This document shows positions 1 to 64,000 of a stretch of 64,000 nucleotides of DNA, piece after piece. Source of the stretch: Trujillonella endophytica (GTDB lineage: Bacteria; Actinomycetota; Actinomycetes; Mycobacteriales; Geodermatophilaceae); assembly GCF_900110555.1 (NCBI RefSeq), contig NZ_FOEE01000008.1, positions 124,001 to 188,000 of the forward strand. The letters run 5' to 3'. A program made the translations under genes and the position numbers. A model generated the notes under the pieces. That model made no database searches, was not told the origin of the DNA, and was given only the letters and a program-made list of their open reading frames with translations. Every line of letters begins with the position of its first letter. The stretch's first letter is position 1.

Positions 1-268
1 GGTGGCCGCGCGGCTGCGCGCCGCCGTCCGTCCCGGGGACACCATCGCCCGGCTGGGCGCCGACGAGTTCGCCGTCGTCCTGCCGGGGCTGGGCGCCGCC
101 GCGGACGTCGAGGCCGTGCTGGCCCGGGTCCGGGCGTGCTTCACCGAGCCCTTCCGCCTGGCCCGCCGCCCCGTTCCGGTCGGCTGCGCCGTCGGGGTGG
201 CCGTGCACTCGGGGGAGTGGGGTGTGGCCGACGACCTGCTCCGCGCCGCCCGCGCCGACCGCCGCTGA
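1..268 (+). CDS. GGDEF-domain protein, C-terminal end (partial)
   Basis: The gene enters from the left edge; only the last 88 or so residues are present, ending at TGA 266-268. The visible part is the second half of a GGDEF (diguanylate cyclase) domain: the signature loop reads RLGADEFAVVLPGL, followed by the helix and final strand (GCAVGVAVHS) typical of the fold. The loop is GADEF rather than GGDEF; the second glycine normally contacts GTP, so activity may be reduced or lost, but this cannot be judged without the N-terminus. The gene converges on the tyrosine phosphatase and is followed by a palindrome at 316-335. It is one of two cyclic-di-GMP-related proteins at this end of the window. 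Confidence 0.8.
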   Translation, partial: VAARLRAAVRPGDTIARLGADEFAVVLPGLGAAADVEAVLARVRACFTEPFRLARRPVPVGCAVGVAVHSGEWGVADDLLRAARADRR

Positions 269-315
269 GGCAGGACCCCGGCCCCGCAACCCCGCGCAGC
301 CCCCGGGCGGGCCTC

Positions 316-335
316 CGGCCCCGGGCCCGGGGCCG
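316..335. terminator. Perfect 20-bp palindrome between convergent genes
   Basis: Arms CGGCCCCGGG and CCCGGGGCCG abut without a spacer, in the 80-bp gap between the GGDEF gene (+) and the phosphatase gene (-). The position suggests a bidirectional factor-independent terminator. There is no T tract, which is common in high-GC actinobacteria. Confidence 0.45.
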
Positions 336-348
336 TCCGACGCTCCCC

Positions 349-1182
349 TCAGTCCCGTAGGCGGGCCCGCAGCGCCGCCTGCTCCCCGGGCCCGAAGCCG
401 TTCGCCGTCAGCCAGCCGACCGGGCCGCCGTACCGCTCGTCGAGCAGGGCGAGCACCCGCTCCATCGTCTCGGCGCGGGGGGTGTGCGAGGCGACGTCCC
501 GCCGCTCCATGTCCTCGGCGTAGGTGGACGAGGCGGCGAGCTTGGCCACGAGGGCGTCGATGACCTCGGCCGTCATCGCGTAGTCGGCCACGATCTCCTC
601 GTGCGGCACGCCGGCCACCGCCAGGGAGAAGGCCACGATGACGCCGGTGCGGTCCTTGCCGGCCGCGCAGTGCACGACCGAGGCGCCGTCCGCGGCCGCG
701 AGGGCCCGCAGCGCCCCGACGACGTTCTCCGGCCGGTGCTCGAGGTAGCCGAGGTAGGAGCGGACGGCCGGCGGCTCCCCCTGGTCGGCGCCCCCCACCT
801 GGCGCGGCAGCAGCGACTCCAGCCAGCCGCCCGGCACCTCGGGCAGCTCGGCCTCCTCGGCGGCGAAGACGTCGGTGTGGTGGCCGCGCTCGGGCAGCAG
901 GCTGAAGTGCCGGTGGGTGACCTCGGACAGGTCGCGCAGGGGGCCACGCCCCTCCATCAGCACCTCGGCGATGCTGCGCAGGTCGATGACCTCGCGCAGC
1001 CCGACCTGCTGCACCAGCCGGTGGACGTCGGTCGCGCTGAGAGTCTGCAGGTTGTCGCTGCGCAGGACGCGCCCTGGCCGCGTCGTCCCGCCGTCGGTGG
1101 TGGGCAGCCCGCCCAGGTCGCGGGTGTTGGTGGTCCCCTCGAGGGTCAGCCAGCGGTCGGTTTGCACGGAGCGGGAGGTCAC
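349..1182 (-). CDS. Tyrosine-protein phosphatase (MptpB-like)
   Basis: Predicted 277-residue phosphatase of the tyrosine/serine phosphatase family that includes mycobacterial PtpB. The N-terminal substrate loop reads NTRDLGGLPT, and the catalytic P-loop HCAAGKDRTG is present with nucleophilic Cys and the Lys-Asp pair typical of this family. No signal peptide is evident. The start is the GTG at 1180-1182, just before TSRSVQTDRWLTLEGTTNTRD; residues upstream in frame have no protein-like character and lie in the next gene. No good Shine-Dalgarno sequence is visible. It lies 68 bp downstream of the GH18 gene on the same strand, so cotranscription is possible. The substrate (phosphoprotein or phosphoinositide) is unknown. 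Confidence 0.85.
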   Translation of the reverse strand: MTSRSVQTDRWLTLEGTTNTRDLGGLPTTDGGTTRPGRVLRSDNLQTLSATDVHRLVQQVGLREVIDLRSIAEVLMEGRGPLRDLSEVTHRHFSLLPERGHHTDVFAAEEAELPEVPGGWLESLLPRQVGGADQGEPPAVRSYLGYLEHRPENVVGALRALAAADGASVVHCAAGKDRTGVIVAFSLAVAGVPHEEIVADYAMTAEVIDALVAKLAASSTYAEDMERRDVASHTPRAETMERVLALLDERYGGPVGWLTANGFGPGEQAALRARLRD

Positions 1183-1250
1183 GCCCCGACGGTACGGCGG
1201 GGAGATGACATCCCGGCAGGCGCGCGGCACCGTGCGGGCGAAGCCGTCGC

Positions 1251-2831
1251 TCAGGTGCCGGCCGGCTCCCCCGGGATGGTGAACAGCGGGGCCCAGGCCT
1301 CGTCGGGCCCGACCGGGAACAGCGTTCCGGGGGCCTGGCCCCGGCTGGCCCACCGCGCCTCGTACGGCAGACCGTCGAGGAGCACGCGGTCGCCGCGCTG
1401 GTAGAGGACGTCCGGGCTCCACGGGGTGGTGACGTCGGAAACGGTCGGCACCGGCGCCGGCGCCGCCTCGGAGGTGGTCACGGCGCCGAGCAGCGTCCAG
1501 GGAGACGGGGTGCCGGTGACGCCGGGCGTGGACGGGTCCACCCCGGTGGCGTACCAGCGGGCCTCGTAGACGTGGCCGCGCCAGACCACCTTGTAGCCCG
1601 TCGGGTACCGGCCCTCGGGCCGCCAGACCGGGTAGGGGCTCGTGGCCGGGTCGTCGACGACGGTGCCCCGGACGGGCTCGGGGTCCACGTCGCTGATCCG
1701 GACGTCGGTCCCGTCGTCGCCCAGGCCGGCGAACGCGGCCACGAAGGCCAGCGGCTCCTGGTCGACGCCGCTGCAGGTGTTGGAGAGGACCGCGACGGAG
1801 GCGAAGCTCGCGCTGCACGCGGTGTCCCGGTTCAGGGACCACAGCGAGATCCGGCCGAGGCCGTGGGCGCGGGCGAAGGAGGCCAGCCCCTCGGCGTCGG
1901 CGAGGCCGAAGACCTCACCGGGGACGTCGTTCTGGCCGATCATGGGCGTCGCGCCGACGCGGGCCCAGGCCTCGCCGGCCCCGAGGGTGGTGCCCCGCTC
2001 GGCGTACAGCTCCGTCACCTGCCCCACCGTGGCCGTGACGGCCTGCTCCGTGGCGTCGAGCATCGTCTGCGTCGCGGGCTTGGCCGCGCCGTAGTCCATC
2101 GTCATCACGTTGACGCCGGTCAGCTCCAGGTCCCCGGCCAGGGTGGTCCGCACGAGGTCGACGGCGTCGGCGGTCAGGCCGCCGGGGGCGACGGGCAGGG
2201 TGAGCCAGACGTCGAGCGGCGACCCGGCGTCCGCCCGCTCGCGCTGCACGGCGGCCAGGGCGGTGGCGCGGCGCGCCGCGGCGGCCTGGTCGGCCAGGGC
2301 GGTCCCCTCGATGTCCAGGTCGACCGCGGAGAGGTCGTAGCGCTCGACGACCTCGCGGTAGGCGGCGGTGAGGTCGTCGACGTCGGCGCAGGCCACCGCG
2401 AGCTCCTCGTTCGCCTGGCCCCCGAGACTGACCATGACGTCGCCGCCGGCGGACCGCAGCTGCGCGATCCGGCGGTCGAGCTCGAGATCGGTGCCGGCCT
2501 CCTCCAGGGAGTAGTAGCCGCCCCAGCTCGGCGCGCAGCCGTCCGCGGGGTCGGCGACGACGAACGCCAGCGCCACCGTGCGCGCCGGGTTGGCCGCGGG
2601 GTCCTGGAACGGGAACGTCGGGGTCAGGGTCACGTCGACGTAGGGGACGCTCCAGGACGTCGACGCGGTGTCCCCGGCGGCCGGGGTGCGGTCGAGGGAG
2701 ACCACCGCGCCGGTCGTGGCCAGGCCGACGACCCCCACGAGCAGTCCCAGCCGGCGCCACGAGAGCCGGCGGACCACCGACGGCTCGTCGGCACCCGGAT
2801 CGCCGGGCGGGGTGGGGGGCGGTGCGCCCAT
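1251..2831 (-). CDS. Secreted GH18 chitinase-like protein with two chitin-binding modules
   Basis: A 526-residue protein. Residues 27-45 are an N-terminal membrane segment or signal anchor, so it is probably exported. A GH18 barrel covers about 60-385 and includes VMVSLGG and the catalytic DLDIEG (Glu about 165). Two C-terminal CBM5/12-type modules follow, each with an ARW motif (YEARWYATGVDP and YEARWASRGQAP). The predicted role is hydrolysis or binding of chitin or a related beta-linked glycan outside the cell. ATG 2829-2831 was chosen because the signal segment begins shortly after it. The gene diverges from the membrane glycosyltransferase at 3070, so a polysaccharide synthase and hydrolase sit back to back. 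Substrate specificity is inferred from family only. Confidence 0.85.
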   Translation of the reverse strand: MGAPPPTPPGDPGADEPSVVRRLSWRRLGLLVGVVGLATTGAVVSLDRTPAAGDTASTSWSVPYVDVTLTPTFPFQDPAANPARTVALAFVVADPADGCAPSWGGYYSLEEAGTDLELDRRIAQLRSAGGDVMVSLGGQANEELAVACADVDDLTAAYREVVERYDLSAVDLDIEGTALADQAAAARRATALAAVQRERADAGSPLDVWLTLPVAPGGLTADAVDLVRTTLAGDLELTGVNVMTMDYGAAKPATQTMLDATEQAVTATVGQVTELYAERGTTLGAGEAWARVGATPMIGQNDVPGEVFGLADAEGLASFARAHGLGRISLWSLNRDTACSASFASVAVLSNTCSGVDQEPLAFVAAFAGLGDDGTDVRISDVDPEPVRGTVVDDPATSPYPVWRPEGRYPTGYKVVWRGHVYEARWYATGVDPSTPGVTGTPSPWTLLGAVTTSEAAPAPVPTVSDVTTPWSPDVLYQRGDRVLLDGLPYEARWASRGQAPGTLFPVGPDEAWAPLFTIPGEPAGT

Positions 2832-3069
2832 GCGAGGGACTCGCTTCCGTCGGTGCAGCGGGGTCCGGGCCGCGGATGACCGAGGCAGCCCTCCCCGGAG
2901 AGTGCCCGGGATCGGGCCGGTGTGGCCCCCGGCCGGGGCCCGGTCTCCCTCCAAGGGGTGATCGCCGGTCCCGCGCGCTCGGGAACGGCGCCGCGATGAC
3001 GGAAGGTCGTCCGGGGCCGGGTCTGCTTCCTTCCGCCCTCCCATGCGGCGAACACGAAGGCGGATCCCG

Positions 3070-6000
3070 ATGCGACGCGACACCCCCGACCTGCGCGGGC
3101 CGGCCACGAGGCGGCAGTGGGGCAGCGATCGTCGCCGTGAGCCGCTCCCGCTGGTGCCGCCGCGGGTCTCCGACGGCCGGATGGCGATCGGCCGGATGGC
3201 GATCGTGCTCACCGTCACCACGTGGGCCGTCTACGTCGCCTTCACGATCGAGCAGCAGTTCATCGAGGGCAAGGCCGACAGCGCGCGCCTGGTGATCGAG
3301 GCGATCGTCTACCTGCTGCTGGTGACCGGGCTGGCCACCTCGGCGATGGCCTACCTGATCACCCGGATCGGCTTCTTCTACCGCAGCCGCGCCCACACCC
3401 GGGCCCCCCGCGTCGTCCTCGACGCCTTCTTCGACTCCCCGGCCGCCCCGATGACCGTGCTGGTCCCCTCGTACCAGGAGGACGAGCGGGTCATCCGGAC
3501 GACGCTGCTGTCCGCCGCGCTCCAGGAGTACCCCGAGCTGGACGTCGTCCTGCTCATCGACGACCCGCAGGACCCGACGACGGCGAGGGCCCGCTCGCTG
3601 CTGGCCGACGCGCGGGCCCTCCCCGGCATCATCGAGCGCGAGCTGGCGGTTCCGGCGAGCCGCTTCCGCGCCGCCCGGGACGCCTTCCGGCGCGCGGTCG
3701 ACGACGGGTCGGGGCGCGCCGCCACGACCGAGGACATCCGCGAGCTGGCCGGCCACTACCGGTTCGCGGTGGAGTGGCTGCACGACCTGGCCGCCCGCCA
3801 CGTCGTGATCGACCACACCGACGTCTTCTTCACCGAGCACGTGCTCGGCGCCCTGGCCGCGGACCTCGCCACCGTCGGCGAGGCCCTGGCCGCCGGCGCC
3901 GAGGAGGGCATCGTGCTGCCGGCCGAGCGCCTGCAGCAGCTCCACCGCCGGCTGGTGTCCACCTTCTCGGCCCGGGTCACGAGCTTCGAGCGCAAGCGCT
4001 ACCGGTCGCTGTCGCACGAGCCGAACAAGGCGATGAACCTCAACAGCTACATGGGGCTCATGGGCGGCAGCTTCCAGGAGGTGGAGACGCCGATGGGGCG
4101 GGCGCTGGTCCCGTCCTCGGTGCGCGCCGCCGACCTGGTGGTCGCCGATCCGGCGTTCGTGCTCACCCTGGACGCCGACAGCATGCTGCTGCCCGAGTAC
4201 GCGGCGCGGATGGTGCACCTGCTCGAGCAGAGCGCGCACGCGCGGGTCGCCGTCGCGCAGACCCCGTACAGCTCGTTCCCGGGAGCGGCGACGCGCCTCG
4301 AGCGCATCTCGGGGGCCTCGACCGACCTGCAGCACATCGTCCACCAGGGGATGACCCAGTACGACGCCACCTTCTGGGTCGGTGCCAACGCCGTCCTGCG
4401 CAAGAAGGCGCTCGACGACATCGTCGAGATCGACTATGACGGGGACTTCGAGATCCGGCGCTACATCCAGGACCGCACGGTCATCGAGGACACCGAGTCG
4501 ACGATCGACCTGGGCGTGCACGGCTGGGAGCTGGTCAACTACCCGGAGCGGCTGGCCTACTCGGCGACCCCGCCGGACTTCGGCTCCCTGTGCATCCAGC
4601 GCCAGCGCTGGGCCAACGGCGGCCTGCTGATCCTGCCGAAGCTGCGCGAGCAGGTGCGGGCCCGCCGGGCGCGCGGCGAGCGCAACCGCTTCGGCGAGCT
4701 CTTCCTGCGCGTCAACTACATGGCGTCCATCGCGTGGAGCTCGGTCTGCCTGCTGACGATGCTCGTCTACCCGTTCAACTCCGCGCTGCTCAACCCGCTG
4801 CTGCTGCTCGTCTCGATCCCGTACTTCCTGGTGATGGCGGGTGACCTGCGCGCCACCGGCTACCGGCGGACCGACGTGCTGCGGATCTACGGGTTCAACC
4901 TGGTCCTGCTCCCGGTCAACCTGTCCGGCTCCTTCGCCTCGGTGCTCCAGCTGATCACCGGGGAGAAGAGCGCCTTCAAGCGCACCCCGAAGATCCGCGA
5001 CCGGACGACGGCGGGGGCGGTGTTCATCCTCGCCCCGCTCGCGCTGATCGGGCTGTGCGTCTACGCCGTCGTCGTCGACATCCAGGGCCAGCGCTGGTCG
5101 CACCTGGTCTTCGCGCTGCTCAACGGCGTGCTGACCAGCTACGCCATGATCGCGTTCGTGGGGCTGGGCAACAGCGCCGTCGACCTGTGGGTGCACCTGC
5201 GCGACTGGCTGTTCCCCCCGGTGGACGCGCAGCGTGCCCGGCGCACCCGCCGGGCCCGGCGGTCCTCGGGCCGGCGCGCGGCCGTGGTGAGCGGGGCGGC
5301 GGCACCCGCCCCGGCGCCGGACTGGGCCTCGGTGCTGCAGTACGGCCTCCCCGGCACCGGCACCGGCACCGGCACCGGCACCGGTGACGGGGACGGCGCG
5401 GCCGCGACCCCGGCCGTCGGGCAGCACCGCGCCGCGGCGGCGCTGCCGGCCCGCGACGACAGCGCCGTCGTGGCCACCTTCCGCGATTTCATCTTCTTCA
5501 CCGTCTTCCAGCCCATCGTCGACCTGGCGGACGGCGAGCCGGTGGGCTACGAGGCGCTGTGCCGGTTCGCCGACGGCCGGTCGCCGCAGGACCGGCTCGA
5601 CGCCGCCACCTACCGCGGGGTCGGCGTGGACCTCGACGGCGCGATGATGCGCGCCTCGCTCGCCGCGGCCGCCTCCCTGCCCGAGGGGGCCTGGGTGTCG
5701 GTGAACGTGTCGGGCGCCCTGTGGGACGCCCGGCGGATGCTGTTCTCGATCCTCGGCCAGGCGACCGCGCCGGTGGTGCTCGAGTCCGGCCCGTGGGCCG
5801 AGGGGCGCGGGCTCGCGCCCGCCGACGTGCCGGTCGGCGTGCGGGCGGCGCTCGAGGACCCGCTGGTCGGGTACGGGAGCTTCAGCGCGATCGAGGAGCA
5901 CCGGCCCGCCTTCCTCAAGCTCGGCCGGGAGACGACCGCCGGCATCGAGGACGACGCGGCACGACGGGCCCTCCTCAGCGCCCTCGTGTCGTTCGCCGAG

Positions 6001-6165
6001 GAGCGCGGATGCCAGGTGATCGCCTCCGGCGTGGAGACCGAGTCCGAGCGGGACGCCCTCCGGTCCTGTGGCGTCCCCCTGGGGCAGGGGTACTTCCTCG
6101 GCCTCCCGGCCCCCGCGCCGAGCGGGAACCGCCCGGTCGTGGAGGCCACCCCGGCGGGCGGCTGA
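3070..6165 (+). CDS. Membrane glycosyltransferase family 2 fused to a degenerate EAL domain
   Basis: A 1031-residue protein. Two membrane helices (about 40-100) precede a cellulose-synthase-like GT2 domain with PSYQEDERVI, the DAD metal site (about 368-370) and QRQRW (510-514). Several more helices follow (about 550-700), then a Gly-Thr linker encoded by a hexanucleotide repeat, then an EAL-type domain (about 805-1020). The EAL signature is YEAL (Glu about 828), with NVSG and IASGVETESE present. The Asp-Asp pair of active phosphodiesterases is absent (LVGYGSFSAI at that place). I infer a glycan synthase whose C-terminal domain senses cyclic-di-GMP rather than degrading it. Start ATG 3070 is preferred over ATG 3043 because GAAGG lies 9 nt upstream. 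Confidence 0.85.
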   Translation: MRRDTPDLRGPATRRQWGSDRRREPLPLVPPRVSDGRMAIGRMAIVLTVTTWAVYVAFTIEQQFIEGKADSARLVIEAIVYLLLVTGLATSAMAYLITRIGFFYRSRAHTRAPRVVLDAFFDSPAAPMTVLVPSYQEDERVIRTTLLSAALQEYPELDVVLLIDDPQDPTTARARSLLADARALPGIIERELAVPASRFRAARDAFRRAVDDGSGRAATTEDIRELAGHYRFAVEWLHDLAARHVVIDHTDVFFTEHVLGALAADLATVGEALAAGAEEGIVLPAERLQQLHRRLVSTFSARVTSFERKRYRSLSHEPNKAMNLNSYMGLMGGSFQEVETPMGRALVPSSVRAADLVVADPAFVLTLDADSMLLPEYAARMVHLLEQSAHARVAVAQTPYSSFPGAATRLERISGASTDLQHIVHQGMTQYDATFWVGANAVLRKKALDDIVEIDYDGDFEIRRYIQDRTVIEDTESTIDLGVHGWELVNYPERLAYSATPPDFGSLCIQRQRWANGGLLILPKLREQVRARRARGERNRFGELFLRVNYMASIAWSSVCLLTMLVYPFNSALLNPLLLLVSIPYFLVMAGDLRATGYRRTDVLRIYGFNLVLLPVNLSGSFASVLQLITGEKSAFKRTPKIRDRTTAGAVFILAPLALIGLCVYAVVVDIQGQRWSHLVFALLNGVLTSYAMIAFVGLGNSAVDLWVHLRDWLFPPVDAQRARRTRRARRSSGRRAAVVSGAAAPAPAPDWASVLQYGLPGTGTGTGTGTGDGDGAAATPAVGQHRAAAALPARDDSAVVATFRDFIFFTVFQPIVDLADGEPVGYEALCRFADGRSPQDRLDAATYRGVGVDLDGAMMRASLAAAASLPEGAWVSVNVSGALWDARRMLFSILGQATAPVVLESGPWAEGRGLAPADVPVGVRAALEDPLVGYGSFSAIEEHRPAFLKLGRETTAGIEDDAARRALLSALVSFAEERGCQVIASGVETESERDALRSCGVPLGQGYFLGLPAPAPSGNRPVVEATPAGG
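5351..5385 (+). repeat. Hexanucleotide repeat (CCGGCA-type) in linker
   Basis: About six tandem copies of a GGCACC unit encode an alternating Gly-Thr stretch between the transmembrane part and the EAL domain of the glycosyltransferase. A change of whole units would alter linker length without shifting frame. Confidence 0.8.
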
Positions 6166-6207
6166 TCCGCCGCGCGAGCCCCGCGCACCCGCCGGTGCCC
6201 CCGCCGG

Positions 6208-7092
6208 TCACGACGGCGTCGGCAGGCTCTCCAGCAGACCGGCGCAGACGTCGAGCAGGCGCCCGCGCAGGCCCGCGGCCCGGTCGGCGAGCGCCCGCTG
6301 CCTGCGCACGTACTCGGCCTTGCCCTCCGGCGTCTCGACCGCCACCGCCGGCCGGCCGTAGGCACTCAGGTCGTACGGGGACGCCTGCATGTCCAGCAGC
6401 CGGACGTCGAGGGCGAGGGCGAAGCAGTCCAGCGCCAGCTCGCCGGGCACCGCGGGGCCCAGCTTCAGCGACCACTTGTGCAGGTCCATGCCGGCGTGCA
6501 GGCAGCCTGGCTGCTCCAGCTCGACCTGGGTGGCCCGGGTGGGCTGCAGCGCGTTGCGCCCCGCCGCCGCGGGGGTGAAGAACCGGAAGGCGTCGTAGTG
6601 GCTGCACCGGACGGGGTGGGACTCGACGACGGCGTCCGTGCCCGCCTGCCCGAGCCGCAGCGGCAGGGCGTGGCGCCGGTCGTCGGCCCGGTAGACCATC
6701 GCCCACTCGTGCAGGCCGAAGCAGCCGGTGAACGCGGGCCGCCCCGCGGTGGCGGCGAGCAGGTCGGCGACGAAGCGGACGGTGTCGCCGCGGTCGGCGA
6801 GGAAGGCGGAGGCGTCCAGCGCCACGGTGCCGTCCGGCGCGCCGGCGTACCAGCGGCCGCCGCCGTGCGGGGCGGGCGTCCCGGCGTCGGGCAGCAGCGC
6901 CACCCCCACGCCCGGGTGCCAGCGGCGCAGCAGCGCCGGGCGGGTGTCGTAGTAGGTGTAGAGGAAGTCCTCGACGGCGTGCTTCTCGCCGCCGGCCCGG
7001 CGGTCCCGGTGGCCCGCGGTGAGGGCGTCGGCGCGGTCGGCGTGGCGCGCGGCGCGGTGCCGCCACTCGGCCGGCGGGAGGGATTCGGGCAC
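6208..7092 (-). CDS. Conserved actinobacterial protein (often labelled 3-methyladenine DNA glycosylase)
   Basis: A 294-residue soluble protein with motifs GEKHAVEDFLYTYYDTRP, RRWHPGVGVAL, GCFGLHEWAMVYR, CSHYDAFRFFTP and GCLHAGMDLHKW. I recognise it as a family widespread in actinobacteria, frequently named 3-methyladenine DNA glycosylase. I see no helix-hairpin-helix or MPG-type motif supporting that activity, so the function should be treated as unknown. The conserved His, Asp and Glu residues suggest an enzyme. Start GTG 7090-7092 is the first start before the conserved region. It converges with the glycosyltransferase gene (gap 42 bp). The region upstream, toward the small gene at 7188, is short and has no clear promoter. 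Confidence 0.7.
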   Translation of the reverse strand: MPESLPPAEWRHRAARHADRADALTAGHRDRRAGGEKHAVEDFLYTYYDTRPALLRRWHPGVGVALLPDAGTPAPHGGGRWYAGAPDGTVALDASAFLADRGDTVRFVADLLAATAGRPAFTGCFGLHEWAMVYRADDRRHALPLRLGQAGTDAVVESHPVRCSHYDAFRFFTPAAAGRNALQPTRATQVELEQPGCLHAGMDLHKWSLKLGPAVPGELALDCFALALDVRLLDMQASPYDLSAYGRPAVAVETPEGKAEYVRRQRALADRAAGLRGRLLDVCAGLLESLPTPS

Positions 7093-7187
7093 GGGTCGAG
7101 CGTAGGCAGCGCGGCGCCGGGGCGATGTGCGCGGGCGGCGGGATCCTCGGGATCGGACGCGCCTTCCGCGCACATCACCGGGGCGGA

Positions 7188-7373
7188 TCAGGACGCGTCG
7201 TTGCCCCCGCGGACCACCGACTCGTCGCGCTGCGCCTCGTCGTCGGTGGTCAGGGTGGTGTCCCGCTCCCCGCGGTCGCTCGGGTTGTCGCCGGTCTTCC
7301 CGTCGATCAGGTTCTCGCTGCTGTCGGCGGTGTCCGGGGACTCGCCGTAGCCGGTGCTCGGGGACTCGCTCAC
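7188..7373 (-). CDS. Small acidic hypothetical protein (61 aa)
   Basis: The start GTG at 7371-7373 has an excellent ribosome binding site (AGGAGG, 6-9 nt upstream). The product is very polar and low in complexity (Ser, Asp, Glu, Thr, Gly), beginning with SESPSTGYGESPDTADSSEN, and is likely disordered. No family is recognised. It is followed at a distance by the gene at 6208 and preceded by the acyl-CoA dehydrogenase terminator, so it probably has its own promoter. The strong ribosome site and biased third positions argue that it is real. Confidence 0.6.
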   Translation of the reverse strand: MSESPSTGYGESPDTADSSENLIDGKTGDNPSDRGERDTTLTTDDEAQRDESVVRGGNDAS

Positions 7374-7434
7374 GTCGTCTCCTCCTGTGGGGTGCTGGAC
7401 CGTCCATGCCCGCCCCGGGAGTCCGCACACACGG

Positions 7435-7470
7435 CGGCGGCCGCCTCCCCGCGAGGGGAGACGGCCGCCG
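7435..7470 (-). terminator. Hairpin terminator after acyl-CoA dehydrogenase
   Basis: A 15-bp stem with one mismatch (CGGCGGCCG-CCTCCCC paired with GGGGAG-CGGCCGCCG), loop GCGA. It begins 20 nt past the stop of the dehydrogenase gene on the minus strand. Confidence 0.7.
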
Positions 7471-7489
7471 GCGACGTGCTGGAGACGCC

Positions 7490-9334
7490 TCAGAAGGCGG
7501 CCTCGTCGACCTCCATGAGGGAGTTGTCGGTCGCCTCGACGATGGCCCGCTCGCCGGACAGGTGCGGCAGCACCTGGGTGGCGAAGAAGCGCGTGGCGGC
7601 CAGCTTGCCCTCGTAGAAGTGCCGGTCGCGCTCGGCGACCTCGCCGGCCAGGGCGGCCAGGGCCACCTCGGACTGCCGGATCAGCAGCCAGGCGGTCACC
7701 AGGTCGCCGACGGCCAGCAGCAGCCGGGAGGAGTTCTGACCGATCTTGTAGACGTTGGTCATGTCCTCCTGGGAGGCGGTCAGGTGACCGAACATCGCCG
7801 TGAGCATGGCCTGGACCTCGCCGAGCGCGGTCTTGAGGTGGGCCCGCTCCTCCTTGAGCCGGCCGTTGCCCGTCTCCGCGTCGATGGTGGCCTGGATCTG
7901 GCCGGCCAGCCAGGTCAGGGCGACCCCGCCGTCCTTGACGATCTTGCGGAAGAAGAAGTCCTGGCCCTGGATCGCCGTCGTCCCCTCGTAGAGGGTGTCG
8001 ATCTTGGAATCCCGGATGTACTGCTCGATCGGGTAGTCCTGCAGGAAGCCCGAGCCCCCGAGGGTCTGCAGCGACTCGGCGGTGAGCAGCTGGGTTGCCC
8101 GCTCGGAGCCGAAGCCCTTCACGATCGGCAGCAGCAGGTCGTTGACGCGCTCGGCGAGCTGCGCCTCCTCGCCGTCGCCCTGGCCGGCGGCCTGGGCCTC
8201 CATGACCTGGTCGCGGAAGCTCGCCGCGTACAGGTACAACGCCCGCATGCCCTCGGCGTAGGACTTCTGCAGCATCAGCGAGCGGCGGACGTCGGGGTGG
8301 TGGGTGATGGTCACCCGGGGGGCGTCCTTGGCGGTGGCCGCCAGGTCGGCGCCCTGCACGCGGTTCTTGGCGTAGTCGAGGGCGACCTGGTAGCCGGCCG
8401 ACAGGGTGGCGATCGCCTTGGTGCCGACGAACATGCGGGCGTACTCGATGATCTTGAACATCTGGGCGATGCCGTCGTGCACGTCGCCGACCAGCCAGCC
8501 CTTGGCGGGCACCGGCCCGTCGCCGAACGTGACCTCGCAGGTCGTGGAGACCTTCAGGCCCATCTTCTTCTCGACGTTGGTCACGTAGACGCCGTTGCGC
8601 TCGCCCAGCTCGCCGGTCTCGACGTCGACGTGGAACTTGGGGACGACGAACAGGGACAGGCCCTTGGTGCCCGGCTTCGCGCCCTCGGGGCGGGCCAGCA
8701 CCAGGTGGATGATGTTGTCCGAGAGGTCGTGCTCGGCCGAGGTGATGAACCGCTTCACGCCCTCGATGTGCCACGAGCCGTCGGGCTGCTCCACGGCCTT
8801 GGTCCGGCCGGCGCCGACGTCGGAGCCGGCGTCGGGCTCGGTGAGCACCATCGTGGCGCCCCACTGGCGGTCGATCATCAGCTGCGCGAGCTTCTTCTGC
8901 TCCGCGTTGCCCACCTCGTCGAGGACCGTGGCGAAGCTCGGGCCCGAGCCGTACATGAAGACGGCCGGGTTGGCGCCGAGGATCATCTCGTAGGCCGCCC
9001 AGCGCAGCGGCACGGGAGCGCCGAAGCCGCCGAGCTCCTCGGGCAGGTCGAGGCGGTACCACTCGCCGTCGTTCAGCGCCCGCACGGACTTCTTGAACGA
9101 CTCGGGCAGGACGACGGAGTTCGTCGCGGGGTCGAAGACCGGGGGATTGCGGTCGGCGTCGGTGAACGACTCCGCGATCGGACCCTCGGCGAGCCGGCGG
9201 ATCTCGGCGAGCACGCCGCGCGCGGTCTCCGCGTCCATCTGGGCGAACGGCCCGGTGCCGAACCGGTCCTTGGTGTCGAGGAACTCGAAGAGGTTGAACT
9301 CGAGGTCCCGCAGGTTCGCGGTGTAGTGGCTCAT
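7490..9334 (-). CDS. Acyl-CoA dehydrogenase (FadE5-like, long form)
   Basis: A 614-residue flavoenzyme predicted to catalyse alpha,beta-dehydrogenation of acyl-CoA in beta-oxidation. The long form has an extra C-terminal domain, as in mycobacterial FadE5. Features are the N-terminal helical domain, the beta-domain motif [13 protein letters not shown], the FAD/substrate contacts [10 protein letters not shown] and [18 protein letters not shown], and [16 protein letters not shown] near the catalytic region. ATG 9332-9334 directly precedes the conserved [16 protein letters not shown]. Upstream is a minus-strand promoter (TTGCCG, 17 nt, TAGCGT) that overlaps an inverted repeat at 9398-9411. The gene is monocistronic, with a hairpin 20 nt after its stop. 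Chain-length preference cannot be read from the sequence. Confidence 0.92.
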
Positions 9335-9383
9335 GCTCGTGGGCTCCCGTACTCCGTGCCGTGTCGGCGGGTCCGTACCCGCC

Positions 9384-9414
9384 GGTAACAAACGCTATTA
9401 CTCGTGGGTAACAA
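9384..9414 (-). promoter_or_regulatory. Promoter and operator-like repeats of acyl-CoA dehydrogenase
   Basis: On the plus strand GGTAACAA occurs at 9384-9391 and again at 9407-9414. Between them lies an imperfect palindrome, TTACTCGTGGGTAA, at 9398-9411. Read on the minus strand, TTGCCG and TAGCGT at 17-nt spacing form a plausible promoter inside the repeats, so a repressor bound here would block it. Fatty-acid regulators of the TetR class use sites of this size; the identity of the regulator is inference. Confidence 0.5.
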
Positions 9415-9527
9415 CGGCAAGGGCGGAGCATTCCGACACGCTCGGAGGGGTCGCCCTCCCCACGAGGGAGGAGGCGGGCGCGGGCGCGGGCTGACCGGCC
9501 CGGCAGCGGTCGTCGGCGCGCGGGGGC

Positions 9528-9551
9528 GGCCTCGGCGCGGACGCCGAGGCC
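9528..9551 (-). terminator. Hairpin with perfect 10-bp stem after the LapA-domain gene
   Basis: Arms GGCCTCGGCG and CGCCGAGGCC with loop CGGA, about 67 nt past the stop of the LapA-domain gene on the minus strand and before the acyl-CoA dehydrogenase promoter. Confidence 0.55.
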
Positions 9552-9560
9552 GGGCCGGCG

Positions 9561-9583
9561 GGTCGGTCGGTCGGTCGGTCGGT
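9561..9583. repeat. Tetranucleotide tandem repeat (GGTC)5
   Basis: Five complete GGTC units plus a partial sixth lie in the 3' region of the LapA-domain gene, between its hairpin and stop codon. It is non-coding as far as I can see. Such tracts are prone to slippage. Confidence 0.75.
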
Positions 9584-9617
9584 GGGTCCGCGGTTCAGCG
9601 GGACCGCGGGTCGCGGG

Positions 9618-9983
9618 TCAGCGGTGGCGGCGCCGGGCGCGCAGCACCGCGCCGGCCAGCGCGGAGACGAGGGCCCCGAGGACGGCGGCGATGAGCAGGC
9701 CGAGCACCAGTGGCGCGTTGACGTCGGCGAACACCAGGCTGAAGTCGACGCTGTCGGTGTTGAAGACGACGAACAGCACCAGCACGACCGTCACGAAGAC
9801 CAGCAGCGCCAGCGCGAGGGTCCGGCCGATCGTCCTGCCGGTGGAGTGGGTGGGTGCGGGCGGGCCGCCGGTCGGCGTCGCCGGCGTCCGGGCCGGGCCG
9901 CCGCTCGTCGGCATGCCCGGGGCCCGGGGCGCCCCGGGGCTCGCGCCCGGGTAGGGGCCGGAGGTCGGGGGAGGAGTCGTCAC
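9618..9983 (-). CDS. LapA-domain (DUF1049) membrane protein
   Basis: A 121-residue protein. The N-terminal half is Pro/Thr/Gly rich and probably cytoplasmic and disordered. Two membrane helices follow at about 55-75 (LALALLVFVTVVLVLFVVF) and 88-110, separated by NTDSVDFSLVFADVNAPL, the hallmark of LapA/DUF1049 proteins. A basic tail RARRRHR ends the protein. Family members act in envelope assembly in some bacteria; a function in actinobacteria is not established. The start GTG 9981-9983 precedes TTPPPTSGPYPG. It appears monocistronic, with a hairpin at 9528-9551. Confidence 0.75.
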   Translation of the reverse strand: MTTPPPTSGPYPGASPGAPRAPGMPTSGGPARTPATPTGGPPAPTHSTGRTIGRTLALALLVFVTVVLVLFVVFNTDSVDFSLVFADVNAPLVLGLLIAAVLGALVSALAGAVLRARRRHR

Positions 9984-10148
9984 GCCGTCGAGTCTGCCCG
10001 CCGGACGCCAGGTCAAACGGCCGCGGACGCGCGGTGCCCGGGAGGCGCCGGCTCGGTCTCCACCCCCGGGCGCTGGCCCTCCACCGGCCACACCGCCGGC
10101 CGATGTGGCCGGCTTCGGGCCAACGCGTGCCCGCGGAGGACCGGCCGG

Positions 10149-10574
10149 TCAGTCGCTCAGCGCGGGTCCGGCCTCGTGGCGCGGGTGGCCCGCGGTGCGC
10201 TCGCGCTGCTTCATCCGCGCCTCGTAGACGTGCCGGTCGCCGTCGGACAACTCGCCGCGGGCGCGCTCGTCGAAGGCGCGGAAGGTGGACCAGTAGTCCG
10301 CGTCGTAGTCCTCGACGATCTGGAACGTCCAGCGGTCGGCGATGACGTTGCGTCCCACCAGGTCGCGGTCGAGGTCGTCGGCGAGCTCGGTGTGACCGGC
10401 CTTGCGGAACAGCTCCACGGCCTCCTGCAGGAGGAGGTCGGCCTTGCCGGAGTGCTGGTGGAAGGCGTACAGCTGGCCGCGCGCCTGCTCGATGGTCTCC
10501 AGGGCCTCGGAGAGCTTGCCGAGGCCCTCCACCGTCGTGTCGTCGAGGTCGGGGCGGGTGCGATCGCTGGCCAC
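10149..10574 (-). CDS. Conserved hypothetical protein (141 aa)
   Basis: A soluble, highly charged, mostly helical protein: LGKLSEALETIEQARGQLYAFHQHSGKADLLLQEAVELF suggests a helical bundle, followed by DDLDRDLVGRNVIADRWTFQIVEDYD. The sequence resembles a conserved actinobacterial family of unknown function; no catalytic motif is evident. Start GTG 10572-10574 has GCAGGGG upstream. It lies 57 bp upstream of the stop of the TetR gene region on the same strand (TetR, then this gene), so the two may be cotranscribed. Confidence 0.65.
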   Translation of the reverse strand: MASDRTRPDLDDTTVEGLGKLSEALETIEQARGQLYAFHQHSGKADLLLQEAVELFRKAGHTELADDLDRDLVGRNVIADRWTFQIVEDYDADYWSTFRAFDERARGELSDGDRHVYEARMKQRERTAGHPRHEAGPALSD

Positions 10575-10631
10575 CCCTGCATCCTGCGGCGGATCGGGCG
10601 CGATCGCTCGTCCGGACGGCGGCGCGGGGGA

Positions 10632-11279
10632 TCAGGCGGGGACGGGGGCCCCCACCAGGGCGGCGTCGATGAGTCGCTCGGCGAGCTGGCGGCCGTGCGA
10701 CGCCGGACCGTCGGGCCCGAGGAGGCCGCCGGAGAGATACATGCCGTCGATCACCAGGTGGATCTGCGCGGCCAGGTCCTCGCCGGTGCCCGGCAGGAGC
10801 CGGTCCGCCAGGCGCTCGAGCCGGGCGTGCAGCTCGAACTTGTAGTCGGCGGCCGCGCTGCGGGCCGGGTGCGTCGGGTCGTCGTACTCACTGCTGACGT
10901 TCGTGAACGGGCAGCCGCGGAAACCGGCGCGGGTGACGTCGCGCTCGACGATGTCGACGACGGCCAGCAGTGCCGCGCGGGGGTCACCCTCGAGGCGCAT
11001 GAGGTCGGCGTCGACCGAGGCCAGGACCGTGGCCGCCTTGCGCGCGAGGTAGGCGCCGACGAGCTCGTCCTTGCTCTTGAAGAGCCGGTAGACGGTCATC
11101 TTGCCCAGGCCGGTCTCCCGGACCAGTTCGTCCATGCCGACGCTGCGCGAGCTGCGGGCGGCGAAGAGCCGCTCGGCGGTGTCGAGGACGATGGCCTGCC
11201 GCTCCGCACGGCTGCGGCGGACGGGGGACCCGTCGGTGCCGGAGGCGTCGGAGGCGAGGGAGAGAGCGGCTGCGGTCAC
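10632..11279 (-). CDS. TetR/AcrR family transcriptional regulator
   Basis: A 215-residue repressor-type protein. The N-terminal helix-turn-helix lies at about 25-70 (IVLDTAERLFAARSSRSVGMDELVRETGLGKMTVYRLFKSKDELV; positions, not full motif, are diagnostic). The C-terminal ligand-binding region includes AGFRGCPFTNVSSEYDD, a feature of the subgroup that often controls small-molecule or redox genes. The start GTG 11277-11279 lies immediately before TAAALSLASDASG. The target is unknown; an inverted repeat CCCAG/CTGGG at about 11337-11356 upstream could be autoregulatory. The adjacent gene at 10149 is a possible target or partner. Confidence 0.85.
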   Translation of the reverse strand: MTAAALSLASDASGTDGSPVRRSRAERQAIVLDTAERLFAARSSRSVGMDELVRETGLGKMTVYRLFKSKDELVGAYLARKAATVLASVDADLMRLEGDPRAALLAVVDIVERDVTRAGFRGCPFTNVSSEYDDPTHPARSAAADYKFELHARLERLADRLLPGTGEDLAAQIHLVIDGMYLSGGLLGPDGPASHGRQLAERLIDAALVGAPVPA

Positions 11280-11482
11280 ATGCGGGATCGTGCCCGGCGA
11301 CGTGACGGAGCAGTTCGCGGCACGCCGCGCCGACCCCCAGGTTGGTTGCACTGGGTGACGAGAGGCGCCCGGGTGGGCCGGGGCTCCGGGTGCCGGTGGG
11401 GCGAGTGTGACGCGGCGTAGCCGCATCGTCCCTCTGCGGGGACGCTGCGGCGCCCTGGCGTGCGCGGGGTGGGGCGCGCCCG

Positions 11483-11623
11483 TCAGGCGCGGCGGACCCG
11501 GCGGGGGTTGGCCAGCATCCGCGAGACGGGGCCGGCGGAGGACTGCTGCTCCTGGGCCTCGTCGACCAGCTGCTCCACGACGTTCTCGGCTGCTACTCGG
11601 GCATCGCTCTGCGTGTCCTGCAT
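11483..11623 (-). CDS. Possible small protein (46 aa)
   Basis: ATG at 11621-11623 opens a 46-codon frame ending TGA at 11483. The product begins MQDTQSDARVAAENVVEQL and ends in a basic tail NPRRVRRA: an acidic amphipathic helix followed by a basic segment. Codon third positions are GC-biased as in neighbouring genes. The ribosome binding site is weak (GTGGGG). It fills an otherwise empty stretch between the TetR gene and the metal transporter. No family is recognised; it could be spurious. Confidence 0.35.
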   Translation of the reverse strand: MQDTQSDARVAAENVVEQLVDEAQEQQSSAGPVSRMLANPRRVRRA

Positions 11624-11702
11624 GCCCCACAGCGTCCCCGCCCGGTGTGGCCGGGAAACAGCCCCACGCGGGTGGAATGCAGTCGAGATCCTGAGATCTC
11701 GC

Positions 11703-12629
11703 TCACAAGGTGAGTGCGGAGCCTGCCGTGGGCGTCCTCGCGCGGCCGGATCCGTCGTGCCCGCCGGGGTGCGCGGGAGCCAGGTGTGCCCGCCGCGGAC
11801 GACGGGTCCCGGCGAGCACGCCGACCCAGATCAGCACCGAGGTGGTGACGATGACGAAGCTGGGCGGGAGGTCGAACATCGCCGCGAGGACCAGCCCGGT
11901 CCACACCGACAGCAGGGCGATGCCCACGGCGATCGCGGCGACGCGCCCCGGCCGGGCGGTCAGCCGCAGACCGGTGGCCGCCGGGGTGACGACGAGCGCG
12001 AACAGCAGCAGCGTGCCCACCACCTGCACGGCCATCGTGATCGTGAGGGCCAGCAGGACGACGAAGGCGACGCCCAGCGCCCGCACCGGCACGCCGCGCG
12101 CCTCGGCGACGGCGGGGTCGATGGAGGCGAACACCAGCGGCCGGGCGATCACCGCGAGCACGAGCGCGACCGCGGCGGTGAACAGCGCGAACACGACGAG
12201 CTCGTCGTCGGACACCGCGAGCAGGTTGCCGAACAGCACCGAGGTGGTCGTGCTGGCGTTCGCGCTGGCCAGGGAGCCGAACAGCACGCCGAGGCCGGTC
12301 GCGAAGGCCAGCACCGTGCCGGTGGCGATCTCCCGCTCGGCGACGCGTCTGCCGAGCAGCCCGATCAGCAGCCCGCCGCCGACGCAGAACACCGCCAGGC
12401 CGAGGGTGATCGGGGCGCCGACCAGGATGGCGCCGGTGGCGCCGGGGAAGCCGATGTGGGCCAGGGCGTGCGCGGCGAAGGCGTTGCTGCGGGTGACCAC
12501 GAAGTAGCCGAGCAGCCCGGCGGCCACGGCGACCAGCGAGCCGCCGATCAGCGCGTTGCGCATGAAGTCGGTCTGCAGGACCGACCACCAGTCGGGCTGG
12601 AACTGGACGGCGGCGGCGAGGGCGCTCAC
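11703..12629 (-). CDS. Metal ABC transporter permease (ZnuB/MntB family)
   Basis: A 308-residue integral membrane protein with about eight helices, of the ABC-3 family that carries Zn or Mn. Recognisable segments are DFMRNALIGGSLVAVAAGLLGYFVVTR at the N-terminus, HALAHIGFPGATGAILVG, and the cytoplasmic coupling region EARGVPVRALGVAFVVLLAL. The C-terminal 45 residues are polar, basic and His-containing (RRAHLAPAHPGGHDG), longer than usual and possibly metal-responsive; this is inference. The GTG start overlaps the stop of the ATPase gene by 3-4 nt, so translation is coupled. It is the last gene of the binding protein - ATPase - permease operon. Confidence 0.9.
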   Translation of the reverse strand: MSALAAAVQFQPDWWSVLQTDFMRNALIGGSLVAVAAGLLGYFVVTRSNAFAAHALAHIGFPGATGAILVGAPITLGLAVFCVGGGLLIGLLGRRVAEREIATGTVLAFATGLGVLFGSLASANASTTTSVLFGNLLAVSDDELVVFALFTAAVALVLAVIARPLVFASIDPAVAEARGVPVRALGVAFVVLLALTITMAVQVVGTLLLFALVVTPAATGLRLTARPGRVAAIAVGIALLSVWTGLVLAAMFDLPPSFVIVTTSVLIWVGVLAGTRRPRRAHLAPAHPGGHDGSGRARTPTAGSALTL

Positions 12630-13420
12630 AGCGGCTCCGGCCCGATGGCGCGGGTGAACAGGTCGCCCTGTGCGGTCCGCACCACCCGCACGGTGGTGCC
12701 GTACAGGTGGGTGAGCAGATCCTCCTGCACGACGTCGCCGATGGGGTCGTGGTGCGGGTGCCCGTCGAGCAGGTACACGGCGTCGGTGAGCACCGGCAGC
12801 AGGGGGTTGAGGTCGTGCGCCACCACCATGATGGTCACGGCGCGCTCGCGGCGGAGCTCCCCCAGCAGGGTCACGATCTCCTGCTGGTTGCGCAGGTCGA
12901 GGTTGGCCAGCGGCTCGTCGAGCAGGAGCAGCTCGGCGTCGTCCACGATCGCCTGCGCGATGGCCACCCGCTGCTGCTGGCCGCCGGAGAGCTCCGACAT
13001 CCGCCGGTCGGCGTAGTCCAGGGCGCCGACGCGGCGCAGCGCCTCGTCGACCCGCGCGCGGTCGGCGGCGGAGATGCGGCGCAGCCCGAATCGGTGGCCG
13101 GTGACCCCGAGGGTGACCAGGTCGCGGCAGCGGATGGCGTCGCCGAGGGCGGCGGTGTAGTTCTGCGGCACGTAGCCGATCCGGCGGTCGCCGCGGCGGG
13201 GCTCGGCGCCCAGCACCCGGACCCGCCCGGCGGAGACCGGCAGCAGGCCCAGGGCCACCTGGAACAGCGTCGTCTTGCCCGCGCCGTTGGGCCCGATCAC
13301 GCCGACGACAGCGCCGGCGGGCACGGCCAGGGTGCCCTGTGACCAGACGGTCCGTCCGCCGCGCTCGACGCTGACGTCCTCGAGCACGAGCACCGGTGGA
13401 GGGAGCCCGGGGTCGGTCAC
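12626..13420 (-). CDS. Metal ABC transporter ATP-binding protein
   Basis: A 264-residue ABC ATPase. Walker A is GPNGAGKTT, the Q-loop is GYVPQN, the signature is LSGGQQQR, Walker B is LLLLDEPLANLD and the switch His is VAHD. It resembles ATPases of Zn/Mn uptake systems and lies between the matching binding protein and permease. Its GTG start (13418-13420) overlaps the end of the binding-protein gene, and its stop overlaps the permease start, so the three genes form one tightly coupled operon read on the minus strand. Confidence 0.92.
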   Translation of the reverse strand: MTDPGLPPPVLVLEDVSVERGGRTVWSQGTLAVPAGAVVGVIGPNGAGKTTLFQVALGLLPVSAGRVRVLGAEPRRGDRRIGYVPQNYTAALGDAIRCRDLVTLGVTGHRFGLRRISAADRARVDEALRRVGALDYADRRMSELSGGQQQRVAIAQAIVDDAELLLLDEPLANLDLRNQQEIVTLLGELRRERAVTIMVVAHDLNPLLPVLTDAVYLLDGHPHHDPIGDVVQEDLLTHLYGTTVRVVRTAQGDLFTRAIGPEPL

Positions 13421-14340
13421 TCGCTCTCCGCGAGCGCGTCGGAGAGTCGGTCCAGCTGGTCCACCTGCCACTCGACGAAGGAACCCTCGTCGTCCGGCGC
13501 CGATTCCGTGACCTCCACGACGGGGACACCGGCCGCCTCGGCCGCGTCCCGCAGCTGCTCGGGGAGGCTGCCCGCGGTCTGGGTGTTGTAGACGAGGACG
13601 TCGATCCGGCCCTCGGTCAGGGCGGTCTCGAACGCGGCCAGGTCGCCGGGGGCGGGCTCGCCCTCGTTGCCGACGGCGTCGCGGTAGCCGGCGGGGGTCG
13701 CGTCGCCGAGGCCGACCGCGGCGGCGGTCCGGTCGAACACCGGTTCCGTCGCCCCGTAGGTGCGCCCGGCGGACAGGTCGCGCAGCCGGGCCAGCGCTTC
13801 CACGTAGGGCTGCAGCTCGGTGGTGAACAGCTGGCGCTGTTGCTGCAGGTAGGGGGCGGCGTCGGGCGAGAGCTCCGCGAGCTCGGCGGTCACCGCGTCC
13901 GCGAACCGGGGCACGAGCTCGGGCTCGTACCAGAGGTGGGGGTCCTCGCCGGTCCCGACGCCGGCGAGCTCGGCGACGTCGAGGACGACCGGGCGGGGCG
14001 ACACCCCGGCGGCGGCGTCGGCGGCCCACCCGTCGTAGCCGGCGCCGTTGTAGACCACCAGGTCGGCCTCCTCGAAGGCCGCGATGTCCCCGGTGCTGGC
14101 CTCGTGGTCGTGCGGGTCGCCCGCGCCGGAGCCGAGCACGGTCGTGACGGTGGTGCAGTCGCCGCCGAGCTGGTCGACGATCGAGCCCCACTGGGCGACC
14201 GAGACCACGACGTCGAGCACCTCGCCGGGGCAGTTCGCCGGGTCGCCGGTCTCGGTGACCGGCCCGGCGTCCCCGCCCGAGCAGCCGGCCAGTCCGGCCA
14301 GGACGGCGAGGGCGATGACGGTGGTGCGGGCGGGGGGCAC
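13417..14340 (-). CDS. Zinc/manganese-type ABC transporter substrate-binding lipoprotein
   Basis: A 307-residue lipoprotein: signal peptide and lipobox LAGC (Cys about 20), then an SBP_bac_9 (ZnuA-like) fold. Likely metal ligands are in GDPHDHEAST, EDPHLWYEP and the C-terminal YNTQTAGS region. The short PHDHE segment replaces the long His-rich loop of some zinc binders. It delivers the metal to the permease/ATPase encoded just downstream. The start GTG 14338-14340 follows CCAGGAGTCCC (AGGAG, 5 nt spacing). The promoter region contains a TGAGAACCATT half-site similar to Zur operators. Whether Zn or Mn is carried cannot be settled from the sequence; Zn is more likely. Confidence 0.9.
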   Translation of the reverse strand: MPPARTTVIALAVLAGLAGCSGGDAGPVTETGDPANCPGEVLDVVVSVAQWGSIVDQLGGDCTTVTTVLGSGAGDPHDHEASTGDIAAFEEADLVVYNGAGYDGWAADAAAGVSPRPVVLDVAELAGVGTGEDPHLWYEPELVPRFADAVTAELAELSPDAAPYLQQQRQLFTTELQPYVEALARLRDLSAGRTYGATEPVFDRTAAAVGLGDATPAGYRDAVGNEGEPAPGDLAAFETALTEGRIDVLVYNTQTAGSLPEQLRDAAEAAGVPVVEVTESAPDDEGSFVEWQVDQLDRLSDALAESE

Positions 14341-14354
14341 GGGACTCCTGGCTC

Positions 14355-14370
14355 GGGAATGGTTCTCAGT
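14355..14370 (-). promoter_or_regulatory. Possible Zur-type operator before the metal transporter
   Basis: On the minus strand ACTGAGAACCATTCCC lies about 15-30 nt upstream of the lipoprotein start. Its TGAGAA.CATT core resembles one half of the actinobacterial Zur site (TGAAAATCATTTTCA-like); the other half is poorly conserved. Confidence 0.3.
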
Positions 14371-14419
14371 CGCGCATCAGTATGGCCCATGGGCGGGGCT
14401 CCGACAGTGCCGCACGAGC

Positions 14420-14463
14420 GTCCCGCATCGCGACTACGCCGTCCCGCGATGCAATACGACATG
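14420..14463 (+). promoter_or_regulatory. IclR-type operator candidates before acetamidase
   Basis: TCCCGCATCGCGACT at 14421-14435 closely matches the 15-mer found before the Rieske genes (TCTCGCATCGCGGTA). A second related element lies at 14441-14463; read on the minus strand it contains TCGTATTGCATCGCGGGAC, sharing TCGTATTGC with the site before the FAH hydrolase gene. Both lie upstream of the acetamidase start. Confidence 0.45.
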
Positions 14464-14511
14464 TCACCCGCGGGAAACGGTGCGGTAACGCCCGCGCGGT
14501 GCGATCGCCCC

Positions 14512-15621
14512 ATGACCACTGCCACCTCCCTCCTGGCGCTCTCGCCGCAGGCCGAGCGCACCTTCTCCGCCCCGGCCGCCTCGCGGCACGCGCTCCCGGC
14601 GACGCCCGCGACGGTGCGCTGGGGGGCCATCGACCCGACCGCCGAGCCCGTGCTGGAGGTCGCCTCGGGTGACGCCGTCGCGCTGGAGGCGGTGAGCCAC
14701 CACGCCGGCGACGCGCCGGAGCTGATGATGGACGCCGGGCTCGACGCGATCTGGGCGGCGATCCCCGAGGGGGAGCGCGGGCCGGGGGTGCACGTGCTGA
14801 CCGGACCAGTGGCGGTCGCCGGGGCGCGGCCGGGCGGCGCGGTCGCCGTCCGCATCGGATCGATGGCGCCGCGGGTGCCCTACGGCTCGAACTGCGCCGC
14901 GAACTGGGGCCTGCTCTACGACACGTACGGCAAGGAGCGGGTCACCGTCTACGAGCTCGACCACTCCGACGGCACCCCGGCCACGGAGTTCCCCACGGTC
15001 GCCCGCCCGCTGTTCGGCTACGACTTCACCTCGCGTGCCCTCTACGACGTCCCGGGATGGCGGACGCCGGCGTCGGCCCGGATCGAGGAGCCGTTCAGCC
15101 GGCCGGTGCGGGTGCCGGTCCGGCCGCACTTCGGCCTGATGGGCGTGCAGCCCGGCGGCGGCGAGGTCCTGTCCAGCATCCCGCCGGGAGTCTTCGGCGG
15201 GAACGTCGACAACTGGCGCTTCGGCCCGGGCGCCACCGTCTTCTACCCGGTGTTCCAGGAGGGTGCCGGCGTCTACTGGGGCGACCCGCACTTCGCCCAG
15301 GGCGACGGCGAGGTCTGCGGCACCGCCATCGAGGCCTCGGCGAACGCCACCGTCCGGCTGGCCGCGGTGGAGGACCTCCAGCTCCGCGCCCCCATGCTGG
15401 AGACCGACACCCACTGGTACACCCACGGCTTCGGCGCCGACCTCGACGCCGCCGCCCGGATGGCCGTGGAGGAGATGATCGCGCTGCTGCGGTGGCGGGT
15501 CGGGCTGTCGGCCGACGACGCCTACTCGCTGTGCTCGGTGGCGATGGACATGGGCGTGACCCAGGTCGTCGACGGCACGCTCGGCGCGCACTGCGGGATC
15601 CGGCGCGACATCTTCCTCTGA
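14512..15621 (+). CDS. Acetamidase/formamidase family protein
   Basis: A 369-residue protein of the FmdA/AmdA family, Zn- or metal-dependent amidases that release ammonia from short amides such as formamide or acetamide. Family motifs are HHAGDAPELMMDAGL near the N-terminus, RVPYGSNCAANWG, MGVQPGGGEVLSSIPPG, FGGNVDNWRF, GVYWGDPHFAQGDGEVCGTAIE and the C-terminal SVAMDMGVTQVVDG. The start ATG 14512 is chosen near the conserved region; ATG 14452 or 14461 in frame are alternatives, and no start has a convincing ribosome site. The promoter region carries the operator motif shared by the catabolic cluster. It converges on the P450 gene across a 28-bp-stem hairpin. The exact amide substrate is unknown. 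Confidence 0.85.
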   Translation: MTTATSLLALSPQAERTFSAPAASRHALPATPATVRWGAIDPTAEPVLEVASGDAVALEAVSHHAGDAPELMMDAGLDAIWAAIPEGERGPGVHVLTGPVAVAGARPGGAVAVRIGSMAPRVPYGSNCAANWGLLYDTYGKERVTVYELDHSDGTPATEFPTVARPLFGYDFTSRALYDVPGWRTPASARIEEPFSRPVRVPVRPHFGLMGVQPGGGEVLSSIPPGVFGGNVDNWRFGPGATVFYPVFQEGAGVYWGDPHFAQGDGEVCGTAIEASANATVRLAAVEDLQLRAPMLETDTHWYTHGFGADLDAAARMAVEEMIALLRWRVGLSADDAYSLCSVAMDMGVTQVVDGTLGAHCGIRRDIFL

Positions 15622-15651
15622 GGTCCCGCGAGCTCCCGCTCCGCACCCTCG

Positions 15652-15712
15652 AGGCATAGGAAGCGATACCCACGTCCTGGCGCTCAGGACGTGGGTATCG
15701 CTTCCTATGCCT
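15652..15712. terminator. Perfect 28-bp stem hairpin between convergent genes
   Basis: Arms at 15652-15679 and 15685-15712 are perfectly complementary, with the 5-nt loop GCGCT. The ends read AGGCATAGGAAGC on both strands. It lies between the acetamidase (+) and P450 (-) stops and is well placed as a bidirectional terminator. The same 13-nt end recurs in the hairpin at 44191-44252. Confidence 0.85.
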
Positions 15713-15730
15713 GTACGGCGGCCGAGCCGG

Positions 15731-17944
15731 CTAGAGGTCGAGCGTGAGCGACGGCGTCCGCGCGCGGCCCACGCAGACCATCATCGACCGGCCCGCGGCG
15801 CGCTCCTCCTCGGTCAGCACCGAGTCCCGGTGCTCCGGCTCCCCGGCCAGCACCCTGGTCTCGCAGGCCCCGCAGTAGCCCTGCTCGCAGTCCGAGGACA
15901 GCGTGGGGACGACGTCGCGCAGCACCTCGACGATCCGCCGGTCGGCCGGCACGGTCACCGTCGTCCCGGTGCGGGCGAGGTGCACGTCGAACGCGACGTC
16001 GCGCGAGGTGTCGACGACGAGCTCCTCCGCCGGCGCGGTGAACCGCTCGACGTGCAGCCGGTCGCCGATCCCGGCCGCGGCGCAGGCGGCCTCCGCCGCG
16101 GCGATCATGGGCGCCGGGCCGCAGCAGTAGACCGCGGTGCCGGGGCCGACGGCCGCCACGGCGGCGGCCAGGTCCGGAACGCCGTGCACGTCCTGCGGCA
16201 GCAGCTGGACCGCGTCGCCGGCCAGCGCGACGAGGTCCTCGGCGAACGCCATCGACGCCGCCGTCCGCCCGCCGTAGAGCACGCGCACGGAGGCGCCGCG
16301 GGCCACGAGCTCGCGGGCCATCGCGAGGATCGGCGTGATGCCGATGCCGCCGGCTATCAGCAGGTGATCCGGCGCCTCGACCAGGGGGAAGTGGTTGCGC
16401 GGGCCGCGGACGGTCAGCCGGGCACCGCTGCGGGCCAGCTCGTGCAGCTCCACGGACCCGCCACGGCCGGCCGGCTCGCGGAGGACGGCGACGGTCCAGG
16501 TGTCGGCGCCGGGCTCGCCGCACAGCGAGTACTGCCGCAGCCGGCCCGAGGGCAGCCGCACCTCGAGGTGGGCCCCGGGCGTCCATGCCGGCAGGCCGGC
16601 GCCCGAGGGGTCGGCGAGGGTCACCGCGACGACGTCGGTGGCGACGGTCGCCACCTCGGTCACCTCGAGCTCGCGCGACACCACCGGGGTGGGGGCCGGT
16701 GCCGAGCCCAGTCGCGGCCCCGGGGGGAACAGCGCGGGGATGGCGTCCCAGCCGGTCTGGTTGCCCCGCGTCGGATAGGGGACGAGCGACTCGGGGAGGA
16801 CGCGGTAGTCCGGCAGCCGGGTGAGGACCTGGCGCATCATCTCGCCGAACATGGCGCGGGCCAGGTGCGCGCCCGCGCAGCGGTGGGAGCCGATGCCGAA
16901 GGCCAGGTGCCGCTGCGGGTTGCGGTCGAGCACCACGGTCTCCGGGTCGGGGAAGACCTCGGGGTCGTGGTTGGCCGCCACCCACGGGATGAGCACCCGC
17001 TGGCCGGCCTTCATCGGGCAGCCGCCGATCTCGGCGTCGGCCAGCAGCGTGCGGGCCATCGACTGCGACGGCGCGAACACCCGCAGGAACTCCTCGACGG
17101 CGACGTCCAGCAGGTCCGGGTCGTCGATGAGCCGCTGCCGCTGGTCCGGGTGCTCCGACAGCCACACGAGGGTGGACCCGGTCAGCGACGTCGTGGTGTC
17201 CACGCCGCCCGCGACCAGCAGGTACATCACCGAGACGAGTTCCTGCTCGGTGAACGGCCGGCCCTCGGGGTGCTCGGCGTGCACGAGCACGGAGACGGCG
17301 TCCTCGCGCGGCTGCGCCCGCCGGGCCGCGATGAGCTCGCGGATGCGGCTCTCCAGGTACATCAGCCCCTCGACCCCGCGCAGGGCCCGCTCGGTGCCGG
17401 GGACGCTGGCGAAGATGTCGTGCACCGGGCCGGCGAGCTTCTTCCAGTCGTCGGTCGGGAAGCCCAGCCAGTCCAGCGTCACCGCGGCCGGCACCGGGTT
17501 GGTGAGGTCGCGGACGAAGTCCGCCGAGCCGGACTCGATGAACGCGTCGATCGCCGCGGTGGTGTGCCGGGCGATCATCGGCTTCAGCGCCTCCACCGCC
17601 TCGGCGGACAGCAGCGGGTTGACCAGCTCCCGGTAGGGCGTCGACCGCGGCGGGTCGAGCTCGATCGGGTACTGCTCCAGGCCGGGGCCGAAGGGGATGA
17701 CGAACGAGATGCCGCGGTCACCGGCCGGCGCGCGCTCGGAGGAGAAGGTCGCGTCGTCCCGGGCGATCCGGACGACGTCGGCGTGGCGGGTGGTGAACCA
17801 GAAGCCGTCGTGCGCCTCGGTCCAGCCGACCGGGCGCTGCTCGCGGAAGCGGCGGTAGTAGGCCACCGGGTCGGCGTTGGCCTCGGGGGAGTGGTGGTCG
17901 AACGGCGCGGCGTCGAGGTCGGGACGGGGAGGGGTGAGGGTCAA
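15731..17944 (-). CDS. Self-sufficient cytochrome P450 fused to an FMN/[2Fe-2S] reductase
   Basis: A 737-residue single-chain monooxygenase of the CYP116B (P450RhF) type. Residues 1-400 are a P450: I-helix LLVAGGVDTTTSLTG, and heme-binding FGIGSHRCAGAHLAR with Cys about 356. Residues about 420-640 form a phthalate-dioxygenase-reductase module, with RQYSLCG for FMN and GGIGITPILAMARE and CCGPAPM for NADH. Residues 645-737 are a plant-type ferredoxin with CEQGYCGAC (Cys about 686, 691, 694) and a fourth Cys in MMVCVG. Electrons pass from NAD(P)H to heme in one polypeptide. The start is TTG 17942-17944 with GGAG 7 nt upstream. It follows the aldehyde dehydrogenase gene by 69 bp in one operon, suggesting hydroxylation or dealkylation to an aldehyde that is then oxidised. 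Confidence 0.93.
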   Translation of the reverse strand: MTLTPPRPDLDAAPFDHHSPEANADPVAYYRRFREQRPVGWTEAHDGFWFTTRHADVVRIARDDATFSSERAPAGDRGISFVIPFGPGLEQYPIELDPPRSTPYRELVNPLLSAEAVEALKPMIARHTTAAIDAFIESGSADFVRDLTNPVPAAVTLDWLGFPTDDWKKLAGPVHDIFASVPGTERALRGVEGLMYLESRIRELIAARRAQPREDAVSVLVHAEHPEGRPFTEQELVSVMYLLVAGGVDTTTSLTGSTLVWLSEHPDQRQRLIDDPDLLDVAVEEFLRVFAPSQSMARTLLADAEIGGCPMKAGQRVLIPWVAANHDPEVFPDPETVVLDRNPQRHLAFGIGSHRCAGAHLARAMFGEMMRQVLTRLPDYRVLPESLVPYPTRGNQTGWDAIPALFPPGPRLGSAPAPTPVVSRELEVTEVATVATDVVAVTLADPSGAGLPAWTPGAHLEVRLPSGRLRQYSLCGEPGADTWTVAVLREPAGRGGSVELHELARSGARLTVRGPRNHFPLVEAPDHLLIAGGIGITPILAMARELVARGASVRVLYGGRTAASMAFAEDLVALAGDAVQLLPQDVHGVPDLAAAVAAVGPGTAVYCCGPAPMIAAAEAACAAAGIGDRLHVERFTAPAEELVVDTSRDVAFDVHLARTGTTVTVPADRRIVEVLRDVVPTLSSDCEQGYCGACETRVLAGEPEHRDSVLTEEERAAGRSMMVCVGRARTPSLTLDL

Positions 17945-18013
17945 CTCGTGCTCCGGAGGGGCTCGAGGCGGAGCGCGCGGTGTTGCCCGGCCGCGCCACC
18001 GGGAAGAGGGAGC

Positions 18014-19474
18014 CTAGACGGCGCGCGGAGGCAGGAGGCGGATGGCGACGGCCTTCTCCTGCGTGTACTCGCGCATCGCGGCGTAGCCGCCGCCGCGGCT
18101 GAAGCCGCTGTCCTTCTGCATGTTGAACGGGAAGCCGATGACGCCGGCGTCGTGGAACTGGTTCACGGCGACCTGGCCGCTGCGCACGCCGGCGGCCAGG
18201 CGCAGGGCCCGCGAGACGTCGGAGGTCCAGATGCACGACAGCAGCCCGAAGTCGGTGCGGTTGGCCAGCTCCAGGGCCGCGGCCTCGCCGCGGAAGGTCT
18301 GCAGCGCCAGCACCGGCCCGAACACCTCCTCGCGGACGATGCGGTCCCCGGGCGAGACGCCGTCGACCACGGTCGGCTCGACGTACCAGCCGGCGTCGCG
18401 GTCGGCGGGGACGCCGCCGCCGGTGAGCACGCGGGCGCCCGAGGCCGGCAGCTCGGCGAGGAAGCCGAGGACGCGGTCGCGCTGGGTGGCGTTGACCAGC
18501 GGGCCCATGTCCAGGTCCTCGTCCCAGGCGCCGATCCGGACCGCGCGCATCGCCGCGACGACCCGCTCGCGGACCTCGTCGGCGATGGACTCCTCGACGA
18601 CCAGCCGGGAGCCGGCGTAGCAGTTCTGCCCGGCGTTCTCGGTGATCGAGCCGACGATCGCCGGGATCGCGGCGTCCAGGTCGGCGTCGGCGAACAGCAG
18701 GTTCGGCGACTTCCCGCCCAGCTCCAGCTTCACCGGGACCAGGTTCTCGGCCGCCGCCCGCATGATGGCGCGGCCCGTCGCGGTCGAGCCCACGAAGCTG
18801 AGGTGGTCGACGTCGGCGTGCCCCGACAGCGCCGCGCCCGCCTCGGGGCCGCCGGTCACGACGTTGAGGACGCCGGCCGGGATCCCGGCCTCGGCGGCCA
18901 GCTCCGCGAGGGCCAGCACGACCAGGGGGGCGACCTCGGACGGCTTCAGGACGACGGCGTTGCCCGCGGCCAGCGCGGGAGCGGCGTTGGCCGCGGTGAG
19001 GACGGCGGGCACGTTCCAGGGGGTGATGACGGCGCAGACGCCCAGCGGCTCCATCAGCGTGTAGCCGTGGAAGTCCGGCGTCCGGCTCGGCAGCGTGACG
19101 CCGGTCAGCTTGTCGGCGGCGCCGCCGAAGTAGCCGATGATGCCGCCGGCGATGAAGGCGTTGGTCCGCCCGCCCGACAGCGGCTTGCCGACGTCCTGGG
19201 CCTCCAGGCCCGCCAGCCGCTCGGCGTTGGCGAAGACCAGCTGCGACCACCGGGACAGCAGGGCGCCGCGGTCGGTCGGGTTGGTGGCCGCCCAGGCCGG
19301 CGCCGCGCGGCGGGCCGCGGCGACCGCGGCGTCCACGTCGGCGGCGCTGCCCCGGGCGACCGCGGCGAACGGCCGCCCGGTGGCGGGGTCGACGAGGTCG
19401 AGCCGGCCTCCGTCGGCGGCGGGCGTCCAGGCCCCGTCGATGAACTGGAGGCCCTCGAACACGGACGTCGTCAT
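18014..19474 (-). CDS. NAD(P)-dependent aldehyde dehydrogenase
   Basis: A 486-residue ALDH that oxidises an aldehyde to its acid. Motifs are TPWNVP (Asn about 154), KPSE, FVGSTATG, ELGGKSP (Glu about 251) and AGQNCYAGSR (nucleophile Cys about 285), plus the C-terminal FPFNMQKDSGFSRGGG contact region. It is a full-length family member. ATG 19472-19474 is followed directly by the P450 fusion gene and is divergent from the alcohol dehydrogenase at 19535; the 60-bp gap carries a copy of the cluster's 15-bp operator motif. Together with the P450 and the alcohol dehydrogenase it may form a hydroxylation/oxidation branch. The natural substrate is unknown. Confidence 0.93.
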   Translation of the reverse strand: MTTSVFEGLQFIDGAWTPAADGGRLDLVDPATGRPFAAVARGSAADVDAAVAAARRAAPAWAATNPTDRGALLSRWSQLVFANAERLAGLEAQDVGKPLSGGRTNAFIAGGIIGYFGGAADKLTGVTLPSRTPDFHGYTLMEPLGVCAVITPWNVPAVLTAANAAPALAAGNAVVLKPSEVAPLVVLALAELAAEAGIPAGVLNVVTGGPEAGAALSGHADVDHLSFVGSTATGRAIMRAAAENLVPVKLELGGKSPNLLFADADLDAAIPAIVGSITENAGQNCYAGSRLVVEESIADEVRERVVAAMRAVRIGAWDEDLDMGPLVNATQRDRVLGFLAELPASGARVLTGGGVPADRDAGWYVEPTVVDGVSPGDRIVREEVFGPVLALQTFRGEAAALELANRTDFGLLSCIWTSDVSRALRLAAGVRSGQVAVNQFHDAGVIGFPFNMQKDSGFSRGGGYAAMREYTQEKAVAIRLLPPRAV

Positions 19475-19498
19475 GCCGAGATCGTGGGCGCGACCATC

Positions 19499-19531
19499 TC
19501 GTCAGTCAAGACGCTCTCTCGTAACGTGACA
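19499..19531 (+). promoter_or_regulatory. Leaderless promoter and operator of alcohol dehydrogenase
   Basis: A -10 element TAACGT at 19522-19527 lies exactly 7 nt before ATG 19535, with TCGTCA as weak -35 at 17-nt spacing; the transcript would start at or near the ATG. TCTCGTAACGTGACA at 19517-19531 overlaps the -10 and matches the operator family (compare TCTCGTAAGTTGAGA before the aldo/keto reductase gene). On the other strand TTGACT serves the divergent aldehyde dehydrogenase. Confidence 0.5.
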
Positions 19532-19534
19532 CGC

Positions 19535-20641
19535 ATGACCGGTCGACCCACTGCCGTGACCGCCGCCGTCCTGCGCGACCCCGCAGGGCCCCTGGAGCTC
19601 GTCCAGCTCGAACTCGCCCCACCCCGGGCCGGCGAGGTGGTGGTGCGCCTGGTGAGCACCGGCATCTGCGGCACCGATCTGGAATTCCGCTCCATGATGA
19701 CCCCGCCCGTCGTGCTCGGGCACGAGGGCGCCGGCATCGTCGAGCAGGTGGGCGAGGGCGTGACCGACCTCGCGGTCGGGGACCCGGTGGCCCTGACCTT
19801 CGCCTTCTGCGGCGAGTGCGGTCCCTGCTCGCAGCAGGCGATGGCGTACTGCGAGAACTTCTGGCAGTACAACTTCATCGGCACCCGGCCCGACGGCAGC
19901 ACGGCCCTGTCGCAGGACGGGCAGCCGGTGCATGGCCACTTCCTCGGCCAGTCCTCGTTCGCCACCCATGTCCTCGCCCGCCGCGGCAGCGTCGTCAAGG
20001 TCCCGGAGGGCACCGACCTGCGGGTGGTCGGGCCGTTCGGCTGCGGGTTCCAGACCGGAGCGGGCGGGGTGCTCAACGTGCTGCGCCCCGCGCCGGGCAG
20101 CTCGATCGCCGTCTTCGGTGCCGGCGCCGTGGGCGCGGCTGCCATCCTCGGGGCCGTCGAGGCGGGCTGCACGACGATCGTCGCGGTCGACGTGAACCCC
20201 GCGAAGCTCGAGCAGGCCCGGGCGCTGGGGGCCACGCACGCCGTGTCGGCGGCCGAGCCGGACCTGGCGGAGCGGGTGCGCGCCGAGGTCCCGGGCGGGC
20301 TGCAGTACAGCCTCGACACGACCGGCCGGGCCGACGTGCTGCGCGCCGCGGTCGAGTCGCTGGCCCCGCTGGGCGTCTGCGGCGTGATCGGCGTGGGTGC
20401 CAGCGCCGAGATGTCGTTCGAGTGGCGCTCGATCCTGTCGACCGGCCGGTCGGTCGTCGGCATCACCGCCGGTGCCAGCGTGCCGGAGGAGTTCCTGCCC
20501 CGACTGGTGGAGCTGCACCGGGCCGGGCGGTTCCCCGTGGACGGGCTGCTCACCCACTACCCGTTCGCGGAGGTCAACCGCGCCCTGGACGACGTCCGTG
20601 CCGGTCGGGTGGGCAAGGCGGTCCTGACCTTCGACGCCTGA
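19535..20641 (+). CDS. Zinc-dependent alcohol dehydrogenase (aryl-alcohol type)
   Basis: A 368-residue medium-chain dehydrogenase with catalytic zinc motifs GICGTD and LGHEGAGIV, the structural zinc lobe CGECGPCSQQAMAYC, and the Rossmann motif VFGAGAVGAAA followed by VDVNPAKLEQA, which favours NAD. It resembles the aryl- or benzyl-alcohol dehydrogenase group (GCGFQTGAGGVLNVL). It would interconvert an alcohol and aldehyde, matching the divergent aldehyde dehydrogenase. There is no Shine-Dalgarno site; the -10-like TAACGT 7 nt before ATG suggests leaderless translation. A structured intergenic region follows the stop. Confidence 0.9.
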   Translation: MTGRPTAVTAAVLRDPAGPLELVQLELAPPRAGEVVVRLVSTGICGTDLEFRSMMTPPVVLGHEGAGIVEQVGEGVTDLAVGDPVALTFAFCGECGPCSQQAMAYCENFWQYNFIGTRPDGSTALSQDGQPVHGHFLGQSSFATHVLARRGSVVKVPEGTDLRVVGPFGCGFQTGAGGVLNVLRPAPGSSIAVFGAGAVGAAAILGAVEAGCTTIVAVDVNPAKLEQARALGATHAVSAAEPDLAERVRAEVPGGLQYSLDTTGRADVLRAAVESLAPLGVCGVIGVGASAEMSFEWRSILSTGRSVVGITAGASVPEEFLPRLVELHRAGRFPVDGLLTHYPFAEVNRALDDVRAGRVGKAVLTFDA

Positions 20642-20646
20642 GCTCG

Positions 20647-20714
20647 TCCGGAGTGGCGCGCCGCATGCCGCGTGACGGCCGTCACGCTGCGTGCGTGACG
20701 GGCGCCACTCCGGA
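20647..20714. repeat. Nested inverted repeats in an intergenic region
   Basis: A 13-bp stem (TCCGGAGTGGCGC at 20647-20659 and its complement at 20702-20714) encloses an 18-bp perfect palindrome GCGTGACGGCCGTCACGC. It starts 6 nt past the alcohol dehydrogenase stop. It may act as a terminator or attenuator before the next operon. Confidence 0.6.
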
Positions 20715-20724
20715 GCTCTGCCGT

Positions 20725-20840
20725 GTTACGACCACGTTGATTCCGTAACGGGCTCCACCGGACCGTTGACAGCGCCGCACCGGCCCGACAACAGTGACCG
20801 CACCGGTCCACATCGCGATCCACCGAATCACGATGCGAGA
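20725..20840 (+). promoter_or_regulatory. Promoter region of the dehydrogenase-amidohydrolase-transporter operon
   Basis: GTTACG/CGTAAC form an inverted repeat at 20725-20749. TTGACA at 20766-20771 is a consensus -35, with AACAGT about 18 nt downstream as -10. At 20826-20840 the minus strand reads TCTCGCATCGTGATT, a copy of the cluster operator motif, placed downstream of the putative start site, where a repressor would block elongation. Confidence 0.4.
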
Positions 20841-20873
20841 CGGCAACGAGGTCCTCGAGGAGGTGTGGCGCAG

Positions 20874-21893
20874 GTGCGAGCGATGGTCCAGACCGGCTTC
20901 GGCGGCCCCGACGTGCTGCGCCTCACCGACGTCCCGGTTCCCGTCCCCGGCCCGGCCGACGTGCTGGTCCGGGTCGTGGCCTGCGGCCTCAACCAGCTCG
21001 ACGTCCTGCAGCGCCGCGGGGTCGTGCGCCTGCCCGGTCTCGAGCTGCCGCACGTCGCCGGGATGGACGTCGCGGGCGTCGTCGAGGCCGCCGGCGCGGA
21101 CTCCCCGGTGCCGGTCGGCGCCCGCGTCCTCCTCGACCCCAGTGTCCCCTGCGGCGCCTGCCCGCTCTGCCACGAGGGTCGCGGCGGCCACTGCCCGAAC
21201 CTGCGGATCCTCGGCGCGACGATCGACGGCGGCCTCGCGGAGTACGTCGTGGCGCCCGCCTCGGCCGCGCACGTCGTCCCCGACGCCGTCGACCTGACCG
21301 ACGCCGCCTGCCTGCCCACCCCGTGGGCCACCGCCTTCCACGCGGTGGTCACCGTGGGCCGGCTCCGCGCGGGGGAGACGCTGCTGGTGCACGGCGCCGC
21401 CGGCTCGGTGGGCCTGGCCGCGGTGCAGATCGCCCAGCGGGTCGGCGCCCACGTCGTCGCCACCGTCGGCAGCCCGGAGAAGGCCGCCGCGCTGGCGAAG
21501 GTGGGCGTGGAGCACGTCGCCGCCCCCGACGCCGTGGCCGCCCTCGTCGCCGACGTCACCGCCGGTCGCGGGGTCGACGTCGTCCTCGAGTACCTCGGCC
21601 CGGCCACCTGGGCGACCTCCATGGCGGCCCTGCGCATCGGCGGCCGCCTGGTCTTCCTGGGCAACACCACCGGTGACGAGGTCTCCTTCTCCCTCTCCGA
21701 CGCCTTCCACCGGGGCCTGGAGCTGCTCGGCGCCGGCGGCTACCTGGCCAGCGACATGGCCGCGGCGCTGCAACTGTTCGCCGACGGCGGCACGGCCCTG
21801 GTCGCCGGCACGTTCCCGCTCGCCGACGCCGGCGCCGCCCAGGACCTGCTCTGCGAGCGGAGCACCGTCGGCCGGGTGCTGGTGATCCCGTGA
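20874..21893 (+). CDS. Zinc-binding MDR-family dehydrogenase / quinone oxidoreductase (first paralogue)
   Basis: A 339-residue medium-chain reductase. It has the N-terminal signature GFGGPDVLRLTDVP, the Cys-rich lobe CGACPLCHEGRGGHC like structural zinc, and the nucleotide-binding LVHGAAGSVGLAAVQIAQ typical of quinone oxidoreductases. NAD(P)H-linked reduction or oxidation of an enone or alcohol intermediate is expected. GTG 20874 was chosen because the N-terminus then reads MRAMVQTGFGG as in relatives, with AGGAGG 10 nt upstream; the GTG at 20865 is too close to that site. It is followed by an amidohydrolase with a 4-nt GTGA overlap. It is clearly paralogous to the protein at 29982-31028. Confidence 0.88.
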   Translation: MRAMVQTGFGGPDVLRLTDVPVPVPGPADVLVRVVACGLNQLDVLQRRGVVRLPGLELPHVAGMDVAGVVEAAGADSPVPVGARVLLDPSVPCGACPLCHEGRGGHCPNLRILGATIDGGLAEYVVAPASAAHVVPDAVDLTDAACLPTPWATAFHAVVTVGRLRAGETLLVHGAAGSVGLAAVQIAQRVGAHVVATVGSPEKAAALAKVGVEHVAAPDAVAALVADVTAGRGVDVVLEYLGPATWATSMAALRIGGRLVFLGNTTGDEVSFSLSDAFHRGLELLGAGGYLASDMAAALQLFADGGTALVAGTFPLADAGAAQDLLCERSTVGRVLVIP

Positions 21894-23290
21894 CCGCGAC
21901 GCTGCTGGTCGTCGACGGCGACCTCGTGACCATGGGCCCCGACCGGGCGGTCCTGGAGCGCACCACCGTCGCCGTCCGGGACGGCGCGATCGTCGCCCTG
22001 GGGCCCGCGGCGGAACTGCGCGCCGCCCACCCCGGCGCCGCGGAGATCGACGCGGCGGGCTGCGTGGTCACCCCCGGCCTCGTCGACGCCCACCAGCACA
22101 CCACCGGCGACCCGCTGATCCGCAGCACGATCCCCGACGACATCGACTCCCAGCAGGCGATCTTCGACTGGGCCGTGCCGGTCCACGCCGGGCACGAGCC
22201 GGGCGACGACGAGGTGTCGGCGACGCTCACCGCCGTCGAGGCGCTGGTCAACGGCGTCACCACGATCGCCGAGCCCGGCACCGTGGCCCACCCGCTGTCC
22301 GTCGCGCGCGGCCTGGCCGCGGCCGGGATCCGCGGCCGGGTCGGCACGTGGGGCTGGGACGCCCCCGGCCTGCCCTGGTCCGCCCCCGCGGCCGAGGTCC
22401 TGGCGCGGCAGGAGCAGCTGCTCGCCGACCTCCCCCCCGGCGGCGTGGTCGGCGCCTGGGTCACCCTCGTCGGCCACGACCTCGCCAGCGACGAGCTCTT
22501 CGCCGGCGCCGCGGAGCTCGCCGAGCGGGCCGGTACCCAGGTCACCTGGCACCTGTCGCCCAGCGCGGACGACGGGGTGGCCTACGCCGCCCGCAGCGGG
22601 AAGCGCCCGGTCACCCACCTGGCCGACCTCGGCGTCCTCGGGCCGCGCCTGGTGCTCGGGCACGCCGTCCACCTCGACGACGACGAGCTGGCCGCGCTGC
22701 TGGAGACGCGGACGGCCGTCGCGGTCTGCCCCGCCGCCTACATGCGGCTCGGCCAGGGCTACGCCGCCGCCTCGCGGCACGCAGAGTTCCTCCGCGCGGG
22801 CGGCCGGCTGGCGCTCGGCTGCGACGCGCACAACGCCGGGGACACCCCGGACGTGCTGCGCGCCGCCTGGCTGCTGGCCGGCATCTCCCGCGACACCGGC
22901 CGCGGCTCGCCGCCGCTCACCGCCGCGGACGCGTTCGCCGCCGCCACGTGCGCCGGCGCGGAGGCACTGGGCCTCGGGAACGTCGTCGGCTCGATCGAGG
23001 TGGGGAAGCGGGCGGACCTGGTCGTCTACGACGGCACGGCCCCCGCCTGGACGCCGCGCGGCGACCTGGCCCTGCACCTGGTGTGGGGCGCCCCCAGCGG
23101 CACGGTCCGCGACGTCGTCGTCGACGGCCGTGTCGTCGTCCGCGCCGGCCGCGTCACCACGGTCGACCTGCCCGCGCTGCGCGAGGAGGCCGCCGGACGG
23201 CGGACCGCGCTGCTGCGCCGGGCCGGCATCGACCCCACCCCCAGCTGGCCGGTCCGGCCGGCCCCCGTTCCGGGAGGCGCGCCCGCGTGA
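21890..23290 (+). CDS. Amidohydrolase, TRZ/ATZ type (first paralogue)
   Basis: A 466-residue metal-dependent hydrolase of the amidohydrolase superfamily. Metal ligands appear in VDAHQHTTG, TWHLSPS, LGHAVHLDD and LGCDAHNAGDTP, and the C-terminal strand domain includes GSIEVGKRADLVVYDG. TRZ/ATZ members deaminate or dechlorinate N-heterocycles (triazines, guanine, cytosine, S-adenosylhomocysteine). The start GTG overlaps the stop of the preceding dehydrogenase (GTGA) and the stop overlaps the next gene in the same way, so the genes are translationally coupled. It is paralogous to 32116-33528. An amine or amide bond in a ring substrate is the likely target; the compound is unknown. Confidence 0.88.
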   Translation: MTATLLVVDGDLVTMGPDRAVLERTTVAVRDGAIVALGPAAELRAAHPGAAEIDAAGCVVTPGLVDAHQHTTGDPLIRSTIPDDIDSQQAIFDWAVPVHAGHEPGDDEVSATLTAVEALVNGVTTIAEPGTVAHPLSVARGLAAAGIRGRVGTWGWDAPGLPWSAPAAEVLARQEQLLADLPPGGVVGAWVTLVGHDLASDELFAGAAELAERAGTQVTWHLSPSADDGVAYAARSGKRPVTHLADLGVLGPRLVLGHAVHLDDDELAALLETRTAVAVCPAAYMRLGQGYAAASRHAEFLRAGGRLALGCDAHNAGDTPDVLRAAWLLAGISRDTGRGSPPLTAADAFAAATCAGAEALGLGNVVGSIEVGKRADLVVYDGTAPAWTPRGDLALHLVWGAPSGTVRDVVVDGRVVVRAGRVTTVDLPALREEAAGRRTALLRRAGIDPTPSWPVRPAPVPGGAPA

Positions 23291-23961
23291 AGACCATCGA
23301 CCTCGGCGGCCGGTCACCGGCGCAGCTGCAGGGCCTGCTCTCCCAGCTGGTCGTGCCGCGGCCGATCGCCATGATCACCACCATCGGGCCGGCCGGCCTC
23401 AACGTCGCGCCGTTCAGCTACTTCATGCCGGTCTGCGGCCAGCCGCCCACGATCGCGGTCACCGTCGGCACCGTCCGCGAGGCCACCCCGGAGCCCAAGG
23501 ACACCTGGGTGAACCTCGAGGCCACCGGCGAGTTCGTGGTCAACCTGACCACGACGGCCATGGCCGACCACATCGAGACCGTCGGCCGCGAGTACCCGGC
23601 GGGCGTGGACGAGGCCGCGCTCGTCGGCTGGACCACCCGCCCGTCGGAGGTCATCGCCGCGCCGTCGCTGGCCGAGAGCCCCGCGCACCTCGAGTGCCGG
23701 GTACTGGAGACGATCGACCGGGGCGACCCGGCGTCCTGCTTCTCGGGCGTGCACATCGTGTTGGCCGAGGTCGTGAACATCCGCGTCTCGGAGGACCTCC
23801 TCGCCTCCGGCGGCACGGGTGGCGGCGAGGCCCGCATCGACCCCACGCGGGTGGAGGCCATCGGCCGCATGGGCTTCCCCTATTTCGTCGCCGCCACCGG
23901 CGACGCCGTCTTCGAACAGGTTCGCGTCCCGTACGCCGACCTGGTCGAGAGCACCGGCTGA
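23287..23961 (+). CDS. Flavin reductase family protein (FMN-binding split barrel)
   Basis: A 224-residue protein with the start VVPRPIAMITTIGPAGLNVAPFSYFMPVCGQPPTIAVTV, the family's FMN-binding N-terminus, and later NLTTTAMADHIE and HLECRVLETI. Such proteins reduce flavin with NAD(P)H or bind FMN themselves, often serving a two-component monooxygenase. No obvious flavin monooxygenase partner is adjacent, so it may serve another cluster oxygenase or be a flavin-dependent reductase on its own. GTG start overlaps the upstream stop. An 83-bp gap with GGGAGG precedes the transporter's binding-protein gene. Confidence 0.85.
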   Translation: MKTIDLGGRSPAQLQGLLSQLVVPRPIAMITTIGPAGLNVAPFSYFMPVCGQPPTIAVTVGTVREATPEPKDTWVNLEATGEFVVNLTTTAMADHIETVGREYPAGVDEAALVGWTTRPSEVIAAPSLAESPAHLECRVLETIDRGDPASCFSGVHIVLAEVVNIRVSEDLLASGGTGGGEARIDPTRVEAIGRMGFPYFVAATGDAVFEQVRVPYADLVESTG

Positions 23962-24044
23962 GCCGGTCGCGCAGCATCCGCACCACCGGCTCCACAGCAC
24001 CGACAACCGTCCGCTCCACCCCAGAACCCCCCGGGAGGCAGCAC

Positions 24045-25136
24045 ATGTCATCCATCAGGCCACTGCGGCGCACGGCAGCACTGGCGGCCGTCGCGGTCGT
24101 CGCGCTGAGCGCGTGCGGCGACAACGCCGACGACTCGGACGGAGGCTCCGACGGCGGTTCCTCCGGCGGCGGAAGCTCCTCCGGCGAGCAGCCGGACGTC
24201 AACGGCGACGGCGACGTCACGATCGGCGTCCTCAGCCCCGGCGACCTGAACGACAACGGCTACTACGAGTCCTTCGTCGTCAAGGCGCAGGAGTTCGTCG
24301 ACCAGCAGGACGGCTGGGAGCTGATCCAGGTCGGCTCCATCAACCCGGCCGACGCCCTCGAGCAGGCGCGCAACATGTGCCGGCAGGGCGTCGACATGGT
24401 CGCGCTGGCCGCCTCCGAGCTCGCCGACGCCCTGCCGGCGGCCGAGGAGGACGTCTGCGCGGACACCATCTGGTACCTGCCGTCGCAGACCGAGGGCTAC
24501 GAGCTGGCCGACAACGTCGTCCTCTCGCAGGACTCGGCGTCGGAGTCGCTGCTGGCCGCCGGTTACGCGCTGGGCCTGCTCATGCAGGACAGCGGTGCGA
24601 CGACGGCGGGCTTCGTCACCGGCCCTGAGCTGGACTTCAGCATCATCGCCGCGCAGTCGTTCCAGGCCGGCGTCCGGCAGCTCATCCCCGAGGCCGAGGT
24701 CGTCACCACCTACACCGGTGACTTCGACGACTCGGGCCTGGCCGTGGAGGCCACGCAGGCCCAGATCGGTCAGGGCATCGGCGGTCTCTACCCGTACCTG
24801 GGTGGCGCGACGGACGCTGCGGCCGAGCTCGGCTTCGAGGCCGGCATCCCCGTCCTGACGCCGGGCACCGACCGTTGCGGCGACGGGTACGCGATCTCGG
24901 TGATCTTCGACCCGGGCGAGTACTTCGCCGCGGCTCTGGAGGACTTCGCCGCGGGCGAGCTGGTCGGCGGCGAGACGCGCATCTGGCGGATGGGCGTCGA
25001 CCCGCTGCCGACCGTCCAGTTCTGCGAGGACAGCGGCGCCACCGCCGAGCACGAGCAGCAGCTGGCGGACTTCATCGCCTCGGTCGGGGACGGCACGATC
25101 GACCCCACCGCCGAGGTCGAGCGCCTGGGGAGCTGA
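24045..25136 (+). CDS. BMP-family substrate-binding lipoprotein of an ABC importer
   Basis: A 363-residue lipoprotein with signal peptide and lipobox LSAC (Cys about 24), then a Ser/Gly/Asp-rich linker (DSDGGSDGGSSGGGSSSG) and a periplasmic-binding fold. GVLSPGDLNDNGYYESFV and the later VTGPELDFSIIAAQSFQAGV are typical of the Bmp/Med family (nucleoside or related base binders). GGGAGG lies 6 nt before ATG 24045-24047. It is the first gene of a complete importer with the ATPase and two permeases that follow. Known family ligands are nucleosides, purines and some autoinducer-like compounds; a base-like or heterocyclic ligand would fit the amidohydrolases around it. Confidence 0.92.
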   Translation: MSSIRPLRRTAALAAVAVVALSACGDNADDSDGGSDGGSSGGGSSSGEQPDVNGDGDVTIGVLSPGDLNDNGYYESFVVKAQEFVDQQDGWELIQVGSINPADALEQARNMCRQGVDMVALAASELADALPAAEEDVCADTIWYLPSQTEGYELADNVVLSQDSASESLLAAGYALGLLMQDSGATTAGFVTGPELDFSIIAAQSFQAGVRQLIPEAEVVTTYTGDFDDSGLAVEATQAQIGQGIGGLYPYLGGATDAAAELGFEAGIPVLTPGTDRCGDGYAISVIFDPGEYFAAALEDFAAGELVGGETRIWRMGVDPLPTVQFCEDSGATAEHEQQLADFIASVGDGTIDPTAEVERLGS

Positions 25137-25139
25137 CGC

Positions 25140-26768
25140 ATGAGCCACGACCGTGCCCGTACCGACGGGCCCGCCCCCGCACTCGAGCTGCGGGGCATCA
25201 GCAAGCGGTACGGGCCGGTCGTGGCCTGCGACGCCGTGGACCTCACCGTCCAGCGCGGTGAGGTGCACGGCCTGCTCGGGGAGAACGGCGCCGGCAAGTC
25301 GACGCTGATGAAGGTCCTCCTGGGGCTCGTCCACGCCGACGCCGGCGAGATCCTCCGGGACGGCGCCCGGGTGGAGGTGCACACCCCGCTGCAGGCCGCC
25401 GAGCTCGGGCTGGGCATGGTGCACCAGCACTTCAGCCTCATCGAGCCGCTCACCGTGTGGGAGAACGTGGCCCTCGGGGAGCCCGGCCGCGTCGACCGGA
25501 ACACCATCTGCGCCGACGTCGAGGCCGTCGGCGCGCGCTACGGGCTGGCGGTCGACCCCACCGCCACGGTGGAGCGGCTGTCGGCCGGGGAGCGGCAGCG
25601 GGTCGAGCTCATCAAGGCGCTGCGGCGGGACCCGAAGGTGCTCGTCCTCGACGAGCCGACCTCGGTGCTGACCATCGCCGAGTCCGCGGCCCTGTTCGAG
25701 GTGCTGCGCACCGCGGTCGCCGCGGAGGGCCGCGGCGTCATCCTCATCAGCCACAAGCTCGCCGAGATCACCGCCGCCACCGACGTGGTGTCGGTGCTGC
25801 GGCGCGGCCGGCTCGCCTTCCACTGCCGTACCGCCGACACCTCCGCGCCCGAACTGGCCCGCCAGATGGTCGGCCGCGACGTGAGCCTGCGGGCCGAGGG
25901 CGCCGCGCTCGGGCTCGTGGTCACCGACGACCCGGCCAAGCACCTCACCCCGGTGCTCGCCGGAGGCCTGGGCGCCGTCCCGGCCGAGCCGCCCGCCCCC
26001 GAGGCGTCCGCCGACGTGCCGGGCACAGCGGCCCTCGCCCTGCACGGGCTGTGCGTCGCCGGCCCCGACGGCCGGACCCTGCTCGACCACCTCGACCTCG
26101 AGGTGGCGACCGGCGAGATCGTCGCGCTGTACGGCGTGGAGGGGAACGGCCAGGCCACGCTCGGGGACCTGCTCTCCGGCCTGATGGCCCCCGACGCCGG
26201 GGAGGTCCGCGTCGACGGCCGCCCGGTGTCCCTGGACCGCCCCGGCGCCCTGCACCACGCGGGGGTCGGGGTGATCCCCGAGGACCGGCACCGCTCCGGC
26301 GTCGTCCTCGACATGAGCGTGGCCGACAACCTCGTCATGACCGACCTCCGCCGCTTCAGCGGGCGGCTGCTCATGCGCCGCGCGCAGATCCGCGCCCAGG
26401 CCGAGGAGCTGGTGGAACGGTTCGCCATCCGGACGCCGTCGGTCGACGCGCCGCTGCGCACCCTCTCGGGCGGCAACCAGCAGCGGGTCGTCCTGGCCCG
26501 CGAGCTCTCCGCCAACCCCGTCGTCCTGGTCGCTGCCCAGCCCACCCACGGCCTGGACGTCGGCGCCATCGAGGACATGTACGCCCGGCTGCGCGAGGCC
26601 GCGGCCTCGGGCGTCGCCGTCCTGCTCATCTCGACCGAACTGGAGGAGGTCATGGCCTTGGCCAGCCGCATCGCCGTCATCTCGTCGGGCCGGATCACCG
26701 GCGTCCTCGACGTCGCGGACGCCTCCCCGCAGCGCCTGGGCATGCTGGTCGGAGGCGAGGCGGCATGA
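25140..26768 (+). CDS. ABC importer ATPase with two ATP-binding domains
   Basis: A 542-residue ATPase of the sugar/nucleoside type. The first domain has Walker A GENGAGKST, signature LSAGERQR and Walker B VLVLDEPTSVL. The second domain has a degenerate P-loop (GVEGNGQATL) with signature LSGGNQQR and a changed Walker B end (AAQPTHGLD), as in this family. An insert of about 40 residues (VTDDPAKHLTPVL to ADVPG) separates them. It starts 1 nt after the binding-protein stop region and its stop overlaps the next start (ATGA). It powers import through the two following permeases. Confidence 0.93.
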   Translation: MSHDRARTDGPAPALELRGISKRYGPVVACDAVDLTVQRGEVHGLLGENGAGKSTLMKVLLGLVHADAGEILRDGARVEVHTPLQAAELGLGMVHQHFSLIEPLTVWENVALGEPGRVDRNTICADVEAVGARYGLAVDPTATVERLSAGERQRVELIKALRRDPKVLVLDEPTSVLTIAESAALFEVLRTAVAAEGRGVILISHKLAEITAATDVVSVLRRGRLAFHCRTADTSAPELARQMVGRDVSLRAEGAALGLVVTDDPAKHLTPVLAGGLGAVPAEPPAPEASADVPGTAALALHGLCVAGPDGRTLLDHLDLEVATGEIVALYGVEGNGQATLGDLLSGLMAPDAGEVRVDGRPVSLDRPGALHHAGVGVIPEDRHRSGVVLDMSVADNLVMTDLRRFSGRLLMRRAQIRAQAEELVERFAIRTPSVDAPLRTLSGGNQQRVVLARELSANPVVLVAAQPTHGLDVGAIEDMYARLREAAASGVAVLLISTELEEVMALASRIAVISSGRITGVLDVADASPQRLGMLVGGEAA

Positions 26769-27967
26769 CCACCGTCTCCGGACCGGCCGGCACCCCGCGC
26801 CGGCCGCTCGCCGGCTACATCGTCGGCAGCGTCGGGCTGCGCCGCCCGAGCGCCGACGCCTGGCGGACGGCCGGCATCACCGTCCTGTGCGTGGCGGTCG
26901 CCGTCGGCCTGGCCGCCCTCCTCGTGACCTTCGCCGACGGGTCGCCGGTCGAGGTCGTCGACGCCCTGTTCACCGGCAGCGTCGCCGACACCGCCGGATG
27001 GTCGCAGACGCTGGTCAACGCGGCACCGCTGTTGCTCGTCGCGCTCGGCGCGTGCATCGCCAACCGGGCCGGGGTGTTCAACATCGGCCAGGAGGGCCAG
27101 CTGCTCATCGGCGCGATGGTCGGCTGCTTCGTGGCGCTGCGTCTGCAGGGCCCGGGCTGGATCGTCATCACCGTCGCCCTCGTCGCCGCGGCGTTCGGCG
27201 GAGGCGCCTGGTCGGGGATCAGCGCGGCGATGTACTACACCCGCGGCACGAACGTCGTCGTGACCACGCTGCTGCTGACCTTCATCGCCGCCCAGGTCGT
27301 GCAGTTCGCGGTCAACAGCCCCTCCCTGCTCCAGGAGGAGGGGATGGGCAGCGGCCCGGCGCGGCCGCAGTCCGACGCCGTGCCCGACTACCTGCGGCTG
27401 GCGAGCTTCGGTCAGTACCCGGACCTCACGATCGGCGTCGGGGTCATCGTGGCCGTCGTCGCCACCGTCGTCCTCGCCGTGCTCCTGGCCCGCAGCCGAT
27501 GGGGCTTCCGGCTGACCATGCTCGGCCTCAACCCCATGGCCGCCCGGCACGCCGGTGTGCGCGCCTCCCGTCTGGGCGGGTCCGCCCTGGTCCTGTCGGG
27601 CGCCTTCGCCGGGCTGGCCGGCGGCGTGATCCTGCTCGGCACGGTCTTCCGCCTCCAACCTGCGATCTCCAACAACTTCGGCTGGGACGGCCTGCTGGTC
27701 GCCCTGGTGGCCCGCAGCCGCCCCGGGCTGGCGCTGCCGGTGGCCGTGCTGTTCGGCGCCCTGCGCTCGGGCTCCAGCTACCTGGCCGCCACGGGCGTGC
27801 CGGACTACCTGGTGGACGTCGTCCAGGCGCTGCTGGTCCTCGCCTTCGTCGTCCCGCCCGTCCTGTCCACGCTCTGGGCGCGACGGCTGCGCAACCGCGC
27901 CCCCGTCGCGGACACCCCCGCCCGGCCGACCGCCGCCGCGCCCGCCAAGGAAGAGGTGCAGGTCTGA
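26765..27967 (+). CDS. ABC importer permease (BMP-type, first subunit)
   Basis: A 400-residue permease with about ten membrane segments; NRAGVFNIGQEGQLLIGAMVG and MLGLNPMAARHAGVRASRL are characteristic of the branched-chain/nucleoside permease family. The C-terminal tail is soluble and rich in Pro and Ala. The start ATG overlaps the stop of the ATPase gene (ATGA) and its stop overlaps the next start (TGATG). Together with the next permease it forms the translocation pore for the substrate bound by the lipoprotein. Confidence 0.92.
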   Translation: MTTVSGPAGTPRRPLAGYIVGSVGLRRPSADAWRTAGITVLCVAVAVGLAALLVTFADGSPVEVVDALFTGSVADTAGWSQTLVNAAPLLLVALGACIANRAGVFNIGQEGQLLIGAMVGCFVALRLQGPGWIVITVALVAAAFGGGAWSGISAAMYYTRGTNVVVTTLLLTFIAAQVVQFAVNSPSLLQEEGMGSGPARPQSDAVPDYLRLASFGQYPDLTIGVGVIVAVVATVVLAVLLARSRWGFRLTMLGLNPMAARHAGVRASRLGGSALVLSGAFAGLAGGVILLGTVFRLQPAISNNFGWDGLLVALVARSRPGLALPVAVLFGALRSGSSYLAATGVPDYLVDVVQALLVLAFVVPPVLSTLWARRLRNRAPVADTPARPTAAAPAKEEVQV

Positions 27968-28875
27968 TGTGGCTCGACGACGGCGGGACGGTGCTCGCCA
28001 GCGCCCTGCGCCTCACCGCCCCGCTGGCCTTCGCGGCCTGTGGCGAGTACCTGGCCGAGCGGGCGGGCACGCTCAACATCTCGGTCGAGGGGATGATGCT
28101 GTCCGGCGCGTTCGGCGCCGTGGCCGTCGGCAGCGCGACCGGCAGCCCGACGGTCGGCCTGTTCGCCGGCGCGCTGGTCGGCCTGCTCGTGGCCCTGGTG
28201 CACGCCAACCTGTCGCACCGGATCCAGATCAACACCTTCGTGGTGGGGCTGGTCATCAACACCCTCGTCCTCGGCCTGACCAGCTTCCTGCTGCAGACCG
28301 CCGAGTTCTCCCGCAGCCAGGTGAGCCAGGTGCGAATACCCGTCCTGGCGGACATCCCGATGATCGGGGTGGTGTTCGAGCAGCGGTGGCCGTTCTACCT
28401 GCTCCTGCTCGTCGTCCCGCTGACCTGGTTCCTGGTCAACCGCACCCGGTGGGGGCTGGAGCTACGGGCCGTGGGCGAGAACCCGCAGGCCGCCGACGTC
28501 AGCGGCATCAAGGTCAACCTGCGCCGCCGGCAGGCGGTCCTGTGGTGCGGCCTCATGTCGGGCCTGGGCGGGGCCTACCTGTCCGTCGGCCTCGTCGGAT
28601 CGTTCAACACCAACATGACCGCCGGCCGCGGCTTCATCGTCATCGCGGCGGTGATCTTCGGGGCCTGGCGGCTCAAGGGCACCCTGCTCGGCTGCTTCCT
28701 CTTCGGGGCCGCCGACGCCCTCCGGCTCGCGCTGCCCTCCCTGGGGGTGGAGCTCAACCCGCAGCTGCTCGTGGCCGCCCCCTACCTGCTCGCCCTGGCG
28801 GTGATGGTGCTCATGGCGAAGTCGCAACGCGAGCCCCGGGCGCTGAGCAAGCCCTTCGAGCGGGGGCTCGTGTGA
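27967..28875 (+). CDS. ABC importer permease (BMP-type, second subunit)
   Basis: A 302-residue permease, partner of the preceding one, with the paralogous motifs ERAGTLNISVEGMMLSGAFG and AVGENPQAADVSGIKVNLRR. About nine membrane helices are visible. Its ATG overlaps the upstream TGA by one base. The whole transporter unit (24045-28875) is intact, with no frameshift. A VOC protein gene follows 64 bp downstream after a GAGGAGAGG ribosome site, so the operon may continue. Confidence 0.92.
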   Translation: MWLDDGGTVLASALRLTAPLAFAACGEYLAERAGTLNISVEGMMLSGAFGAVAVGSATGSPTVGLFAGALVGLLVALVHANLSHRIQINTFVVGLVINTLVLGLTSFLLQTAEFSRSQVSQVRIPVLADIPMIGVVFEQRWPFYLLLLVVPLTWFLVNRTRWGLELRAVGENPQAADVSGIKVNLRRRQAVLWCGLMSGLGGAYLSVGLVGSFNTNMTAGRGFIVIAAVIFGAWRLKGTLLGCFLFGAADALRLALPSLGVELNPQLLVAAPYLLALAVMVLMAKSQREPRALSKPFERGLV

Positions 28876-28939
28876 CCGCCCCCGCGGAGCCACCCGCCCG
28901 GTCCACCGTGGTGCCGGGTGCGAACGAGGAGAGGAACCC

Positions 28940-29398
28940 GTGACCGAGACCCGACTGACCGAGGCCCGCTGGACGCACGTGGCGCTGCCCTGCGGAAACC
29001 TGGACGCGTCGATCGAGTTCTACACGTCGCTGACCCCGCTGGTGGTCGTCGAGCGGTTCGCCGACGAGGCCGGCGAGAGCGCCTGGCTGTCCAACGACAA
29101 GCAGGCCGACTCGCCCTTCGTGCTGGTCCTCGTGTCGTTCAACTCCACGAAGGGCGAGCAGCTGGGGCTGCTCAAGCCCTTCGCGCACCTGGGCATCGAG
29201 GTCCCGAACCGCGAGGACGTCGACGCGATCGCGGCCAAGGCCCGCGAGGCCGGGAACCTGCAGTGGGAGCCGAAGGACATGCCCGGCGTCGTCGGCTACA
29301 TCTGCGCGCTCAACGACCCCGACGGCAACGTCATCGAGATCTCGCACAACCAGAAGGTGTACGAGCTCGTGCGCGGAAAGTGGGGCGGCGCTGAGTGA
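28940..29398 (+). CDS. VOC-superfamily protein (first paralogue)
   Basis: A 152-residue single VOC (glyoxalase/bleomycin resistance/dioxygenase) protein. The fold's paired repeats are seen in RWTHVALPCGNLDASIEFYTS and HLGIEVPNREDVDAI, and DPDGNVIEISHNQK carries the C-terminal Glu. Likely metal ligands are His in WTHVA, His in AHLGIE and Glu in NVIEIS. The role could be dioxygenase, isomerase or lyase acting on a pathway intermediate; it is too short to be a classical two-domain extradiol enzyme. Start GTG 28940 has GAGGAGAGG upstream. It is about 60 percent identical by eye to the protein at 33558-34025, a within-cluster duplication. Confidence 0.85.
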   Translation: MTETRLTEARWTHVALPCGNLDASIEFYTSLTPLVVVERFADEAGESAWLSNDKQADSPFVLVLVSFNSTKGEQLGLLKPFAHLGIEVPNREDVDAIAAKAREAGNLQWEPKDMPGVVGYICALNDPDGNVIEISHNQKVYELVRGKWGGAE

Positions 29399-29411
29399 CA
29401 CCCGCGCGGCC

Positions 29412-29801
29412 GTGGAGGCGTTCCTCGCCGCGCTGAACACGGGGGAGCCGGACGCGATCGCGGCCTGCGTGACCGAGGACTTCGTCAACGAGCACACCAG
29501 TGCCCGAGGGCGGAGCCTGACGGGCCGCGCCGCCTACCGGGAGCGGCTGCCCGGCTTCCTGGCGGCGTTCGCCGGCCTGCGCTACGAGGTCGAGGACCTG
29601 CTGGTCGACGGGGACCGGGCCGCGGTGGCGTACCGCATGACCGCGCGGATGCAGCGCGACGGTGCGCCTGCGGTCCCCGTCGACGTCCGCGGCGTCTTCC
29701 GCTTCCGCGTGCGCGACGGCCTGGTCGCCGCGCGCGCCGACTACTGGGACGGCGAGGTCGTGGCCGCCCAGACCGCTGCCGTGGACGCGCCGGGGGATTG
29801 A
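29412..29801 (+). CDS. SnoaL/NTF2-like protein
   Basis: A 129-residue NTF2-fold protein: VEAFLAALNTGEPDAIAACVTEDFVNEHTS at the start, GRAAYRERLPGFLAAFAGLRYEVEDLLVDGDRAAV and FRFRVRDGLVAARADYWDG near the end, as in SnoaL-like cyclases and ester-metabolising proteins. Start GTG 29412 gives a 14-nt gap after the VOC gene. A CTG at 29391 with better upstream similarity (LSDTRAAVEAF) cannot be ruled out. Function is unknown; NTF2-fold enzymes can isomerise or cyclise small molecules. The operon probably ends here, because a 180-bp promoter-like gap follows. Confidence 0.7.
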   Translation: MEAFLAALNTGEPDAIAACVTEDFVNEHTSARGRSLTGRAAYRERLPGFLAAFAGLRYEVEDLLVDGDRAAVAYRMTARMQRDGAPAVPVDVRGVFRFRVRDGLVAARADYWDGEVVAAQTAAVDAPGD

Positions 29802-29981
29802 CGCCCTCGGGGCCGACCTGGTTCCTTCCCTACGACCCGCCCGGGCTGGCAACAGGCCCGGACGGGGGAGCGCGGCGACGACGCCCGCTGGATCCCGCCG
29901 TTGCATGCCGATCGGGCGTGCCACGGAACCAGGGAGCGCCCGGTCGGACCACACATCGGTCCACACCCCCGGGAGCATCCA

Positions 29982-31028
29982 GTGCTGAGCATCCTGTACC
30001 GCGTCCACGGCGACGCCGGCGTCCTCGAGGCCGCCCGCTCCGACGTCCCCGAGCCCGGGCCCGGCGAGGTCCTCGTCGCCGTCGCCGCCTGCGGGCTCAA
30101 CCACCTCGACGTCCTCCAGCGCCGCGGGCCGGCCCTGATCCCCGGGTTCGAGCTGCCGCACGTGGCCGGCATGGACGTCGCCGGCACGGTCGAGGCGGTC
30201 GGACCGGACGTCGATCCGGCCCGGCACCCCGCGGCCCGGACGGGGGCGCGGGTGGTGGTCAACCCCGCCGTCCCCTGCGACGACTGCCCGGCCTGCCGCA
30301 GCGGCGCCGACGGGCTCTGCGCCACGGCGCGCGTGGTCGGCGGCAACGTGGCCGGCGGCTACGCCGAGTACGTCGTCGTCCCGGCCGCGAACGTGCACCT
30401 CGTCCCCGACGGCGTCGACCTGGTCGAGGCGGCGATCGTGCCGACGGTGTGGATGACGGCCTGGCACGCCCTCGTGGAGGTCGCGGCCGTGGCGGCCGGG
30501 GAGACCGTGCTGGTGCACGCCGGCGCCAGCGGGGTGAGCACGGCGGCGATCCAGCTGGCCAAGGCGGCCGGGGCGCGGGTCGTCGCGAGCGTCAGCACCG
30601 CGGAGAAGGTCGCCTACGCCGAGGGCCTCGGCGCCGACCTGGTGGTCGACACCTCGCGCACCGACCTCGTCGGCGCCGCCCGCGGCTTCACCGACGGCCG
30701 CGGGGTCGACCTCGTCGTCGACCACGTCGGGCCCGCGGTCTGGGACGCGTCGGTCTACAGCATGGCGCCGCGCGGGCGGATGGTCTTCCTCGGCAACACC
30801 ACCGGCGACCGGACGTCGTTCGACCTGGTCTACGCCTACCACTTCGGGCTGCGCTTCCTCGGCTCGGACCCCTACGACCGGCGCGAGTTCGGGCCGATGC
30901 TCGACCGCTACTGGAGCTCGGGGTTCAGCACGCCGGTGGACAGCGAGTTCGCCCTGGCCGAGGCCGCCGACGCGCAGCGGCACATGGAGTCGCGGCGGGC
31001 CACCGGCAAGATCGTGCTGCGGCCGTGA
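29982..31028 (+). CDS. Zinc-binding MDR-family dehydrogenase / quinone oxidoreductase (second paralogue)
   Basis: A 348-residue reductase close in sequence to that at 20874: shared stretches are ACGLNHLDVLQRRG, LPHVAGMDVAGTVEA, a Cys-rich CDDCPACRSGADGLC and LVHAGASGVSTAAIQLAKAAGARV. The start GTG 29982-29984 has GGGAG 7 nt upstream. It has the medium-chain NAD(P) fold and probably acts on an enone, alcohol or aldehyde intermediate. It opens a second operon, whose next gene (methyltransferase) overlaps by GTGA. That this copy keeps the same place, next to a TRZ/ATZ amidohydrolase and a VOC gene, suggests block duplication. Confidence 0.88.
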   Translation: MLSILYRVHGDAGVLEAARSDVPEPGPGEVLVAVAACGLNHLDVLQRRGPALIPGFELPHVAGMDVAGTVEAVGPDVDPARHPAARTGARVVVNPAVPCDDCPACRSGADGLCATARVVGGNVAGGYAEYVVVPAANVHLVPDGVDLVEAAIVPTVWMTAWHALVEVAAVAAGETVLVHAGASGVSTAAIQLAKAAGARVVASVSTAEKVAYAEGLGADLVVDTSRTDLVGAARGFTDGRGVDLVVDHVGPAVWDASVYSMAPRGRMVFLGNTTGDRTSFDLVYAYHFGLRFLGSDPYDRREFGPMLDRYWSSGFSTPVDSEFALAEAADAQRHMESRRATGKIVLRP

Positions 31029-32113
31029 GCGGCCCGCCCACGGGTGCGCCCCCGGCCGGGCCCGGCCCGGTCTGGGACGTCGTCAACGGTCTGGCCGCCT
31101 TCGGCGCCCTTTCCGCCGCACTGGAGCTCGGGCTGTTCGACGCGCTCGCGGCGGCCGGGCAGCCCGGGCTGGCGCCCGAGGAGCTCGCCGCCGCGGTCTC
31201 GGCGTCCGACGCCGGCGCGGTCGAGCTGCTCGCCGAGGTGCTCGTGTCGCTGGGGCTGCTCACCGGGGACGGGCGGGCGGTCGCGCTGACGCCGGTGGCC
31301 GAGCACTTCCTGGTGTCGGACTCGCCGGCGTCGATGGCGGCACTCGGCCGGCTCTCGCCCGGTCCGTGGTCGGGCTGGCAGCAGCTCGCGGCGACCGTCC
31401 GCACCGGAGCCGTTCCGGCCGGCACCCGCGCCGAGCTGGCCGCCGGATACCCGGACCTGGTCCGGGCCACCGCGCCGACCCAGCGGGCCGTCGCCGCCGG
31501 AGTGGCGGCCGCCCTGGCCGGGCGGGAACTGTGGCCGGCCGCCCCCCGCGTCGTCGACCTGGGCTGCGGTTCGGGGGCCTGGCTGGCCGCGCTGCTGGCG
31601 GACCGGCCCGGGGCCACTGCGGTCGGCGTGGACCTGCCGGGCGTCCTGCCGGTCGCCCGCGACACGGTCGCGGAGGCCGGCCTGGACCCCCGGGTGTCCC
31701 TCCTCGCGGGCGACTACCTCGAGGTGGACCTGCCCGCCGGGGCGGCCGACGTCGTCGTCCTGGCGCACGTGCTCCGCGCCGAGCCGGCCGAGCGGGCCCG
31801 CCGGCTGCTGCTGCGCGCGCTCGACCTGCTCGCCCCGGGCGGCGTCGTCGTCGTGGCCGACTACCCGCGCCCGGACCCCGCCGCGGCGCCCGATCCCGAC
31901 CGGAGCGCCGTCCTCGCGGGGGCCCGGCACGAGCTGCTGCTCTCGCTGACGATGGCCGCCGCCACGGACGGCTCCGGCGTCACCGTCGCCGACCTGCGGG
32001 CGTGGGCCGGGGACGGCGGCGCCCGGCTGACCGACGTCCTGCAGCCGGTCCCCCGCCAGTCCGTCTTCCTGATCCGCCCCGTCCCGCCCACCGCGACCGA
32101 GACCCAGAGGTGA
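31025..32113 (+). CDS. O-methyltransferase-like SAM-dependent enzyme
   Basis: A 362-residue protein. The N-terminal dimerisation/winged-helix region (VNGLAAFGALSAALELGLFDALAA) and the SAM motif VVDLGCGSGAWLAALLADRPG mark the acetylserotonin-O-methyltransferase-like group, which methylates hydroxyls of small aromatic compounds. The C-terminal GDYLEVDLPAGAADVVVLAHVL and LLAPGGVVVVADY are standard motifs. GTG start overlaps the upstream stop, and its own stop overlaps GTG 32110 of the next gene. The presence of a methyltransferase in a catabolic cluster is unusual; it may detoxify or mark a phenolic intermediate, or the pathway may be partly biosynthetic. Confidence 0.82.
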   Translation: MSGPPTGAPPAGPGPVWDVVNGLAAFGALSAALELGLFDALAAAGQPGLAPEELAAAVSASDAGAVELLAEVLVSLGLLTGDGRAVALTPVAEHFLVSDSPASMAALGRLSPGPWSGWQQLAATVRTGAVPAGTRAELAAGYPDLVRATAPTQRAVAAGVAAALAGRELWPAAPRVVDLGCGSGAWLAALLADRPGATAVGVDLPGVLPVARDTVAEAGLDPRVSLLAGDYLEVDLPAGAADVVVLAHVLRAEPAERARRLLLRALDLLAPGGVVVVADYPRPDPAAAPDPDRSAVLAGARHELLLSLTMAAATDGSGVTVADLRAWAGDGGARLTDVLQPVPRQSVFLIRPVPPTATETQR

Positions 32114-32115
32114 CC

Positions 32116-33528
32116 ATGACCGAGGACCGCACCCCGGCGAGCCGCGAGCGCTGCGACACGCTCCTGCTCGGCGCCCACGTCGTGACGATGGACGACGAGC
32201 GGCGGGTGTTCCGCGACGGCGGGATCGCCGTCCGCGACGGCGTGATCGTGGACGTCGGGCAGTCCGCCGACCTCGCCGCCCGCTGGACCAGCGACGACGT
32301 CGTGGCCGGCGAGCGCTTCGTCGTGACCCCCGGCCTGATCAACACCCACGTGCACATCACCGGGGAGCCGCTGACCCGTGGCTTCGTGCCCGACGACACG
32401 CCGTTCCTGGAGAACGTGTTCGAGTGGCTGACGCCGATCCACACCTTCTACTCCGAGGAGGACGAGCACATCTCCGCGCAGCTGGCCGCGCTGGAGATGC
32501 TCAAGTCCGGGACGACGGCCTTCCTCGAGGCGGGCACCGTCCGGTTCATCGACCCCGTCGTCGACGCGCTCGGCGAGATCGGCATCCGCGCGCGCGTCGG
32601 CCCCTGGGCCTGGGACCTCGTGCCCGAGCCCGAGGCCCTGCGGATGACGACCGCCGAGGCCGTCGGGCGGATGACCTACGCGATGGACCACTACGGATCG
32701 GCCGCCGACGGGCGGGTGCAGGCGTGGCCCATCGTCATCGGGCACACCACGTGCAGCGACGAGCTGTGGCGGACGGCCAAGCGGATGTCGGCCGAGCGCG
32801 GCACGGGGATGAGCGCGCACATGTCGCCGGCCCCCATGGACCCCGAGGGCTTCCTCGCCACCTTCGGTCAGCGGCCGATGGTCCACCTCGACGAGATCGG
32901 CGTCCTGGGGCCGAACCTGTGCCTCACCCACGCCGTGCACGTGGACGACGCCGAGATCGCCGCCCTGGCCCGGACGGGCACCTCGATCTCGCACTGCCCG
33001 ACGACGGCGCTGAAGGTCTCCTACGGCGTCACCCAGATCGGCAAGTTCCCCGAGATGGTGGCCGCCGGCGTCAACGTGGCGATCGGCACCGACGGCAACA
33101 ACGCGTCGAACTACCACGACCTCATGCGGGCCACCTACCTCGTGGCCGGCCTGTTCAAGGACGCCCGCCGGGACGCGACGATCTTCCCGGCCGAGGACGC
33201 GTTCGCCATGGCCACCCGCAGTGGCGCCAAGGCGCTCCAGGCCGAGGACCAGCTCGGCTCCCTGGAGGTCGGCAAGCAGGCCGACCTGGTGCTGCACGAC
33301 ACCCACCGGCCGGAGTGGCGGCCGCTGCACAACGTCGCCAACCAGCTGGTCTGGTCCGCCGACGGCCGCGGCGTGCACACGGTCTTCGTCGGTGGCCGGC
33401 GGGTGGTCGAGGACTACCGCTGCACCACGATCGACGAGGACGACCTGCTGCGCCGCGCCCAGGCCGCCGGCGAGGGCGTCGTCGCCCGGTCCGGCCTGCC
33501 CGACCGGGCCAAGTGGCCCACCTACTGA
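32116..33528 (+). CDS. Amidohydrolase, TRZ/ATZ type (second paralogue)
   Basis: A 470-residue amidohydrolase paralogous to 21890-23290. Metal ligands are in INTHVHITGE, MSAHMSP, THAVHVDD and GTDGNNASNYHD; GSLEVGKQADLVLHD is the C-terminal composite domain. The strand motif CPTTALKVSYGV is typical of the guanine deaminase/atrazine chlorohydrolase branch. ATG 32116 was chosen, preceded by AGAGGTGACC; the GTG at 32110 overlaps the upstream stop and is an alternative. It acts on a C-N or C-Cl bond of a ring compound. The relation to the first paralogue suggests two related substrates or sequential steps. Confidence 0.88.
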   Translation: MTEDRTPASRERCDTLLLGAHVVTMDDERRVFRDGGIAVRDGVIVDVGQSADLAARWTSDDVVAGERFVVTPGLINTHVHITGEPLTRGFVPDDTPFLENVFEWLTPIHTFYSEEDEHISAQLAALEMLKSGTTAFLEAGTVRFIDPVVDALGEIGIRARVGPWAWDLVPEPEALRMTTAEAVGRMTYAMDHYGSAADGRVQAWPIVIGHTTCSDELWRTAKRMSAERGTGMSAHMSPAPMDPEGFLATFGQRPMVHLDEIGVLGPNLCLTHAVHVDDAEIAALARTGTSISHCPTTALKVSYGVTQIGKFPEMVAAGVNVAIGTDGNNASNYHDLMRATYLVAGLFKDARRDATIFPAEDAFAMATRSGAKALQAEDQLGSLEVGKQADLVLHDTHRPEWRPLHNVANQLVWSADGRGVHTVFVGGRRVVEDYRCTTIDEDDLLRRAQAAGEGVVARSGLPDRAKWPTY

Positions 33529-33557
33529 CCGCCCCCACCCACCCCGAGGAGGAACCC

Positions 33558-34025
33558 TTGTCCACCCTGACCGAGGCCCGCTGGACCCACGTCGCCATCC
33601 CCGTGCGCGACATCGACCGGTCCATCGAGTTCTACACGTCCGTCACCCCGCTGGTGCTGGTCCAGCAGAACGCCGACGAGAGCGGCCGCAGCGCCTGGCT
33701 GTCCAACCCCGGGCAGGTGCAGACGCCGTTCGTGCTGGTGCTCGGCGAGTTCGTCCCGGAGGTCGGCGCCCGCTTCGGCATCGTCGACGGCAAGCCCGAC
33801 CCGACGTTCTCGCCCTGGGCGCACATCGGGATCGAGCTGCCCAACCGCTCGGACGTCGACGACGTGGCCGCGAAGGCCCGGGAGCTCGGCCGGCTGCAGT
33901 GGGAGCCGACGCAGATGGCCGAGCACATCGGCTACATCTGCGCCGTCCTGGACCCCGACGGCAACGTCCTGGAGTTCTCCCACAACCAGAAGGTCTTCGC
34001 GACCATCCAGCAGCTCTGGGGCTGA
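33558..34025 (+). CDS. VOC-superfamily protein (second paralogue)
   Basis: A 155-residue VOC protein, closely similar to 28940-29398: STLTEARWTHVAIPVRDI, SIEFYTSVTPLVL, IGIELPNRSDVDDVAAKARELGRLQWEP and DPDGNVLEFSHNQKVF are shared. Putative metal ligands His (WTHVA), His (AHIGIE) and Glu (NVLEF) are conserved in both. The start codon is TTG 33558-33560, with GAGGAGG 7 nt upstream, an exceptionally strong ribosome site for a rare codon. It is the last gene of the operon that begins at 29982. Confidence 0.85.
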   Translation: MSTLTEARWTHVAIPVRDIDRSIEFYTSVTPLVLVQQNADESGRSAWLSNPGQVQTPFVLVLGEFVPEVGARFGIVDGKPDPTFSPWAHIGIELPNRSDVDDVAAKARELGRLQWEPTQMAEHIGYICAVLDPDGNVLEFSHNQKVFATIQQLWG

Positions 34026-34313
34026 TCCGGCCCGACCGGCGACCCCGCCTGCCCGGCGACCCCGCCCGCCCGTGCGGCGAGCGGGGCCGCCGGCGTGCCC
34101 GGGCACCGGTTGCGGGTCGAGCTGGGCCGCCGGCCCTCCCACGCCTCGTCGCGGGTCGAACTCGTGGGTCGCGGGTGCTGCAGGACCGGCAACGCGCGAG
34201 GACCACCGGCAACGCACGCGCCCGGACGCCGCGGCCCGGATGTGCCGGCCGGAGCGCCGGGGCGCCTCGCCAGCGGTTCACAGAACGGGATGACATCTCG
34301 TAAGTTGAGACGC
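34026..34313. other. Intergenic region with imperfect direct repeats
   Basis: A 288-bp gap before the aldo/keto reductase gene. I see GCGGGTCGAGCTGGG and GCGGGTCGAACTCGTGGG as diverged copies, and CGGCAACGC occurs twice (about 34187 and 34208). Frames through it have no ribosome site or family likeness. The promoter of the aldo/keto reductase occupies the right end. Confidence 0.5.
34277..34310 (+). promoter_or_regulatory. Leaderless promoter and operator of the aldo/keto reductase gene
   Basis: TTCACA (34277-34282), 18 nt, TAAGTT (34301-34306); then GAGACGC and ATG at 34314. The distance from -10 to ATG is 7 nt, as for the alcohol dehydrogenase at 19535. TCTCGTAAGTTGAGA at 34296-34310 overlaps the -10, matches the cluster operator, and has TCTC/GAGA ends. 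Confidence 0.55.
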
Positions 34314-35201
34314 ATGAACACTCGTCGGATCGGATCCCAGCAGGTCGGTGCGGTCGGCCTGGGCGCCATGCACCTCTCGAGCTCGCCGGACCGGCCCGAT
34401 CCGGAGCGGGCGACCGCGACCGTGCACGCCGCGCTCGACGCCGGGGTGACGCTGATCGACACCGCGGACGTCTACTGCCTCGACGACACCGAGATCGGCC
34501 ACAACGAGCGGCTCGTGGCCGCGGCGGTGCGGGCCTGGTCCGGGAGCGCGGACGACGTCGTGGTCGCGACCAAGGGCGGCCTCGTGCGCCCGGGCGGCGG
34601 CTGGGACTTCCGGGGCACGCCCGAGCACCTGCACGCCGCCGCCCGGGCCAGTGCGCGGGCGCTCGGGGTGGAGGCGATCGGGCTCTACCAGCTGCACTGG
34701 CCCGACCCCTCGGTGCCGTACGCGGAGTCGGTGGGCGCCCTCGGCGAGCTCGTCGACGCCGGGATCGTGCGCGCGGTCGGCGTGAGCAACGTGGACGTGG
34801 CGAAGCTGGACACGGCCGCGGAGGTGCTGGGCGACCGGCTGGTCAGCGTGCAGAACCCGTACTCCGTCGAGGACCGCTGGGGCGAGGCGATGCTCCGGCG
34901 GGCCGACGAGCTCGGGCTCGCGTTCCTGCCGTACACGCCGCTGGCCGGGGTCGGGGGCGACGGGCCGCGGGCGGTGGCCAACCGGTCGGTGGCCGCCGAG
35001 CTCGGCGTCTCGCCCCAGCGGGTGGCCCTGGCCTGGCTGCTGGCGCGATCGCCGGCCGTCGTGGTGATCCCCGGGTCCAGCCGGCCGGAGTCCATCCGCG
35101 ACAGCGCCGCCGCGGCCGGCCTGGAGCTCGCCCCCGAGCATCTCGCGCGGATCACCGGGGCCCCGGCGGCCCCCTCCCGGCCGGTCACCTTCGCCCACTG
35201 A
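34314..35201 (+). CDS. Aldo/keto reductase
   Basis: A 295-residue TIM-barrel NADPH oxidoreductase. Catalytic tetrad candidates are Asp (LIDTADVY), Tyr (DVYCLDDTEIG), Lys (VVATKGGLV) and His (LYQLHWPDPS); the NADPH site includes IPGSSRPESI. GVSNVDVAKLD and VQNPYSVEDR are normal family motifs. There is no Shine-Dalgarno sequence before ATG 34314, in keeping with a leaderless start. It probably reduces or oxidises a carbonyl intermediate of the catabolic pathway. The FAH hydrolase gene follows after 80 bp with its own promoter and operator. Confidence 0.9.
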   Translation: MNTRRIGSQQVGAVGLGAMHLSSSPDRPDPERATATVHAALDAGVTLIDTADVYCLDDTEIGHNERLVAAAVRAWSGSADDVVVATKGGLVRPGGGWDFRGTPEHLHAAARASARALGVEAIGLYQLHWPDPSVPYAESVGALGELVDAGIVRAVGVSNVDVAKLDTAAEVLGDRLVSVQNPYSVEDRWGEAMLRRADELGLAFLPYTPLAGVGGDGPRAVANRSVAAELGVSPQRVALAWLLARSPAVVVIPGSSRPESIRDSAAAAGLELAPEHLARITGAPAAPSRPVTFAH

Positions 35202-35233
35202 GGGCGCCGCCCGTCTCGCTGGATGAAACGTCG

Positions 35234-35274
35234 TCTCGTATTGCTTGACAAGACGGCGTCTCGCATCGAAGGAT
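35234..35274 (+). promoter_or_regulatory. Promoter and operator of the FAH hydrolase operon
   Basis: TCTCGTATTGCTTGA at 35234-35248 overlaps the -35 box TTGACA (35245-35250); AAGGAT 18 nt downstream may be -10, and the same bases could serve as ribosome site. A second GTCTCGCAT half lies at 35258-35266. The arrangement suggests repressor control. Confidence 0.5.
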
Positions 35275-35281
35275 CGCTGCC

Positions 35282-36154
35282 ATGGACCTGCTCGCGACGC
35301 CGTGGGGCCTGGGGCGCCGCGAGGGCGACGAGGTCGCCGTCCTCGACCTGCCCCACCGCGACGTCGGGGCGCTCGTCGCCGACACCGGGTCGCTGGCCGC
35401 GGCGTCCACCGCGACGGTCCTCCGCCGGGTCCCCGTGGCCGAGGCCCTGGCCACCGCCCTGCCGCCGCTGCCGGCGCCCGGGACGGTCTGGGGCGTCGGG
35501 CTGAACTACCGCTCCAAGGCGCGCGCGACCGGCCGCGAGATCCCCGCTGAGCCGATCCTGTACGTCTCCGCGGCCTCCTCGGTGGCCGGTCCGAACGGGC
35601 TGCTGCCACACCCGTCGGGGGTGACCGACCAGCTCGACGCCGAGGCCGAGATCGCCGTCGTCCTCGGCCGTCGGCTGTACCGCGCGAGCGAGCGCGAGGC
35701 GTGGGCCGCCGTCGCCGGCGTCACCGCCGGCAACGACCTGACCGCGCGCGACGTCATGAAGGCCACGGGCACCCCGGCGCTGGCCAAGAGCTTCCCGGGC
35801 TGCACCCCGCTCGGCGCGTCCGTGCTGGACGCGCGCACGCTCGCCGACGCCGGCTCGATCGGGGTCCGCGGCTCGGTCAACGGCGTCGTCCACCAGGACG
35901 ACAGCAGCGCCGACATGATCTGGTCGATCCCCGAACTGCTCGCCCGCATCTCCTGGTACGCCGCCCTCGAGCCCGGGGACGTGTTCCTCAGCGGCACGCC
36001 CGCTGGCACCGGCCAGGACCGCGGCCGCTACCTCGTGCCCGGCGACGTCGTCACCGTCGAGGTCGACGGTGTCGCGCCGCTGACCACCACCGTCTCGTCC
36101 GCCGCCACGCCGGTCGCCCCGGTCGCGCGGGCGGACGCCCTCCCGGCGCACTGA
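35282..36154 (+). CDS. Fumarylacetoacetate hydrolase family protein
   Basis: A 290-residue FAH-fold hydrolase/decarboxylase: VWGVGLNYRSKARATGREIP, DAEAEIAVVLGRRLYRAS (metal Glu), AGNDLTARDVMKA and GDVFLSGTPAGTGQ. The family cleaves carbon-carbon bonds of dioxo acids in aromatic breakdown, or acts as hydratase/isomerase. The motif set resembles the 2-hydroxyhepta-diene-dioate isomerase and 2-keto-4-pentenoate hydratase groups. It begins the run FAH, deacetylase-like amidohydrolase, HpaI-like aldolase, cupin, the typical lower part of a meta-cleavage route. Start ATG 35282 is preceded by GAAGGA. Confidence 0.9.
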   Translation: MDLLATPWGLGRREGDEVAVLDLPHRDVGALVADTGSLAAASTATVLRRVPVAEALATALPPLPAPGTVWGVGLNYRSKARATGREIPAEPILYVSAASSVAGPNGLLPHPSGVTDQLDAEAEIAVVLGRRLYRASEREAWAAVAGVTAGNDLTARDVMKATGTPALAKSFPGCTPLGASVLDARTLADAGSIGVRGSVNGVVHQDDSSADMIWSIPELLARISWYAALEPGDVFLSGTPAGTGQDRGRYLVPGDVVTVEVDGVAPLTTTVSSAATPVAPVARADALPAH

Positions 36155-36200
36155 CGCGCCACCCGATCCCGCCGTCCCCGAGCCCCCCGGAGCCCATCGC

Positions 36201-37385
36201 ATGTCCGCACCCGCCGACACCCGCTCGGACGCCGCGAGCGCCGTCCACGACCTGGTCCTGACCGGTGGGCGGGTCCTCGACCCCGCCAACGGCATCGACG
36301 GCCGCTACGACGTCGCCGTCACCGACGGCCGGATCAGCGCGGTCGCCCCCTCGATCGAGGGCCCGGCGACCGAGCGCATCGACTGCACCGGCCGGCTCGT
36401 GCTGCCCGGCCTGGTCGAGGGCCACACCCACATCTTCGAGCACGTCTCGAAGGTCGGCGCCAACCCGGTCGAGGCGCACCTGCGCCGCGGCGTGGTCGCC
36501 GCCGCGGACGCGGGCACGGCCGGGGCCTCGACCTTCGCCGCGTTCAAGAAGTTCGTCGTCGAGCCCAGCGGGATGCGGATCCTCAGCTTCCTCAACGTCT
36601 CGGTGCTCGGCCTCATCGACTTCCGCTTCGGCGAGCTCCTCAACCCCGACACCCTGGTGGCAGAGGACGCGCTGCAGGTCGCCGAGGAGAACCCGGAGAT
36701 CGTCAAGGGCTTCAAGATCCGGCTGTCGGAGGACGTCGTCCCGTCCGACCAGTGGCGCACGCTGCTGGAGAAGTCCCTGGCGATCGGCGAGCAGGCCGGC
36801 CTGCCGCTGATGGTGCACATCGGCGAGACCCCCGAGCCGCTGACCGAGGTCCTGCCCTACCTGCGGCCGGGCGACATCATCGCCCACTGCTACACGGGCA
36901 AGCCCTACAACATCCTGGTCGACGGCAAGGTCCAGCCGGCCGTCGCCGAGGCCCGCGCCCGCGGTGTGCTGTTCGACTCCGCGCACGGCAAGAGCAACCT
37001 CAGCTTCGACGTCGCCCGGCCGGCGATCGCGGAGGGCTTCCTCCCCGACATCGCCTCCTCCGACACGAGCGGCCGCAACTGGCGCGGGCCCGTCTTCGAC
37101 CTGCTCACCAGCCTCTCGAAGCTGGTCGCCCTCGGGGCGCCGCTGCCGGAGATCATCAAGCGCGCCACCATCGACCCGGCCCGCCTGCTCGGCATCGCCG
37201 ACGAGGGCTACGGTGCCCTGACGGTCGGCAACCCCGCCCACGTCACGGTGGTCGAGGAGGTCGGCGAGCAGCTGCTGCCCGACGCCGCGGGCAACTCGAT
37301 CGTCGCCCCGCGCTACGAGCCGGTGACCGTGCTGCACGCGGGCGCGCCGGTGGACATCGTGCCGTGGCGGGGGCTCGGCGCCTGA
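36201..37385 (+). CDS. Amidohydrolase/deacetylase family metallohydrolase
   Basis: A 394-residue amidohydrolase. GHTHIFEH provides two metal His, GFKIRLS a carbamylated-Lys candidate, PLMVHIGE and IIAHCYTG further His ligands, and SSDTSG the catalytic Asp. It belongs to the group annotated amidohydrolase/deacetylase, distinct from the two TRZ/ATZ-like enzymes, and often acts on cyclic amides or N-acyl compounds. ATG 36201 has CCCCGGAG upstream. It sits between the FAH and aldolase genes, so a hydrolysable bond probably occurs late in the pathway. Substrate is unknown. Confidence 0.87.
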   Translation: MSAPADTRSDAASAVHDLVLTGGRVLDPANGIDGRYDVAVTDGRISAVAPSIEGPATERIDCTGRLVLPGLVEGHTHIFEHVSKVGANPVEAHLRRGVVAAADAGTAGASTFAAFKKFVVEPSGMRILSFLNVSVLGLIDFRFGELLNPDTLVAEDALQVAEENPEIVKGFKIRLSEDVVPSDQWRTLLEKSLAIGEQAGLPLMVHIGETPEPLTEVLPYLRPGDIIAHCYTGKPYNILVDGKVQPAVAEARARGVLFDSAHGKSNLSFDVARPAIAEGFLPDIASSDTSGRNWRGPVFDLLTSLSKLVALGAPLPEIIKRATIDPARLLGIADEGYGALTVGNPAHVTVVEEVGEQLLPDAAGNSIVAPRYEPVTVLHAGAPVDIVPWRGLGA

Positions 37386-37437
37386 CCGACCCCCTCCCGC
37401 GGGAGGGGCCCAGAAGCAGCGACCGACGGAGGCCCAC

Positions 37438-38226
37438 GTGAGCGACGTCCATGCGGTGAGATCGCGGCTGCGTGCCGCGCTCGCCTCCGGCGAGCGGCTC
37501 ACGGGGGTCTTCGTCAAGCTGCCGTCCCCCGACGTGCTGGCGCTGGCCGCCGCGGCCGGCTTCGACTTCGTCGTGGTCGACCTGGAGCACTCCGCGCTCA
37601 CCGACGGCGACGCGATCGACCTGCTGCGGTACGCCGACGCGCTCGGCCTGCCCGCGCTCGTCCGGCTCGCGCAGGTGGACGCGCCGCTGGTCAACCGGGT
37701 CCTCGAGGCCGGCGCCGTCGGGATCCAGCTGTCGATGCTGTCGTCGGTCGCGCAGCGCGAGCAGTTGCAGGCCGCCGTCGCCTACGGGCCGGTCGGGCGG
37801 CGCTCGGTGAGCCTGGCCCACGCCGGTGCCGGGTACGGCGCCGCCGGCCTGACCGGCTACCTGGACGCCGAGCGGGCCGCGCCGCCGCTCCTGGTCGGCC
37901 AGATCGAGTGCCGGACCGCCGACCCGCTGGAGCGCGTCGTCAGCGGGCTGGACGTCGCCTTCGTGGGCACCACCGACCTCACCGTGGCGCTCGGGCTGGA
38001 CCCGGCCGACGCCGCCGCGATCCGGGCGGAGGTCGACGCGGTGGCAGCGGCGGCCCGCGGGGCCGGTGTCGCCTTCGGTGGCTGGGCGCCCCGCCCGGAC
38101 GCCGCCGACGGGCTGGGCCTGGGGTCGTCCCGCTACCTCGTGGTCGGCTCCGACCTCCAGTTCCTCGGCGCCGCGCTGCGCGCCGCCGCCCCGTCGCCGT
38201 CCCCCTCGCCGTCCCCGGAGTCGTGA
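37438..38226 (+). CDS. HpcH/HpaI-family aldolase
   Basis: A 262-residue class II pyruvate aldolase. LTGVFVKLPSPDVLALAAAAGFDFVVVDLEHSAL is the family N-terminus (catalytic His in DLEHS); metal ligands Glu (GQIECRTA) and Asp (GTTDLTVALG) are present, and LVRLAQVD contains the substrate Arg. It would split a hydroxy-oxo acid to pyruvate plus an aldehyde, fitting the end of a ring-cleavage pathway. GTG 37438 follows GGAGG. The last 8-10 residues are a Pro-Ser repeat. Its stop overlaps the ATG of the cupin gene (TGATG). Confidence 0.88.
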   Translation: MSDVHAVRSRLRAALASGERLTGVFVKLPSPDVLALAAAAGFDFVVVDLEHSALTDGDAIDLLRYADALGLPALVRLAQVDAPLVNRVLEAGAVGIQLSMLSSVAQREQLQAAVAYGPVGRRSVSLAHAGAGYGAAGLTGYLDAERAAPPLLVGQIECRTADPLERVVSGLDVAFVGTTDLTVALGLDPADAAAIRAEVDAVAAAARGAGVAFGGWAPRPDAADGLGLGSSRYLVVGSDLQFLGAALRAAAPSPSPSPSPES

Positions 38227-38633
38227 TGAGCAGCGAGCCCACCCCGTCGCGCAACCCCGCTCTCTACGGGCGGGTGGTGAACTGGGACGACATCCCGGCC
38301 GAGACCGTCCGGCCGGGCGTGCGGCGCAAGGTCTACAGCACCGACGAGATCATGGTCGCCTGGCACAGCCTGGACGTCGGCATGACGCTGAACCCGCACT
38401 CCCACGCCGCCTTCGACCAGCTCGTGCACATCTCCGCGGGGGTGTGCGACTACCACGTGGGCGGCACGCCGCACCGCATGCGGGCGGGCTCGTTCCTGCT
38501 GGTGCCGGCGGGCGTCGAGCACTTCGTGGAGCCGCTCGAGGGCCCCTGCGTGAACATCGACTTCTTCGTGCCACCGCGGGCGGACTTCGCCTCCGCGCTC
38601 GCCTGGATGACCGCCGGACCCGCCGGAGCCTGA
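38226..38633 (+). CDS. Cupin-domain protein
   Basis: A 135-residue single cupin. NPHSHAAFDQLVHISAGVCDY contains the first metal motif, and VPAGVEHFVEP the second His. It could bind metal and a small organic ligand, acting as dioxygenase, isomerase or sensor. It is translationally coupled to the aldolase gene. It is the last plus-strand gene before the oppositely oriented IclR gene. A specific role cannot be assigned. Confidence 0.78.
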   Translation: MSSEPTPSRNPALYGRVVNWDDIPAETVRPGVRRKVYSTDEIMVAWHSLDVGMTLNPHSHAAFDQLVHISAGVCDYHVGGTPHRMRAGSFLLVPAGVEHFVEPLEGPCVNIDFFVPPRADFASALAWMTAGPAGA

Positions 38634-38686
38634 GTTTCCGGCCCGCAGCAGGTGCCCGCCGCAGGCCTGCGGGGAGCGGGGGCCGG

Positions 38687-39472
38687 TCAGCCGGCGGGCG
38701 TCGGGGCCTCGGTGCCGAGGTGGGCGGAGATCTCCTTGGCCGTCTGCACGAGCGCGGCCGCCATGGGGCTGTGCACGTCGGGGTCGATCGAGGCCGTCGT
38801 CCCGACGATGCCCACCGCCCCGACCAGGGCCGGCCCCTGGAACACGGGGGCGGCCAGCGTGCGCACGCCGTTCACCGCCGGCACGTTCACCGAGACCCCT
38901 GCCGCGCGCACGGCCTCGATCTCGGCGCGCAGCCCGGGGTCGCGCTTGAGCGCCCGGGGCAGACCGGCGACCTCCTCGGGCCGCAGCCAGGCGCAGAAGA
39001 CCCGGCCCTGCGCCGACTGCACCGGGTCCAGGCGCGAGCCCACCCGGACGCTGATCCGGATCACCCGGTCGGTGTTGTCGACCGAGCGCACCACGATCGG
39101 GGACTCGCCGTCCCACACCGAGAGCACGACGGTCTCGTCGACCTGGTGCACCAGCCGCTCCATGAACGGCTCGGCGGCGCTGACGATGGGCAGGCCGGCA
39201 CGTGCGGCGGCCCCGAGCGTGAGCACCTGCGGGCCGAGGGAGAACAGCGCCGACCGCTCGTCGTAGCGCAGCAGCTTCGCCGCGCGCAGGGCCTTGGTGT
39301 AGCGGTGCGCGGTGGCCTTGCTGGCGCCGAGGCGCTGGGTGATCTCGTTGAGGCTGAGGTAGGGCTTGGCCGGGGTGAAGGCGTCGAGGATGAGCGCGGC
39401 CCGCTGCACCGTCTGGATCGTGGGGGCAGCGGCGTCGCCGTCGCGTGCCGGGCGGCTGGCAGGCTCGGACAC
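38687..39472 (-). CDS. IclR-family transcriptional regulator
   Basis: A 261-residue regulator: winged helix-turn-helix at about 19-80 (AALILDAFTPAKPYLSLNEITQRLGASKATAHRYTKAL region) and an effector-binding domain from about 95 (IVSAAEPFMERLVHQVDETVVLSVW to TLAAPVFQGPALVGAVGIVG). IclR proteins commonly govern aromatic and other catabolic operons. It is divergent from the Rieske oxygenase genes, and the strongest operator copies lie between them. Related 15-mers occur before the acetamidase, alcohol dehydrogenase, quinone-type dehydrogenase, aldo/keto reductase, FAH and TauD genes, so I infer it is the regulator of the whole cluster. The start is GTG 39470-39472. The effector is unknown. Confidence 0.93.
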   Translation of the reverse strand: MSEPASRPARDGDAAAPTIQTVQRAALILDAFTPAKPYLSLNEITQRLGASKATAHRYTKALRAAKLLRYDERSALFSLGPQVLTLGAAARAGLPIVSAAEPFMERLVHQVDETVVLSVWDGESPIVVRSVDNTDRVIRISVRVGSRLDPVQSAQGRVFCAWLRPEEVAGLPRALKRDPGLRAEIEAVRAAGVSVNVPAVNGVRTLAAPVFQGPALVGAVGIVGTTASIDPDVHSPMAAALVQTAKEISAHLGTEAPTPAG

Positions 39473-39527
39473 GGGCGTGCTCCTCGGAGGCGTGGGAACA
39501 GAGGTGGGGACGGCGTGCCCGTCTCCC

Positions 39528-39683
39528 GACGTGAGACAGCATCCTGACCTCCGAGACAGGAACGGTCAACGGTGGGCGACGTGGGCGACGCCGCACTACC
39601 GCGGGCGGTCGGGCGGTTGACACGCGCGGCGCGGGAGCACATGCTCGATACCGCGATGCGAGACACCGTCTCGCATGTGTTTC
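39528..39683. promoter_or_regulatory. IclR-Rieske divergent control region
   Basis: For the Rieske genes, TTGACA (39617-39622) with CATGCT 17 nt later forms a promoter. Immediately after it arms ATGCGAGAC (39656-39664) and GTCTCGCAT (39668-39676) make a perfect 9-3-9 inverted repeat, formed by the strong halves of two 15-mers: TCTCGCATCGCGGTA on the minus strand (39649-39663) and TCTCGCATGTGTTTC on the plus strand (39669-39683). Toward the IclR gene, GAGACAG repeats occur at about 39532 and 39556. Confidence 0.65.
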
Positions 39684-39744
39684 ACCCGAGTTACCGCGTA
39701 GTCGTCGTGCAGCCTCCGCTCCGGCGGGGCAGACGGGAGTCACC

Positions 39745-41178
39745 GTGACGTCGCCCAGCCTCTCCCCCGACCCGGACGCCGCGCCGCTGGTGGTCCAGGA
39801 CTGGGAGCGCCTCGCCTTCCGCGTGCATCGCCGCGCGTACCGCGACGACGCCCTGTTCGCCGCGGAGCGCTCGCGGATCTGGGACCGGACCTGGCTCTAC
39901 CTCGGGCACGAGACCGAGCTGCCGAACCCGAACGACTACAAGGTCCGCGCGCTGGGCGGCCGCCCGCTGATCTTCACCCGCGACTCCACCGGCGAGCTGC
40001 ACGCGTTCCTCAACAGCTGCCCGCACCGCGGAACGGTCCTCTGCCGCGAGACGCAGGGCTCCAGCAAGCACTTCAACTGCTTCTACCACGCGTGGGCGTT
40101 CCACAACACGGGCGAGGTGGCCGCCATCCCGGACCCCTCCGCCTACGCCGACGAGGAGTACAAGGCCAGCATGCGGCTGCGCGAGGTCGCGCGGCTGGAG
40201 GTGTTCGAGGGCTTCGTCTTCGTCTCCTTCACCGACGACGTCCCCCCGCTGCTGGACCACCTCGGGGCCGCCGCCGACTACATCCGCATGATCGGCGAGC
40301 AGCACGTCGCCGGCATGGAGGTCCTGCCCGGCACGCAGCTCTACAGCGTGCGCGGCAACTGGAAGCTCGCCGTCGAGAACGCGATGGACGGCTACCACTT
40401 CTCCCCGACGCACAACACGTTCGTGGGCTACCTGCGCGAGAGCGGCTTCGCCGTCACCGACGACGACCAGTACGCCTACAACCTCGGCAACGGCCACTCG
40501 CTGCTCATCCTCACCGGCCACGGCGGGCGGATCAGCATGCTGTGGGAGCCGCGCTTCGGCGAGGACGAGCGGGTCCGCACCGCCGAGCACCGCCGCGAGA
40601 TGGAGCTGCGACTGGGCTCCGAGCGCGCGCACCTGGTGGCCGACGAGAGCCACATCCTGTTCGTGTTCCCCAACCTGCTGCTGTTCGACCTCGAGGGCCT
40701 GTCGCTCCGTCAGCTGGAGCCGGTCGCTCCGGGCAACACCGACGTCCGGGCCTGGCAGCTGGCCCCCCGCGGCGAGGACCCCGCCGTCCGCGACCTGCGG
40801 ATGCGCACGATGGTCAGCTTCGTCGGCCCCGGCGGCCTGGCCACGCCGGACGACATCGAGGCCTACGAGGCCGTGCAGCGCGGCATCGAGGCCACCGCCG
40901 GGAACGGCCGCGCCGAGCTGGACTACAGCGACATGTCCCGCGGGATGGCCGCCGACGCCGCCGGCGAGCGCGGCCGCTCCACCGACGAGGGCGCCATGCG
41001 CGGCTTCTGGCGGCACTGGGTGCGCTCGGTCGGCGCCGGCGGGCCGGTGGACATCGGCACGCCCCCGCCGCCGCGGCCCGAGCCCACCCCGCTGCCGAGC
41101 AGCCGCCCGCACGGGCTCGACGAGATCCTGGCCGGCACCGAGACCCCCGCGGGTCAGGAGGAGGTGGCGGCGCGATGA
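39745..41178 (+). CDS. Rieske-type ring-hydroxylating oxygenase, alpha subunit
   Basis: A 477-residue oxygenase subunit. Rieske [2Fe-2S] ligands are Cys92 and His94 (SCPHRG) and Cys112 and His115 (CFYHAW). The mononuclear iron site is in ENAMDGYHFSPTH: bridging Asp215, His218 and His223. The protein is somewhat longer than usual, with a Pro-rich C-terminal tail (PPPPRPEPTPLPSSRP). It should dihydroxylate or monooxygenate an aromatic ring, using electrons from a reductase and ferredoxin that are not adjacent. It overlaps the beta-subunit gene by ATGA. Control by the upstream palindrome is likely. The substrate is not deducible. Confidence 0.93.
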   Translation: MTSPSLSPDPDAAPLVVQDWERLAFRVHRRAYRDDALFAAERSRIWDRTWLYLGHETELPNPNDYKVRALGGRPLIFTRDSTGELHAFLNSCPHRGTVLCRETQGSSKHFNCFYHAWAFHNTGEVAAIPDPSAYADEEYKASMRLREVARLEVFEGFVFVSFTDDVPPLLDHLGAAADYIRMIGEQHVAGMEVLPGTQLYSVRGNWKLAVENAMDGYHFSPTHNTFVGYLRESGFAVTDDDQYAYNLGNGHSLLILTGHGGRISMLWEPRFGEDERVRTAEHRREMELRLGSERAHLVADESHILFVFPNLLLFDLEGLSLRQLEPVAPGNTDVRAWQLAPRGEDPAVRDLRMRTMVSFVGPGGLATPDDIEAYEAVQRGIEATAGNGRAELDYSDMSRGMAADAAGERGRSTDEGAMRGFWRHWVRSVGAGGPVDIGTPPPPRPEPTPLPSSRPHGLDEILAGTETPAGQEEVAAR

Positions 41179-41702
41179 CCGCCCTGGACGCCGAGCTCGG
41201 CGCCGCGGTGCGCGGCTCCGACCGCGCGGTGACCCGCGCCGAGGTCGAGGACTTCCTCTTCGCCGAGGCCGCGCTGCTGGACCGCCAGCGCTACGACGAG
41301 TGGCTGGCGCTGTTCGTCGAGGGCGGCCGCTACGAGGTGCCGACCACCGACGCCGGCGCCACCCCGGCCAGCCAGGGCGGCTACTTCGTCTGCGACGACT
41401 GGGACCTGCTCCGCGCCCGGGTGAAGCGGCTGCGCAGCCGCAAGGCGCACGCGGAGAACCCGCCGTCCCTGGTGCACCGGATGATCGCCAACGTGCGCCT
41501 GCTGGAGCGCGAGGGCGACGAGCTCGCCGTCACGGCGAACTTCATCGTGCACCGGGCCCGCGACGGCCGGACCAACGCCTTTCCCGGCCGCTACGTCCAC
41601 CGCCTCCAGGTGACCGACGACGGGCTGCGCTTCCGGCTGCGCCGCGCGGAGCTCGCGCTGGAGCAGCTCGAGGCCGGCGCCCGGCTCTCCTTCATCCTGT
41701 GA
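41175..41702 (+). CDS. Ring-hydroxylating oxygenase, beta subunit
   Basis: A 175-residue SnoaL/NTF2-like small subunit. VEDFLFAEAALLDRQRYDEWLALFVEGGRYEVP is the diagnostic N-terminus, with NVRLLEREGDELAVTANFIVHRAR and GRYVHRLQ later. It is structural, forming the alpha3beta3 assembly. ATG overlaps the stop of the alpha gene, so expression is coupled. A 10-nt gap and GAGAGGTCCCCG precede the next gene. Confidence 0.93.
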   Translation: MTALDAELGAAVRGSDRAVTRAEVEDFLFAEAALLDRQRYDEWLALFVEGGRYEVPTTDAGATPASQGGYFVCDDWDLLRARVKRLRSRKAHAENPPSLVHRMIANVRLLEREGDELAVTANFIVHRARDGRTNAFPGRYVHRLQVTDDGLRFRLRRAELALEQLEAGARLSFIL

Positions 41703-41712
41703 GAGGTCCCCG

Positions 41713-42918
41713 ATGATCCGGCACACCGTGGCGTTCCGGTTCCGGCCCGAGGTCGACCGCACGACGGTCGACGCCCTGCTCGCGGAGCTCGACACGTTCC
41801 CCGCCCACTACCCGGCGATGCAGCGCTGGTCGTCGGGGGAGAACCGCAGCACCCGCGACGACCGGTTCACGCACGCGTTCTCCGTCGAATTCGACACCGA
41901 GGCGGAGCTCGCCGCCTACCTGTCCAGCGAACGGCACGAGCGCTTCGTCGCCGAGGTCTGGCGCCCCGTCGTCGCCGAACGGGCCATCGTCAGCTACGAG
42001 TACACGCCCAGCGCAGGAGACCCCATGCCGCAGCCCGCCCGCCAGCACGGCCCCTTCGGCCTGGAGTACGCGCGCATCGAGGTGCCCGACCTCGAGGAGA
42101 CGATCGAGTTCCTCGTCTACCACGTGGGCCTGCAGCTCGAGCAGCACACCGCCGACCGCGCCTACCTGCGGTCGGACATCGAGCACCACTGCGTCGAGCT
42201 CATCGCCGCGCCGCACCGCGAGGTCGGGCACACCGTGGCGGTCGGCTACAGCGTGGAGGACGCCGAGGTGCTGGGCCGGCTGCAGAAGCGGGTCGTCGAC
42301 GCCGGCCTCGAGGTGCTGGAGCTCGAGGAGCGCCAGCGGAGCCTGTGCGACGAGGGCTTCGCCGTGCGCGACCCCGACGGGCTGGTCGTGGAGCTGTTCA
42401 CCGAGTTCCACGAGTACGCCGAGCCGCCGCACGTCGAGCTCCGCCCGGTCGACCTCGTGCACCCGTTCCTCATCACCGAGCGGTACGAGGAGATGGTCGC
42501 CTTCTACCAGGGCGTGCTGGGCTTCATCCCGAGCGACCACGTGGTCGGGTCGACGACGTTCTTCCGCTGCGAGGACCGCTACCACCACAGCCTGGCCATC
42601 TCGCGCAGCCGCGGGGAGGGCTCCTTCGTCGGCCACCTCTGCTTCGCGATGAAGAGCCTCGACCACGTCATGCGGATGCGGGCGCGGGCGCTGTACAAGG
42701 ACCGGCCGATCGTGTCGGACATGGTCAACCACTCGGCCTCGACGTCGATCGCGTTCTACATGCACGACCCGAGGTTCGGGCCGCGCTACGAGCTGTGCGA
42801 CCGGCACCGGGTGTTCACGCCCGAGGAGCACGAGACCCACCGCGCCCGGAAGATGACCGCCGACCCGCGCAACATCGACGTGTGGCGGCCGGCGAGCGAC
42901 GACTGGGGCCGTTTCTGA
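41713..42918 (+). CDS. Dabb domain fused to a two-domain VOC extradiol dioxygenase
   Basis: A 401-residue fusion. Residues 1-98 are a stress-responsive A/B-barrel (Dabb) domain (MIRHTVAFRF, FTHAFSVEFDTEAELAAYL, HERFVAEVWRPVV). Residues 105-220 and 240-390 are VOC modules of a type I extradiol dioxygenase, with metal ligands His250 (DLVHPF), His308 (VGHLCF) and Glu360 (RYELC) and conserved DPDGLVVELFTEF. It probably cleaves the ring of the catechol made by the preceding Rieske enzyme. An internal ATG at 42025 (residue 105) has an ideal AGGAGA 4 nt upstream, so a free 297-residue dioxygenase may also be made. The Dabb part may shield or isomerise the labile product. Confidence 0.85.
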   Translation: MIRHTVAFRFRPEVDRTTVDALLAELDTFPAHYPAMQRWSSGENRSTRDDRFTHAFSVEFDTEAELAAYLSSERHERFVAEVWRPVVAERAIVSYEYTPSAGDPMPQPARQHGPFGLEYARIEVPDLEETIEFLVYHVGLQLEQHTADRAYLRSDIEHHCVELIAAPHREVGHTVAVGYSVEDAEVLGRLQKRVVDAGLEVLELEERQRSLCDEGFAVRDPDGLVVELFTEFHEYAEPPHVELRPVDLVHPFLITERYEEMVAFYQGVLGFIPSDHVVGSTTFFRCEDRYHHSLAISRSRGEGSFVGHLCFAMKSLDHVMRMRARALYKDRPIVSDMVNHSASTSIAFYMHDPRFGPRYELCDRHRVFTPEEHETHRARKMTADPRNIDVWRPASDDWGRF

Positions 42919-42926
42919 CCCCCGGC

Positions 42927-44198
42927 GTGCCGACGTCCGCGGGTGGCGGCGGGGACCTGGTCCTCGCCGCCCTCGGCGTGCTCGCGGCGACTCCGGCCCC
43001 GCACGGCGCCGAGCGGCCGGCCGCCGAGGCGCTCGCGGCCTGGGGTCGCGCGGCGCTCCCGGGCCTGGACTGGTCCGTCACGCCCGTGGGGGAGGCCGGG
43101 GCCAACGTGGTCGTCACCGTGCCGGGGGACGGCGCCCCGGCGCTGCTGCTGGCCACTCACCTGGACACATCGCTGTCCGGGCTGCCCGCGGACGACGCGC
43201 CGATCACGGGCCGGTCCGACGATCCGGGGCCGCTGCACATCGACGGGGACGAGGTGAGCGGGCCCGGGCTCGGCGTGGCCCGCGGACCGGCCGCGGCGGC
43301 GCTGGCGGGGATCGCGCTGGCCGCCGAGCGGCTGGCCGGCGTCCCGCACCGGCCGCTGCAGCTGCTGCTCGCCGGCTCCGGCACGCACCGCAGCGCCCTC
43401 CCCTCCGCCGTACCCGCCGGCCCGGTGCGCCCCTCCTCCGGCGCCGGCGCGCTGGCCCACCTGGCCACCCAGCCGCGCCCGGACGCCGTCCTCGTGGCCA
43501 AGGGAGGTCCGGCCGCGGTGCTGCGCGCCGAGCCGGGTGCGGGCTACCTGGAGCTCACGGTCACCGGCCGGATGGGGGCCGCGCTGGCCCCGGCGTCGGC
43601 CGATCCGATCGGCGGGGTGCTCGTGCACGCGGGAACGGTGCTCGAGGCGGTCGGCCGGTGGCGGGTGGCGTTCCGCACGGCCCGCGGTGGCCGGCCCGAC
43701 GGTCTCGGCGGCGAGCTGGGCCTCGGGGCGCTGTCCGGGGGGCGGCCGGACAAGCCGGACCTGCTGCCCGCGACCCTCGTCCTGCGGCTGTACGCGGTCA
43801 CGGTGCCCGGTGACGACCTGGCCGCCCTCGCCGGTGAGCTCGCCGCGGCGGTGCGCGCGGACCTGGCGCGAACGCCCCTGGCCGGCTGCGCCGTCGAGGT
43901 GGTGGCCGAGCCGCTGCACCCGGCCGGGGTCACGCCGGCCGACGCGCCCGTCGTGCGCGCCGCGGAGGCCGCGTGGCGGCGGCACCGGCCCGAGCCGCCG
44001 GTCGCCGTCGAGAGCTGGACGGGCTCGACCGACGGCGTCGTCTTCCGGGCGGCGGGCCTGGACACCGCCCGCTGCGGCCCGGCGGCCTCGCCGGACCCCG
44101 CCGATCCGCGCCGCGACCGGCTGTCGCTGGCCGACCTGCGCTCGTTCGCCGCCCTCTACGCCGACGTCGCGGTCACCCTCGCCACCCCGCAGGCATAG
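42927..44198 (+). CDS. M20-peptidase-like protein with missing catalytic residues
   Basis: A 423-residue protein with the overall M20/ArgE/DapE layout: LLLATHLDTSL (His78, Asp80), a central dimerisation region (ELTVTGRMGAALAPASADPIGG) and WTGSTDGVVFRAAGLDT near the end. The bridging metal Asp expected in GxGxxDxKG is missing (GPGLGVARGPAAA), and the Glu-Glu base pair is absent (AGSGTHRS). A conventional two-zinc amidase is therefore unlikely; it may be inactive, use one metal or have another role. It follows the dioxygenase by 8 bp. Its TAG stop lies inside the repeat hairpin at 44191-44252. Start GTG 42927 has no clear ribosome site. Confidence 0.75.
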   Translation: MPTSAGGGGDLVLAALGVLAATPAPHGAERPAAEALAAWGRAALPGLDWSVTPVGEAGANVVVTVPGDGAPALLLATHLDTSLSGLPADDAPITGRSDDPGPLHIDGDEVSGPGLGVARGPAAAALAGIALAAERLAGVPHRPLQLLLAGSGTHRSALPSAVPAGPVRPSSGAGALAHLATQPRPDAVLVAKGGPAAVLRAEPGAGYLELTVTGRMGAALAPASADPIGGVLVHAGTVLEAVGRWRVAFRTARGGRPDGLGGELGLGALSGGRPDKPDLLPATLVLRLYAVTVPGDDLAALAGELAAAVRADLARTPLAGCAVEVVAEPLHPAGVTPADAPVVRAAEAAWRRHRPEPPVAVESWTGSTDGVVFRAAGLDTARCGPAASPDPADPRRDRLSLADLRSFAALYADVAVTLATPQA

Positions 44199-44252
44199 GA
44201 GGCTTTTCCCTGGGTCCGGGGCGCCGGAACAGGGGGAGAGCTTCCTATGCCT
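44191..44252. terminator. Repeat hairpin supplying both stop codons of convergent genes
   Basis: Perfect outer arms AGGCATAGGA (44191-44200) and TCCTATGCCT (44243-44252), then an imperfect inner stem ending CCCTG/CAGGG. The TAG at 44196-44198 ends the M20-like gene; the complementary TAG at 44245-44247 ends the ribokinase gene. The right arm carries AGGCATAGGAAGC on the minus strand, the same 13 nt as the 15652-15712 hairpin. Confidence 0.75.
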
Positions 44253-45186
44253 CGGCCGTGAGGGGCCGGGCCGCCGGCGTCGTGCCCAGCGCCGCCTGCA
44301 CGTCGCGGTTGGCCGGCAGCGCGCCACGGGCGCCGGCGCCGGTCGTCGACAGGGCGGCGGCGGTCACCGCGTAGCGGACCGCGTCCGGCAGCGACTGCCC
44401 GCGGGAGAGCGCCTGGCACAGCGCCCCGCAGAAGCAGTCACCGGCGCCGGTGGTGTCCACGGGGGTCGTGGGCGGCGGGGGCTGGAGCAGCGCCGGCCCG
44501 CCGTCGGAGGGGACGACGACGGCGCCGCGCGCGCCGAGGGTCACCACGACAGCGGTCCGCCTGCCGGCGAGGCCGCGGGCCAGATCGGCGGTCTCGGCCG
44601 GCGACCGCTCGGTGTCCGGGACGCCGGCAAGCGCGGCGAGCTCGTGCTCGTTGGGCACGAGGACGTCGATCCGCTCCAGCAGCTCCGCGGGCAGCGGCGC
44701 CGGCGGGGCGGGGTTGAGCACCACGATGCCGCCGGCGACCCCCGCGGCAGCGGTCACGGTCGCCATCGGCACCTCGAGCTGGAGCAGCAGGACGTCGGCG
44801 CGGTGCACGGGCGCGACGTCGACGTCCTCGGGGGTGAGCGCCGCGTTGGCGCCCGGGACGACGACGATCAGGTTCTCCCCGCTGCCGCTCTCCACCGGGA
44901 TGGTCGCGGAGCCGGTGGGCACCCCCGCCGTGCGGTGCACGCGGCTCACGTTGACCCGGCACTCGGCGAGCGCCGCCTGCATGCGCGCGCCGGCGGGGTC
45001 GTCGCCCACCCGGCCGATCATGTGCACGCCCGGGCCGAGCCGGCCGGCGGCGGCGGCCTGGTTGGCGCCCTTGCCGCCGGGCGCGGTGGCCGACGTGGAG
45101 CCGATGACGGTCTCCCCGCGGCCGGGGAGGCGGTCGACGGTGATGAGCACGTCCTCGTTGAGGCTGCCGACGACGGTGACGGACAC
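44245..45186 (-). CDS. rbsK: Ribokinase (PfkB family)
   Basis: A 313-residue sugar kinase. PGRGETVIGSTSATAPGGKGANQAAAAGRLG is the N-terminal signature (positions about 20-50), NLIVVVPGANAALTPEDV the substrate lid, and DTTGAGDCFCGALCQALS the anion hole with catalytic Asp. Ribose is the expected substrate and fits a nucleoside-like compound taken up by the BMP-type transporter, but a related sugar is possible. GTG 45184-45186 follows AGGAGGCCAGCTCC. It lies downstream of the TauD gene in the same direction (gap 104 bp), and ends in the repeat hairpin. Confidence 0.85.
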   Translation of the reverse strand: MSVTVVGSLNEDVLITVDRLPGRGETVIGSTSATAPGGKGANQAAAAGRLGPGVHMIGRVGDDPAGARMQAALAECRVNVSRVHRTAGVPTGSATIPVESGSGENLIVVVPGANAALTPEDVDVAPVHRADVLLLQLEVPMATVTAAAGVAGGIVVLNPAPPAPLPAELLERIDVLVPNEHELAALAGVPDTERSPAETADLARGLAGRRTAVVVTLGARGAVVVPSDGGPALLQPPPPTTPVDTTGAGDCFCGALCQALSRGQSLPDAVRYAVTAAALSTTGAGARGALPANRDVQAALGTTPAARPLTAEA

Positions 45187-45290
45187 GGAGCTGGCCTCCT
45201 GGGCTCGGACGGACTGGGGACCTCGGTCAGGGCCATCCTCCAGGGGCCCGCGCCGAGCGGGCGAGGCGCGGGGGGAAGGACGGTCCCTTC

Positions 45291-46370
45291 TCACAGCCCC
45301 CAGGTCAGGTCCGGGGCGGCGGCGTTCGCGATGTGGGAGATGCGCTCCACGTCCTCGCTGCCGCTGCGGTTGCCGTCACGGCCCTGGACGACGGAGTTCT
45401 TGCCGAAGCCCTCGACCAGCGGCCGGCCCACGTCGCGCCGGAGCCACAGCCGCAGCAGGTGACGGCGGCGCTCCACCTCGGGGAAGTCCTCGTAGGAGGT
45501 CCGCGAGTGCAGCGCGGCGTAGTTCAGCAGCCACTGGACGTCGCCGGGCTGGAAGTCCATGTCGATGGGCAGCCCCTCCGACTGCGACACCTCGTCGTAG
45601 AGGGCGAGCACCTCCCGCTGCGCCTCGGTCAGCCGCGGCACGTCGGGGAAGCGCTGCGCGGACTCGATCATCGAGCTGCCGGCGTAGCTGGAGAAGACGC
45701 CGTCCACCCAGCTGCAGATGGGGGAGGTGTACCAGTCGGCCGGGGCGTCCTTGTCCTGCGCCTTCCAGTCCCAGTGCCAGGTGTCGAACAGCAGCGGCGC
45801 GAGGTCGGGGCGGCGCCGCAGGACCTCGTTGTAGATCGTCGCGCCGCTGACCAGGCTGCTCGAGCCCCCGGACCGCGCGGCGCGCAGGCACATGAGGGCG
45901 ACGACGTCGGAGCTGTCGGAGTGGAACGGCAGCCGGTCGCGCACGCGGGAGGGCAGCGCGCCGTCGGCCATCGTGAGGTTCGAGGTGGCGATGACGTGGT
46001 CGAGCAGGTCGCCGACCTCGTTCTGCTTCATCGGCACGCCCAGGTGCAGGCCCAGGACGAAGAAGATCGCGCTGGCCAGGACGTCGCCGTACTCCTCGGT
46101 GCGCAGGCCCCGGACCAGGATGAAGCCGCGGCCGCTGTCCAGCTGCCGGCCGACCTCCTCCAGGTGGGCGGCGTTGGCCGGGACGGGGTACTGCTCGGCG
46201 GTCACCGCGCGCAGGTCGGGGTCGTCGGCGACGAACCGACGCCCCACCTCCTCGAGCTCGGTGCGCTCGGCGTCGGAGAGCTCGTAGATCCACTCGGTGC
46301 CCTGGGAGAGGACGTCGCCGCGCCAGGCGGCGGGTCCCTCGACCGGGGAGAGCGAGACAGTGCTGGTCAT
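45291..46370 (-). CDS. TauD/TfdA-family Fe(II)/2-oxoglutarate dioxygenase
   Basis: A 359-residue dioxygenase. The facial triad is His150 and Asp152 (PFHSDSSD) and His288 (ALHSRTSYED); RRHLLRLWLRRDVGRP carries the 2-oxoglutarate Arg. TGSRF-type loops are present in NEVGDLLDHVIATSNLTMADGALPSR. It hydroxylates or decarboxylates a small substrate with succinate and CO2 formed. ATG 46368-46370 has GAGGAACCCCCC upstream. It is preceded by a 28-codon ORF and a promoter with an operator of the cluster family, so it probably belongs to the regulon. The substrate is unknown. Confidence 0.88.
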   Translation of the reverse strand: MTSTVSLSPVEGPAAWRGDVLSQGTEWIYELSDAERTELEEVGRRFVADDPDLRAVTAEQYPVPANAAHLEEVGRQLDSGRGFILVRGLRTEEYGDVLASAIFFVLGLHLGVPMKQNEVGDLLDHVIATSNLTMADGALPSRVRDRLPFHSDSSDVVALMCLRAARSGGSSSLVSGATIYNEVLRRRPDLAPLLFDTWHWDWKAQDKDAPADWYTSPICSWVDGVFSSYAGSSMIESAQRFPDVPRLTEAQREVLALYDEVSQSEGLPIDMDFQPGDVQWLLNYAALHSRTSYEDFPEVERRRHLLRLWLRRDVGRPLVEGFGKNSVVQGRDGNRSGSEDVERISHIANAAAPDLTWGL

Positions 46371-46467
46371 GGGGGGTTCCTCCACGGGACGGACGTGCGG
46401 GCGGCGGGCGCGGGATGCGGCACGGGCCCGCGGACGTGGGGACGTCGGCGGGCTCGGAGGCGGGAGG

Positions 46468-46554
46468 TCAGAAGGGGACCTGGACGGCCCCGGCGGCGGT
46501 GCCGGGGCGCATGCTCGGACGCAGGGACGGGGCGGGCGGGCCGGCTGCGGTCAC
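46468..46554 (-). CDS. Possible 28-residue leader or small peptide gene
   Basis: GTG 46552-46554 to TGA 46468-46470, 28 residues rich in Pro, Ala and Gly, beginning MTAAGPPAPSLRPSMRPG and ending VQVPF. The ribosome site GGGAGG lies 6 nt upstream, among the best in the window, and the frame starts about 33 nt after the predicted transcription start. It ends about 97 nt before the TauD gene. No Cys, no leader-type signal and no family likeness are seen. It might be a regulatory upstream ORF, a small protein, or chance. Confidence 0.4.
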   Translation of the reverse strand: MTAAGPPAPSLRPSMRPGTAAGAVQVPF

Positions 46555-46594
46555 GGTCTGCCTCCCTGGATCTGCTGCGCGAGCGGTGCCGACG

Positions 46595-46650
46595 ACGCTA
46601 GGGCACGCCCGCACGGAGCGTCAAGAGAGACGACGTCCCGCAATGCGAGA
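46595..46650 (-). promoter_or_regulatory. Promoter and operator of the TauD-ribokinase unit
   Basis: On the minus strand TTGACG (46624-46619), an 18-nt spacer and TAGCGT (46600-46595) form a strong actinobacterial promoter. Upstream, TCTCGCATTGCGGGA (46650-46636) is the best palindrome of the operator family: arms TCTCGCA and TGCGGGA differ by one base from perfect symmetry. Its edge abuts the stop codon of the DUF6328 gene. Confidence 0.65.
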
Positions 46651-47211
46651 TCACAAGACGAGCTCGTCGCCGTCGTCGACCAGGGCCGCGGGCGCGCCTG
46701 GAGGGTGGGGACGGCGGGCCCACAGCGGCAGCGCGTACCAGGTGACCGCCCCGGTCAGCAGCACCAGCCCGCCACCGGCGAAGGCAGCACCTCGGCCGAG
46801 GACGACGTCGAGGACGAGCAGCGTGCCGCAGCTGATCGCGACCACCAGCATCGCCAGGCCCGCCCGGAGCATCACGTCGGCGACGTGGATCAGCGCTCCC
46901 TTCTGCCGCCGCCGGAACACCAGCCGGTGGAAGGAGACCGGGGCGATGAGCAGCACGGTCGCCAGCGCCGTGGCCATCAGCGTCACCGTGTAGACGGTCA
47001 CGCCGAAACCGTCGATCTCCGCGAAGCGCTGGGTGAACGCCAGCCCGAGGAGGAAGGCGAACAGCACCTGGACGCCGGTGATCGCCACCCGCAGCTCCTG
47101 CAGGAGCTCGGCCAGGTTGCGGTCCAGGAGCTGGTCGAGCGTCTCACCGCGGGCGTCGGCGCTGCGGCGCGCCGCCGACCCGTCGAAACGGCCGGGCGGC
47201 GGGTCCTCCAT
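46651..47211 (-). CDS. DUF6328 family membrane protein
   Basis: A 186-residue protein. The cytoplasmic N-terminus contains LDQLLDRNLAELLQELRVAITGVQVLFAFLLGLAFTQRF, the family signature leading into helix 1; three more helices follow (about 70-95, 110-130 and 137-160). The C-terminus is polar. DUF6328 members are common in actinobacteria and have no assigned function. The start ATG 47209-47211 is chosen; a GTG three codons upstream is possible. It is divergent from the DUF3140 gene. Its stop borders the TauD operator. Confidence 0.8.
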   Translation of the reverse strand: MEDPPPGRFDGSAARRSADARGETLDQLLDRNLAELLQELRVAITGVQVLFAFLLGLAFTQRFAEIDGFGVTVYTVTLMATALATVLLIAPVSFHRLVFRRRQKGALIHVADVMLRAGLAMLVVAISCGTLLVLDVVLGRGAAFAGGGLVLLTGAVTWYALPLWARRPHPPGAPAALVDDGDELVL

Positions 47212-47303
47212 CCCGTCCACCCTGCCGGATCCGGGCCGACCCCGCCGTTCCCGGCCCCGGCGCCCCGGGTAGGGGGCGCTGCGACGACGACCCGGGAGGA
47301 CGC

Positions 47304-47645
47304 ATGACCGAGGACAGGGACACCATCCGCCGCGAGTTCGGCGAGGCGGTGAACATGACCGCCGGGGAACTGGAGCGGTGGCTGCGGAGCGACGAGTCGC
47401 GGTCGGTCGGGCAGAAGGGGGGCGGCTCGGGGGAGTCCACCGGGCACGAGTCGGGCCGCCGGATCGTGGAACTGCTGCGCACGTCGAAGGCCGACCTGAC
47501 CGACGACGACCTCGCGCACATGCGGAAGGTGCACGGCTACGTGCAGCGACATCTCGCGCAGGAACCCACGAAGGAGGACGTGGAGTCCTCGAGGTGGCGG
47601 TACTCGCTGATGAACTGGGGTCACGACCCGCTGAAGAAGAGGTAG
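47304..47645 (+). CDS. DUF3140 family protein
   Basis: A 113-residue soluble, charged protein. ELERWLRSDESRSVGQKGGGSGESTGHESGRRIVELLR and the ending SSRWRYSLMNWGHDPLKKR are typical of DUF3140, small proteins related in pattern to DNA-binding or stress-linked proteins of actinobacteria. The function is unknown. Start GTG or ATG at 47304 follows GGGAGGACGC. It is 6 bp upstream of the methyltransferase gene, so the two are probably cotranscribed. Confidence 0.8.
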   Translation: MTEDRDTIRREFGEAVNMTAGELERWLRSDESRSVGQKGGGSGESTGHESGRRIVELLRTSKADLTDDDLAHMRKVHGYVQRHLAQEPTKEDVESSRWRYSLMNWGHDPLKKR

Positions 47646-47651
47646 GCCCCG

Positions 47652-48428
47652 ATGCGGCGAGACGATCCCCGGCGCAACGACCTGGCGCAGTACGACGAGC
47701 TCGCCGACCAGTGGTGGGAGCCGGCCGGCGGGTTCGCCATGCTGCACTGGCTGGCCGCCGCCCGTGCCGAGCGCATCCCACCGGCGGTCGAGCCGGGCGC
47801 GGTGCTCGTCGACCTGGCCTGCGGGGGTGGGCTCATGGCCCCGCACGCGGCGCGGCTCGGATACCGGCACGTGGGGGTCGACCTCAACCTCGCCGGCCTG
47901 CGGACCGCGCGGGAGCACGGGGTGCTCCCGGTGCGCGCCTCGGTGCTGGCGGTGCCGCTCGCCGACGCGTGCACGGACGTGGTGGTCGCCGGGGAGGTGC
48001 TCGAGCACGTCGAGGACGACGTCGCGGTCCTCGCCGAGTGCGCCCGCCTGCTGCGCCCCGGAGGCACGCTGGTGATCGACGCGATCGCCGACACCCGGCT
48101 GGCCGGCTGGGTCGCCGTCGACCTGTTCGAGCGGATCCCCGGGGGGCCGCCACCCGGCATCCACGATCCGGCGCTGTTCGTCGACCGGCGCCGGCTGCTG
48201 GCGGCCGCGGACCGGCTCGGCCTGGACCTGCGGCTGGTCGGGCTGCGCCCGTCGGTGCGCGACCTGGTGGCGTGGCGGAGGGGGCGGCGGGACGGCGTGC
48301 GGATGCGGCGGATCCCGCTGACGTCGGTGCTCTTCGCCGGCTACGGGGTGAAGCGCCCACCCGGGCCGGATGCGCACGACCCGGTGAGGCGGCACGGATC
48401 GTCGTCCGCGCTTACCGTCGAGAGATGA
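47652..48428 (+). CDS. Class I SAM-dependent methyltransferase (UbiG-like)
   Basis: A 258-residue methyltransferase: QYDELADQWWEPAGGFAMLHWL at the N-terminus resembles UbiG-type enzymes; VLVDLACGGGLMAPHAARLG is SAM motif I, and GEVLEHVEDDVAVLAECARLLRPGGTLVIDAI motifs II-III. It lies just upstream of a type III polyketide synthase (gap 40 bp), as methyltransferases acting on alkylresorcinol or pyrone products often do. The pairing suggests O- or C-methylation of the polyketide. Start ATG 47652 has AAGAGGTAGG upstream. Confidence 0.87.
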   Translation: MRRDDPRRNDLAQYDELADQWWEPAGGFAMLHWLAAARAERIPPAVEPGAVLVDLACGGGLMAPHAARLGYRHVGVDLNLAGLRTAREHGVLPVRASVLAVPLADACTDVVVAGEVLEHVEDDVAVLAECARLLRPGGTLVIDAIADTRLAGWVAVDLFERIPGGPPPGIHDPALFVDRRRLLAAADRLGLDLRLVGLRPSVRDLVAWRRGRRDGVRMRRIPLTSVLFAGYGVKRPPGPDAHDPVRRHGSSSALTVER

Positions 48429-48468
48429 GCGACCCGCTGAGCAGCACGGACGTCCCGGGAACGCGGCG

Positions 48469-49497
48469 GTGACCGCGGTCGTCACCGGCTCGGGGTCCGC
48501 GCTCCCCGCGTCGCTGGATCAGCAGGCCGCCTGGGACGGGTTCTTCGCCCGGCACTACGAGGGCGTCCGGGCCGCCGGGCGCATCTTCGCCGGCGCCGGG
48601 GTGCGCACCCGGCACGCGGTCGCGAACCCCCTGGACGAGGACCTCAGCGGCTGGAGCACCGGGGCGCGGATGGAGCGGTACGTGCAGGAGGCCCCGCCGC
48701 TGGGCAAGCAGGCGGTCGCCGGCGCGCTGGACAGCGCCGGGCTGGCTCCCGGGGACGTCGGCCTGTTCGCCGTCGCCACGTGCACCGGGTACGCCACGCC
48801 GGGGCTGGACATCCGGCTGGCCGCCGACCTCGGGATGCCGCCGGGGCTGCAGCGGCTGCTGATCGGGCACATGGGCTGCTACGCGGCACTGCCGGGGCTC
48901 GCCGCGGTCGGCGACTTCGTGACCGCGCGGGGGCGGCCGGCCGTGCTGCTGTGCTGCGAGCTGACCAGCCTGCACGTGCAGCCGGCGCAGCGGGACCTCC
49001 AGCAGGTGGTCGCCCACGCGCTGTTCTCCGACGCCGCCGCGGCGGTCGTCGTGCAGCCCGGCGCCGGCACGGGCCGCCGGCTGGCGGGCGTGGTCGCCCG
49101 GACGGACAGCTCGACCGCCGACCTCATGACCTGGGACGTCACCGACCTCGGCTTCCGGATGGGCCTCTCCCCGCGGGTGCCGGACGTGCTCTCCCGGCAC
49201 GTGGGCGAGGTGGTCGACGAGCTGCTCGCCGCGGCCGGCCTGCGGATCGGGGACGTCGCCGGCTGGGCGGTGCACCCCGGGGGCCCGCGCATCCTCGACG
49301 TGGTCCGCGACGAGCTCGGCCTGGCCGAGGAGCAGCTGGCTGCGTCCCGCCGGGTGCTGGCCGAGCACGGCAACTGCTCCTCGGCGACCGTGCTGCTGGT
49401 CCTCGACGAGCTGGCCGACGTGGACGGTCCCGTCGTCGTGATGGCCTTCGGCCCCGGGCTGACGCTGTACGCGGCGCTGCTGCTGCCCGCTGGATGA
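48469..49497 (+). CDS. Type III polyketide synthase (chalcone/stilbene synthase family)
   Basis: A 342-residue homodimeric ketosynthase-type enzyme. The catalytic triad is complete: Cys137 (LIGHMGCYAALPG), His269 (GWAVHPGGPRILD) and Asn302 (HGNCSSATVL). It condenses malonyl-CoA units onto an acyl starter without an ACP, giving pyrones, resorcinols or similar. The protein is shorter than plant enzymes and starter specificity cannot be read. GTG 48469 begins 40 bp after the methyltransferase stop. A membrane quinone-like lipid or pigment is a reasonable product guess, but it is inference. Confidence 0.9.
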   Translation: MTAVVTGSGSALPASLDQQAAWDGFFARHYEGVRAAGRIFAGAGVRTRHAVANPLDEDLSGWSTGARMERYVQEAPPLGKQAVAGALDSAGLAPGDVGLFAVATCTGYATPGLDIRLAADLGMPPGLQRLLIGHMGCYAALPGLAAVGDFVTARGRPAVLLCCELTSLHVQPAQRDLQQVVAHALFSDAAAAVVVQPGAGTGRRLAGVVARTDSSTADLMTWDVTDLGFRMGLSPRVPDVLSRHVGEVVDELLAAAGLRIGDVAGWAVHPGGPRILDVVRDELGLAEEQLAASRRVLAEHGNCSSATVLLVLDELADVDGPVVVMAFGPGLTLYAALLLPAG

Positions 49498-49535
49498 GGA
49501 GGGCGCGCCGACGTGTGCGCCCGACCTGCCGGTAC

Positions 49536-49570
49536 TACTCTGCGTGACACGCATCTGTGATGCGCCTCAC
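49536..49570 (+). promoter_or_regulatory. Promoter and 27-bp palindrome before the DosR-like regulator
   Basis: TACTCT (49536-49541) is a plausible -10. Directly after it GTGA (49544-49547), CGCATC (49550-49555), spacer TGT, GATGCG (49559-49564) and TCAC (49567-49570) form a nearly perfect inverted repeat centred on 49557. A protein bound here would cover the start site, suggesting repression or autoregulation. Confidence 0.5.
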
Positions 49571-49581
49571 ATGGAGAGGCG

Positions 49582-50235
49582 GTGGGCGTGCCCGGCAGAG
49601 TGCCGACCGTGCGGGTCTTCCTCGTCGACGACCACGAGGTGGTCCGGCGCGGCGTCGCGGAGGTGCTGGAGGACGACCCCGGCATCACCGTCGTCGGCGA
49701 GGCGGGCTCGGTGGCCGAAGCGCTGGCCCGGGTGCCCGCCGTCCGGCCGGACGTCACGGTCGTCGACATGCGCCTGCCCGACGGCGACGGCGCCGAGGTC
49801 TGCCGGCGGCTGCGCGAGCGCGTTCCCGGGCTGCGCTGCCTGGTGCTGACCAGCTACGCGGACGCCGAGGCGGTGGCCGCGGCGACCGCCGCCGGCGCCT
49901 CGGGCTACGTGCTCAAGCAGGTGCGCGGGGCGGCGCTCGTCCACGCCGTCCGGACCGTCGCCGCCGGCGGGACGCACTACGGCGTCGCGCCGCCGCCCAT
50001 GGCGCCGCCGCGGCCGCGCGACTCCGACCGCGCCCGCCGGCTGGCCACGCTCACCGAGCAGGAGCGCAGCGTGCTGCGGCTGATCGGGGAGGGGCTGACG
50101 AACCGCCAGATCGGCGAGCGCATGGGCCTGGCCGAGAAGACGGTCAAGAACTACACCAGCCACCTGCTCGCCAAGCTCAACCTCGAGCGGCGGACGCAGG
50201 CGGCGATCCTCGCCACGGAGCTGCGCGAGCACTGA
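49582..50235 (+). CDS. NarL/DosR-like response regulator
   Basis: A 217-residue response regulator. Receiver: [14 protein letters not shown], phospho-acceptor Asp62 ([11 protein letters not shown]), Thr-type switch LTSYAD, Lys in YVLKQ. C-terminal LuxR-type [43 protein letters not shown], with the KTVKNYTS helix typical of the DosR/DevR subgroup. It converges with the GAF-domain kinase gene (gap 6 bp), its likely partner. GTG 49582 has GGAGAGGCG upstream. Control of a hypoxia/dormancy-type set is inferred. Confidence 0.9.
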
Positions 50236-50241
50236 CGCCGG

Positions 50242-51912
50242 CTACGGGCGGGGGACCGACCAGTGCACGGAGGTGCCCGGGGGGCCGGCGGTGACCTGCA
50301 TCCGCCCGCCACGCCGCTCGGCCCGGTCGGCCAGGTTGCCCAGCCCGTTCCGCGCGATGACCGGGGGCATGCCCCGCCCGTCGTCGGTCACCACCACGGC
50401 GACCTCGCCGTCGGACAGCACCTCGACGGTGACCCGGCTGGCCGCGGCGTGCCGCACGACGTTGGTCACCAGCTCCCGCACGGTGGCCACGACGTCGTGC
50501 ACCAGGTCGGCCGGGAGCTCCGTCGAGCTGTCCCGCACCCGGAGGTCCACCCGCAGCCCGTGGCCCTCCGTCACCGATCGCACGACCTCCGAGAGTCGGG
50601 CCCGGACCGCGGTCGGCGATCCCGCGCCGGCCTCGTGCAGCTCGAAGATCGCCGTCCGGATCCGGACGATGGTCTCGTCGAGCTCGTCCACCCGCTCGGC
50701 GATGCGGGCGGCCGCCCCGGGGGCGTCGGGCTCCAGCGACCGGCTGATCCGGTCCAGCGCCAGGCCCGTGGCGTAGATGCGCTGCACCACGTGGTCGTGC
50801 AGGTCGCGGGCGATGCGGTCCCGCTCGGCGGACAACCGGAGCTCCCGCTCCCGGCGTTGGCTGCGGGCGAGCTCGGAGGCGATCCCGAGCTGCGTGGCGA
50901 ACGCTGCCGCCAGCTCCAGGATCTCGGGGGAGAACGGCGGCCGGCCCACCTTCCGCAGGGCCACGATCGTCGCCGGCGCGGGCCGGCCGGGCAGCGGCAC
51001 GACGAGGCCCGGGCCGAAGCCGTCGGCGACCAGTTCGCGCACGACCGGCGCGTAGGGCTGGCTCTCGGCGATCGCCGTGATGTCGTCGAGGATCACGGGC
51101 CTGCCGAGCCGGTGCGCGAGGTTCAGCCGGGTGCCGGCCAGCGGCAGCCGCACCCCCTCGGCGTCGGCGCCGTCCCCGGCGGCCGCCACCACGGTGAACG
51201 CGTCCGGGTCGTCGCCCCGCGCGACGAGCACCCCGCAGAGGTCCGCCGAGGTGAGCGCCGCGACCCGCTCCACGACCTCGTGCACGATCCGCTCGGGGAC
51301 GGTGCCCGACAGCAGCGAGGTGATCAGCTCCGTGCCGGCCTGGGCCCACGCGCGCTGCCGCTCCGCCGACTCGGCCAGCCGGGCGTTCTCCACGGCGAGC
51401 CCCGCCGCGGCCGCGAGGGCGAGGACTGCCTCCTCGTCGGCCTCGGTGAACGGACCCCCGTCCCGCTTCTCCGTCAGGTAGAGGTGGCCGAACACCGCAT
51501 CCCCGACGCGCACCGGGACGCCGAGGAACGAGCGCATCGTCGGGTGCCCCTGCGGAAGACCGACGGACGCCGCGTGCGCGCCGAGGTCGTCCAGGCGCAG
51601 CGGGACGGGGTCGTCGACGAGCAGGCGCAGGATCCCGCGGCCGGTGGGCAGCCGGCCGATCCGCGCGGCCTCCTCCTCGGTCGTGCCCACGACGACGAAC
51701 CGGTCCAGATGCTCGCCGTCGGGCGCGAGGACCCCCAGGGCTCCGTACCGCGCGCCCGCGTGCTCGGTGGCCGCCCGGACCAGCGCGTACAGCGTGGCCT
51801 CCAGCCGGTTCCCCGCCGCGGCGGCGCGCACCCCGGCGGTCAGCGAGGTGATGACGCCGTGCTCCCCCGGATCGGGCGGGGACACGGCCCGATCGGCAGA
51901 GGGCGACGGCAC
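50242..51912 (-). CDS. DosS/DevS-like sensor histidine kinase with two GAF domains
   Basis: About 556 residues: GAF1 (about 30-175; GARYGALGVLAPDGEHLDRFVVVG, FLGVPVRVGDAVFGHLYLTEK), GAF2 (about 195-335), HisKA_3 phospho-acceptor ERDRIARDLHDHVVQRIYATG, and HATPase with NVVRHAAASRV and DDGRGMPP. This matches DosS/DosT, which bind heme in GAF1 to sense O2, NO and CO; the proximal His cannot be confirmed here. The start is uncertain: GTG 51910-51912 is used; GTG 51883-51885 is an alternative, and neither has a good ribosome site. It follows the universal stress gene by 16 bp. Confidence 0.88.
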   Translation of the reverse strand: MPSPSADRAVSPPDPGEHGVITSLTAGVRAAAAGNRLEATLYALVRAATEHAGARYGALGVLAPDGEHLDRFVVVGTTEEEAARIGRLPTGRGILRLLVDDPVPLRLDDLGAHAASVGLPQGHPTMRSFLGVPVRVGDAVFGHLYLTEKRDGGPFTEADEEAVLALAAAAGLAVENARLAESAERQRAWAQAGTELITSLLSGTVPERIVHEVVERVAALTSADLCGVLVARGDDPDAFTVVAAAGDGADAEGVRLPLAGTRLNLAHRLGRPVILDDITAIAESQPYAPVVRELVADGFGPGLVVPLPGRPAPATIVALRKVGRPPFSPEILELAAAFATQLGIASELARSQRRERELRLSAERDRIARDLHDHVVQRIYATGLALDRISRSLEPDAPGAAARIAERVDELDETIVRIRTAIFELHEAGAGSPTAVRARLSEVVRSVTEGHGLRVDLRVRDSSTELPADLVHDVVATVRELVTNVVRHAAASRVTVEVLSDGEVAVVVTDDGRGMPPVIARNGLGNLADRAERRGGRMQVTAGPPGTSVHWSVPRP

Positions 51913-51928
51913 GGGAGGGGGGCCGCCG

Positions 51929-52351
51929 TCAGGCGCCGCGGGCCAGGCGCCGCGCCGGCGGGCGCGGCACCGCGGGGCGCAGCAGGCGCTTGCCCGTGCC
52001 GGTGACCAGGACGAGGTCGCCACCGCGCGCGGCGCCGGACAGGGCGTCGAACACCGGGCGCTCGAGCGCCGCGGTCCGGACCCGCCCGTGCACGCCGGTC
52101 TCGCCGATCGCCCGCAGCACCTGGGCGTCGACGCGGGCGCGGGCCGCCGCCGTGGCCGCTGCCGACGGAAGGCCGTCACGGTCGTCCAGCACGCACGCGG
52201 CGACGACGGTCGCCTCGCGCCGCGCGGCTTCGTGCAGGGCCCAGACGAGGGAGCGGTAGGCGGAGGGGGAACCGTCGACGTCCACGAGGAGCGCCGGCGG
52301 CTGGCGTCGTGGCCGAAGGTGTGCGAGCCGGATCGGTTCGACGTCCGTCAT
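51929..52351 (-). CDS. Universal stress protein family
   Basis: A 140-residue single-domain UspA-like protein: ALLVDVDGSPSAYRSLVWALHEAARREATVVAACVLDD at the N-terminus, with the Asp and Ser of the family. The ATP-binding GxxGxxxxxxxxGS loop is degenerate (LVTGTGKRLLRPAVPRPPAR), so ATP binding may be lost. ATG 52349-52351 is used, although GTG six nt upstream is possible. It is upstream of the DosS-like kinase gene and probably cotranscribed. A DosR-box-like palindrome lies about 36 nt upstream. Confidence 0.75.
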   Translation of the reverse strand: MTDVEPIRLAHLRPRRQPPALLVDVDGSPSAYRSLVWALHEAARREATVVAACVLDDRDGLPSAAATAAARARVDAQVLRAIGETGVHGRVRTAALERPVFDALSGAARGGDLVLVTGTGKRLLRPAVPRPPARRLARGA

Positions 52352-52386
52352 GGTCACATCGTCACCGCGCCGCGACCGTGGGTACA

Positions 52387-52400
52387 GGGACCTAGGGCCC
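52387..52400 (-). promoter_or_regulatory. DosR-box-like site before the universal stress gene
   Basis: GGGACCTAGGGCCC matches the core of DosR/DevR boxes reported in actinobacteria (GGGAC, four spacer bases, GGCCC). It lies 36 nt upstream of the universal stress protein start, a position usual for DosR-activated promoters. Confidence 0.5.
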
Positions 52401-52467
52401 CGCTGACCTGCGGGTTCCTCAAGGCGACGATGTTCCGGAACTCGATAGGGCGTGTCGTGACGCCTCG

Positions 52468-53253
52468 TTACGCCGCCGTCGCGGAGCCGACGACGGCGGT
52501 CGCGTCGAGGTCCTCGGACCGGTGCACGGTGGCGACCAGGCCGGCCGAGCGCAGCGCCGCGACGGTCCCCGCGGCCTGTGCGTCGCTGGTCTCCAGCACC
52601 AGCACCCCGCCCGGCGCCAGCCAGTCCGGCGCGCCCGCGGCGACCAGGCGGTGCAGGTCCAACCCGTCGGCCCCGCCGTCCAGCGCCGTCCGGGGCTCGT
52701 GCACGCGCGCCTCCGGCGGCATGAGCGCGATGGCCGCCGTCGGCACGTAGGGCGCGTTGACCAGGAGCAGGTCCACCCTTCCGCGCAGCCGCCGGGGGAG
52801 TGCGGCGTACAGATCGCCGCGGTGGACCTGCCCGCCGAACGGCGCGAGCGTGCGGCCGGCGCACCGGACGGCGGCCGGATCCAGGTCGGCGGCGTGCAGG
52901 TCCAGGGGGCCGGGCAGGGCGGTCGCGACGGCGGCCCCCAGCGCCCCGCTGCCGCAGCACAGGTCCACGACGGTGCGCGCGGTGGGGACGGCGGCGACGG
53001 CGAGGTCGACCAGCAACCGGGTGCGCTGCCGCGGGACGAACACCCCCGGCTCGACCGGAACGCGCACGGCGCCGAACTGCGCCCAGCCCACCACCTGCTC
53101 CAGCGGCTCGCCGGCGACGCGACGGGCGACGAGCGCGGCCAGCGCCACAGTGGAGCCCGCGGACTCGAGCAGGACGGCCGCCTCGTCCTCGGCGAACACG
53201 CACCCGGCGGCGCGGAGGGCGGCGGTGATCGCGGCAGGATCCGGCGCGGTCAT
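52468..53253 (-). CDS. PrmC-related protein N5-glutamine methyltransferase
   Basis: A 261-residue methyltransferase. GEPLEQVVGWAQFGAVRVPVEPGVFVPRQRT is the N-terminal substrate region of the family, VVDLCCGSGALGAAVA is SAM motif I, and the catalytic tetrapeptide is NAPY instead of the NPPY of canonical PrmC. The PR[QxE]T-type region reads PRQRT. It belongs to the actinobacterial paralogue group often named putative N5-glutamine methyltransferase; the true target may not be a release factor. It lies 42 bp downstream of the tRNA-Gly gene, same strand. Confidence 0.83.
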   Translation of the reverse strand: MTAPDPAAITAALRAAGCVFAEDEAAVLLESAGSTVALAALVARRVAGEPLEQVVGWAQFGAVRVPVEPGVFVPRQRTRLLVDLAVAAVPTARTVVDLCCGSGALGAAVATALPGPLDLHAADLDPAAVRCAGRTLAPFGGQVHRGDLYAALPRRLRGRVDLLLVNAPYVPTAAIALMPPEARVHEPRTALDGGADGLDLHRLVAAGAPDWLAPGGVLVLETSDAQAAGTVAALRSAGLVATVHRSEDLDATAVVGSATAA

Positions 53254-53294
53254 TCGGGGAACTTGCCCGCCGTTCGTGCTGGTCAGGAGCGGAG

Positions 53295-53365
53295 AGCGGG
53301 TGACGAGAATCGAACTCGCACTGTCAGCTTGGGAAGCTGATGTTCTACCATTGAACTACACCCGC
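53295..53365 (-). tRNA. tRNA-Gly (anticodon CCC)
   Basis: Acceptor stem GCGGGTG/CACCCGC, D arm GTTCAATGGTAGAAC, anticodon stem TCAGC/GCTGA with loop TTCCCAA (anticodon CCC, reading GGG), T arm GTGCGAGTTCGATTCTCGTCAC-type with the TTCGATT loop, discriminator T. The 3' CCA is not encoded. It is 71 nt. Confidence 0.95.
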
Positions 53366-53411
53366 GTGCGGCACGAGCCACGGCAGACAGACTAGCAAGC
53401 CGCGGCGCCGA

Positions 53412-56072
53412 TCAGGCCCGCGGGGCCCGGATCACCACCGTCGTCCCCTCCGCGCTGGGCGTCGCCGTCACGGCGGCGAAGGCGCTCATGAGCATCGACC
53501 CGCGGCCGCGGTCCATGCTCGGCACGCGCTCGCGCCAGTGCCCGTGATCGCGCACGGCCACGACGACCTCGTCCGGGCCGACCTCGACGGTCACGTCGAC
53601 GAACGGCTCGCTGGGCTCCTGAGCGTGCTCGACGGCGTTCGTCGCGGCCTCGCACGCGGCCAGCAGCAGGTCGTAGGCCAGGTCCTCGTCCAGACCGGCG
53701 TCGGCGAACAGCGCCCGCAGCCGGCGCCGCAGCGCCGGGATCGACGCGCCGGTCGACGGCAGGCGCCACCGCTGGGAGTGGGCGGCCGCGGCCGGCGACG
53801 TCGCCCGCGGGGTCAGCGGGTCCCGGGGCCGCGGTGCGGTCGTGGGGACGGGCACCGTGTCGACGGGCGGCGGCGGGCTGCCGGCCGGCTCGTGCCGGGT
53901 GCCTGCTCCGCCGCCGGCCGTCCGGTCGAGCACCGCGCGCACCCGGGCGAGGAGCTCCGCGGACTCGAACGGCTTGGGCAGGTAGTCGTCGGCACCGGCC
54001 TCCAGCCCCTCCACCGCGGCCTCCTGCCCCGCACGGGCGGTCAGCATCACCACCGGGATGCCGCGGGTGGCCTCGTCGCCGCGCAGCGCGCGGAGCAGGT
54101 CGAACCCGTCGACGACGGGCATCATCACGTCGGTCAGCACCAGGTCGGGGTGGCCGCGCCCGATCTCCTCCAGCGCCTCCTGCCCGTCGCGGGCCGTGCG
54201 GACGGCGTGGTGCGGGGCGAGCAGGCGGGTGAGGTAGGCCCGCATGTCGGCGTTGTCGTCGACGACGAGCACGCTGGTGCGGGTGTCGCCGGCGGGGTGC
54301 GGCTCCGGGGCGGCGGACGCGACCGGGACCTCCACCCAGGGGGTGAGCGCGGCGGGCGTCGCGGCGTCCGAGGGCGTCGTCGTCCCGGGCGACCCGGCGT
54401 CGGGCTCGCCGTAGGGCAGGTCCACCGTGAAGGTGCTGCCCGCGCCCGGCTCGCTGGTCACGGTCACCGAGCCGCCGTGCAGGTCCACCAGTTCCGCGAC
54501 CAGCGCCAGGCCCAGGCCGGTGCCCTCCCGGCTGCGGGCGCGGCGGTCGGCGCCGCGGTGGAAGCGCTCGAACACCTGCGGCAGCTCGTCGGCCGGGATG
54601 CCGACGCCGGTGTCGCTCACGCGGAGGGTCCAGCGGTCGTCCTCGCCCCGCAGCGCGACCGCGATGCCGCCGACGAAGGTGTACTTGACCGCGTTGCCGA
54701 CCAGGTTGAGGACGATCTTCTCCCACATCCGCGGATCGACGTGGGCGGTGCGCGGCAGCGGCGGACAGTCCACCGTCAGCCGCAGCCCCGCCCGCTCGGC
54801 AGCGGCCCGCAGCACCCCGGCCAGCTCGGCGGTGAGCGCGGCGACGTCGGTGGCGACCCGGACGGCGGTGCTCCGCCCGGCCTCGATGCTGGCGAACTCC
54901 AGCAGGTCGTCGACGAGCCGGCGCAGCCGCTGCCCGTTGCGCTGGGCGAGCGAGAGCCGCTCGCGCACGTCCTCGGGCAGCCGGTCACCGCTGTCGGCGA
55001 GGACGTCGGCGATCGGGCCGAGCAGCAGCGTCACCGGGGTGCGGAGCTCGTGGCTGACGTCGGAGAAGAAGGCCGTCTTGGCCCGGTCCAGCTCGGCCAG
55101 TGCCTCGGCGCGCGAGCGCTCGGCGGCGTAGGCGCGGGCGTCGACCACCGCGGCGGCGACCTGGCCGGCGAGCAGCTCGTGGAAGGACCGGTACTCGGCG
55201 TCCAGCGCCCGGTTGGGGTTGACGCCGACGAGCAGCGCGCCGACGAGGTCGCCGCCGGCGCCCCCGGTCAGCGGCAGCAGGACGGCCTCGGTGACGGGAT
55301 CGCCCAGGGGGCCGCCGCGCACGGCCAGCGGCGGCACCGGGAGGCCGGCCAGCTCCGCGACCGAGCCGGCGCGGGCGGGGAGCCCCGGCTCGTCGCACCC
55401 GCAGGAGGCCACCAGGCCGAGGCCGCCGTCGGCCCCGGCCAGCCACGCGGCGGCGAAGGGCACGTCGGCCGGGTCCGCCGCGATCGCCGCGCACATGGCC
55501 CGGACCGCCGCCGCGTCGTCGTCCAGCGGGCCGCGGGCGCCGGCCACCCGGCGCAGCAGGTCCTGCCGCCGCTCGGCGAGCACCTGGCGGGTGACCTCGG
55601 TGCAGACGGCGTGCATGCCGGCCACCTCGCCGTCGTCGCCGAACGCGGGGGCGTGCGAGACGGTGAAGTACGCCTCCTCCCGGTAGCCGGCCCGCTCGAG
55701 GGGGAGCAGCAGTTGCGGGATCCAGCTCGGCTCGCGAGTGGCGATGGCGTGCTCGACCGGCCCCTGCAGGGCCGACCAGCCCTCGGCGAGGGTGACCCGC
55801 AGGTCGTCGCCGATGGCCCCGGGGTGCTTGGCCCCGATGAGCTCGGCGTAGGCGTCGTTGTAGATCTGGGTGTACTCCGCACCCCAGGTCAGGATCATCG
55901 GGAAGCGCGAGGCCAGCACCGTGCGGACGGCGAAGCGCAGGCTGGCCGGCCAGCCGGCCACCGGCCCGATGGGGGTGTGGGACCAGTCCAGGGCGGCCAT
56001 CAGCCGGCCGGTCGAGCTGTTCCCGGAGAAGAGGTCGGTCCCCGCGGAGACCGACGGCCCCTCAACGCCCAC
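53412..56072 (-). CDS. Hybrid histidine kinase: PAS-GAF-HisKA-HATPase-REC-RsbW-type ATPase
   Basis: An 886-residue protein. PAS (about 45-165; FPMILTWGAEYTQIYNDAYAELIG), a GAF-like region (about 180-310), HisKA with SHELRTPV (His341), HATPase_c with NLVGNAVKYTF, DTGVGIPADELP and GTGLGLALV, a receiver (about 605-725; VLVVDDNADMRAYL, LVLTDVMMPVVDG, LTARAGQ, KPF), and a C-terminal anti-sigma-factor-type ATPase (about 765-886; ACEAATNAVEHA, VRDHGHWRE). The last module is of the RsbW/SpoIIAB class, so the protein may join phosphorelay to anti-sigma control. GTG 56070-56072 has GGGAGGAATGC upstream. No membrane helix is seen; it is cytoplasmic. Confidence 0.88.
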   Translation of the reverse strand: MGVEGPSVSAGTDLFSGNSSTGRLMAALDWSHTPIGPVAGWPASLRFAVRTVLASRFPMILTWGAEYTQIYNDAYAELIGAKHPGAIGDDLRVTLAEGWSALQGPVEHAIATREPSWIPQLLLPLERAGYREEAYFTVSHAPAFGDDGEVAGMHAVCTEVTRQVLAERRQDLLRRVAGARGPLDDDAAAVRAMCAAIAADPADVPFAAAWLAGADGGLGLVASCGCDEPGLPARAGSVAELAGLPVPPLAVRGGPLGDPVTEAVLLPLTGGAGGDLVGALLVGVNPNRALDAEYRSFHELLAGQVAAAVVDARAYAAERSRAEALAELDRAKTAFFSDVSHELRTPVTLLLGPIADVLADSGDRLPEDVRERLSLAQRNGQRLRRLVDDLLEFASIEAGRSTAVRVATDVAALTAELAGVLRAAAERAGLRLTVDCPPLPRTAHVDPRMWEKIVLNLVGNAVKYTFVGGIAVALRGEDDRWTLRVSDTGVGIPADELPQVFERFHRGADRRARSREGTGLGLALVAELVDLHGGSVTVTSEPGAGSTFTVDLPYGEPDAGSPGTTTPSDAATPAALTPWVEVPVASAAPEPHPAGDTRTSVLVVDDNADMRAYLTRLLAPHHAVRTARDGQEALEEIGRGHPDLVLTDVMMPVVDGFDLLRALRGDEATRGIPVVMLTARAGQEAAVEGLEAGADDYLPKPFESAELLARVRAVLDRTAGGGAGTRHEPAGSPPPPVDTVPVPTTAPRPRDPLTPRATSPAAAAHSQRWRLPSTGASIPALRRRLRALFADAGLDEDLAYDLLLAACEAATNAVEHAQEPSEPFVDVTVEVGPDEVVVAVRDHGHWRERVPSMDRGRGSMLMSAFAAVTATPSAEGTTVVIRAPRA

Positions 56073-56237
56073 GCATTCCTCCCACGCTCCCGACGGACCA
56101 TCGATGACGGGCGCGGAACGGGACACGCGCCGATCGGTGATGGGCCCAGGGGTGGGCCGCCCCGTGATCCCAGCACGGTACATGCGGTTCCTGGGGGTCC
56201 GGGGAGGCCCGGAGCCCCGCCCGGCTCCCGCCCTCGG

Positions 56238-56258
56238 GGGCCCGGGGATGCCGGGCCC
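56238..56258 (-). terminator. Hairpin overlapping the MCP gene stop
   Basis: Arms GGGCCCGG (56238-56245) and CCGGGCCC (56251-56258) with loop GGATG, directly at the end of the MCP-like gene and before the hybrid kinase promoter region on the minus strand. Confidence 0.6.
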
Positions 56259-57214
56259 TACCGCCGCATCTCCTCGAGGAAGGAGATGGCCTCCGCGCGC
56301 AGCTGCTCGGCCATCCGCGAGAGGCCCGCACCCTCCGCGCCGGCCAGGCCGGCGGACAGGGTCCCGTCGACGGCCTCGGCGATCCCGCCGCCGAGCCCGT
56401 TCATCTCGCCCACCGTGGTGCCGACGCCGCTCATGACCGAGGCGACGTCCTCGCACGCCCGGCTGATCTGCTCCACCTGCGCGGCGACCCGCTCGGTCGC
56501 CCGGCCGGTCTGGTCGGCCAGCTCCTTGACCTCGGAGGCGACGACGGCGAAGCCCTTCCCGGCCTCGCCGGCCCGGGCGGCCTCGATCGTGGCGTTGAGC
56601 GCCAGCAACCGGGTCTGCGCGGCGATCGCGTCGATCAGCGCGATGATCTCGACGATCTCGGCCGAGGAGCGGGTGAGTGAGGAGATGGTGTCCCGCGCGT
56701 GCTCGACCTCCGTGGTCGCCGCGGTCCCTGCCGAGGTGAGCCCCGACGCGGTCGCGCTCAGCTCGGTGGCCGCCGCGGCCACCTGCTCCGACATCGCGAG
56801 GACGACCGACTCGAAGCCGTCGGCCAGGCGCAGCCGTGCCGCCTGGGCCTCCGCGACCCGGCCGCCGGTGTTCCGCATGGCGTCGCGGGCGGCGTTGATG
56901 TCCGTGGCCGACTGCCGGTACGCCCCGGCCAGCCCCGTGAGCAGCACCTTGCGGTGGTAGCGGCCCTCGGCGGCGGCCGTGAGCGCCGCCCGCGACTCCC
57001 GCACGAAGGCGTCGCTGACGTCGAGCGCGCGATTGAGCTCGTCCTGCAGCGCCACGAGCTCGGGCACCTCGTCCGAGCCCGGCACCGAGCTCGCCCGGGC
57101 CTCGAGGTCCCCGTGCGCCGCCGCGGAGCAGACCGCCGTCATCCGGGTCACGAAGGCCCGGTAGACGGCCAGCTCCTCGGCGTCGCTGCGCCGTCCGTCC
57201 CTGCGGATGCCCAC
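56258..57214 (-). CDS. Soluble methyl-accepting chemotaxis-like signalling protein
   Basis: A 318-residue protein with no membrane helix. The central/C-terminal part is an MCP signal domain with hairpin tip [38 protein letters not shown] (positions about 195-235; canonical is [41 protein letters not shown]). It forms long helices and probably trimers. The N-terminal region (about 1-110) resembles the helical linkers of aerotaxis-like proteins. GTG 57212-57214 lies 1 nt past the stop of the PAS gene. No che genes are in view; it may signal to another kinase. Confidence 0.87.
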
Positions 57215-57215
57215 G

Positions 57216-57806
57216 TCAGCGCTCCTCGGCGTCGATGACCGACCAGATGAACTCGTCGTAGGAGCCCGCCTGCGCCGCGACCAGCTCGGTGAGCAGGGCC
57301 GACGAGGCGTCCACGGCGGCGCGGGCGTTCGGATGGCGCCGCTCCTCGGCCAGCAGCTGCCGGTACAGCGGCCGCAGGCGCTCCACCGCGCGCGGGGCGG
57401 GCCGGCGCCGGCTGGAGTGGTAGCCGACGACGGCGCCGTCCGGGCCGTAGGAGGGCGTGACGTGCGCGAGCACCCAGTAGGAGGCGCCGTCCGCGGCCAG
57501 GTTGTCGATGTAGGCGAAGAGCTCGCGGCCCGCGGCCAGGGTCTCCCACAGCAGCGCGAAGACCGCCCGCGGCATCTCCGGGTGGCGGATGAGGTTGTGC
57601 GGCTGCCCGACGACCTCGTCGCGTGCGTAGGCCGAGACGCGGAGGAACACGTCGTTGGCGTAGGTGATCACGCCGCGGCGATCGGTCTTGGAGACGATGA
57701 GCTCGTCGGCGGCGAACGTGCGCTCCTCGCCGGTGGGCCGGACGACGGGGTGCGCGGTCCGGGCCGCGCGCGGGGGTGCTGGGGAAACGGGCACGGGTAC
57801 GGGCAC
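57216..57806 (-). CDS. Aerotaxis-type PAS domain protein
   Basis: About 196 residues with a single PAS domain at about 25-135: [40 protein letters not shown] is the Aer-type signature (flavin-binding PAS), followed by [11 protein letters not shown] and a helical C-terminus. It is predicted to bind FAD and sense redox or oxygen. It directly precedes the soluble MCP-like gene (one nt gap), so sensor and signalling modules that are usually one polypeptide are split here. GTG 57804-57806 or GTG 57792-57794 could be the start. Confidence 0.8.
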
Positions 57807-57890
57807 TCCAGGGCGCGGCGGATCGGTCTGTTCCGCTATCGGCAGCCCGGAGGCCCGCCGCGACCCCCGGGAGCCGGACGACCCGGGACG

Positions 57891-57928
57891 CCGCAGCGCC
57901 CTCCCGGTGCGACGGGAGGGCGCTGCGG
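57891..57928 (-). terminator. Perfect 16-bp stem hairpin after the subtilase gene
   Basis: Arms at 57891-57906 and 57913-57928 (CCGCAGCGCCCTCCCG and its complement) with loop GTGCGA, 27 nt past the subtilase stop on the minus strand, before the PAS gene. Confidence 0.8.
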
Positions 57929-57954
57929 GTGCCTGCCGGGGACGTCCCGGCGGG

Positions 57955-60711
57955 TCAGAGCACCGTGCCGGGGCAGGACGACGAGCAGTCCATCGTCCAG
58001 AACGACACGCCCAGGCGGGCGAACCGGGCCGAGCGGACCAGCCGCTCGCCGGAGGGGCCGGTGGCCTCCGCGGCGCCGGAGCCGGCCGAGCCGCCCGGAG
58101 GCGTGCCGCCGGGCGCCGGGGCACCGGGCGCGGGCGTGCCGGGCGCCGGGGCACCGGGCGCGGGCGTGACGCCGGGCGCGGGCGCCCCACCGGTGCCCTC
58201 GCTCCCGGCGGCCACGTACTGCAGCGCACCGGACAGCACCTGGGTGGTGCCGCCCGCGGGTGCGAACAGGTGGACGTCGTAGCTGCCGGCGACCCGGGCG
58301 GGGGTCCGGAACACCAGGCGGGTGGCCGAGGAACTCACGACGGTCGCCGCCGCGGTGTCGCCGACGCGCACCCGCGCACCCACGGGCAGCGCGAGCCCGG
58401 TGACCGTCACGGTGGTCCCTCCGGCCTCGCCCACCCGCGTGGGGCTGATCGAGGTGACCCGGAAGACGCCCTCCTCCGGATAGGTGATCACGCCGCCGCC
58501 GGGGGTGGTCCCGCCGCCCGGGGTCGTCCCGCCGGGGGAGGTCCCGCCGCCCGTGCCGGGGGTGCTGCCGCCGTCGGGAGTGCTGCCGTCTCCAGGGGTG
58601 GTGCCGCCGCCGGTGCCGGGCGTGCCGTCGCCGGGCGTGGTGTCCCCGCCGGGCGTGGTCCCGCCGCCGGTGTCGGGGGAGCCGCCGCCGGTGTCGGGGG
58701 AGCCGCCGCCGTCGGGAGTGCTGCCGTCTCCAGGGGTGGTGCCGCCGCCGGTGTCGGGGGAGCCGTCGCCGGGCGTGGTGCCGCCGCCGGGGGAGGTGTC
58801 GTCACCGGGCGTGGTCCCGCCGCCGGTGTCGGGAGTTGTCCCGCCGCCCGGGGTGGTCCCGCCGCCCGGGGTGGTCCCGCCGCCGGGGGTGGCGCCGCCA
58901 CCGGGTGAGGTACCGCCGCCGGGGGTGGTCCCGCCGCCCGTGCCGGGGGTGCTGCCGCCGTCGGGAGCGGTGCCGCCGCTGCCCGGCCCGGCCGGCGGCT
59001 GGGTGGCCGCCTGGCCGACGAGGACCGGCGCCGCGGTGGTGCGGCCCAGGGTGTCGCCGTCCCGGCGCAGCTGCACGGTGAGGACGTACCGGCCCTCCCC
59101 GAGGTCCAGGCCGGGGGCGAGGACCAGCCCGTCGATGCCCGCACGGCTGCCGAGCGTGAACGTGACCTCGCCGGCGTCGTCGGTGGTCAGCGTCGCGCCG
59201 TTCAGCGTGACGGGTTCGTCGGCAACGGCCCAGATCTGGCCGTCGTGGGCCATGCCCAGGCCGAGGGTGACGGTGAAGCTGCCCGGCGCGGTCGTCCCCG
59301 TGACCGAGACGGTGGGCGACACCGCCCCGGCGGACGGCGCGCTGAGCGACGCGAAGGCGTAGCGCACCACGCCCGTGCCGGCTGCGGCCAGCCCCTCGAG
59401 GGTGAGCCGACCGCCGGTGACCGCGCGGCCGGCGAGCGCCGGCACGCGCTGGGCGTCGTCCAGCAGGGCCTGGCGGACCTGCTGCGGGGTGGCCCCCGGC
59501 ATCGCCGCGCGGTACAGGGCGAGGGCGCCGGCGACCTGCGGCGCGGCGATCGACGTGCCGCTGGTCAGCCGGTAGCCGCCGTCGTTCCAGGTGCTGAACA
59601 CCAGCGTGCCGGGCGCGAAGACGTCCACCGAGGTGGCGCCGAACGCGGAGAAGTCGCTGAGCGTGTCCGCGGCCGTGGTGGCGCCGACGGTCACCACCGT
59701 GTCCTCGGTGAGGCTCGCGGGGTACATCGGCACGGCGTCGCGGTTCGTGGCGTCGTTCCCGGCCGCGGCCACGACCAGCGTGCCCTTGGTGGCCGCGTAC
59801 GCCACCGCCGAGCGCAGCGCCGTCAGCGGGTAGCCGCTGATCGGGCCGCCCCAGGAGGCGTTGACGACGTCGGCGCCGTGGTCCGCGGCGTACCGGATGG
59901 CCTCGGCGCCGAGCATCACGTCGACGCCGCTGCCGCTGCCGATCACCAGCGGCATGATCGTCACGCCGGGCGCGATGCCCGCCGTCCCGAGGCCGTTGCC
60001 GGCGCGGGCGCCCACGGCTCCGGCCACGCTGGCGCCGTGCGTGCCGTTGGCGCCGTTGTCGACGTCCGGCGAGTTGGTCGTGAAGTTCCAGCCGTGGCAG
60101 TCGCCGGCCCGGCCGTCGCCGTCGGTGTCGACGGAACCGCAGGGCTGGGCCGGGTTGGTCCACAGCGCCCCGGCGAGGTCCGGGTGGTCGGAGTCGTACC
60201 CGGTGTCGACGACGGCGACGACGACCCCGCCGCCCGTGGAGGTGTCCCAGCCCGCGGAGGCGTCGGCGTCGGCGTCGGCCACGGCGCGCTGCTGGTAGGC
60301 GTTGCGGCCGGAGTTCTCCAGGTTCCAGCCGTAGGCCGACCAGTACGGGTCGGTCACGGTGCCCAGCACGGGGACCGCCGGCGAGGGCGCGACGTCGGCG
60401 ACCCCGGCGACCGCGCGCAGCGCGTCGGGGAGGACGTCGGTGGTGGCGACCACGGCGCTGCCATCGGTGAGCCGCTGGGCGTTCGCGACGCCCGGGACCC
60501 CCTGCAGGGCGCCCAGCAGGGGAGCGGTGTCCCCGGCCGTGGCGGTGACGACGTACCGGGTCAGCCCGTCGCCGGGACCGAAGTCGGTGGCGACCGCGAC
60601 CTCCGGCAGCCCCGGGGCGGCGAGGGCGGTGTACGCGGCAGCACCCGCGTAGCCGACGACCGCCGCCGTCACGAGGACGAGGGCCTGGGCCCGCCTGGTC
60701 AGCTGTGGCAC
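57955..60711 (-). CDS. Secreted S8 subtilisin-like protease with repeat stalk and TIG domain
   Basis: A 918-residue protein. A signal peptide (about 7-31) precedes a propeptide (about 40-115) and the S8 catalytic domain: Asp169 (VAVVDTGYDSDH), His225 (NGTHGASVAG), oxyanion Asn319 (AAAGND) and Ser387 (TSGTSIAAP). A beta-rich domain (about 450-570) is followed by a Gly-Thr-Pro tandem stalk (about 575-743), then an IPT/TIG domain (about 748-835; FRVTSISPTRVGEAGGTTVTVTG) and a Pro/Gly tail with Cys in MDCSSSCPG at the C-terminus. I infer an extracellular or wall-associated protease. The start GTG 60709-60711 opens the signal peptide. It ends in a strong hairpin. Confidence 0.9.
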   Translation of the reverse strand: MPQLTRRAQALVLVTAAVVGYAGAAAYTALAAPGLPEVAVATDFGPGDGLTRYVVTATAGDTAPLLGALQGVPGVANAQRLTDGSAVVATTDVLPDALRAVAGVADVAPSPAVPVLGTVTDPYWSAYGWNLENSGRNAYQQRAVADADADASAGWDTSTGGGVVVAVVDTGYDSDHPDLAGALWTNPAQPCGSVDTDGDGRAGDCHGWNFTTNSPDVDNGANGTHGASVAGAVGARAGNGLGTAGIAPGVTIMPLVIGSGSGVDVMLGAEAIRYAADHGADVVNASWGGPISGYPLTALRSAVAYAATKGTLVVAAAGNDATNRDAVPMYPASLTEDTVVTVGATTAADTLSDFSAFGATSVDVFAPGTLVFSTWNDGGYRLTSGTSIAAPQVAGALALYRAAMPGATPQQVRQALLDDAQRVPALAGRAVTGGRLTLEGLAAAGTGVVRYAFASLSAPSAGAVSPTVSVTGTTAPGSFTVTLGLGMAHDGQIWAVADEPVTLNGATLTTDDAGEVTFTLGSRAGIDGLVLAPGLDLGEGRYVLTVQLRRDGDTLGRTTAAPVLVGQAATQPPAGPGSGGTAPDGGSTPGTGGGTTPGGGTSPGGGATPGGGTTPGGGTTPGGGTTPDTGGGTTPGDDTSPGGGTTPGDGSPDTGGGTTPGDGSTPDGGGSPDTGGGSPDTGGGTTPGGDTTPGDGTPGTGGGTTPGDGSTPDGGSTPGTGGGTSPGGTTPGGGTTPGGGVITYPEEGVFRVTSISPTRVGEAGGTTVTVTGLALPVGARVRVGDTAAATVVSSSATRLVFRTPARVAGSYDVHLFAPAGGTTQVLSGALQYVAAGSEGTGGAPAPGVTPAPGAPAPGTPAPGAPAPGGTPPGGSAGSGAAEATGPSGERLVRSARFARLGVSFWTMDCSSSCPGTVL
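58480..58985 (-). repeat. Tandem repeat encoding Gly-Thr-Pro stalk
   Basis: Roughly 500 bp of degenerate units (GGTTPG, GGTTPGDG, GGGSPDTG; on the plus strand GCCGCCGGGGGTGGT-like) encode a disordered stalk in the subtilase. Some blocks of about 40-60 bp are near-identical, for example around 58560-58625 and 58690-58755. Confidence 0.85.
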
Positions 60712-60853
60712 GAGTGGATCTCCCCCCGGGGCCGGGTGCTCCCCGGCGACGGCCGGCCCGGAGACGGACCAGCCAGAGCGGATCGGCGCCGGGCGGGCGG
60801 CTCTTGAGGGCCCGGGGCGGACGTCGGCCCGAAGGGGTGAGGGGCGACGTCCC

Positions 60854-60859
60854 TAGACT
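60854..60859 (+). promoter_or_regulatory. Leaderless -10 element of dcd
   Basis: TAGACT lies 6 nt before the ATG of dcd, with no ribosome site in between, suggesting a leaderless mRNA. No clear -35 is seen. Confidence 0.4.
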
Positions 60860-60865
60860 CCGCCC

Positions 60866-61456
60866 ATGCTGCTGTCCGACCGCGACATCACGGCCGCGAT
60901 CGCCGAGGGACGCCTGGGCATCGAGCCCTACGACGCCGGCCTGGTGCAACCGTCGAGCATCGACGTCCGGCTGGACCGGTTCTTCCGCGTCTTCAACAAC
61001 GCCCGGTACACCCACATCGACCCGGCGCAGCAGCAGGACGACCTGACCACGCTGGTCGAGCCCGAGGGCGAGGAGCCCTTCGTGCTGCACCCCGGGGAGT
61101 TCGTGCTCGGCTCCACGCTCGAGGTCGTCTCGATCCCCGACGACCTGGCCGCGCGGCTCGAGGGCAAGAGCTCGCTGGGCCGGCTGGGGCTGCTCACCCA
61201 CTCGACGGCCGGGTTCGTCGACCCCGGGTTCTCCGGGCACATCACCCTCGAGCTGTCGAACGTGGCCAACCTGCCCATCACGCTGTGGCCGGGCATGAAG
61301 ATCGGCCAGCTGTGCCTGTTCCGGCTGACCAGCGCGTCCGAGCACCCGTACGGCTCGGCGGTCTACGGCTCCCGCTACCAGGACCAGCGCGGCCCGACGC
61401 CGTCCCGGTCCTACCGCAACTTCAGCCGCGCGGAGACCCGCCGCCCGGCTCCCTGA
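60866..61456 (+). CDS. dcd: dCTP deaminase (Dcd)
   Basis: A 196-residue enzyme of nucleotide metabolism. [71 protein letters not shown] (positions about 105-135) and [10 protein letters not shown] are family signatures. The length and the HSTAG region suit the bifunctional actinobacterial/archaeal-type enzyme that yields dUMP directly. The last 35 bp overlap the oppositely oriented MFS gene. It appears to be leaderless. Confidence 0.96.
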
Positions 61457-62750
61457 CGTGCACGGCGACGGGAGGCTCGGTGCCGGCCACCTCCACGACG
61501 TCGTCCCGGGGCCCGGCCGGTGACCAGCCGGGCACGTCGTCGTCCACGTAGCGCTGGCGGGTGACGAGCCACCCGGTGGCGGTCAGGCCGGACACTCCCA
61601 CCAGGGCGACCACGAACATGCCCGTGTAGCCGCCGCTGCTGCCGCGGAGCACCCCCACGAGCAGCGGGCCGACGCCGGCGAGCAGGTATCCCCATCCCTG
61701 GGCGACCGTGGACAGCGCGGCGGTCGTCTCCGGCGTCCGGGCGCGCAACCCCATGAGCGTGAGGGCCATGGCGAAGGTCCCCAGGCCGACGGCCAGCAGC
61801 GACATCCACAGCCAGGGCGCGGTCCCGGGTGCCTGCCACAACCCCAGCCAGCCGACGACGTAGCAGCCCATGAACGTGAGGAGCAGCGGCCGCTGCAGGT
61901 GCGGCCGCACGGTCAGCGCGGGGGCGATGGCGTTGATGGGGATCACCACCGCGGTGTTCAGTCCCAGCAGGAGCCCCGCCGAGGCGGCCGAGAGACCCGA
62001 GTCGCGCAGGTACTGGGCGCTCCAGCCGACGACGATGTAGGCCTGCATGGCCTGGAGGCCGAAGAACAGCGCCATCGCGATCGCCATGGGGCTGCGGGCC
62101 AGCGAGCGCATGCGGACGGCCGCGTGGCTCTCGCGCGAGGAGCCGGGCCGGGCGGGGACGGCCAGCCACGGCAGCACGGCCACCATCGCCAGGGCGGCCC
62201 AGATGCCCAGGGCCCAGCGCCACCCGTCGGCACCCGTCGCCTCGGCGAGGGGCGCCGCGCTCACCGACGCGATCGCGCCGCCGACCGCCATCGCGGCGCT
62301 GTAGGCGCCCACGAGGAGGCCGGTGCGGCTCGGGAAGTAGCGCTTGACCAGGCTGGGCAGCAGCACGTTGCCCAGCGCCCCGCCGACCATGGCCAGCACG
62401 GTCCCGACGAGGAAGAGCGCGAACGAGCCGGCGACCGCGCGCACCACCAGGCCGGCCGCCATCGCCAGCAGCGCCCCGGCGAGGACGTGGCCGTCCCGGT
62501 AGCGCGCGGCCAGCGGCGGCCCGGCGAAGCCGATGACGGCGAAGCAGAGCACCGGCATCGTGGTGATCAGGCCCGCGGCGCCGCTGGAGATGCCGAGGCC
62601 GTTCTCCAGCTCCTCGAGCACCGGGCCCACGCTGTTGACCGCCGTGCGCAGGTTGAGCGCCGTGAGCACGATCGCCGTCGCCACCAGCCACAGGACCCGG
62701 CGCCCGGGCTGGGTGCGGTGCGCCGGCGGTGCGTCGGGGGTGCTGCTCAC
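61422..62750 (-). CDS. MFS transporter, CynX/NimT type
   Basis: A 442-residue 12-helix transporter. [44 protein letters not shown] at the N-terminus and [28 protein letters not shown] resemble the cyanate/2-nitroimidazole transporter group. The C-terminus is long and charged (about 35 residues, GGSPRG end). Small-anion or drug export or uptake is possible; the substrate is unknown. Its 3' end overlaps dcd by 35 bp. A hairpin at 62829-62866 separates it from the upstream Fe-S protein gene. Confidence 0.88.
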
Positions 62751-62828
62751 CGGAGCATGGTGCTCCGCCCGGTCGCGGGGGTGCCGACCGGGTCCTTCGC
62801 GCCGCTAACGAGTGGCGGCCGCACACGC

Positions 62829-62866
62829 ACGACGGCGCGTGCCCCCGAGGGGACACGCGCCGTCGT
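62829..62866 (-). terminator. Hairpin after the Fe-S protein gene
   Basis: A 13-bp stem ACGACGGCGCGTG/CACGCGCCGTCGT with a 12-nt loop, about 60 nt past the stop of the Fe-S protein gene on the minus strand and before the MFS gene. Confidence 0.75.
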
Positions 62867-62927
62867 CGTTCCCGGCCCCGTCCAGAGGCTCGTCCCGAGC
62901 GTGCGAGGGATGAGGAGGACGGGGTCC

Positions 62928-64000
62928 TTACTCGTGCTCCGTCGCGGCCGAGCCGGTGCCGGCGACGTCGTCCCGCGCGGTGCCGACCTCGGCCCCCGCC
63001 TCGGTCCCGGGGGCGCCGACCGGCGCCATCGAGCGGAGCAGGATCTGGCTGACGTCGAGCACCTCGACGTGCTCGGCGGCCTCGCCGCTCTGCTTCTTGG
63101 ACGTGAGGGCGTCCGAGAGCATCGTGATGCAGAACGGGCAGGCGGTGGAGATGACGTCGGGGTCGAGGCCGAGGGCCTCCTCCGTGCGCTCCACGTTGAT
63201 CCGCTTGCCGATCTTCTCCTCCATCCACATGCGCGCCCCGCCGGCGCCGCAGCAGAAGCCGCGGTCCTTGCAGCGGTGCATCTCCTGGGTGGACAGGCCC
63301 GGCACGGAGTCCAGGATCTCCCGGGGCGGCGTGTAGACCTTGTTGTGTCGACCGAGGAAGCACGGGTCGTGGTAGGTGATCTTGCGGTCGATCGGCGTGA
63401 CCGGGGTGAGCCGGCCCTCCTCGAGGAGCTGGCTGAGCAGCTGGGTGTGGTGCACGACCTCGTAGTGGCCCTCGACCTGCGGGTACTCCCGGCCGAGCGA
63501 GTTGAAGCAGTGCGGGCAGGTCACGACGATCTTGCGCATGCCCGGCACGCGGCCCTCGAAGACGCCGTCGAGGGTGGCGACGTTCTCCTGGGCCAGCATC
63601 TGGAACAGGAACTCGTTGCCCATGCGCCGGGCCGGGTCGCCCGAGCAGGTCTCGCCCTCGCCGAGGACGGCGAACCGGACGCCGGCGGTGTGCAGCAGCT
63701 CCGCCACGGCCTTGGTGACCTTCTTGGCGCGGTCGTCGATGGCGCCGGCGCAGCCGACCCAGAACAGGTACTCGACGTCGTAGTCCAGGGGGCCGTCGGC
63801 GACCTCGACCTCGAAGTCCATCTCGCGGATCCACTCGCCGCGGGTGCTCGGGCTGACGCCCCACGGGTTGCCGCGGTTCTCCAGGTTGCGCATCATCACG
63901 CCGGCCTCGGAGGGGAAGCTGGACTCGATGAGCACCTGGTAGCGGCGCATGTCCATGATGTGGTCGACGTGCTCGATGTCGACCGGGCACTGCTCGACGC
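62928..64000 (-). CDS. Heterodisulfide reductase-related Fe-S protein (partial, C-terminal part)
   Basis: The gene continues beyond the right edge; about 357 C-terminal residues are present. At the edge QCPVDIEHVDHIMDMRR is the end of a bacterial [4Fe-4S] ferredoxin module. Two CCG (DUF224) domains follow, with WVGCAGAIDDR, CPHCFNSLG, DPCFLGRHNKVYTPPREIL and GFCCGAGGARMWMEE. The arrangement matches actinobacterial Rv0338c-like proteins, thought to move electrons (possibly linked to acyl-CoA dehydrogenase chemistry). The C-terminal tail is acidic and Gly/Ala rich. The upstream part would hold the membrane domain and ferredoxin clusters. Confidence 0.88.
   Translation of the reverse strand, partial: VEQCPVDIEHVDHIMDMRRYQVLIESSFPSEAGVMMRNLENRGNPWGVSPSTRGEWIREMDFEVEVADGPLDYDVEYLFWVGCAGAIDDRAKKVTKAVAELLHTAGVRFAVLGEGETCSGDPARRMGNEFLFQMLAQENVATLDGVFEGRVPGMRKIVVTCPHCFNSLGREYPQVEGHYEVVHHTQLLSQLLEEGRLTPVTPIDRKITYHDPCFLGRHNKVYTPPREILDSVPGLSTQEMHRCKDRGFCCGAGGARMWMEEKIGKRINVERTEEALGLDPDVISTACPFCITMLSDALTSKKQSGEAAEHVEVLDVSQILLRSMAPVGAPGTEAGAEVGTARDDVAGTGSAATEHE

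Follow-up and report, generated by a model that had tools for sequence, protein, structure and literature searches.

Across about 32 kb of the 64,000-nucleotide stretch of the Trujillonella endophytica genome analysed here (hereafter the window), a short element recurs in front of catabolic genes and of a gene for an IclR-family regulator. The question is whether its copies form one regulon, which protein would bind them and which compound the controlled genes would degrade. A sequence-only reading of this DNA had listed eight related 15-mers and taken them for promoter-linked 15-bp operators of one IclR regulon.

Extent and architecture of the proposed operator

The eight 15-mers were all recovered as exact and unique sequences where that reading had placed them, strand included, and all eight fall in intergenic gaps (genes were predicted with a purpose-built caller based on codon-position GC). 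The 7-mer TCTCGYA by itself was not enriched in the window (15 observed vs 11.2 expected); 8 of these 15 matches are intergenic, the intergenic share of the window being 11.3% (binomial P 8e-5). TCYCGYAWNGYG occurred 6 times vs 0.5 expected, and TCTCGYAWNGYG, a pattern constructed from the noted sites themselves, was found 4 times in the entire 4.87 Mb genome, every time inside the window, the reversed control giving 0. Two looser patterns were insufficiently specific, namely the 15-mer when as many as 2 mismatches were allowed (13 vs 7 expected) and, genome-wide, the composite pattern with 3 mismatches (130 vs 85 in the control), and the latter result made a weight matrix necessary.

The matrix was trained on loci L034-L088 only (208 sites from 54 of 55 loci), excluding the window and its genus, although a consensus drawn up after inspection of the window sites supplied its starting values. 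At 14 bits or more, a cut picked post hoc from a table of cuts from 4 to 14 (12 bits gave one coding match in the control), the window contained 14 matches, all intergenic and none coding; these count overlapping registers of the same arrays and correspond to seven arrays, located from 14.4 to 46.7 kb. At this cut no match was found in the remainder of the window or in 320 kb from other parts of the same genome. The motif did not turn up at random coding positions in the window or the control. One hundred column-permuted matrices yielded on average 0.09 window matches, with a maximum of 1. With a second model, R1, built from 74 of 88 sites of orthologous loci (14 were removed by hand), 7 of 7 genome-wide matches with E up to 10 lay within the cluster, 150 of 659 candidates being scored, so that weak matches may be missed.

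The proposed size of 15 bp did not survive: the real unit measures 25-35 bp and comprises three or four boxes, the 15-mer being the outer box pair. Pentamer boxes of alternating orientation recur in 10-bp steps (CGAGA-N5-TCTCG-N5-CGAGA), with at most four in 35 bp, and conservation is stronger for the inner pair, CGAGA-N5-TCTCG, than for the outer one. De novo searches with widths 15, 17 and 19 recovered this inner pair; the motif obtained with width 13, tcgTCGnCGAcga, was different and weaker. Among exact pairs 5-40 bp apart in the intergenic DNA of orthologous loci, 29 of 36 CGAGA..TCTCG pairs and 5 of 15 TCTCG..CGAGA pairs had spacing 10, and neither type was found at this spacing in coding DNA.

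Three-box alternating IclR operators have been described for 32 orthologous groups, including PcaU, which requires the third box for binding (PMC8222616). The window arrays share with them the three boxes, the alternating direction, the regular spacing and the association with IclR-family regulators, several of which control aromatic catabolism in the published class. Because the boxes alternate in direction, the two pairs read as group 1 and group 2 of that study (GKTYCRYW3-4RYGRAMC and TGRAACAN1-2TGTTYCA, respectively). By eye, the window box GTCTCGCA differs from the group 1 box GKTYCRYW by one base, C for T, and several window promoters differ from the class in having a fourth box or overlapping arrays. 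This operator type was already known (PMC8222616); the function proposed here for the window system is new.

The individual predicted operators are as follows, with promoter elements positioned by eye. At the acetamidase gene (start 14512), the noted site 14421-14435 was exact in sequence but scored less than 6 bits, and the strong, conserved site (20.0 bits) instead occupies 14442-14466 of the minus strand; TCCCG at 14421 is possibly an additional box. A four-box operator at 19497-19531 (21.1 and 23.0 bits) is common to the divergent aldehyde dehydrogenase (18014-19474, minus strand) and alcohol dehydrogenase (19535-20641, plus strand) genes. The two-box site at 20826-20840 (minus strand), 5' of a second alcohol dehydrogenase gene (20883), was likewise exact and is retained in two same-genus genomes, but it is weak (11.0 bits) and lies some 25-40 bp downstream of the predicted transcription start. 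A flavin reductase gene sits behind this site. The four boxes at 34276-34310 (19.7 and 29.8 bits) cover the -35 and -10 of an aldo-keto reductase gene (ATG 34314), and two arrays that overlap with a 25-bp offset, at 35214-35273 (20.0-28.5 bits), cover those of the operon starting with ATG 35282. The second of these arrays, to which 35249-35273 belongs, was absent from the eight listed sites, as was the operator at 39522-39556 (16.7 and 11.7 bits); the latter covers the predicted -10 (39541-39546) of iclR, for which we propose autoregulation. The Rieske operon has a four-box operator at 39649-39683 (26.3 and 14.2 bits), immediately 3' of its predicted -10 (39640-39645). Finally, the operator at 46616-46650 (21.2 and 14.9 bits) covers, and extends upstream of, the -35 of a TauD dioxygenase gene on the minus strand and probably also serves the ribokinase-like gene behind it (both within 44245-46370, minus strand, 104 bp apart, from gene calls and domain searches). 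Footprinting in two same-genus genomes shows conserved operator sites.

The genes of the proposed regulon and the lum cluster

A ribokinase, a Bmp importer and a flavin reductase together first suggested flavin catabolism. For Pimelobacter (Nocardioides) simplex ATCC 6946, the lum enzymes that act in vitamin B2 catabolism were reconstituted in 2025 and degrade lumichrome in vitro (PMC12746152); enzyme functions given below are taken from that work, and the letters lumA-Y, on P. simplex genes and on orthologues, are ours, from the gene order, sizes and functions reported there. In P. simplex, the orthologous iclR adjoins lumA and the operators sit at lum promoters: matches of at least 14 bits were found only there within the 100 kb scanned, and genome-wide all 6 matches were at lum promoters (150 of 992 candidates scored, so weak ones may be missed), and three of these six places are not part of training locus L055. 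The main text of PMC12746152 does not contain the words "regulator", "IclR" or "transcription".

The window encodes orthologues of LumC-F, LumN-R and LumU-Y. On the plus strand, lumV (FAH), lumW (pyrone hydrolase), lumX (aldolase) and lumY (cupin hydratase) lie at 35282-38633 (57, 68, 61 and 66% identity), and lumC, lumD (Rieske), lumE (extradiol dioxygenase) and lumF (putative metallohydrolase) at 39745-44198 (74, 57, 69 and 50%). For the lower pathway, counterparts of LumC, LumD, LumE, LumW, LumX and LumY are thus present at 57-74% identity. An ABC importer resembling LumO-R (Bmp binding protein, ATPase and two permeases; 40, 51, 39 and 54%) is encoded at 24045-28875 (plus strand), the aldehyde dehydrogenase at 18014-19474 is LumN-like (63%), and the alcohol dehydrogenase at 19535-20641 is LumT-like at 34% only. 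The lumU orthologue (15731-17944, minus strand; 57% over 736 aa), a P450 fused with ferredoxin and reductase domains, is predicted to be a LumU-type self-sufficient P450 for 7-methyl oxidation. The gene at 42927-44198 had been considered as an MFS transporter, which we rejected; it is the lumF orthologue and has no Pfam match.

The upper half of the pathway differs. LumA, LumB and, at E 1e-5, LumI, LumJ, LumK and LumL had no match in the window, LumM reached 27% there, and LumH gave just one 63-residue match (48%), its assignment in P. simplex being tentative (80 kDa in PMC12746152 vs 51 kDa for the chosen gene). LumI, LumL and LumM were searched in the window, and LumK, LumJ and LumH in the whole genome as well: LumK had no match in the genome (with a query lacking a positive control), LumJ had long matches at 31-35% only and the best LumH match was 33%. 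The window thus has no clear counterparts for pyrimidine-ring hydrolysis (LumH, I and M), the ThDP decarboxylase (LumK/L) and the quinoxaline oxidase (LumJ), and the lack of LumK together with the weakness of LumJ and LumH genome-wide suggests that the P. simplex route is probably not running unchanged. The cluster also contains two TRZ/ATZ-type amidohydrolases, an acetamidase, an OMT and SnoaL, VOC and TauD proteins; amidohydrolases of another kind, TauD, the ribokinase and the acetamidase set it apart from the P. simplex cluster.

These differences give some room to another explanation, in which the regulon and its IclR operator are real, another aromatic compound is degraded, and what is shared with the lum pathway is limited to the lower, ring-cleaving half. 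The missing or distant LumK, LumJ, LumH and LumM and the additional enzymes speak for it, as does the finding of a LumU-like P450 in just 6 of 58 other orthologous loci (flanks limited to 8 kb). Since the window nevertheless carries orthologues of LumU, LumN and LumO-R at 39-63% and of LumC at 74%, we regard this explanation as possible but clearly the less likely one. The window is best read as a lum-type regulon for flavin catabolism whose upper pathway differs. One form of it, which we put forward only tentatively, is a second, variant route by which flavins would be mineralised under a single regulator, and in which the TRZ/ATZ-type amidohydrolases would open the C-ring instead of LumH-L; ribose salvage by the ribokinase-like protein and the flavin reductase in the same regulon would then point to riboflavin or a modified flavin, not free lumichrome, as the entry substrate.

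The comparison separates a conserved lower from a variable upper half of the lum pathway, and it proposes a regulator, an operator and controlled promoters for lum both in the window and in the organism where the pathway is proven. The operator could serve as a sequence marker for lum-type regulons across Actinomycetota and in one Chloroflexota assembly. Our findings also suggest a lumichrome-responsive switch; as lumichrome is a plant-growth signal and a quorum-sensing mimic (PMC12746152), its sensing by soil bacteria becomes directly testable.

PDB searches with the Rieske and TauD proteins returned no close characterised relative, and among the best 15 of 153 plasmid matches of the Rieske protein the nearest (75%) was an unannotated Streptomyces record, the other 14 being at most 41%. 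In literature searches, nothing among the matches listed corresponded to an IclR-Rieske gene cluster, and TCTCGCAT was not found together with IclR.

The IclR protein as the probable cognate regulator

It is very likely, in our view, that the IclR-family protein encoded at 38687-39472 (minus strand) is the local regulator, most probably a repressor, of this lum-type catabolic regulon, whose substrate would be lumichrome or a closely related flavin or quinoxaline. Its HTH_IclR (PF09339, 44.6 bits) and IclR_C (PF01614, 75 bits) domains both exceed the Pfam cut-offs, and the recognition-helix segment SKATAHRYTKALR is conserved at 90% or more per position across 61 orthologues and differs in 17 paralogues. 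At least two IclR protomers would bind the alternating pentamer boxes spaced by one helical turn, the arrays would cover the -10, the -35 or the transcription start both of iclR and of the operons that lie from 14.4 to 46.7 kb, and a compound of the pathway would lift the repression.

The sign of regulation is less certain, as PcaU and PobR, which have similar sites, are reportedly called activators in the title of a study cited in PMC8222616. The IclR protein could likewise be an activator bound to DNA with and without its ligand: PcaR/PcaU/PobR (TIGR02431) is its best NCBIfam model, although its 98 bits vs a cut-off of 284.75 place it outside this subfamily, a multi-box operator is common to both, PcaU also depends on a three-box site (PMC8222616), and the site at 46616-46650 spans the -35 and reaches upstream. 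We find this rather unlikely, since the arrays at iclR, the Rieske operon, the divergent dehydrogenases, the aldo-keto reductase and lumV overlap a promoter element (-10 or -35) or start point predicted by eye, where a bound protein should block RNA polymerase.

The assignment of the motif to this IclR protein was supported by its orthologues, whose clusters had been expected to keep the motif: intergenic DNA contains a place of 14 bits or more in 56 of 59 loci. Of the three exceptions, L087 has its matches within predicted genes, the best score of L071 is 13.3 bits, and on the 4.2-kb contig of L086 nothing reaches 7 bits. Intergenic places outnumber coding ones (213 vs 4), and a downstream gene starts no more than 450 bp away from 197 of 200 places counted after merging; in 12 of 58 loci, the 450 bp upstream of iclR contain no place of at least 14 bits. 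As these loci were gathered by IclR homology, the association is partly built in, and the genome-wide scans are more independent, although two of the genomes scanned, G001 and G002, are probably the same as those of loci L030 and L033. Two of 20 paralogue IclR loci also reach 14 bits, so that three-box operators of other IclR proteins are in part recognised by the matrix.

The binding is deduced from co-occurrence. An unlinked regulator could bind the motif instead, with the IclR protein a bystander; several observations make this very improbable. In 59 genomes (G000 included), R1 matches with E up to 0.1 were found in exactly the five that encode an IclR of at least 56% identity (Fisher P 2e-7), neither being detected in the other 54, with at most 126 candidates scored per genome under stricter filters, so that weak matches may be missed. 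At five loci (L061, L063, L066, L069 and L070), none of the 31 other window proteins tested was matched, yet a site persists 32-51 bp from where iclR is predicted to start, although all five are second iclR copies in Microtetraspora genomes carrying another copy. The agreement of the window box, compared by eye, with the published IclR box (PMC8222616) at all but one base points the same way, and IclR control of the arrays appears well supported by these comparisons. A chance likeness selected by eye, with which the lack of enrichment of TCTCGYA alone would agree, can be set aside in view of the genome-wide scans, the matrix scan, the permuted matrices, the box spacing and the P. simplex matches.

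The match G002:C16 lay inside a predicted gene and was taken as chance.

Operator sites and their architecture

An IclR protein had been proposed by the sequence-only reading to control eight copies of a 15-bp operator across the cluster (14.4-46.7 kb of the window). This is correct in substance: all eight sequences are present at the positions assigned to them and all eight lie outside predicted genes. The site is real but its length was underestimated, since the operator is an array of boxes at 10-bp steps of which the 15-mer is the outer pair. The TCTCGYA seed was not enriched by itself in the window; 8 of its 15 matches were intergenic (P 8e-5). The pattern TCTCGYAWNGYG occurred four times in the 4.87 Mb genome, each time inside the window, and its reversed control not at all; because it was built from the sites themselves, better tests were made.

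We searched de novo for motifs in 55 loci, taking up to 500 bp of DNA upstream of iclR and excluding the window and Blastococcus, and recovered CGAGA-N5-TCTCG at widths 15, 17, and 19 and a different, weaker motif at width 13. The boxes alternate in direction at 10-bp steps (CGAGA-N5-TCTCG-N5-CGAGA), the third being conserved least (3.2 of 5 matches versus 4.1 and 4.3 in 74 sites). Allowing up to 4 mismatches, this composite matched 390 intergenic and 215 coding places in the 59 ortholog loci (reversed control, 34 and 286), and 2 and 24 in 20 paralogue loci (control, 4 and 19). A model-free count agreed: among pairs 5-40 bp apart in ortholog intergenic DNA, 29 of 36 CGAGA..TCTCG and 5 of 15 TCTCG..CGAGA pairs were spaced by exactly 10, and neither kind was found at this spacing in coding DNA or in the intergenic DNA of 16 control stretches of the own genome. 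Many Streptomyces loci showed no box pair directly at iclR among the sites written out. The architecture is already known, since the consulted part of PMC8222616 predicts alternating three-box sites in 32 orthologous groups of IclR proteins and cites a requirement for the third box in PcaU. The window regulator, its operator sequence, and a link to lumichrome catabolism did not appear among the literature matches listed.

Genome-wide scans and conservation

A matrix of 29 positions was trained on L034-L088, a subset of the ortholog loci (208 sites from 54 of 55 loci). At 14 bits or more it found 14 matches in the window, all intergenic and forming seven arrays (14,442-46,650), with none in the remainder of the window or in 320 kb of other DNA of the genome; the weight-matrix scan thus upholds the proposed motif, no coding match being found in the window or control. 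At 10 bits, we obtained 17 intergenic matches in the cluster, one in the remainder of the window, and none intergenic and one coding in the 320 kb, while 100 permuted matrices gave a mean of 0.09 matches. A lone weak intergenic site (52433-52457, 11.9 bits) lies outside the cluster.

R1, a sequence model of the operator built from 74 of 88 sites, was run against the window's genome, where its seven matches (E up to 10) all fell within the cluster. At E up to 0.1 it matched 5 of 59 genomes (the window's own, G001, G002, G046, and G049), exactly the five encoding an IclR of at least 56% identity. L030 and L033, both outside the training set, probably come from G001 and G002, and no tie of G046 or G049 to any training locus was found. 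Strong sites precede the Rieske genes and adjoin the iclR genes in G046 and G049, and in G046 another lies between the aldehyde (ALDH) and alcohol dehydrogenase (ADH) genes, as in the window. An extra R1 match in G002 falls within a predicted gene and is probably due to chance. Aligned with G001 and G002, the arrays formed conserved blocks within mostly diverged spacers. Conservation of the boxes was looser at the aldo-keto reductase (AKR) gene; the 14421 site retained only GTCCCGC plus a few bases, 14442-14466 was well kept, and 20826-20840 was conserved despite a weak matrix score.

The IclR protein and its orthologues

The product of 38687-39472 (minus strand) is an IclR-family regulator. 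Its orthologues (59 loci, L030-L088, 52-97% identity) occur in Blastococcus (best matches), Pseudonocardia, Streptomyces, Nocardioides/Pimelobacter, Actinomadura, Microtetraspora, Micromonospora, Williamsia, Rhodococcus, other actinomycetes, and one Chloroflexi assembly. As expected if motif and regulator belong together, orthologous clusters carry the motif: the core pattern occurred 24 times in these loci (reversed control, 0), and the matrix found an intergenic operator place in 56 of 59, with 213 places intergenic versus 4 coding. Sites precede iclR in 46 of 58 loci, and the Rieske and FAH genes in 33 of the 35 and 33 of the 37 loci having them. The recognition-helix segment SKATAHRYTKALR is at least 90% constant at each position in 61 orthologues and not constant in 17 paralogues (aligned from 20 loci). 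Two of the 20 distant paralogue loci had matrix matches, so its specificity for the window IclR is incomplete. These seeming three-box sites (L027:1311-1345, L023:2396-2420), with TCCCG-type boxes and another recognition helix, offer a natural comparison of specificity.

Promoter geometry was predicted from sequence. The AKR (34314), ADH (19535), and lumV (35282) genes have a -10-like hexamer ending 7 bases ahead of the ATG, and in the divergent ALDH gene (19474) the distance is 6 bases; these four promoters are probably leaderless, and in three of them operator boxes overlap the -10. The predicted -35 and -10 both lie under the arrays at AKR and lumV; at iclR and ADH the arrays cover the predicted -10, and at ALDH the -35. 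At the Rieske operon (39745-44198) they cover the predicted start point, and at TauD (44245-46370, with a ribokinase-like gene) the -35 and the region upstream of it. Such placement would suit a repressor that also regulates its own gene.

Five Microtetraspora genomes (L061, L063, L066, L069, and L070) have a second copy of this iclR that lies apart from the lum-like cluster and has an operator of its own next to it. A related cluster contains two convergent adjacent IclR genes (L110:14175-15759, with 58 and 52% identity to that of the window), possibly paired regulators.

Relation to the lumichrome cluster

According to the consulted text of PMC12746152, lumichrome catabolism was reconstituted in vitro with genes of a 25-gene cluster of Nocardioides simplex ATCC 6946, our locus L055 (Pimelobacter simplex). 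In 100 kb around it, operators of at least 14 bits occur at six places, all at lum genes: two between lumB and lumC, one in each of the lumN-lumO and lumT-lumU intervals, and one each ahead of lumH and lumV. Three of these lie outside L055 and thus outside the training set. Genome-wide, the six R1 matches reported at E up to 10 all fall at these places. The predicted lumN start overlaps its operator, the gene call probably being too long. An iclR orthologue (66%) adjoins lumA. The main text of PMC12746152 nowhere uses "regulator", "IclR", or "transcription", the consulted part of the commentary PMC12752717 names no lum regulator, and the listed literature matches for lumichrome with regulators included nothing relevant.

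The window encodes orthologues (39-74%) of lumC, D, E, F, N, O-R, U, V, W, X, and Y (lumV-Y at 35282-38633), a lumT-like ADH (34%), a 27% match to lumM, and a 63-residue match to lumH; lumA, B, G, I, J, K, L, and S had no match there. Genome-wide, LumJ had long matches only at 31-35%, LumH reached 33% at best, and LumK had none in a search run without a positive control. The lower pathway thus resembles, by sequence, the proven P. simplex pathway; with lumH-M absent or weak, it would appear that the C-ring must be attacked by different steps or that another flavin or a quinoxaline serves as substrate. Among the window's genes, candidates are two TRZ/ATZ-type amidohydrolases, the acetamidase, a flavin reductase, TauD, and the ribokinase-like protein. 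A function can now probably be assigned to the regulon. The run at 20883-34025 (ADHs, both amidohydrolases, the flavin reductase, a Bmp importer, SnoaL, two VOC proteins, and an OMT) occupies the place of lumH-M and lumO-R and is a candidate variant upper pathway. Adjoining the cluster are apparently unrelated znuABC-type zinc uptake genes (11703-14340). The Chloroflexota assembly (L087:358-392) carries the same IclR (53%) together with genes resembling lumC-E and an inner pair of boxes that is perfect, which suggests that the regulon passed between phyla.
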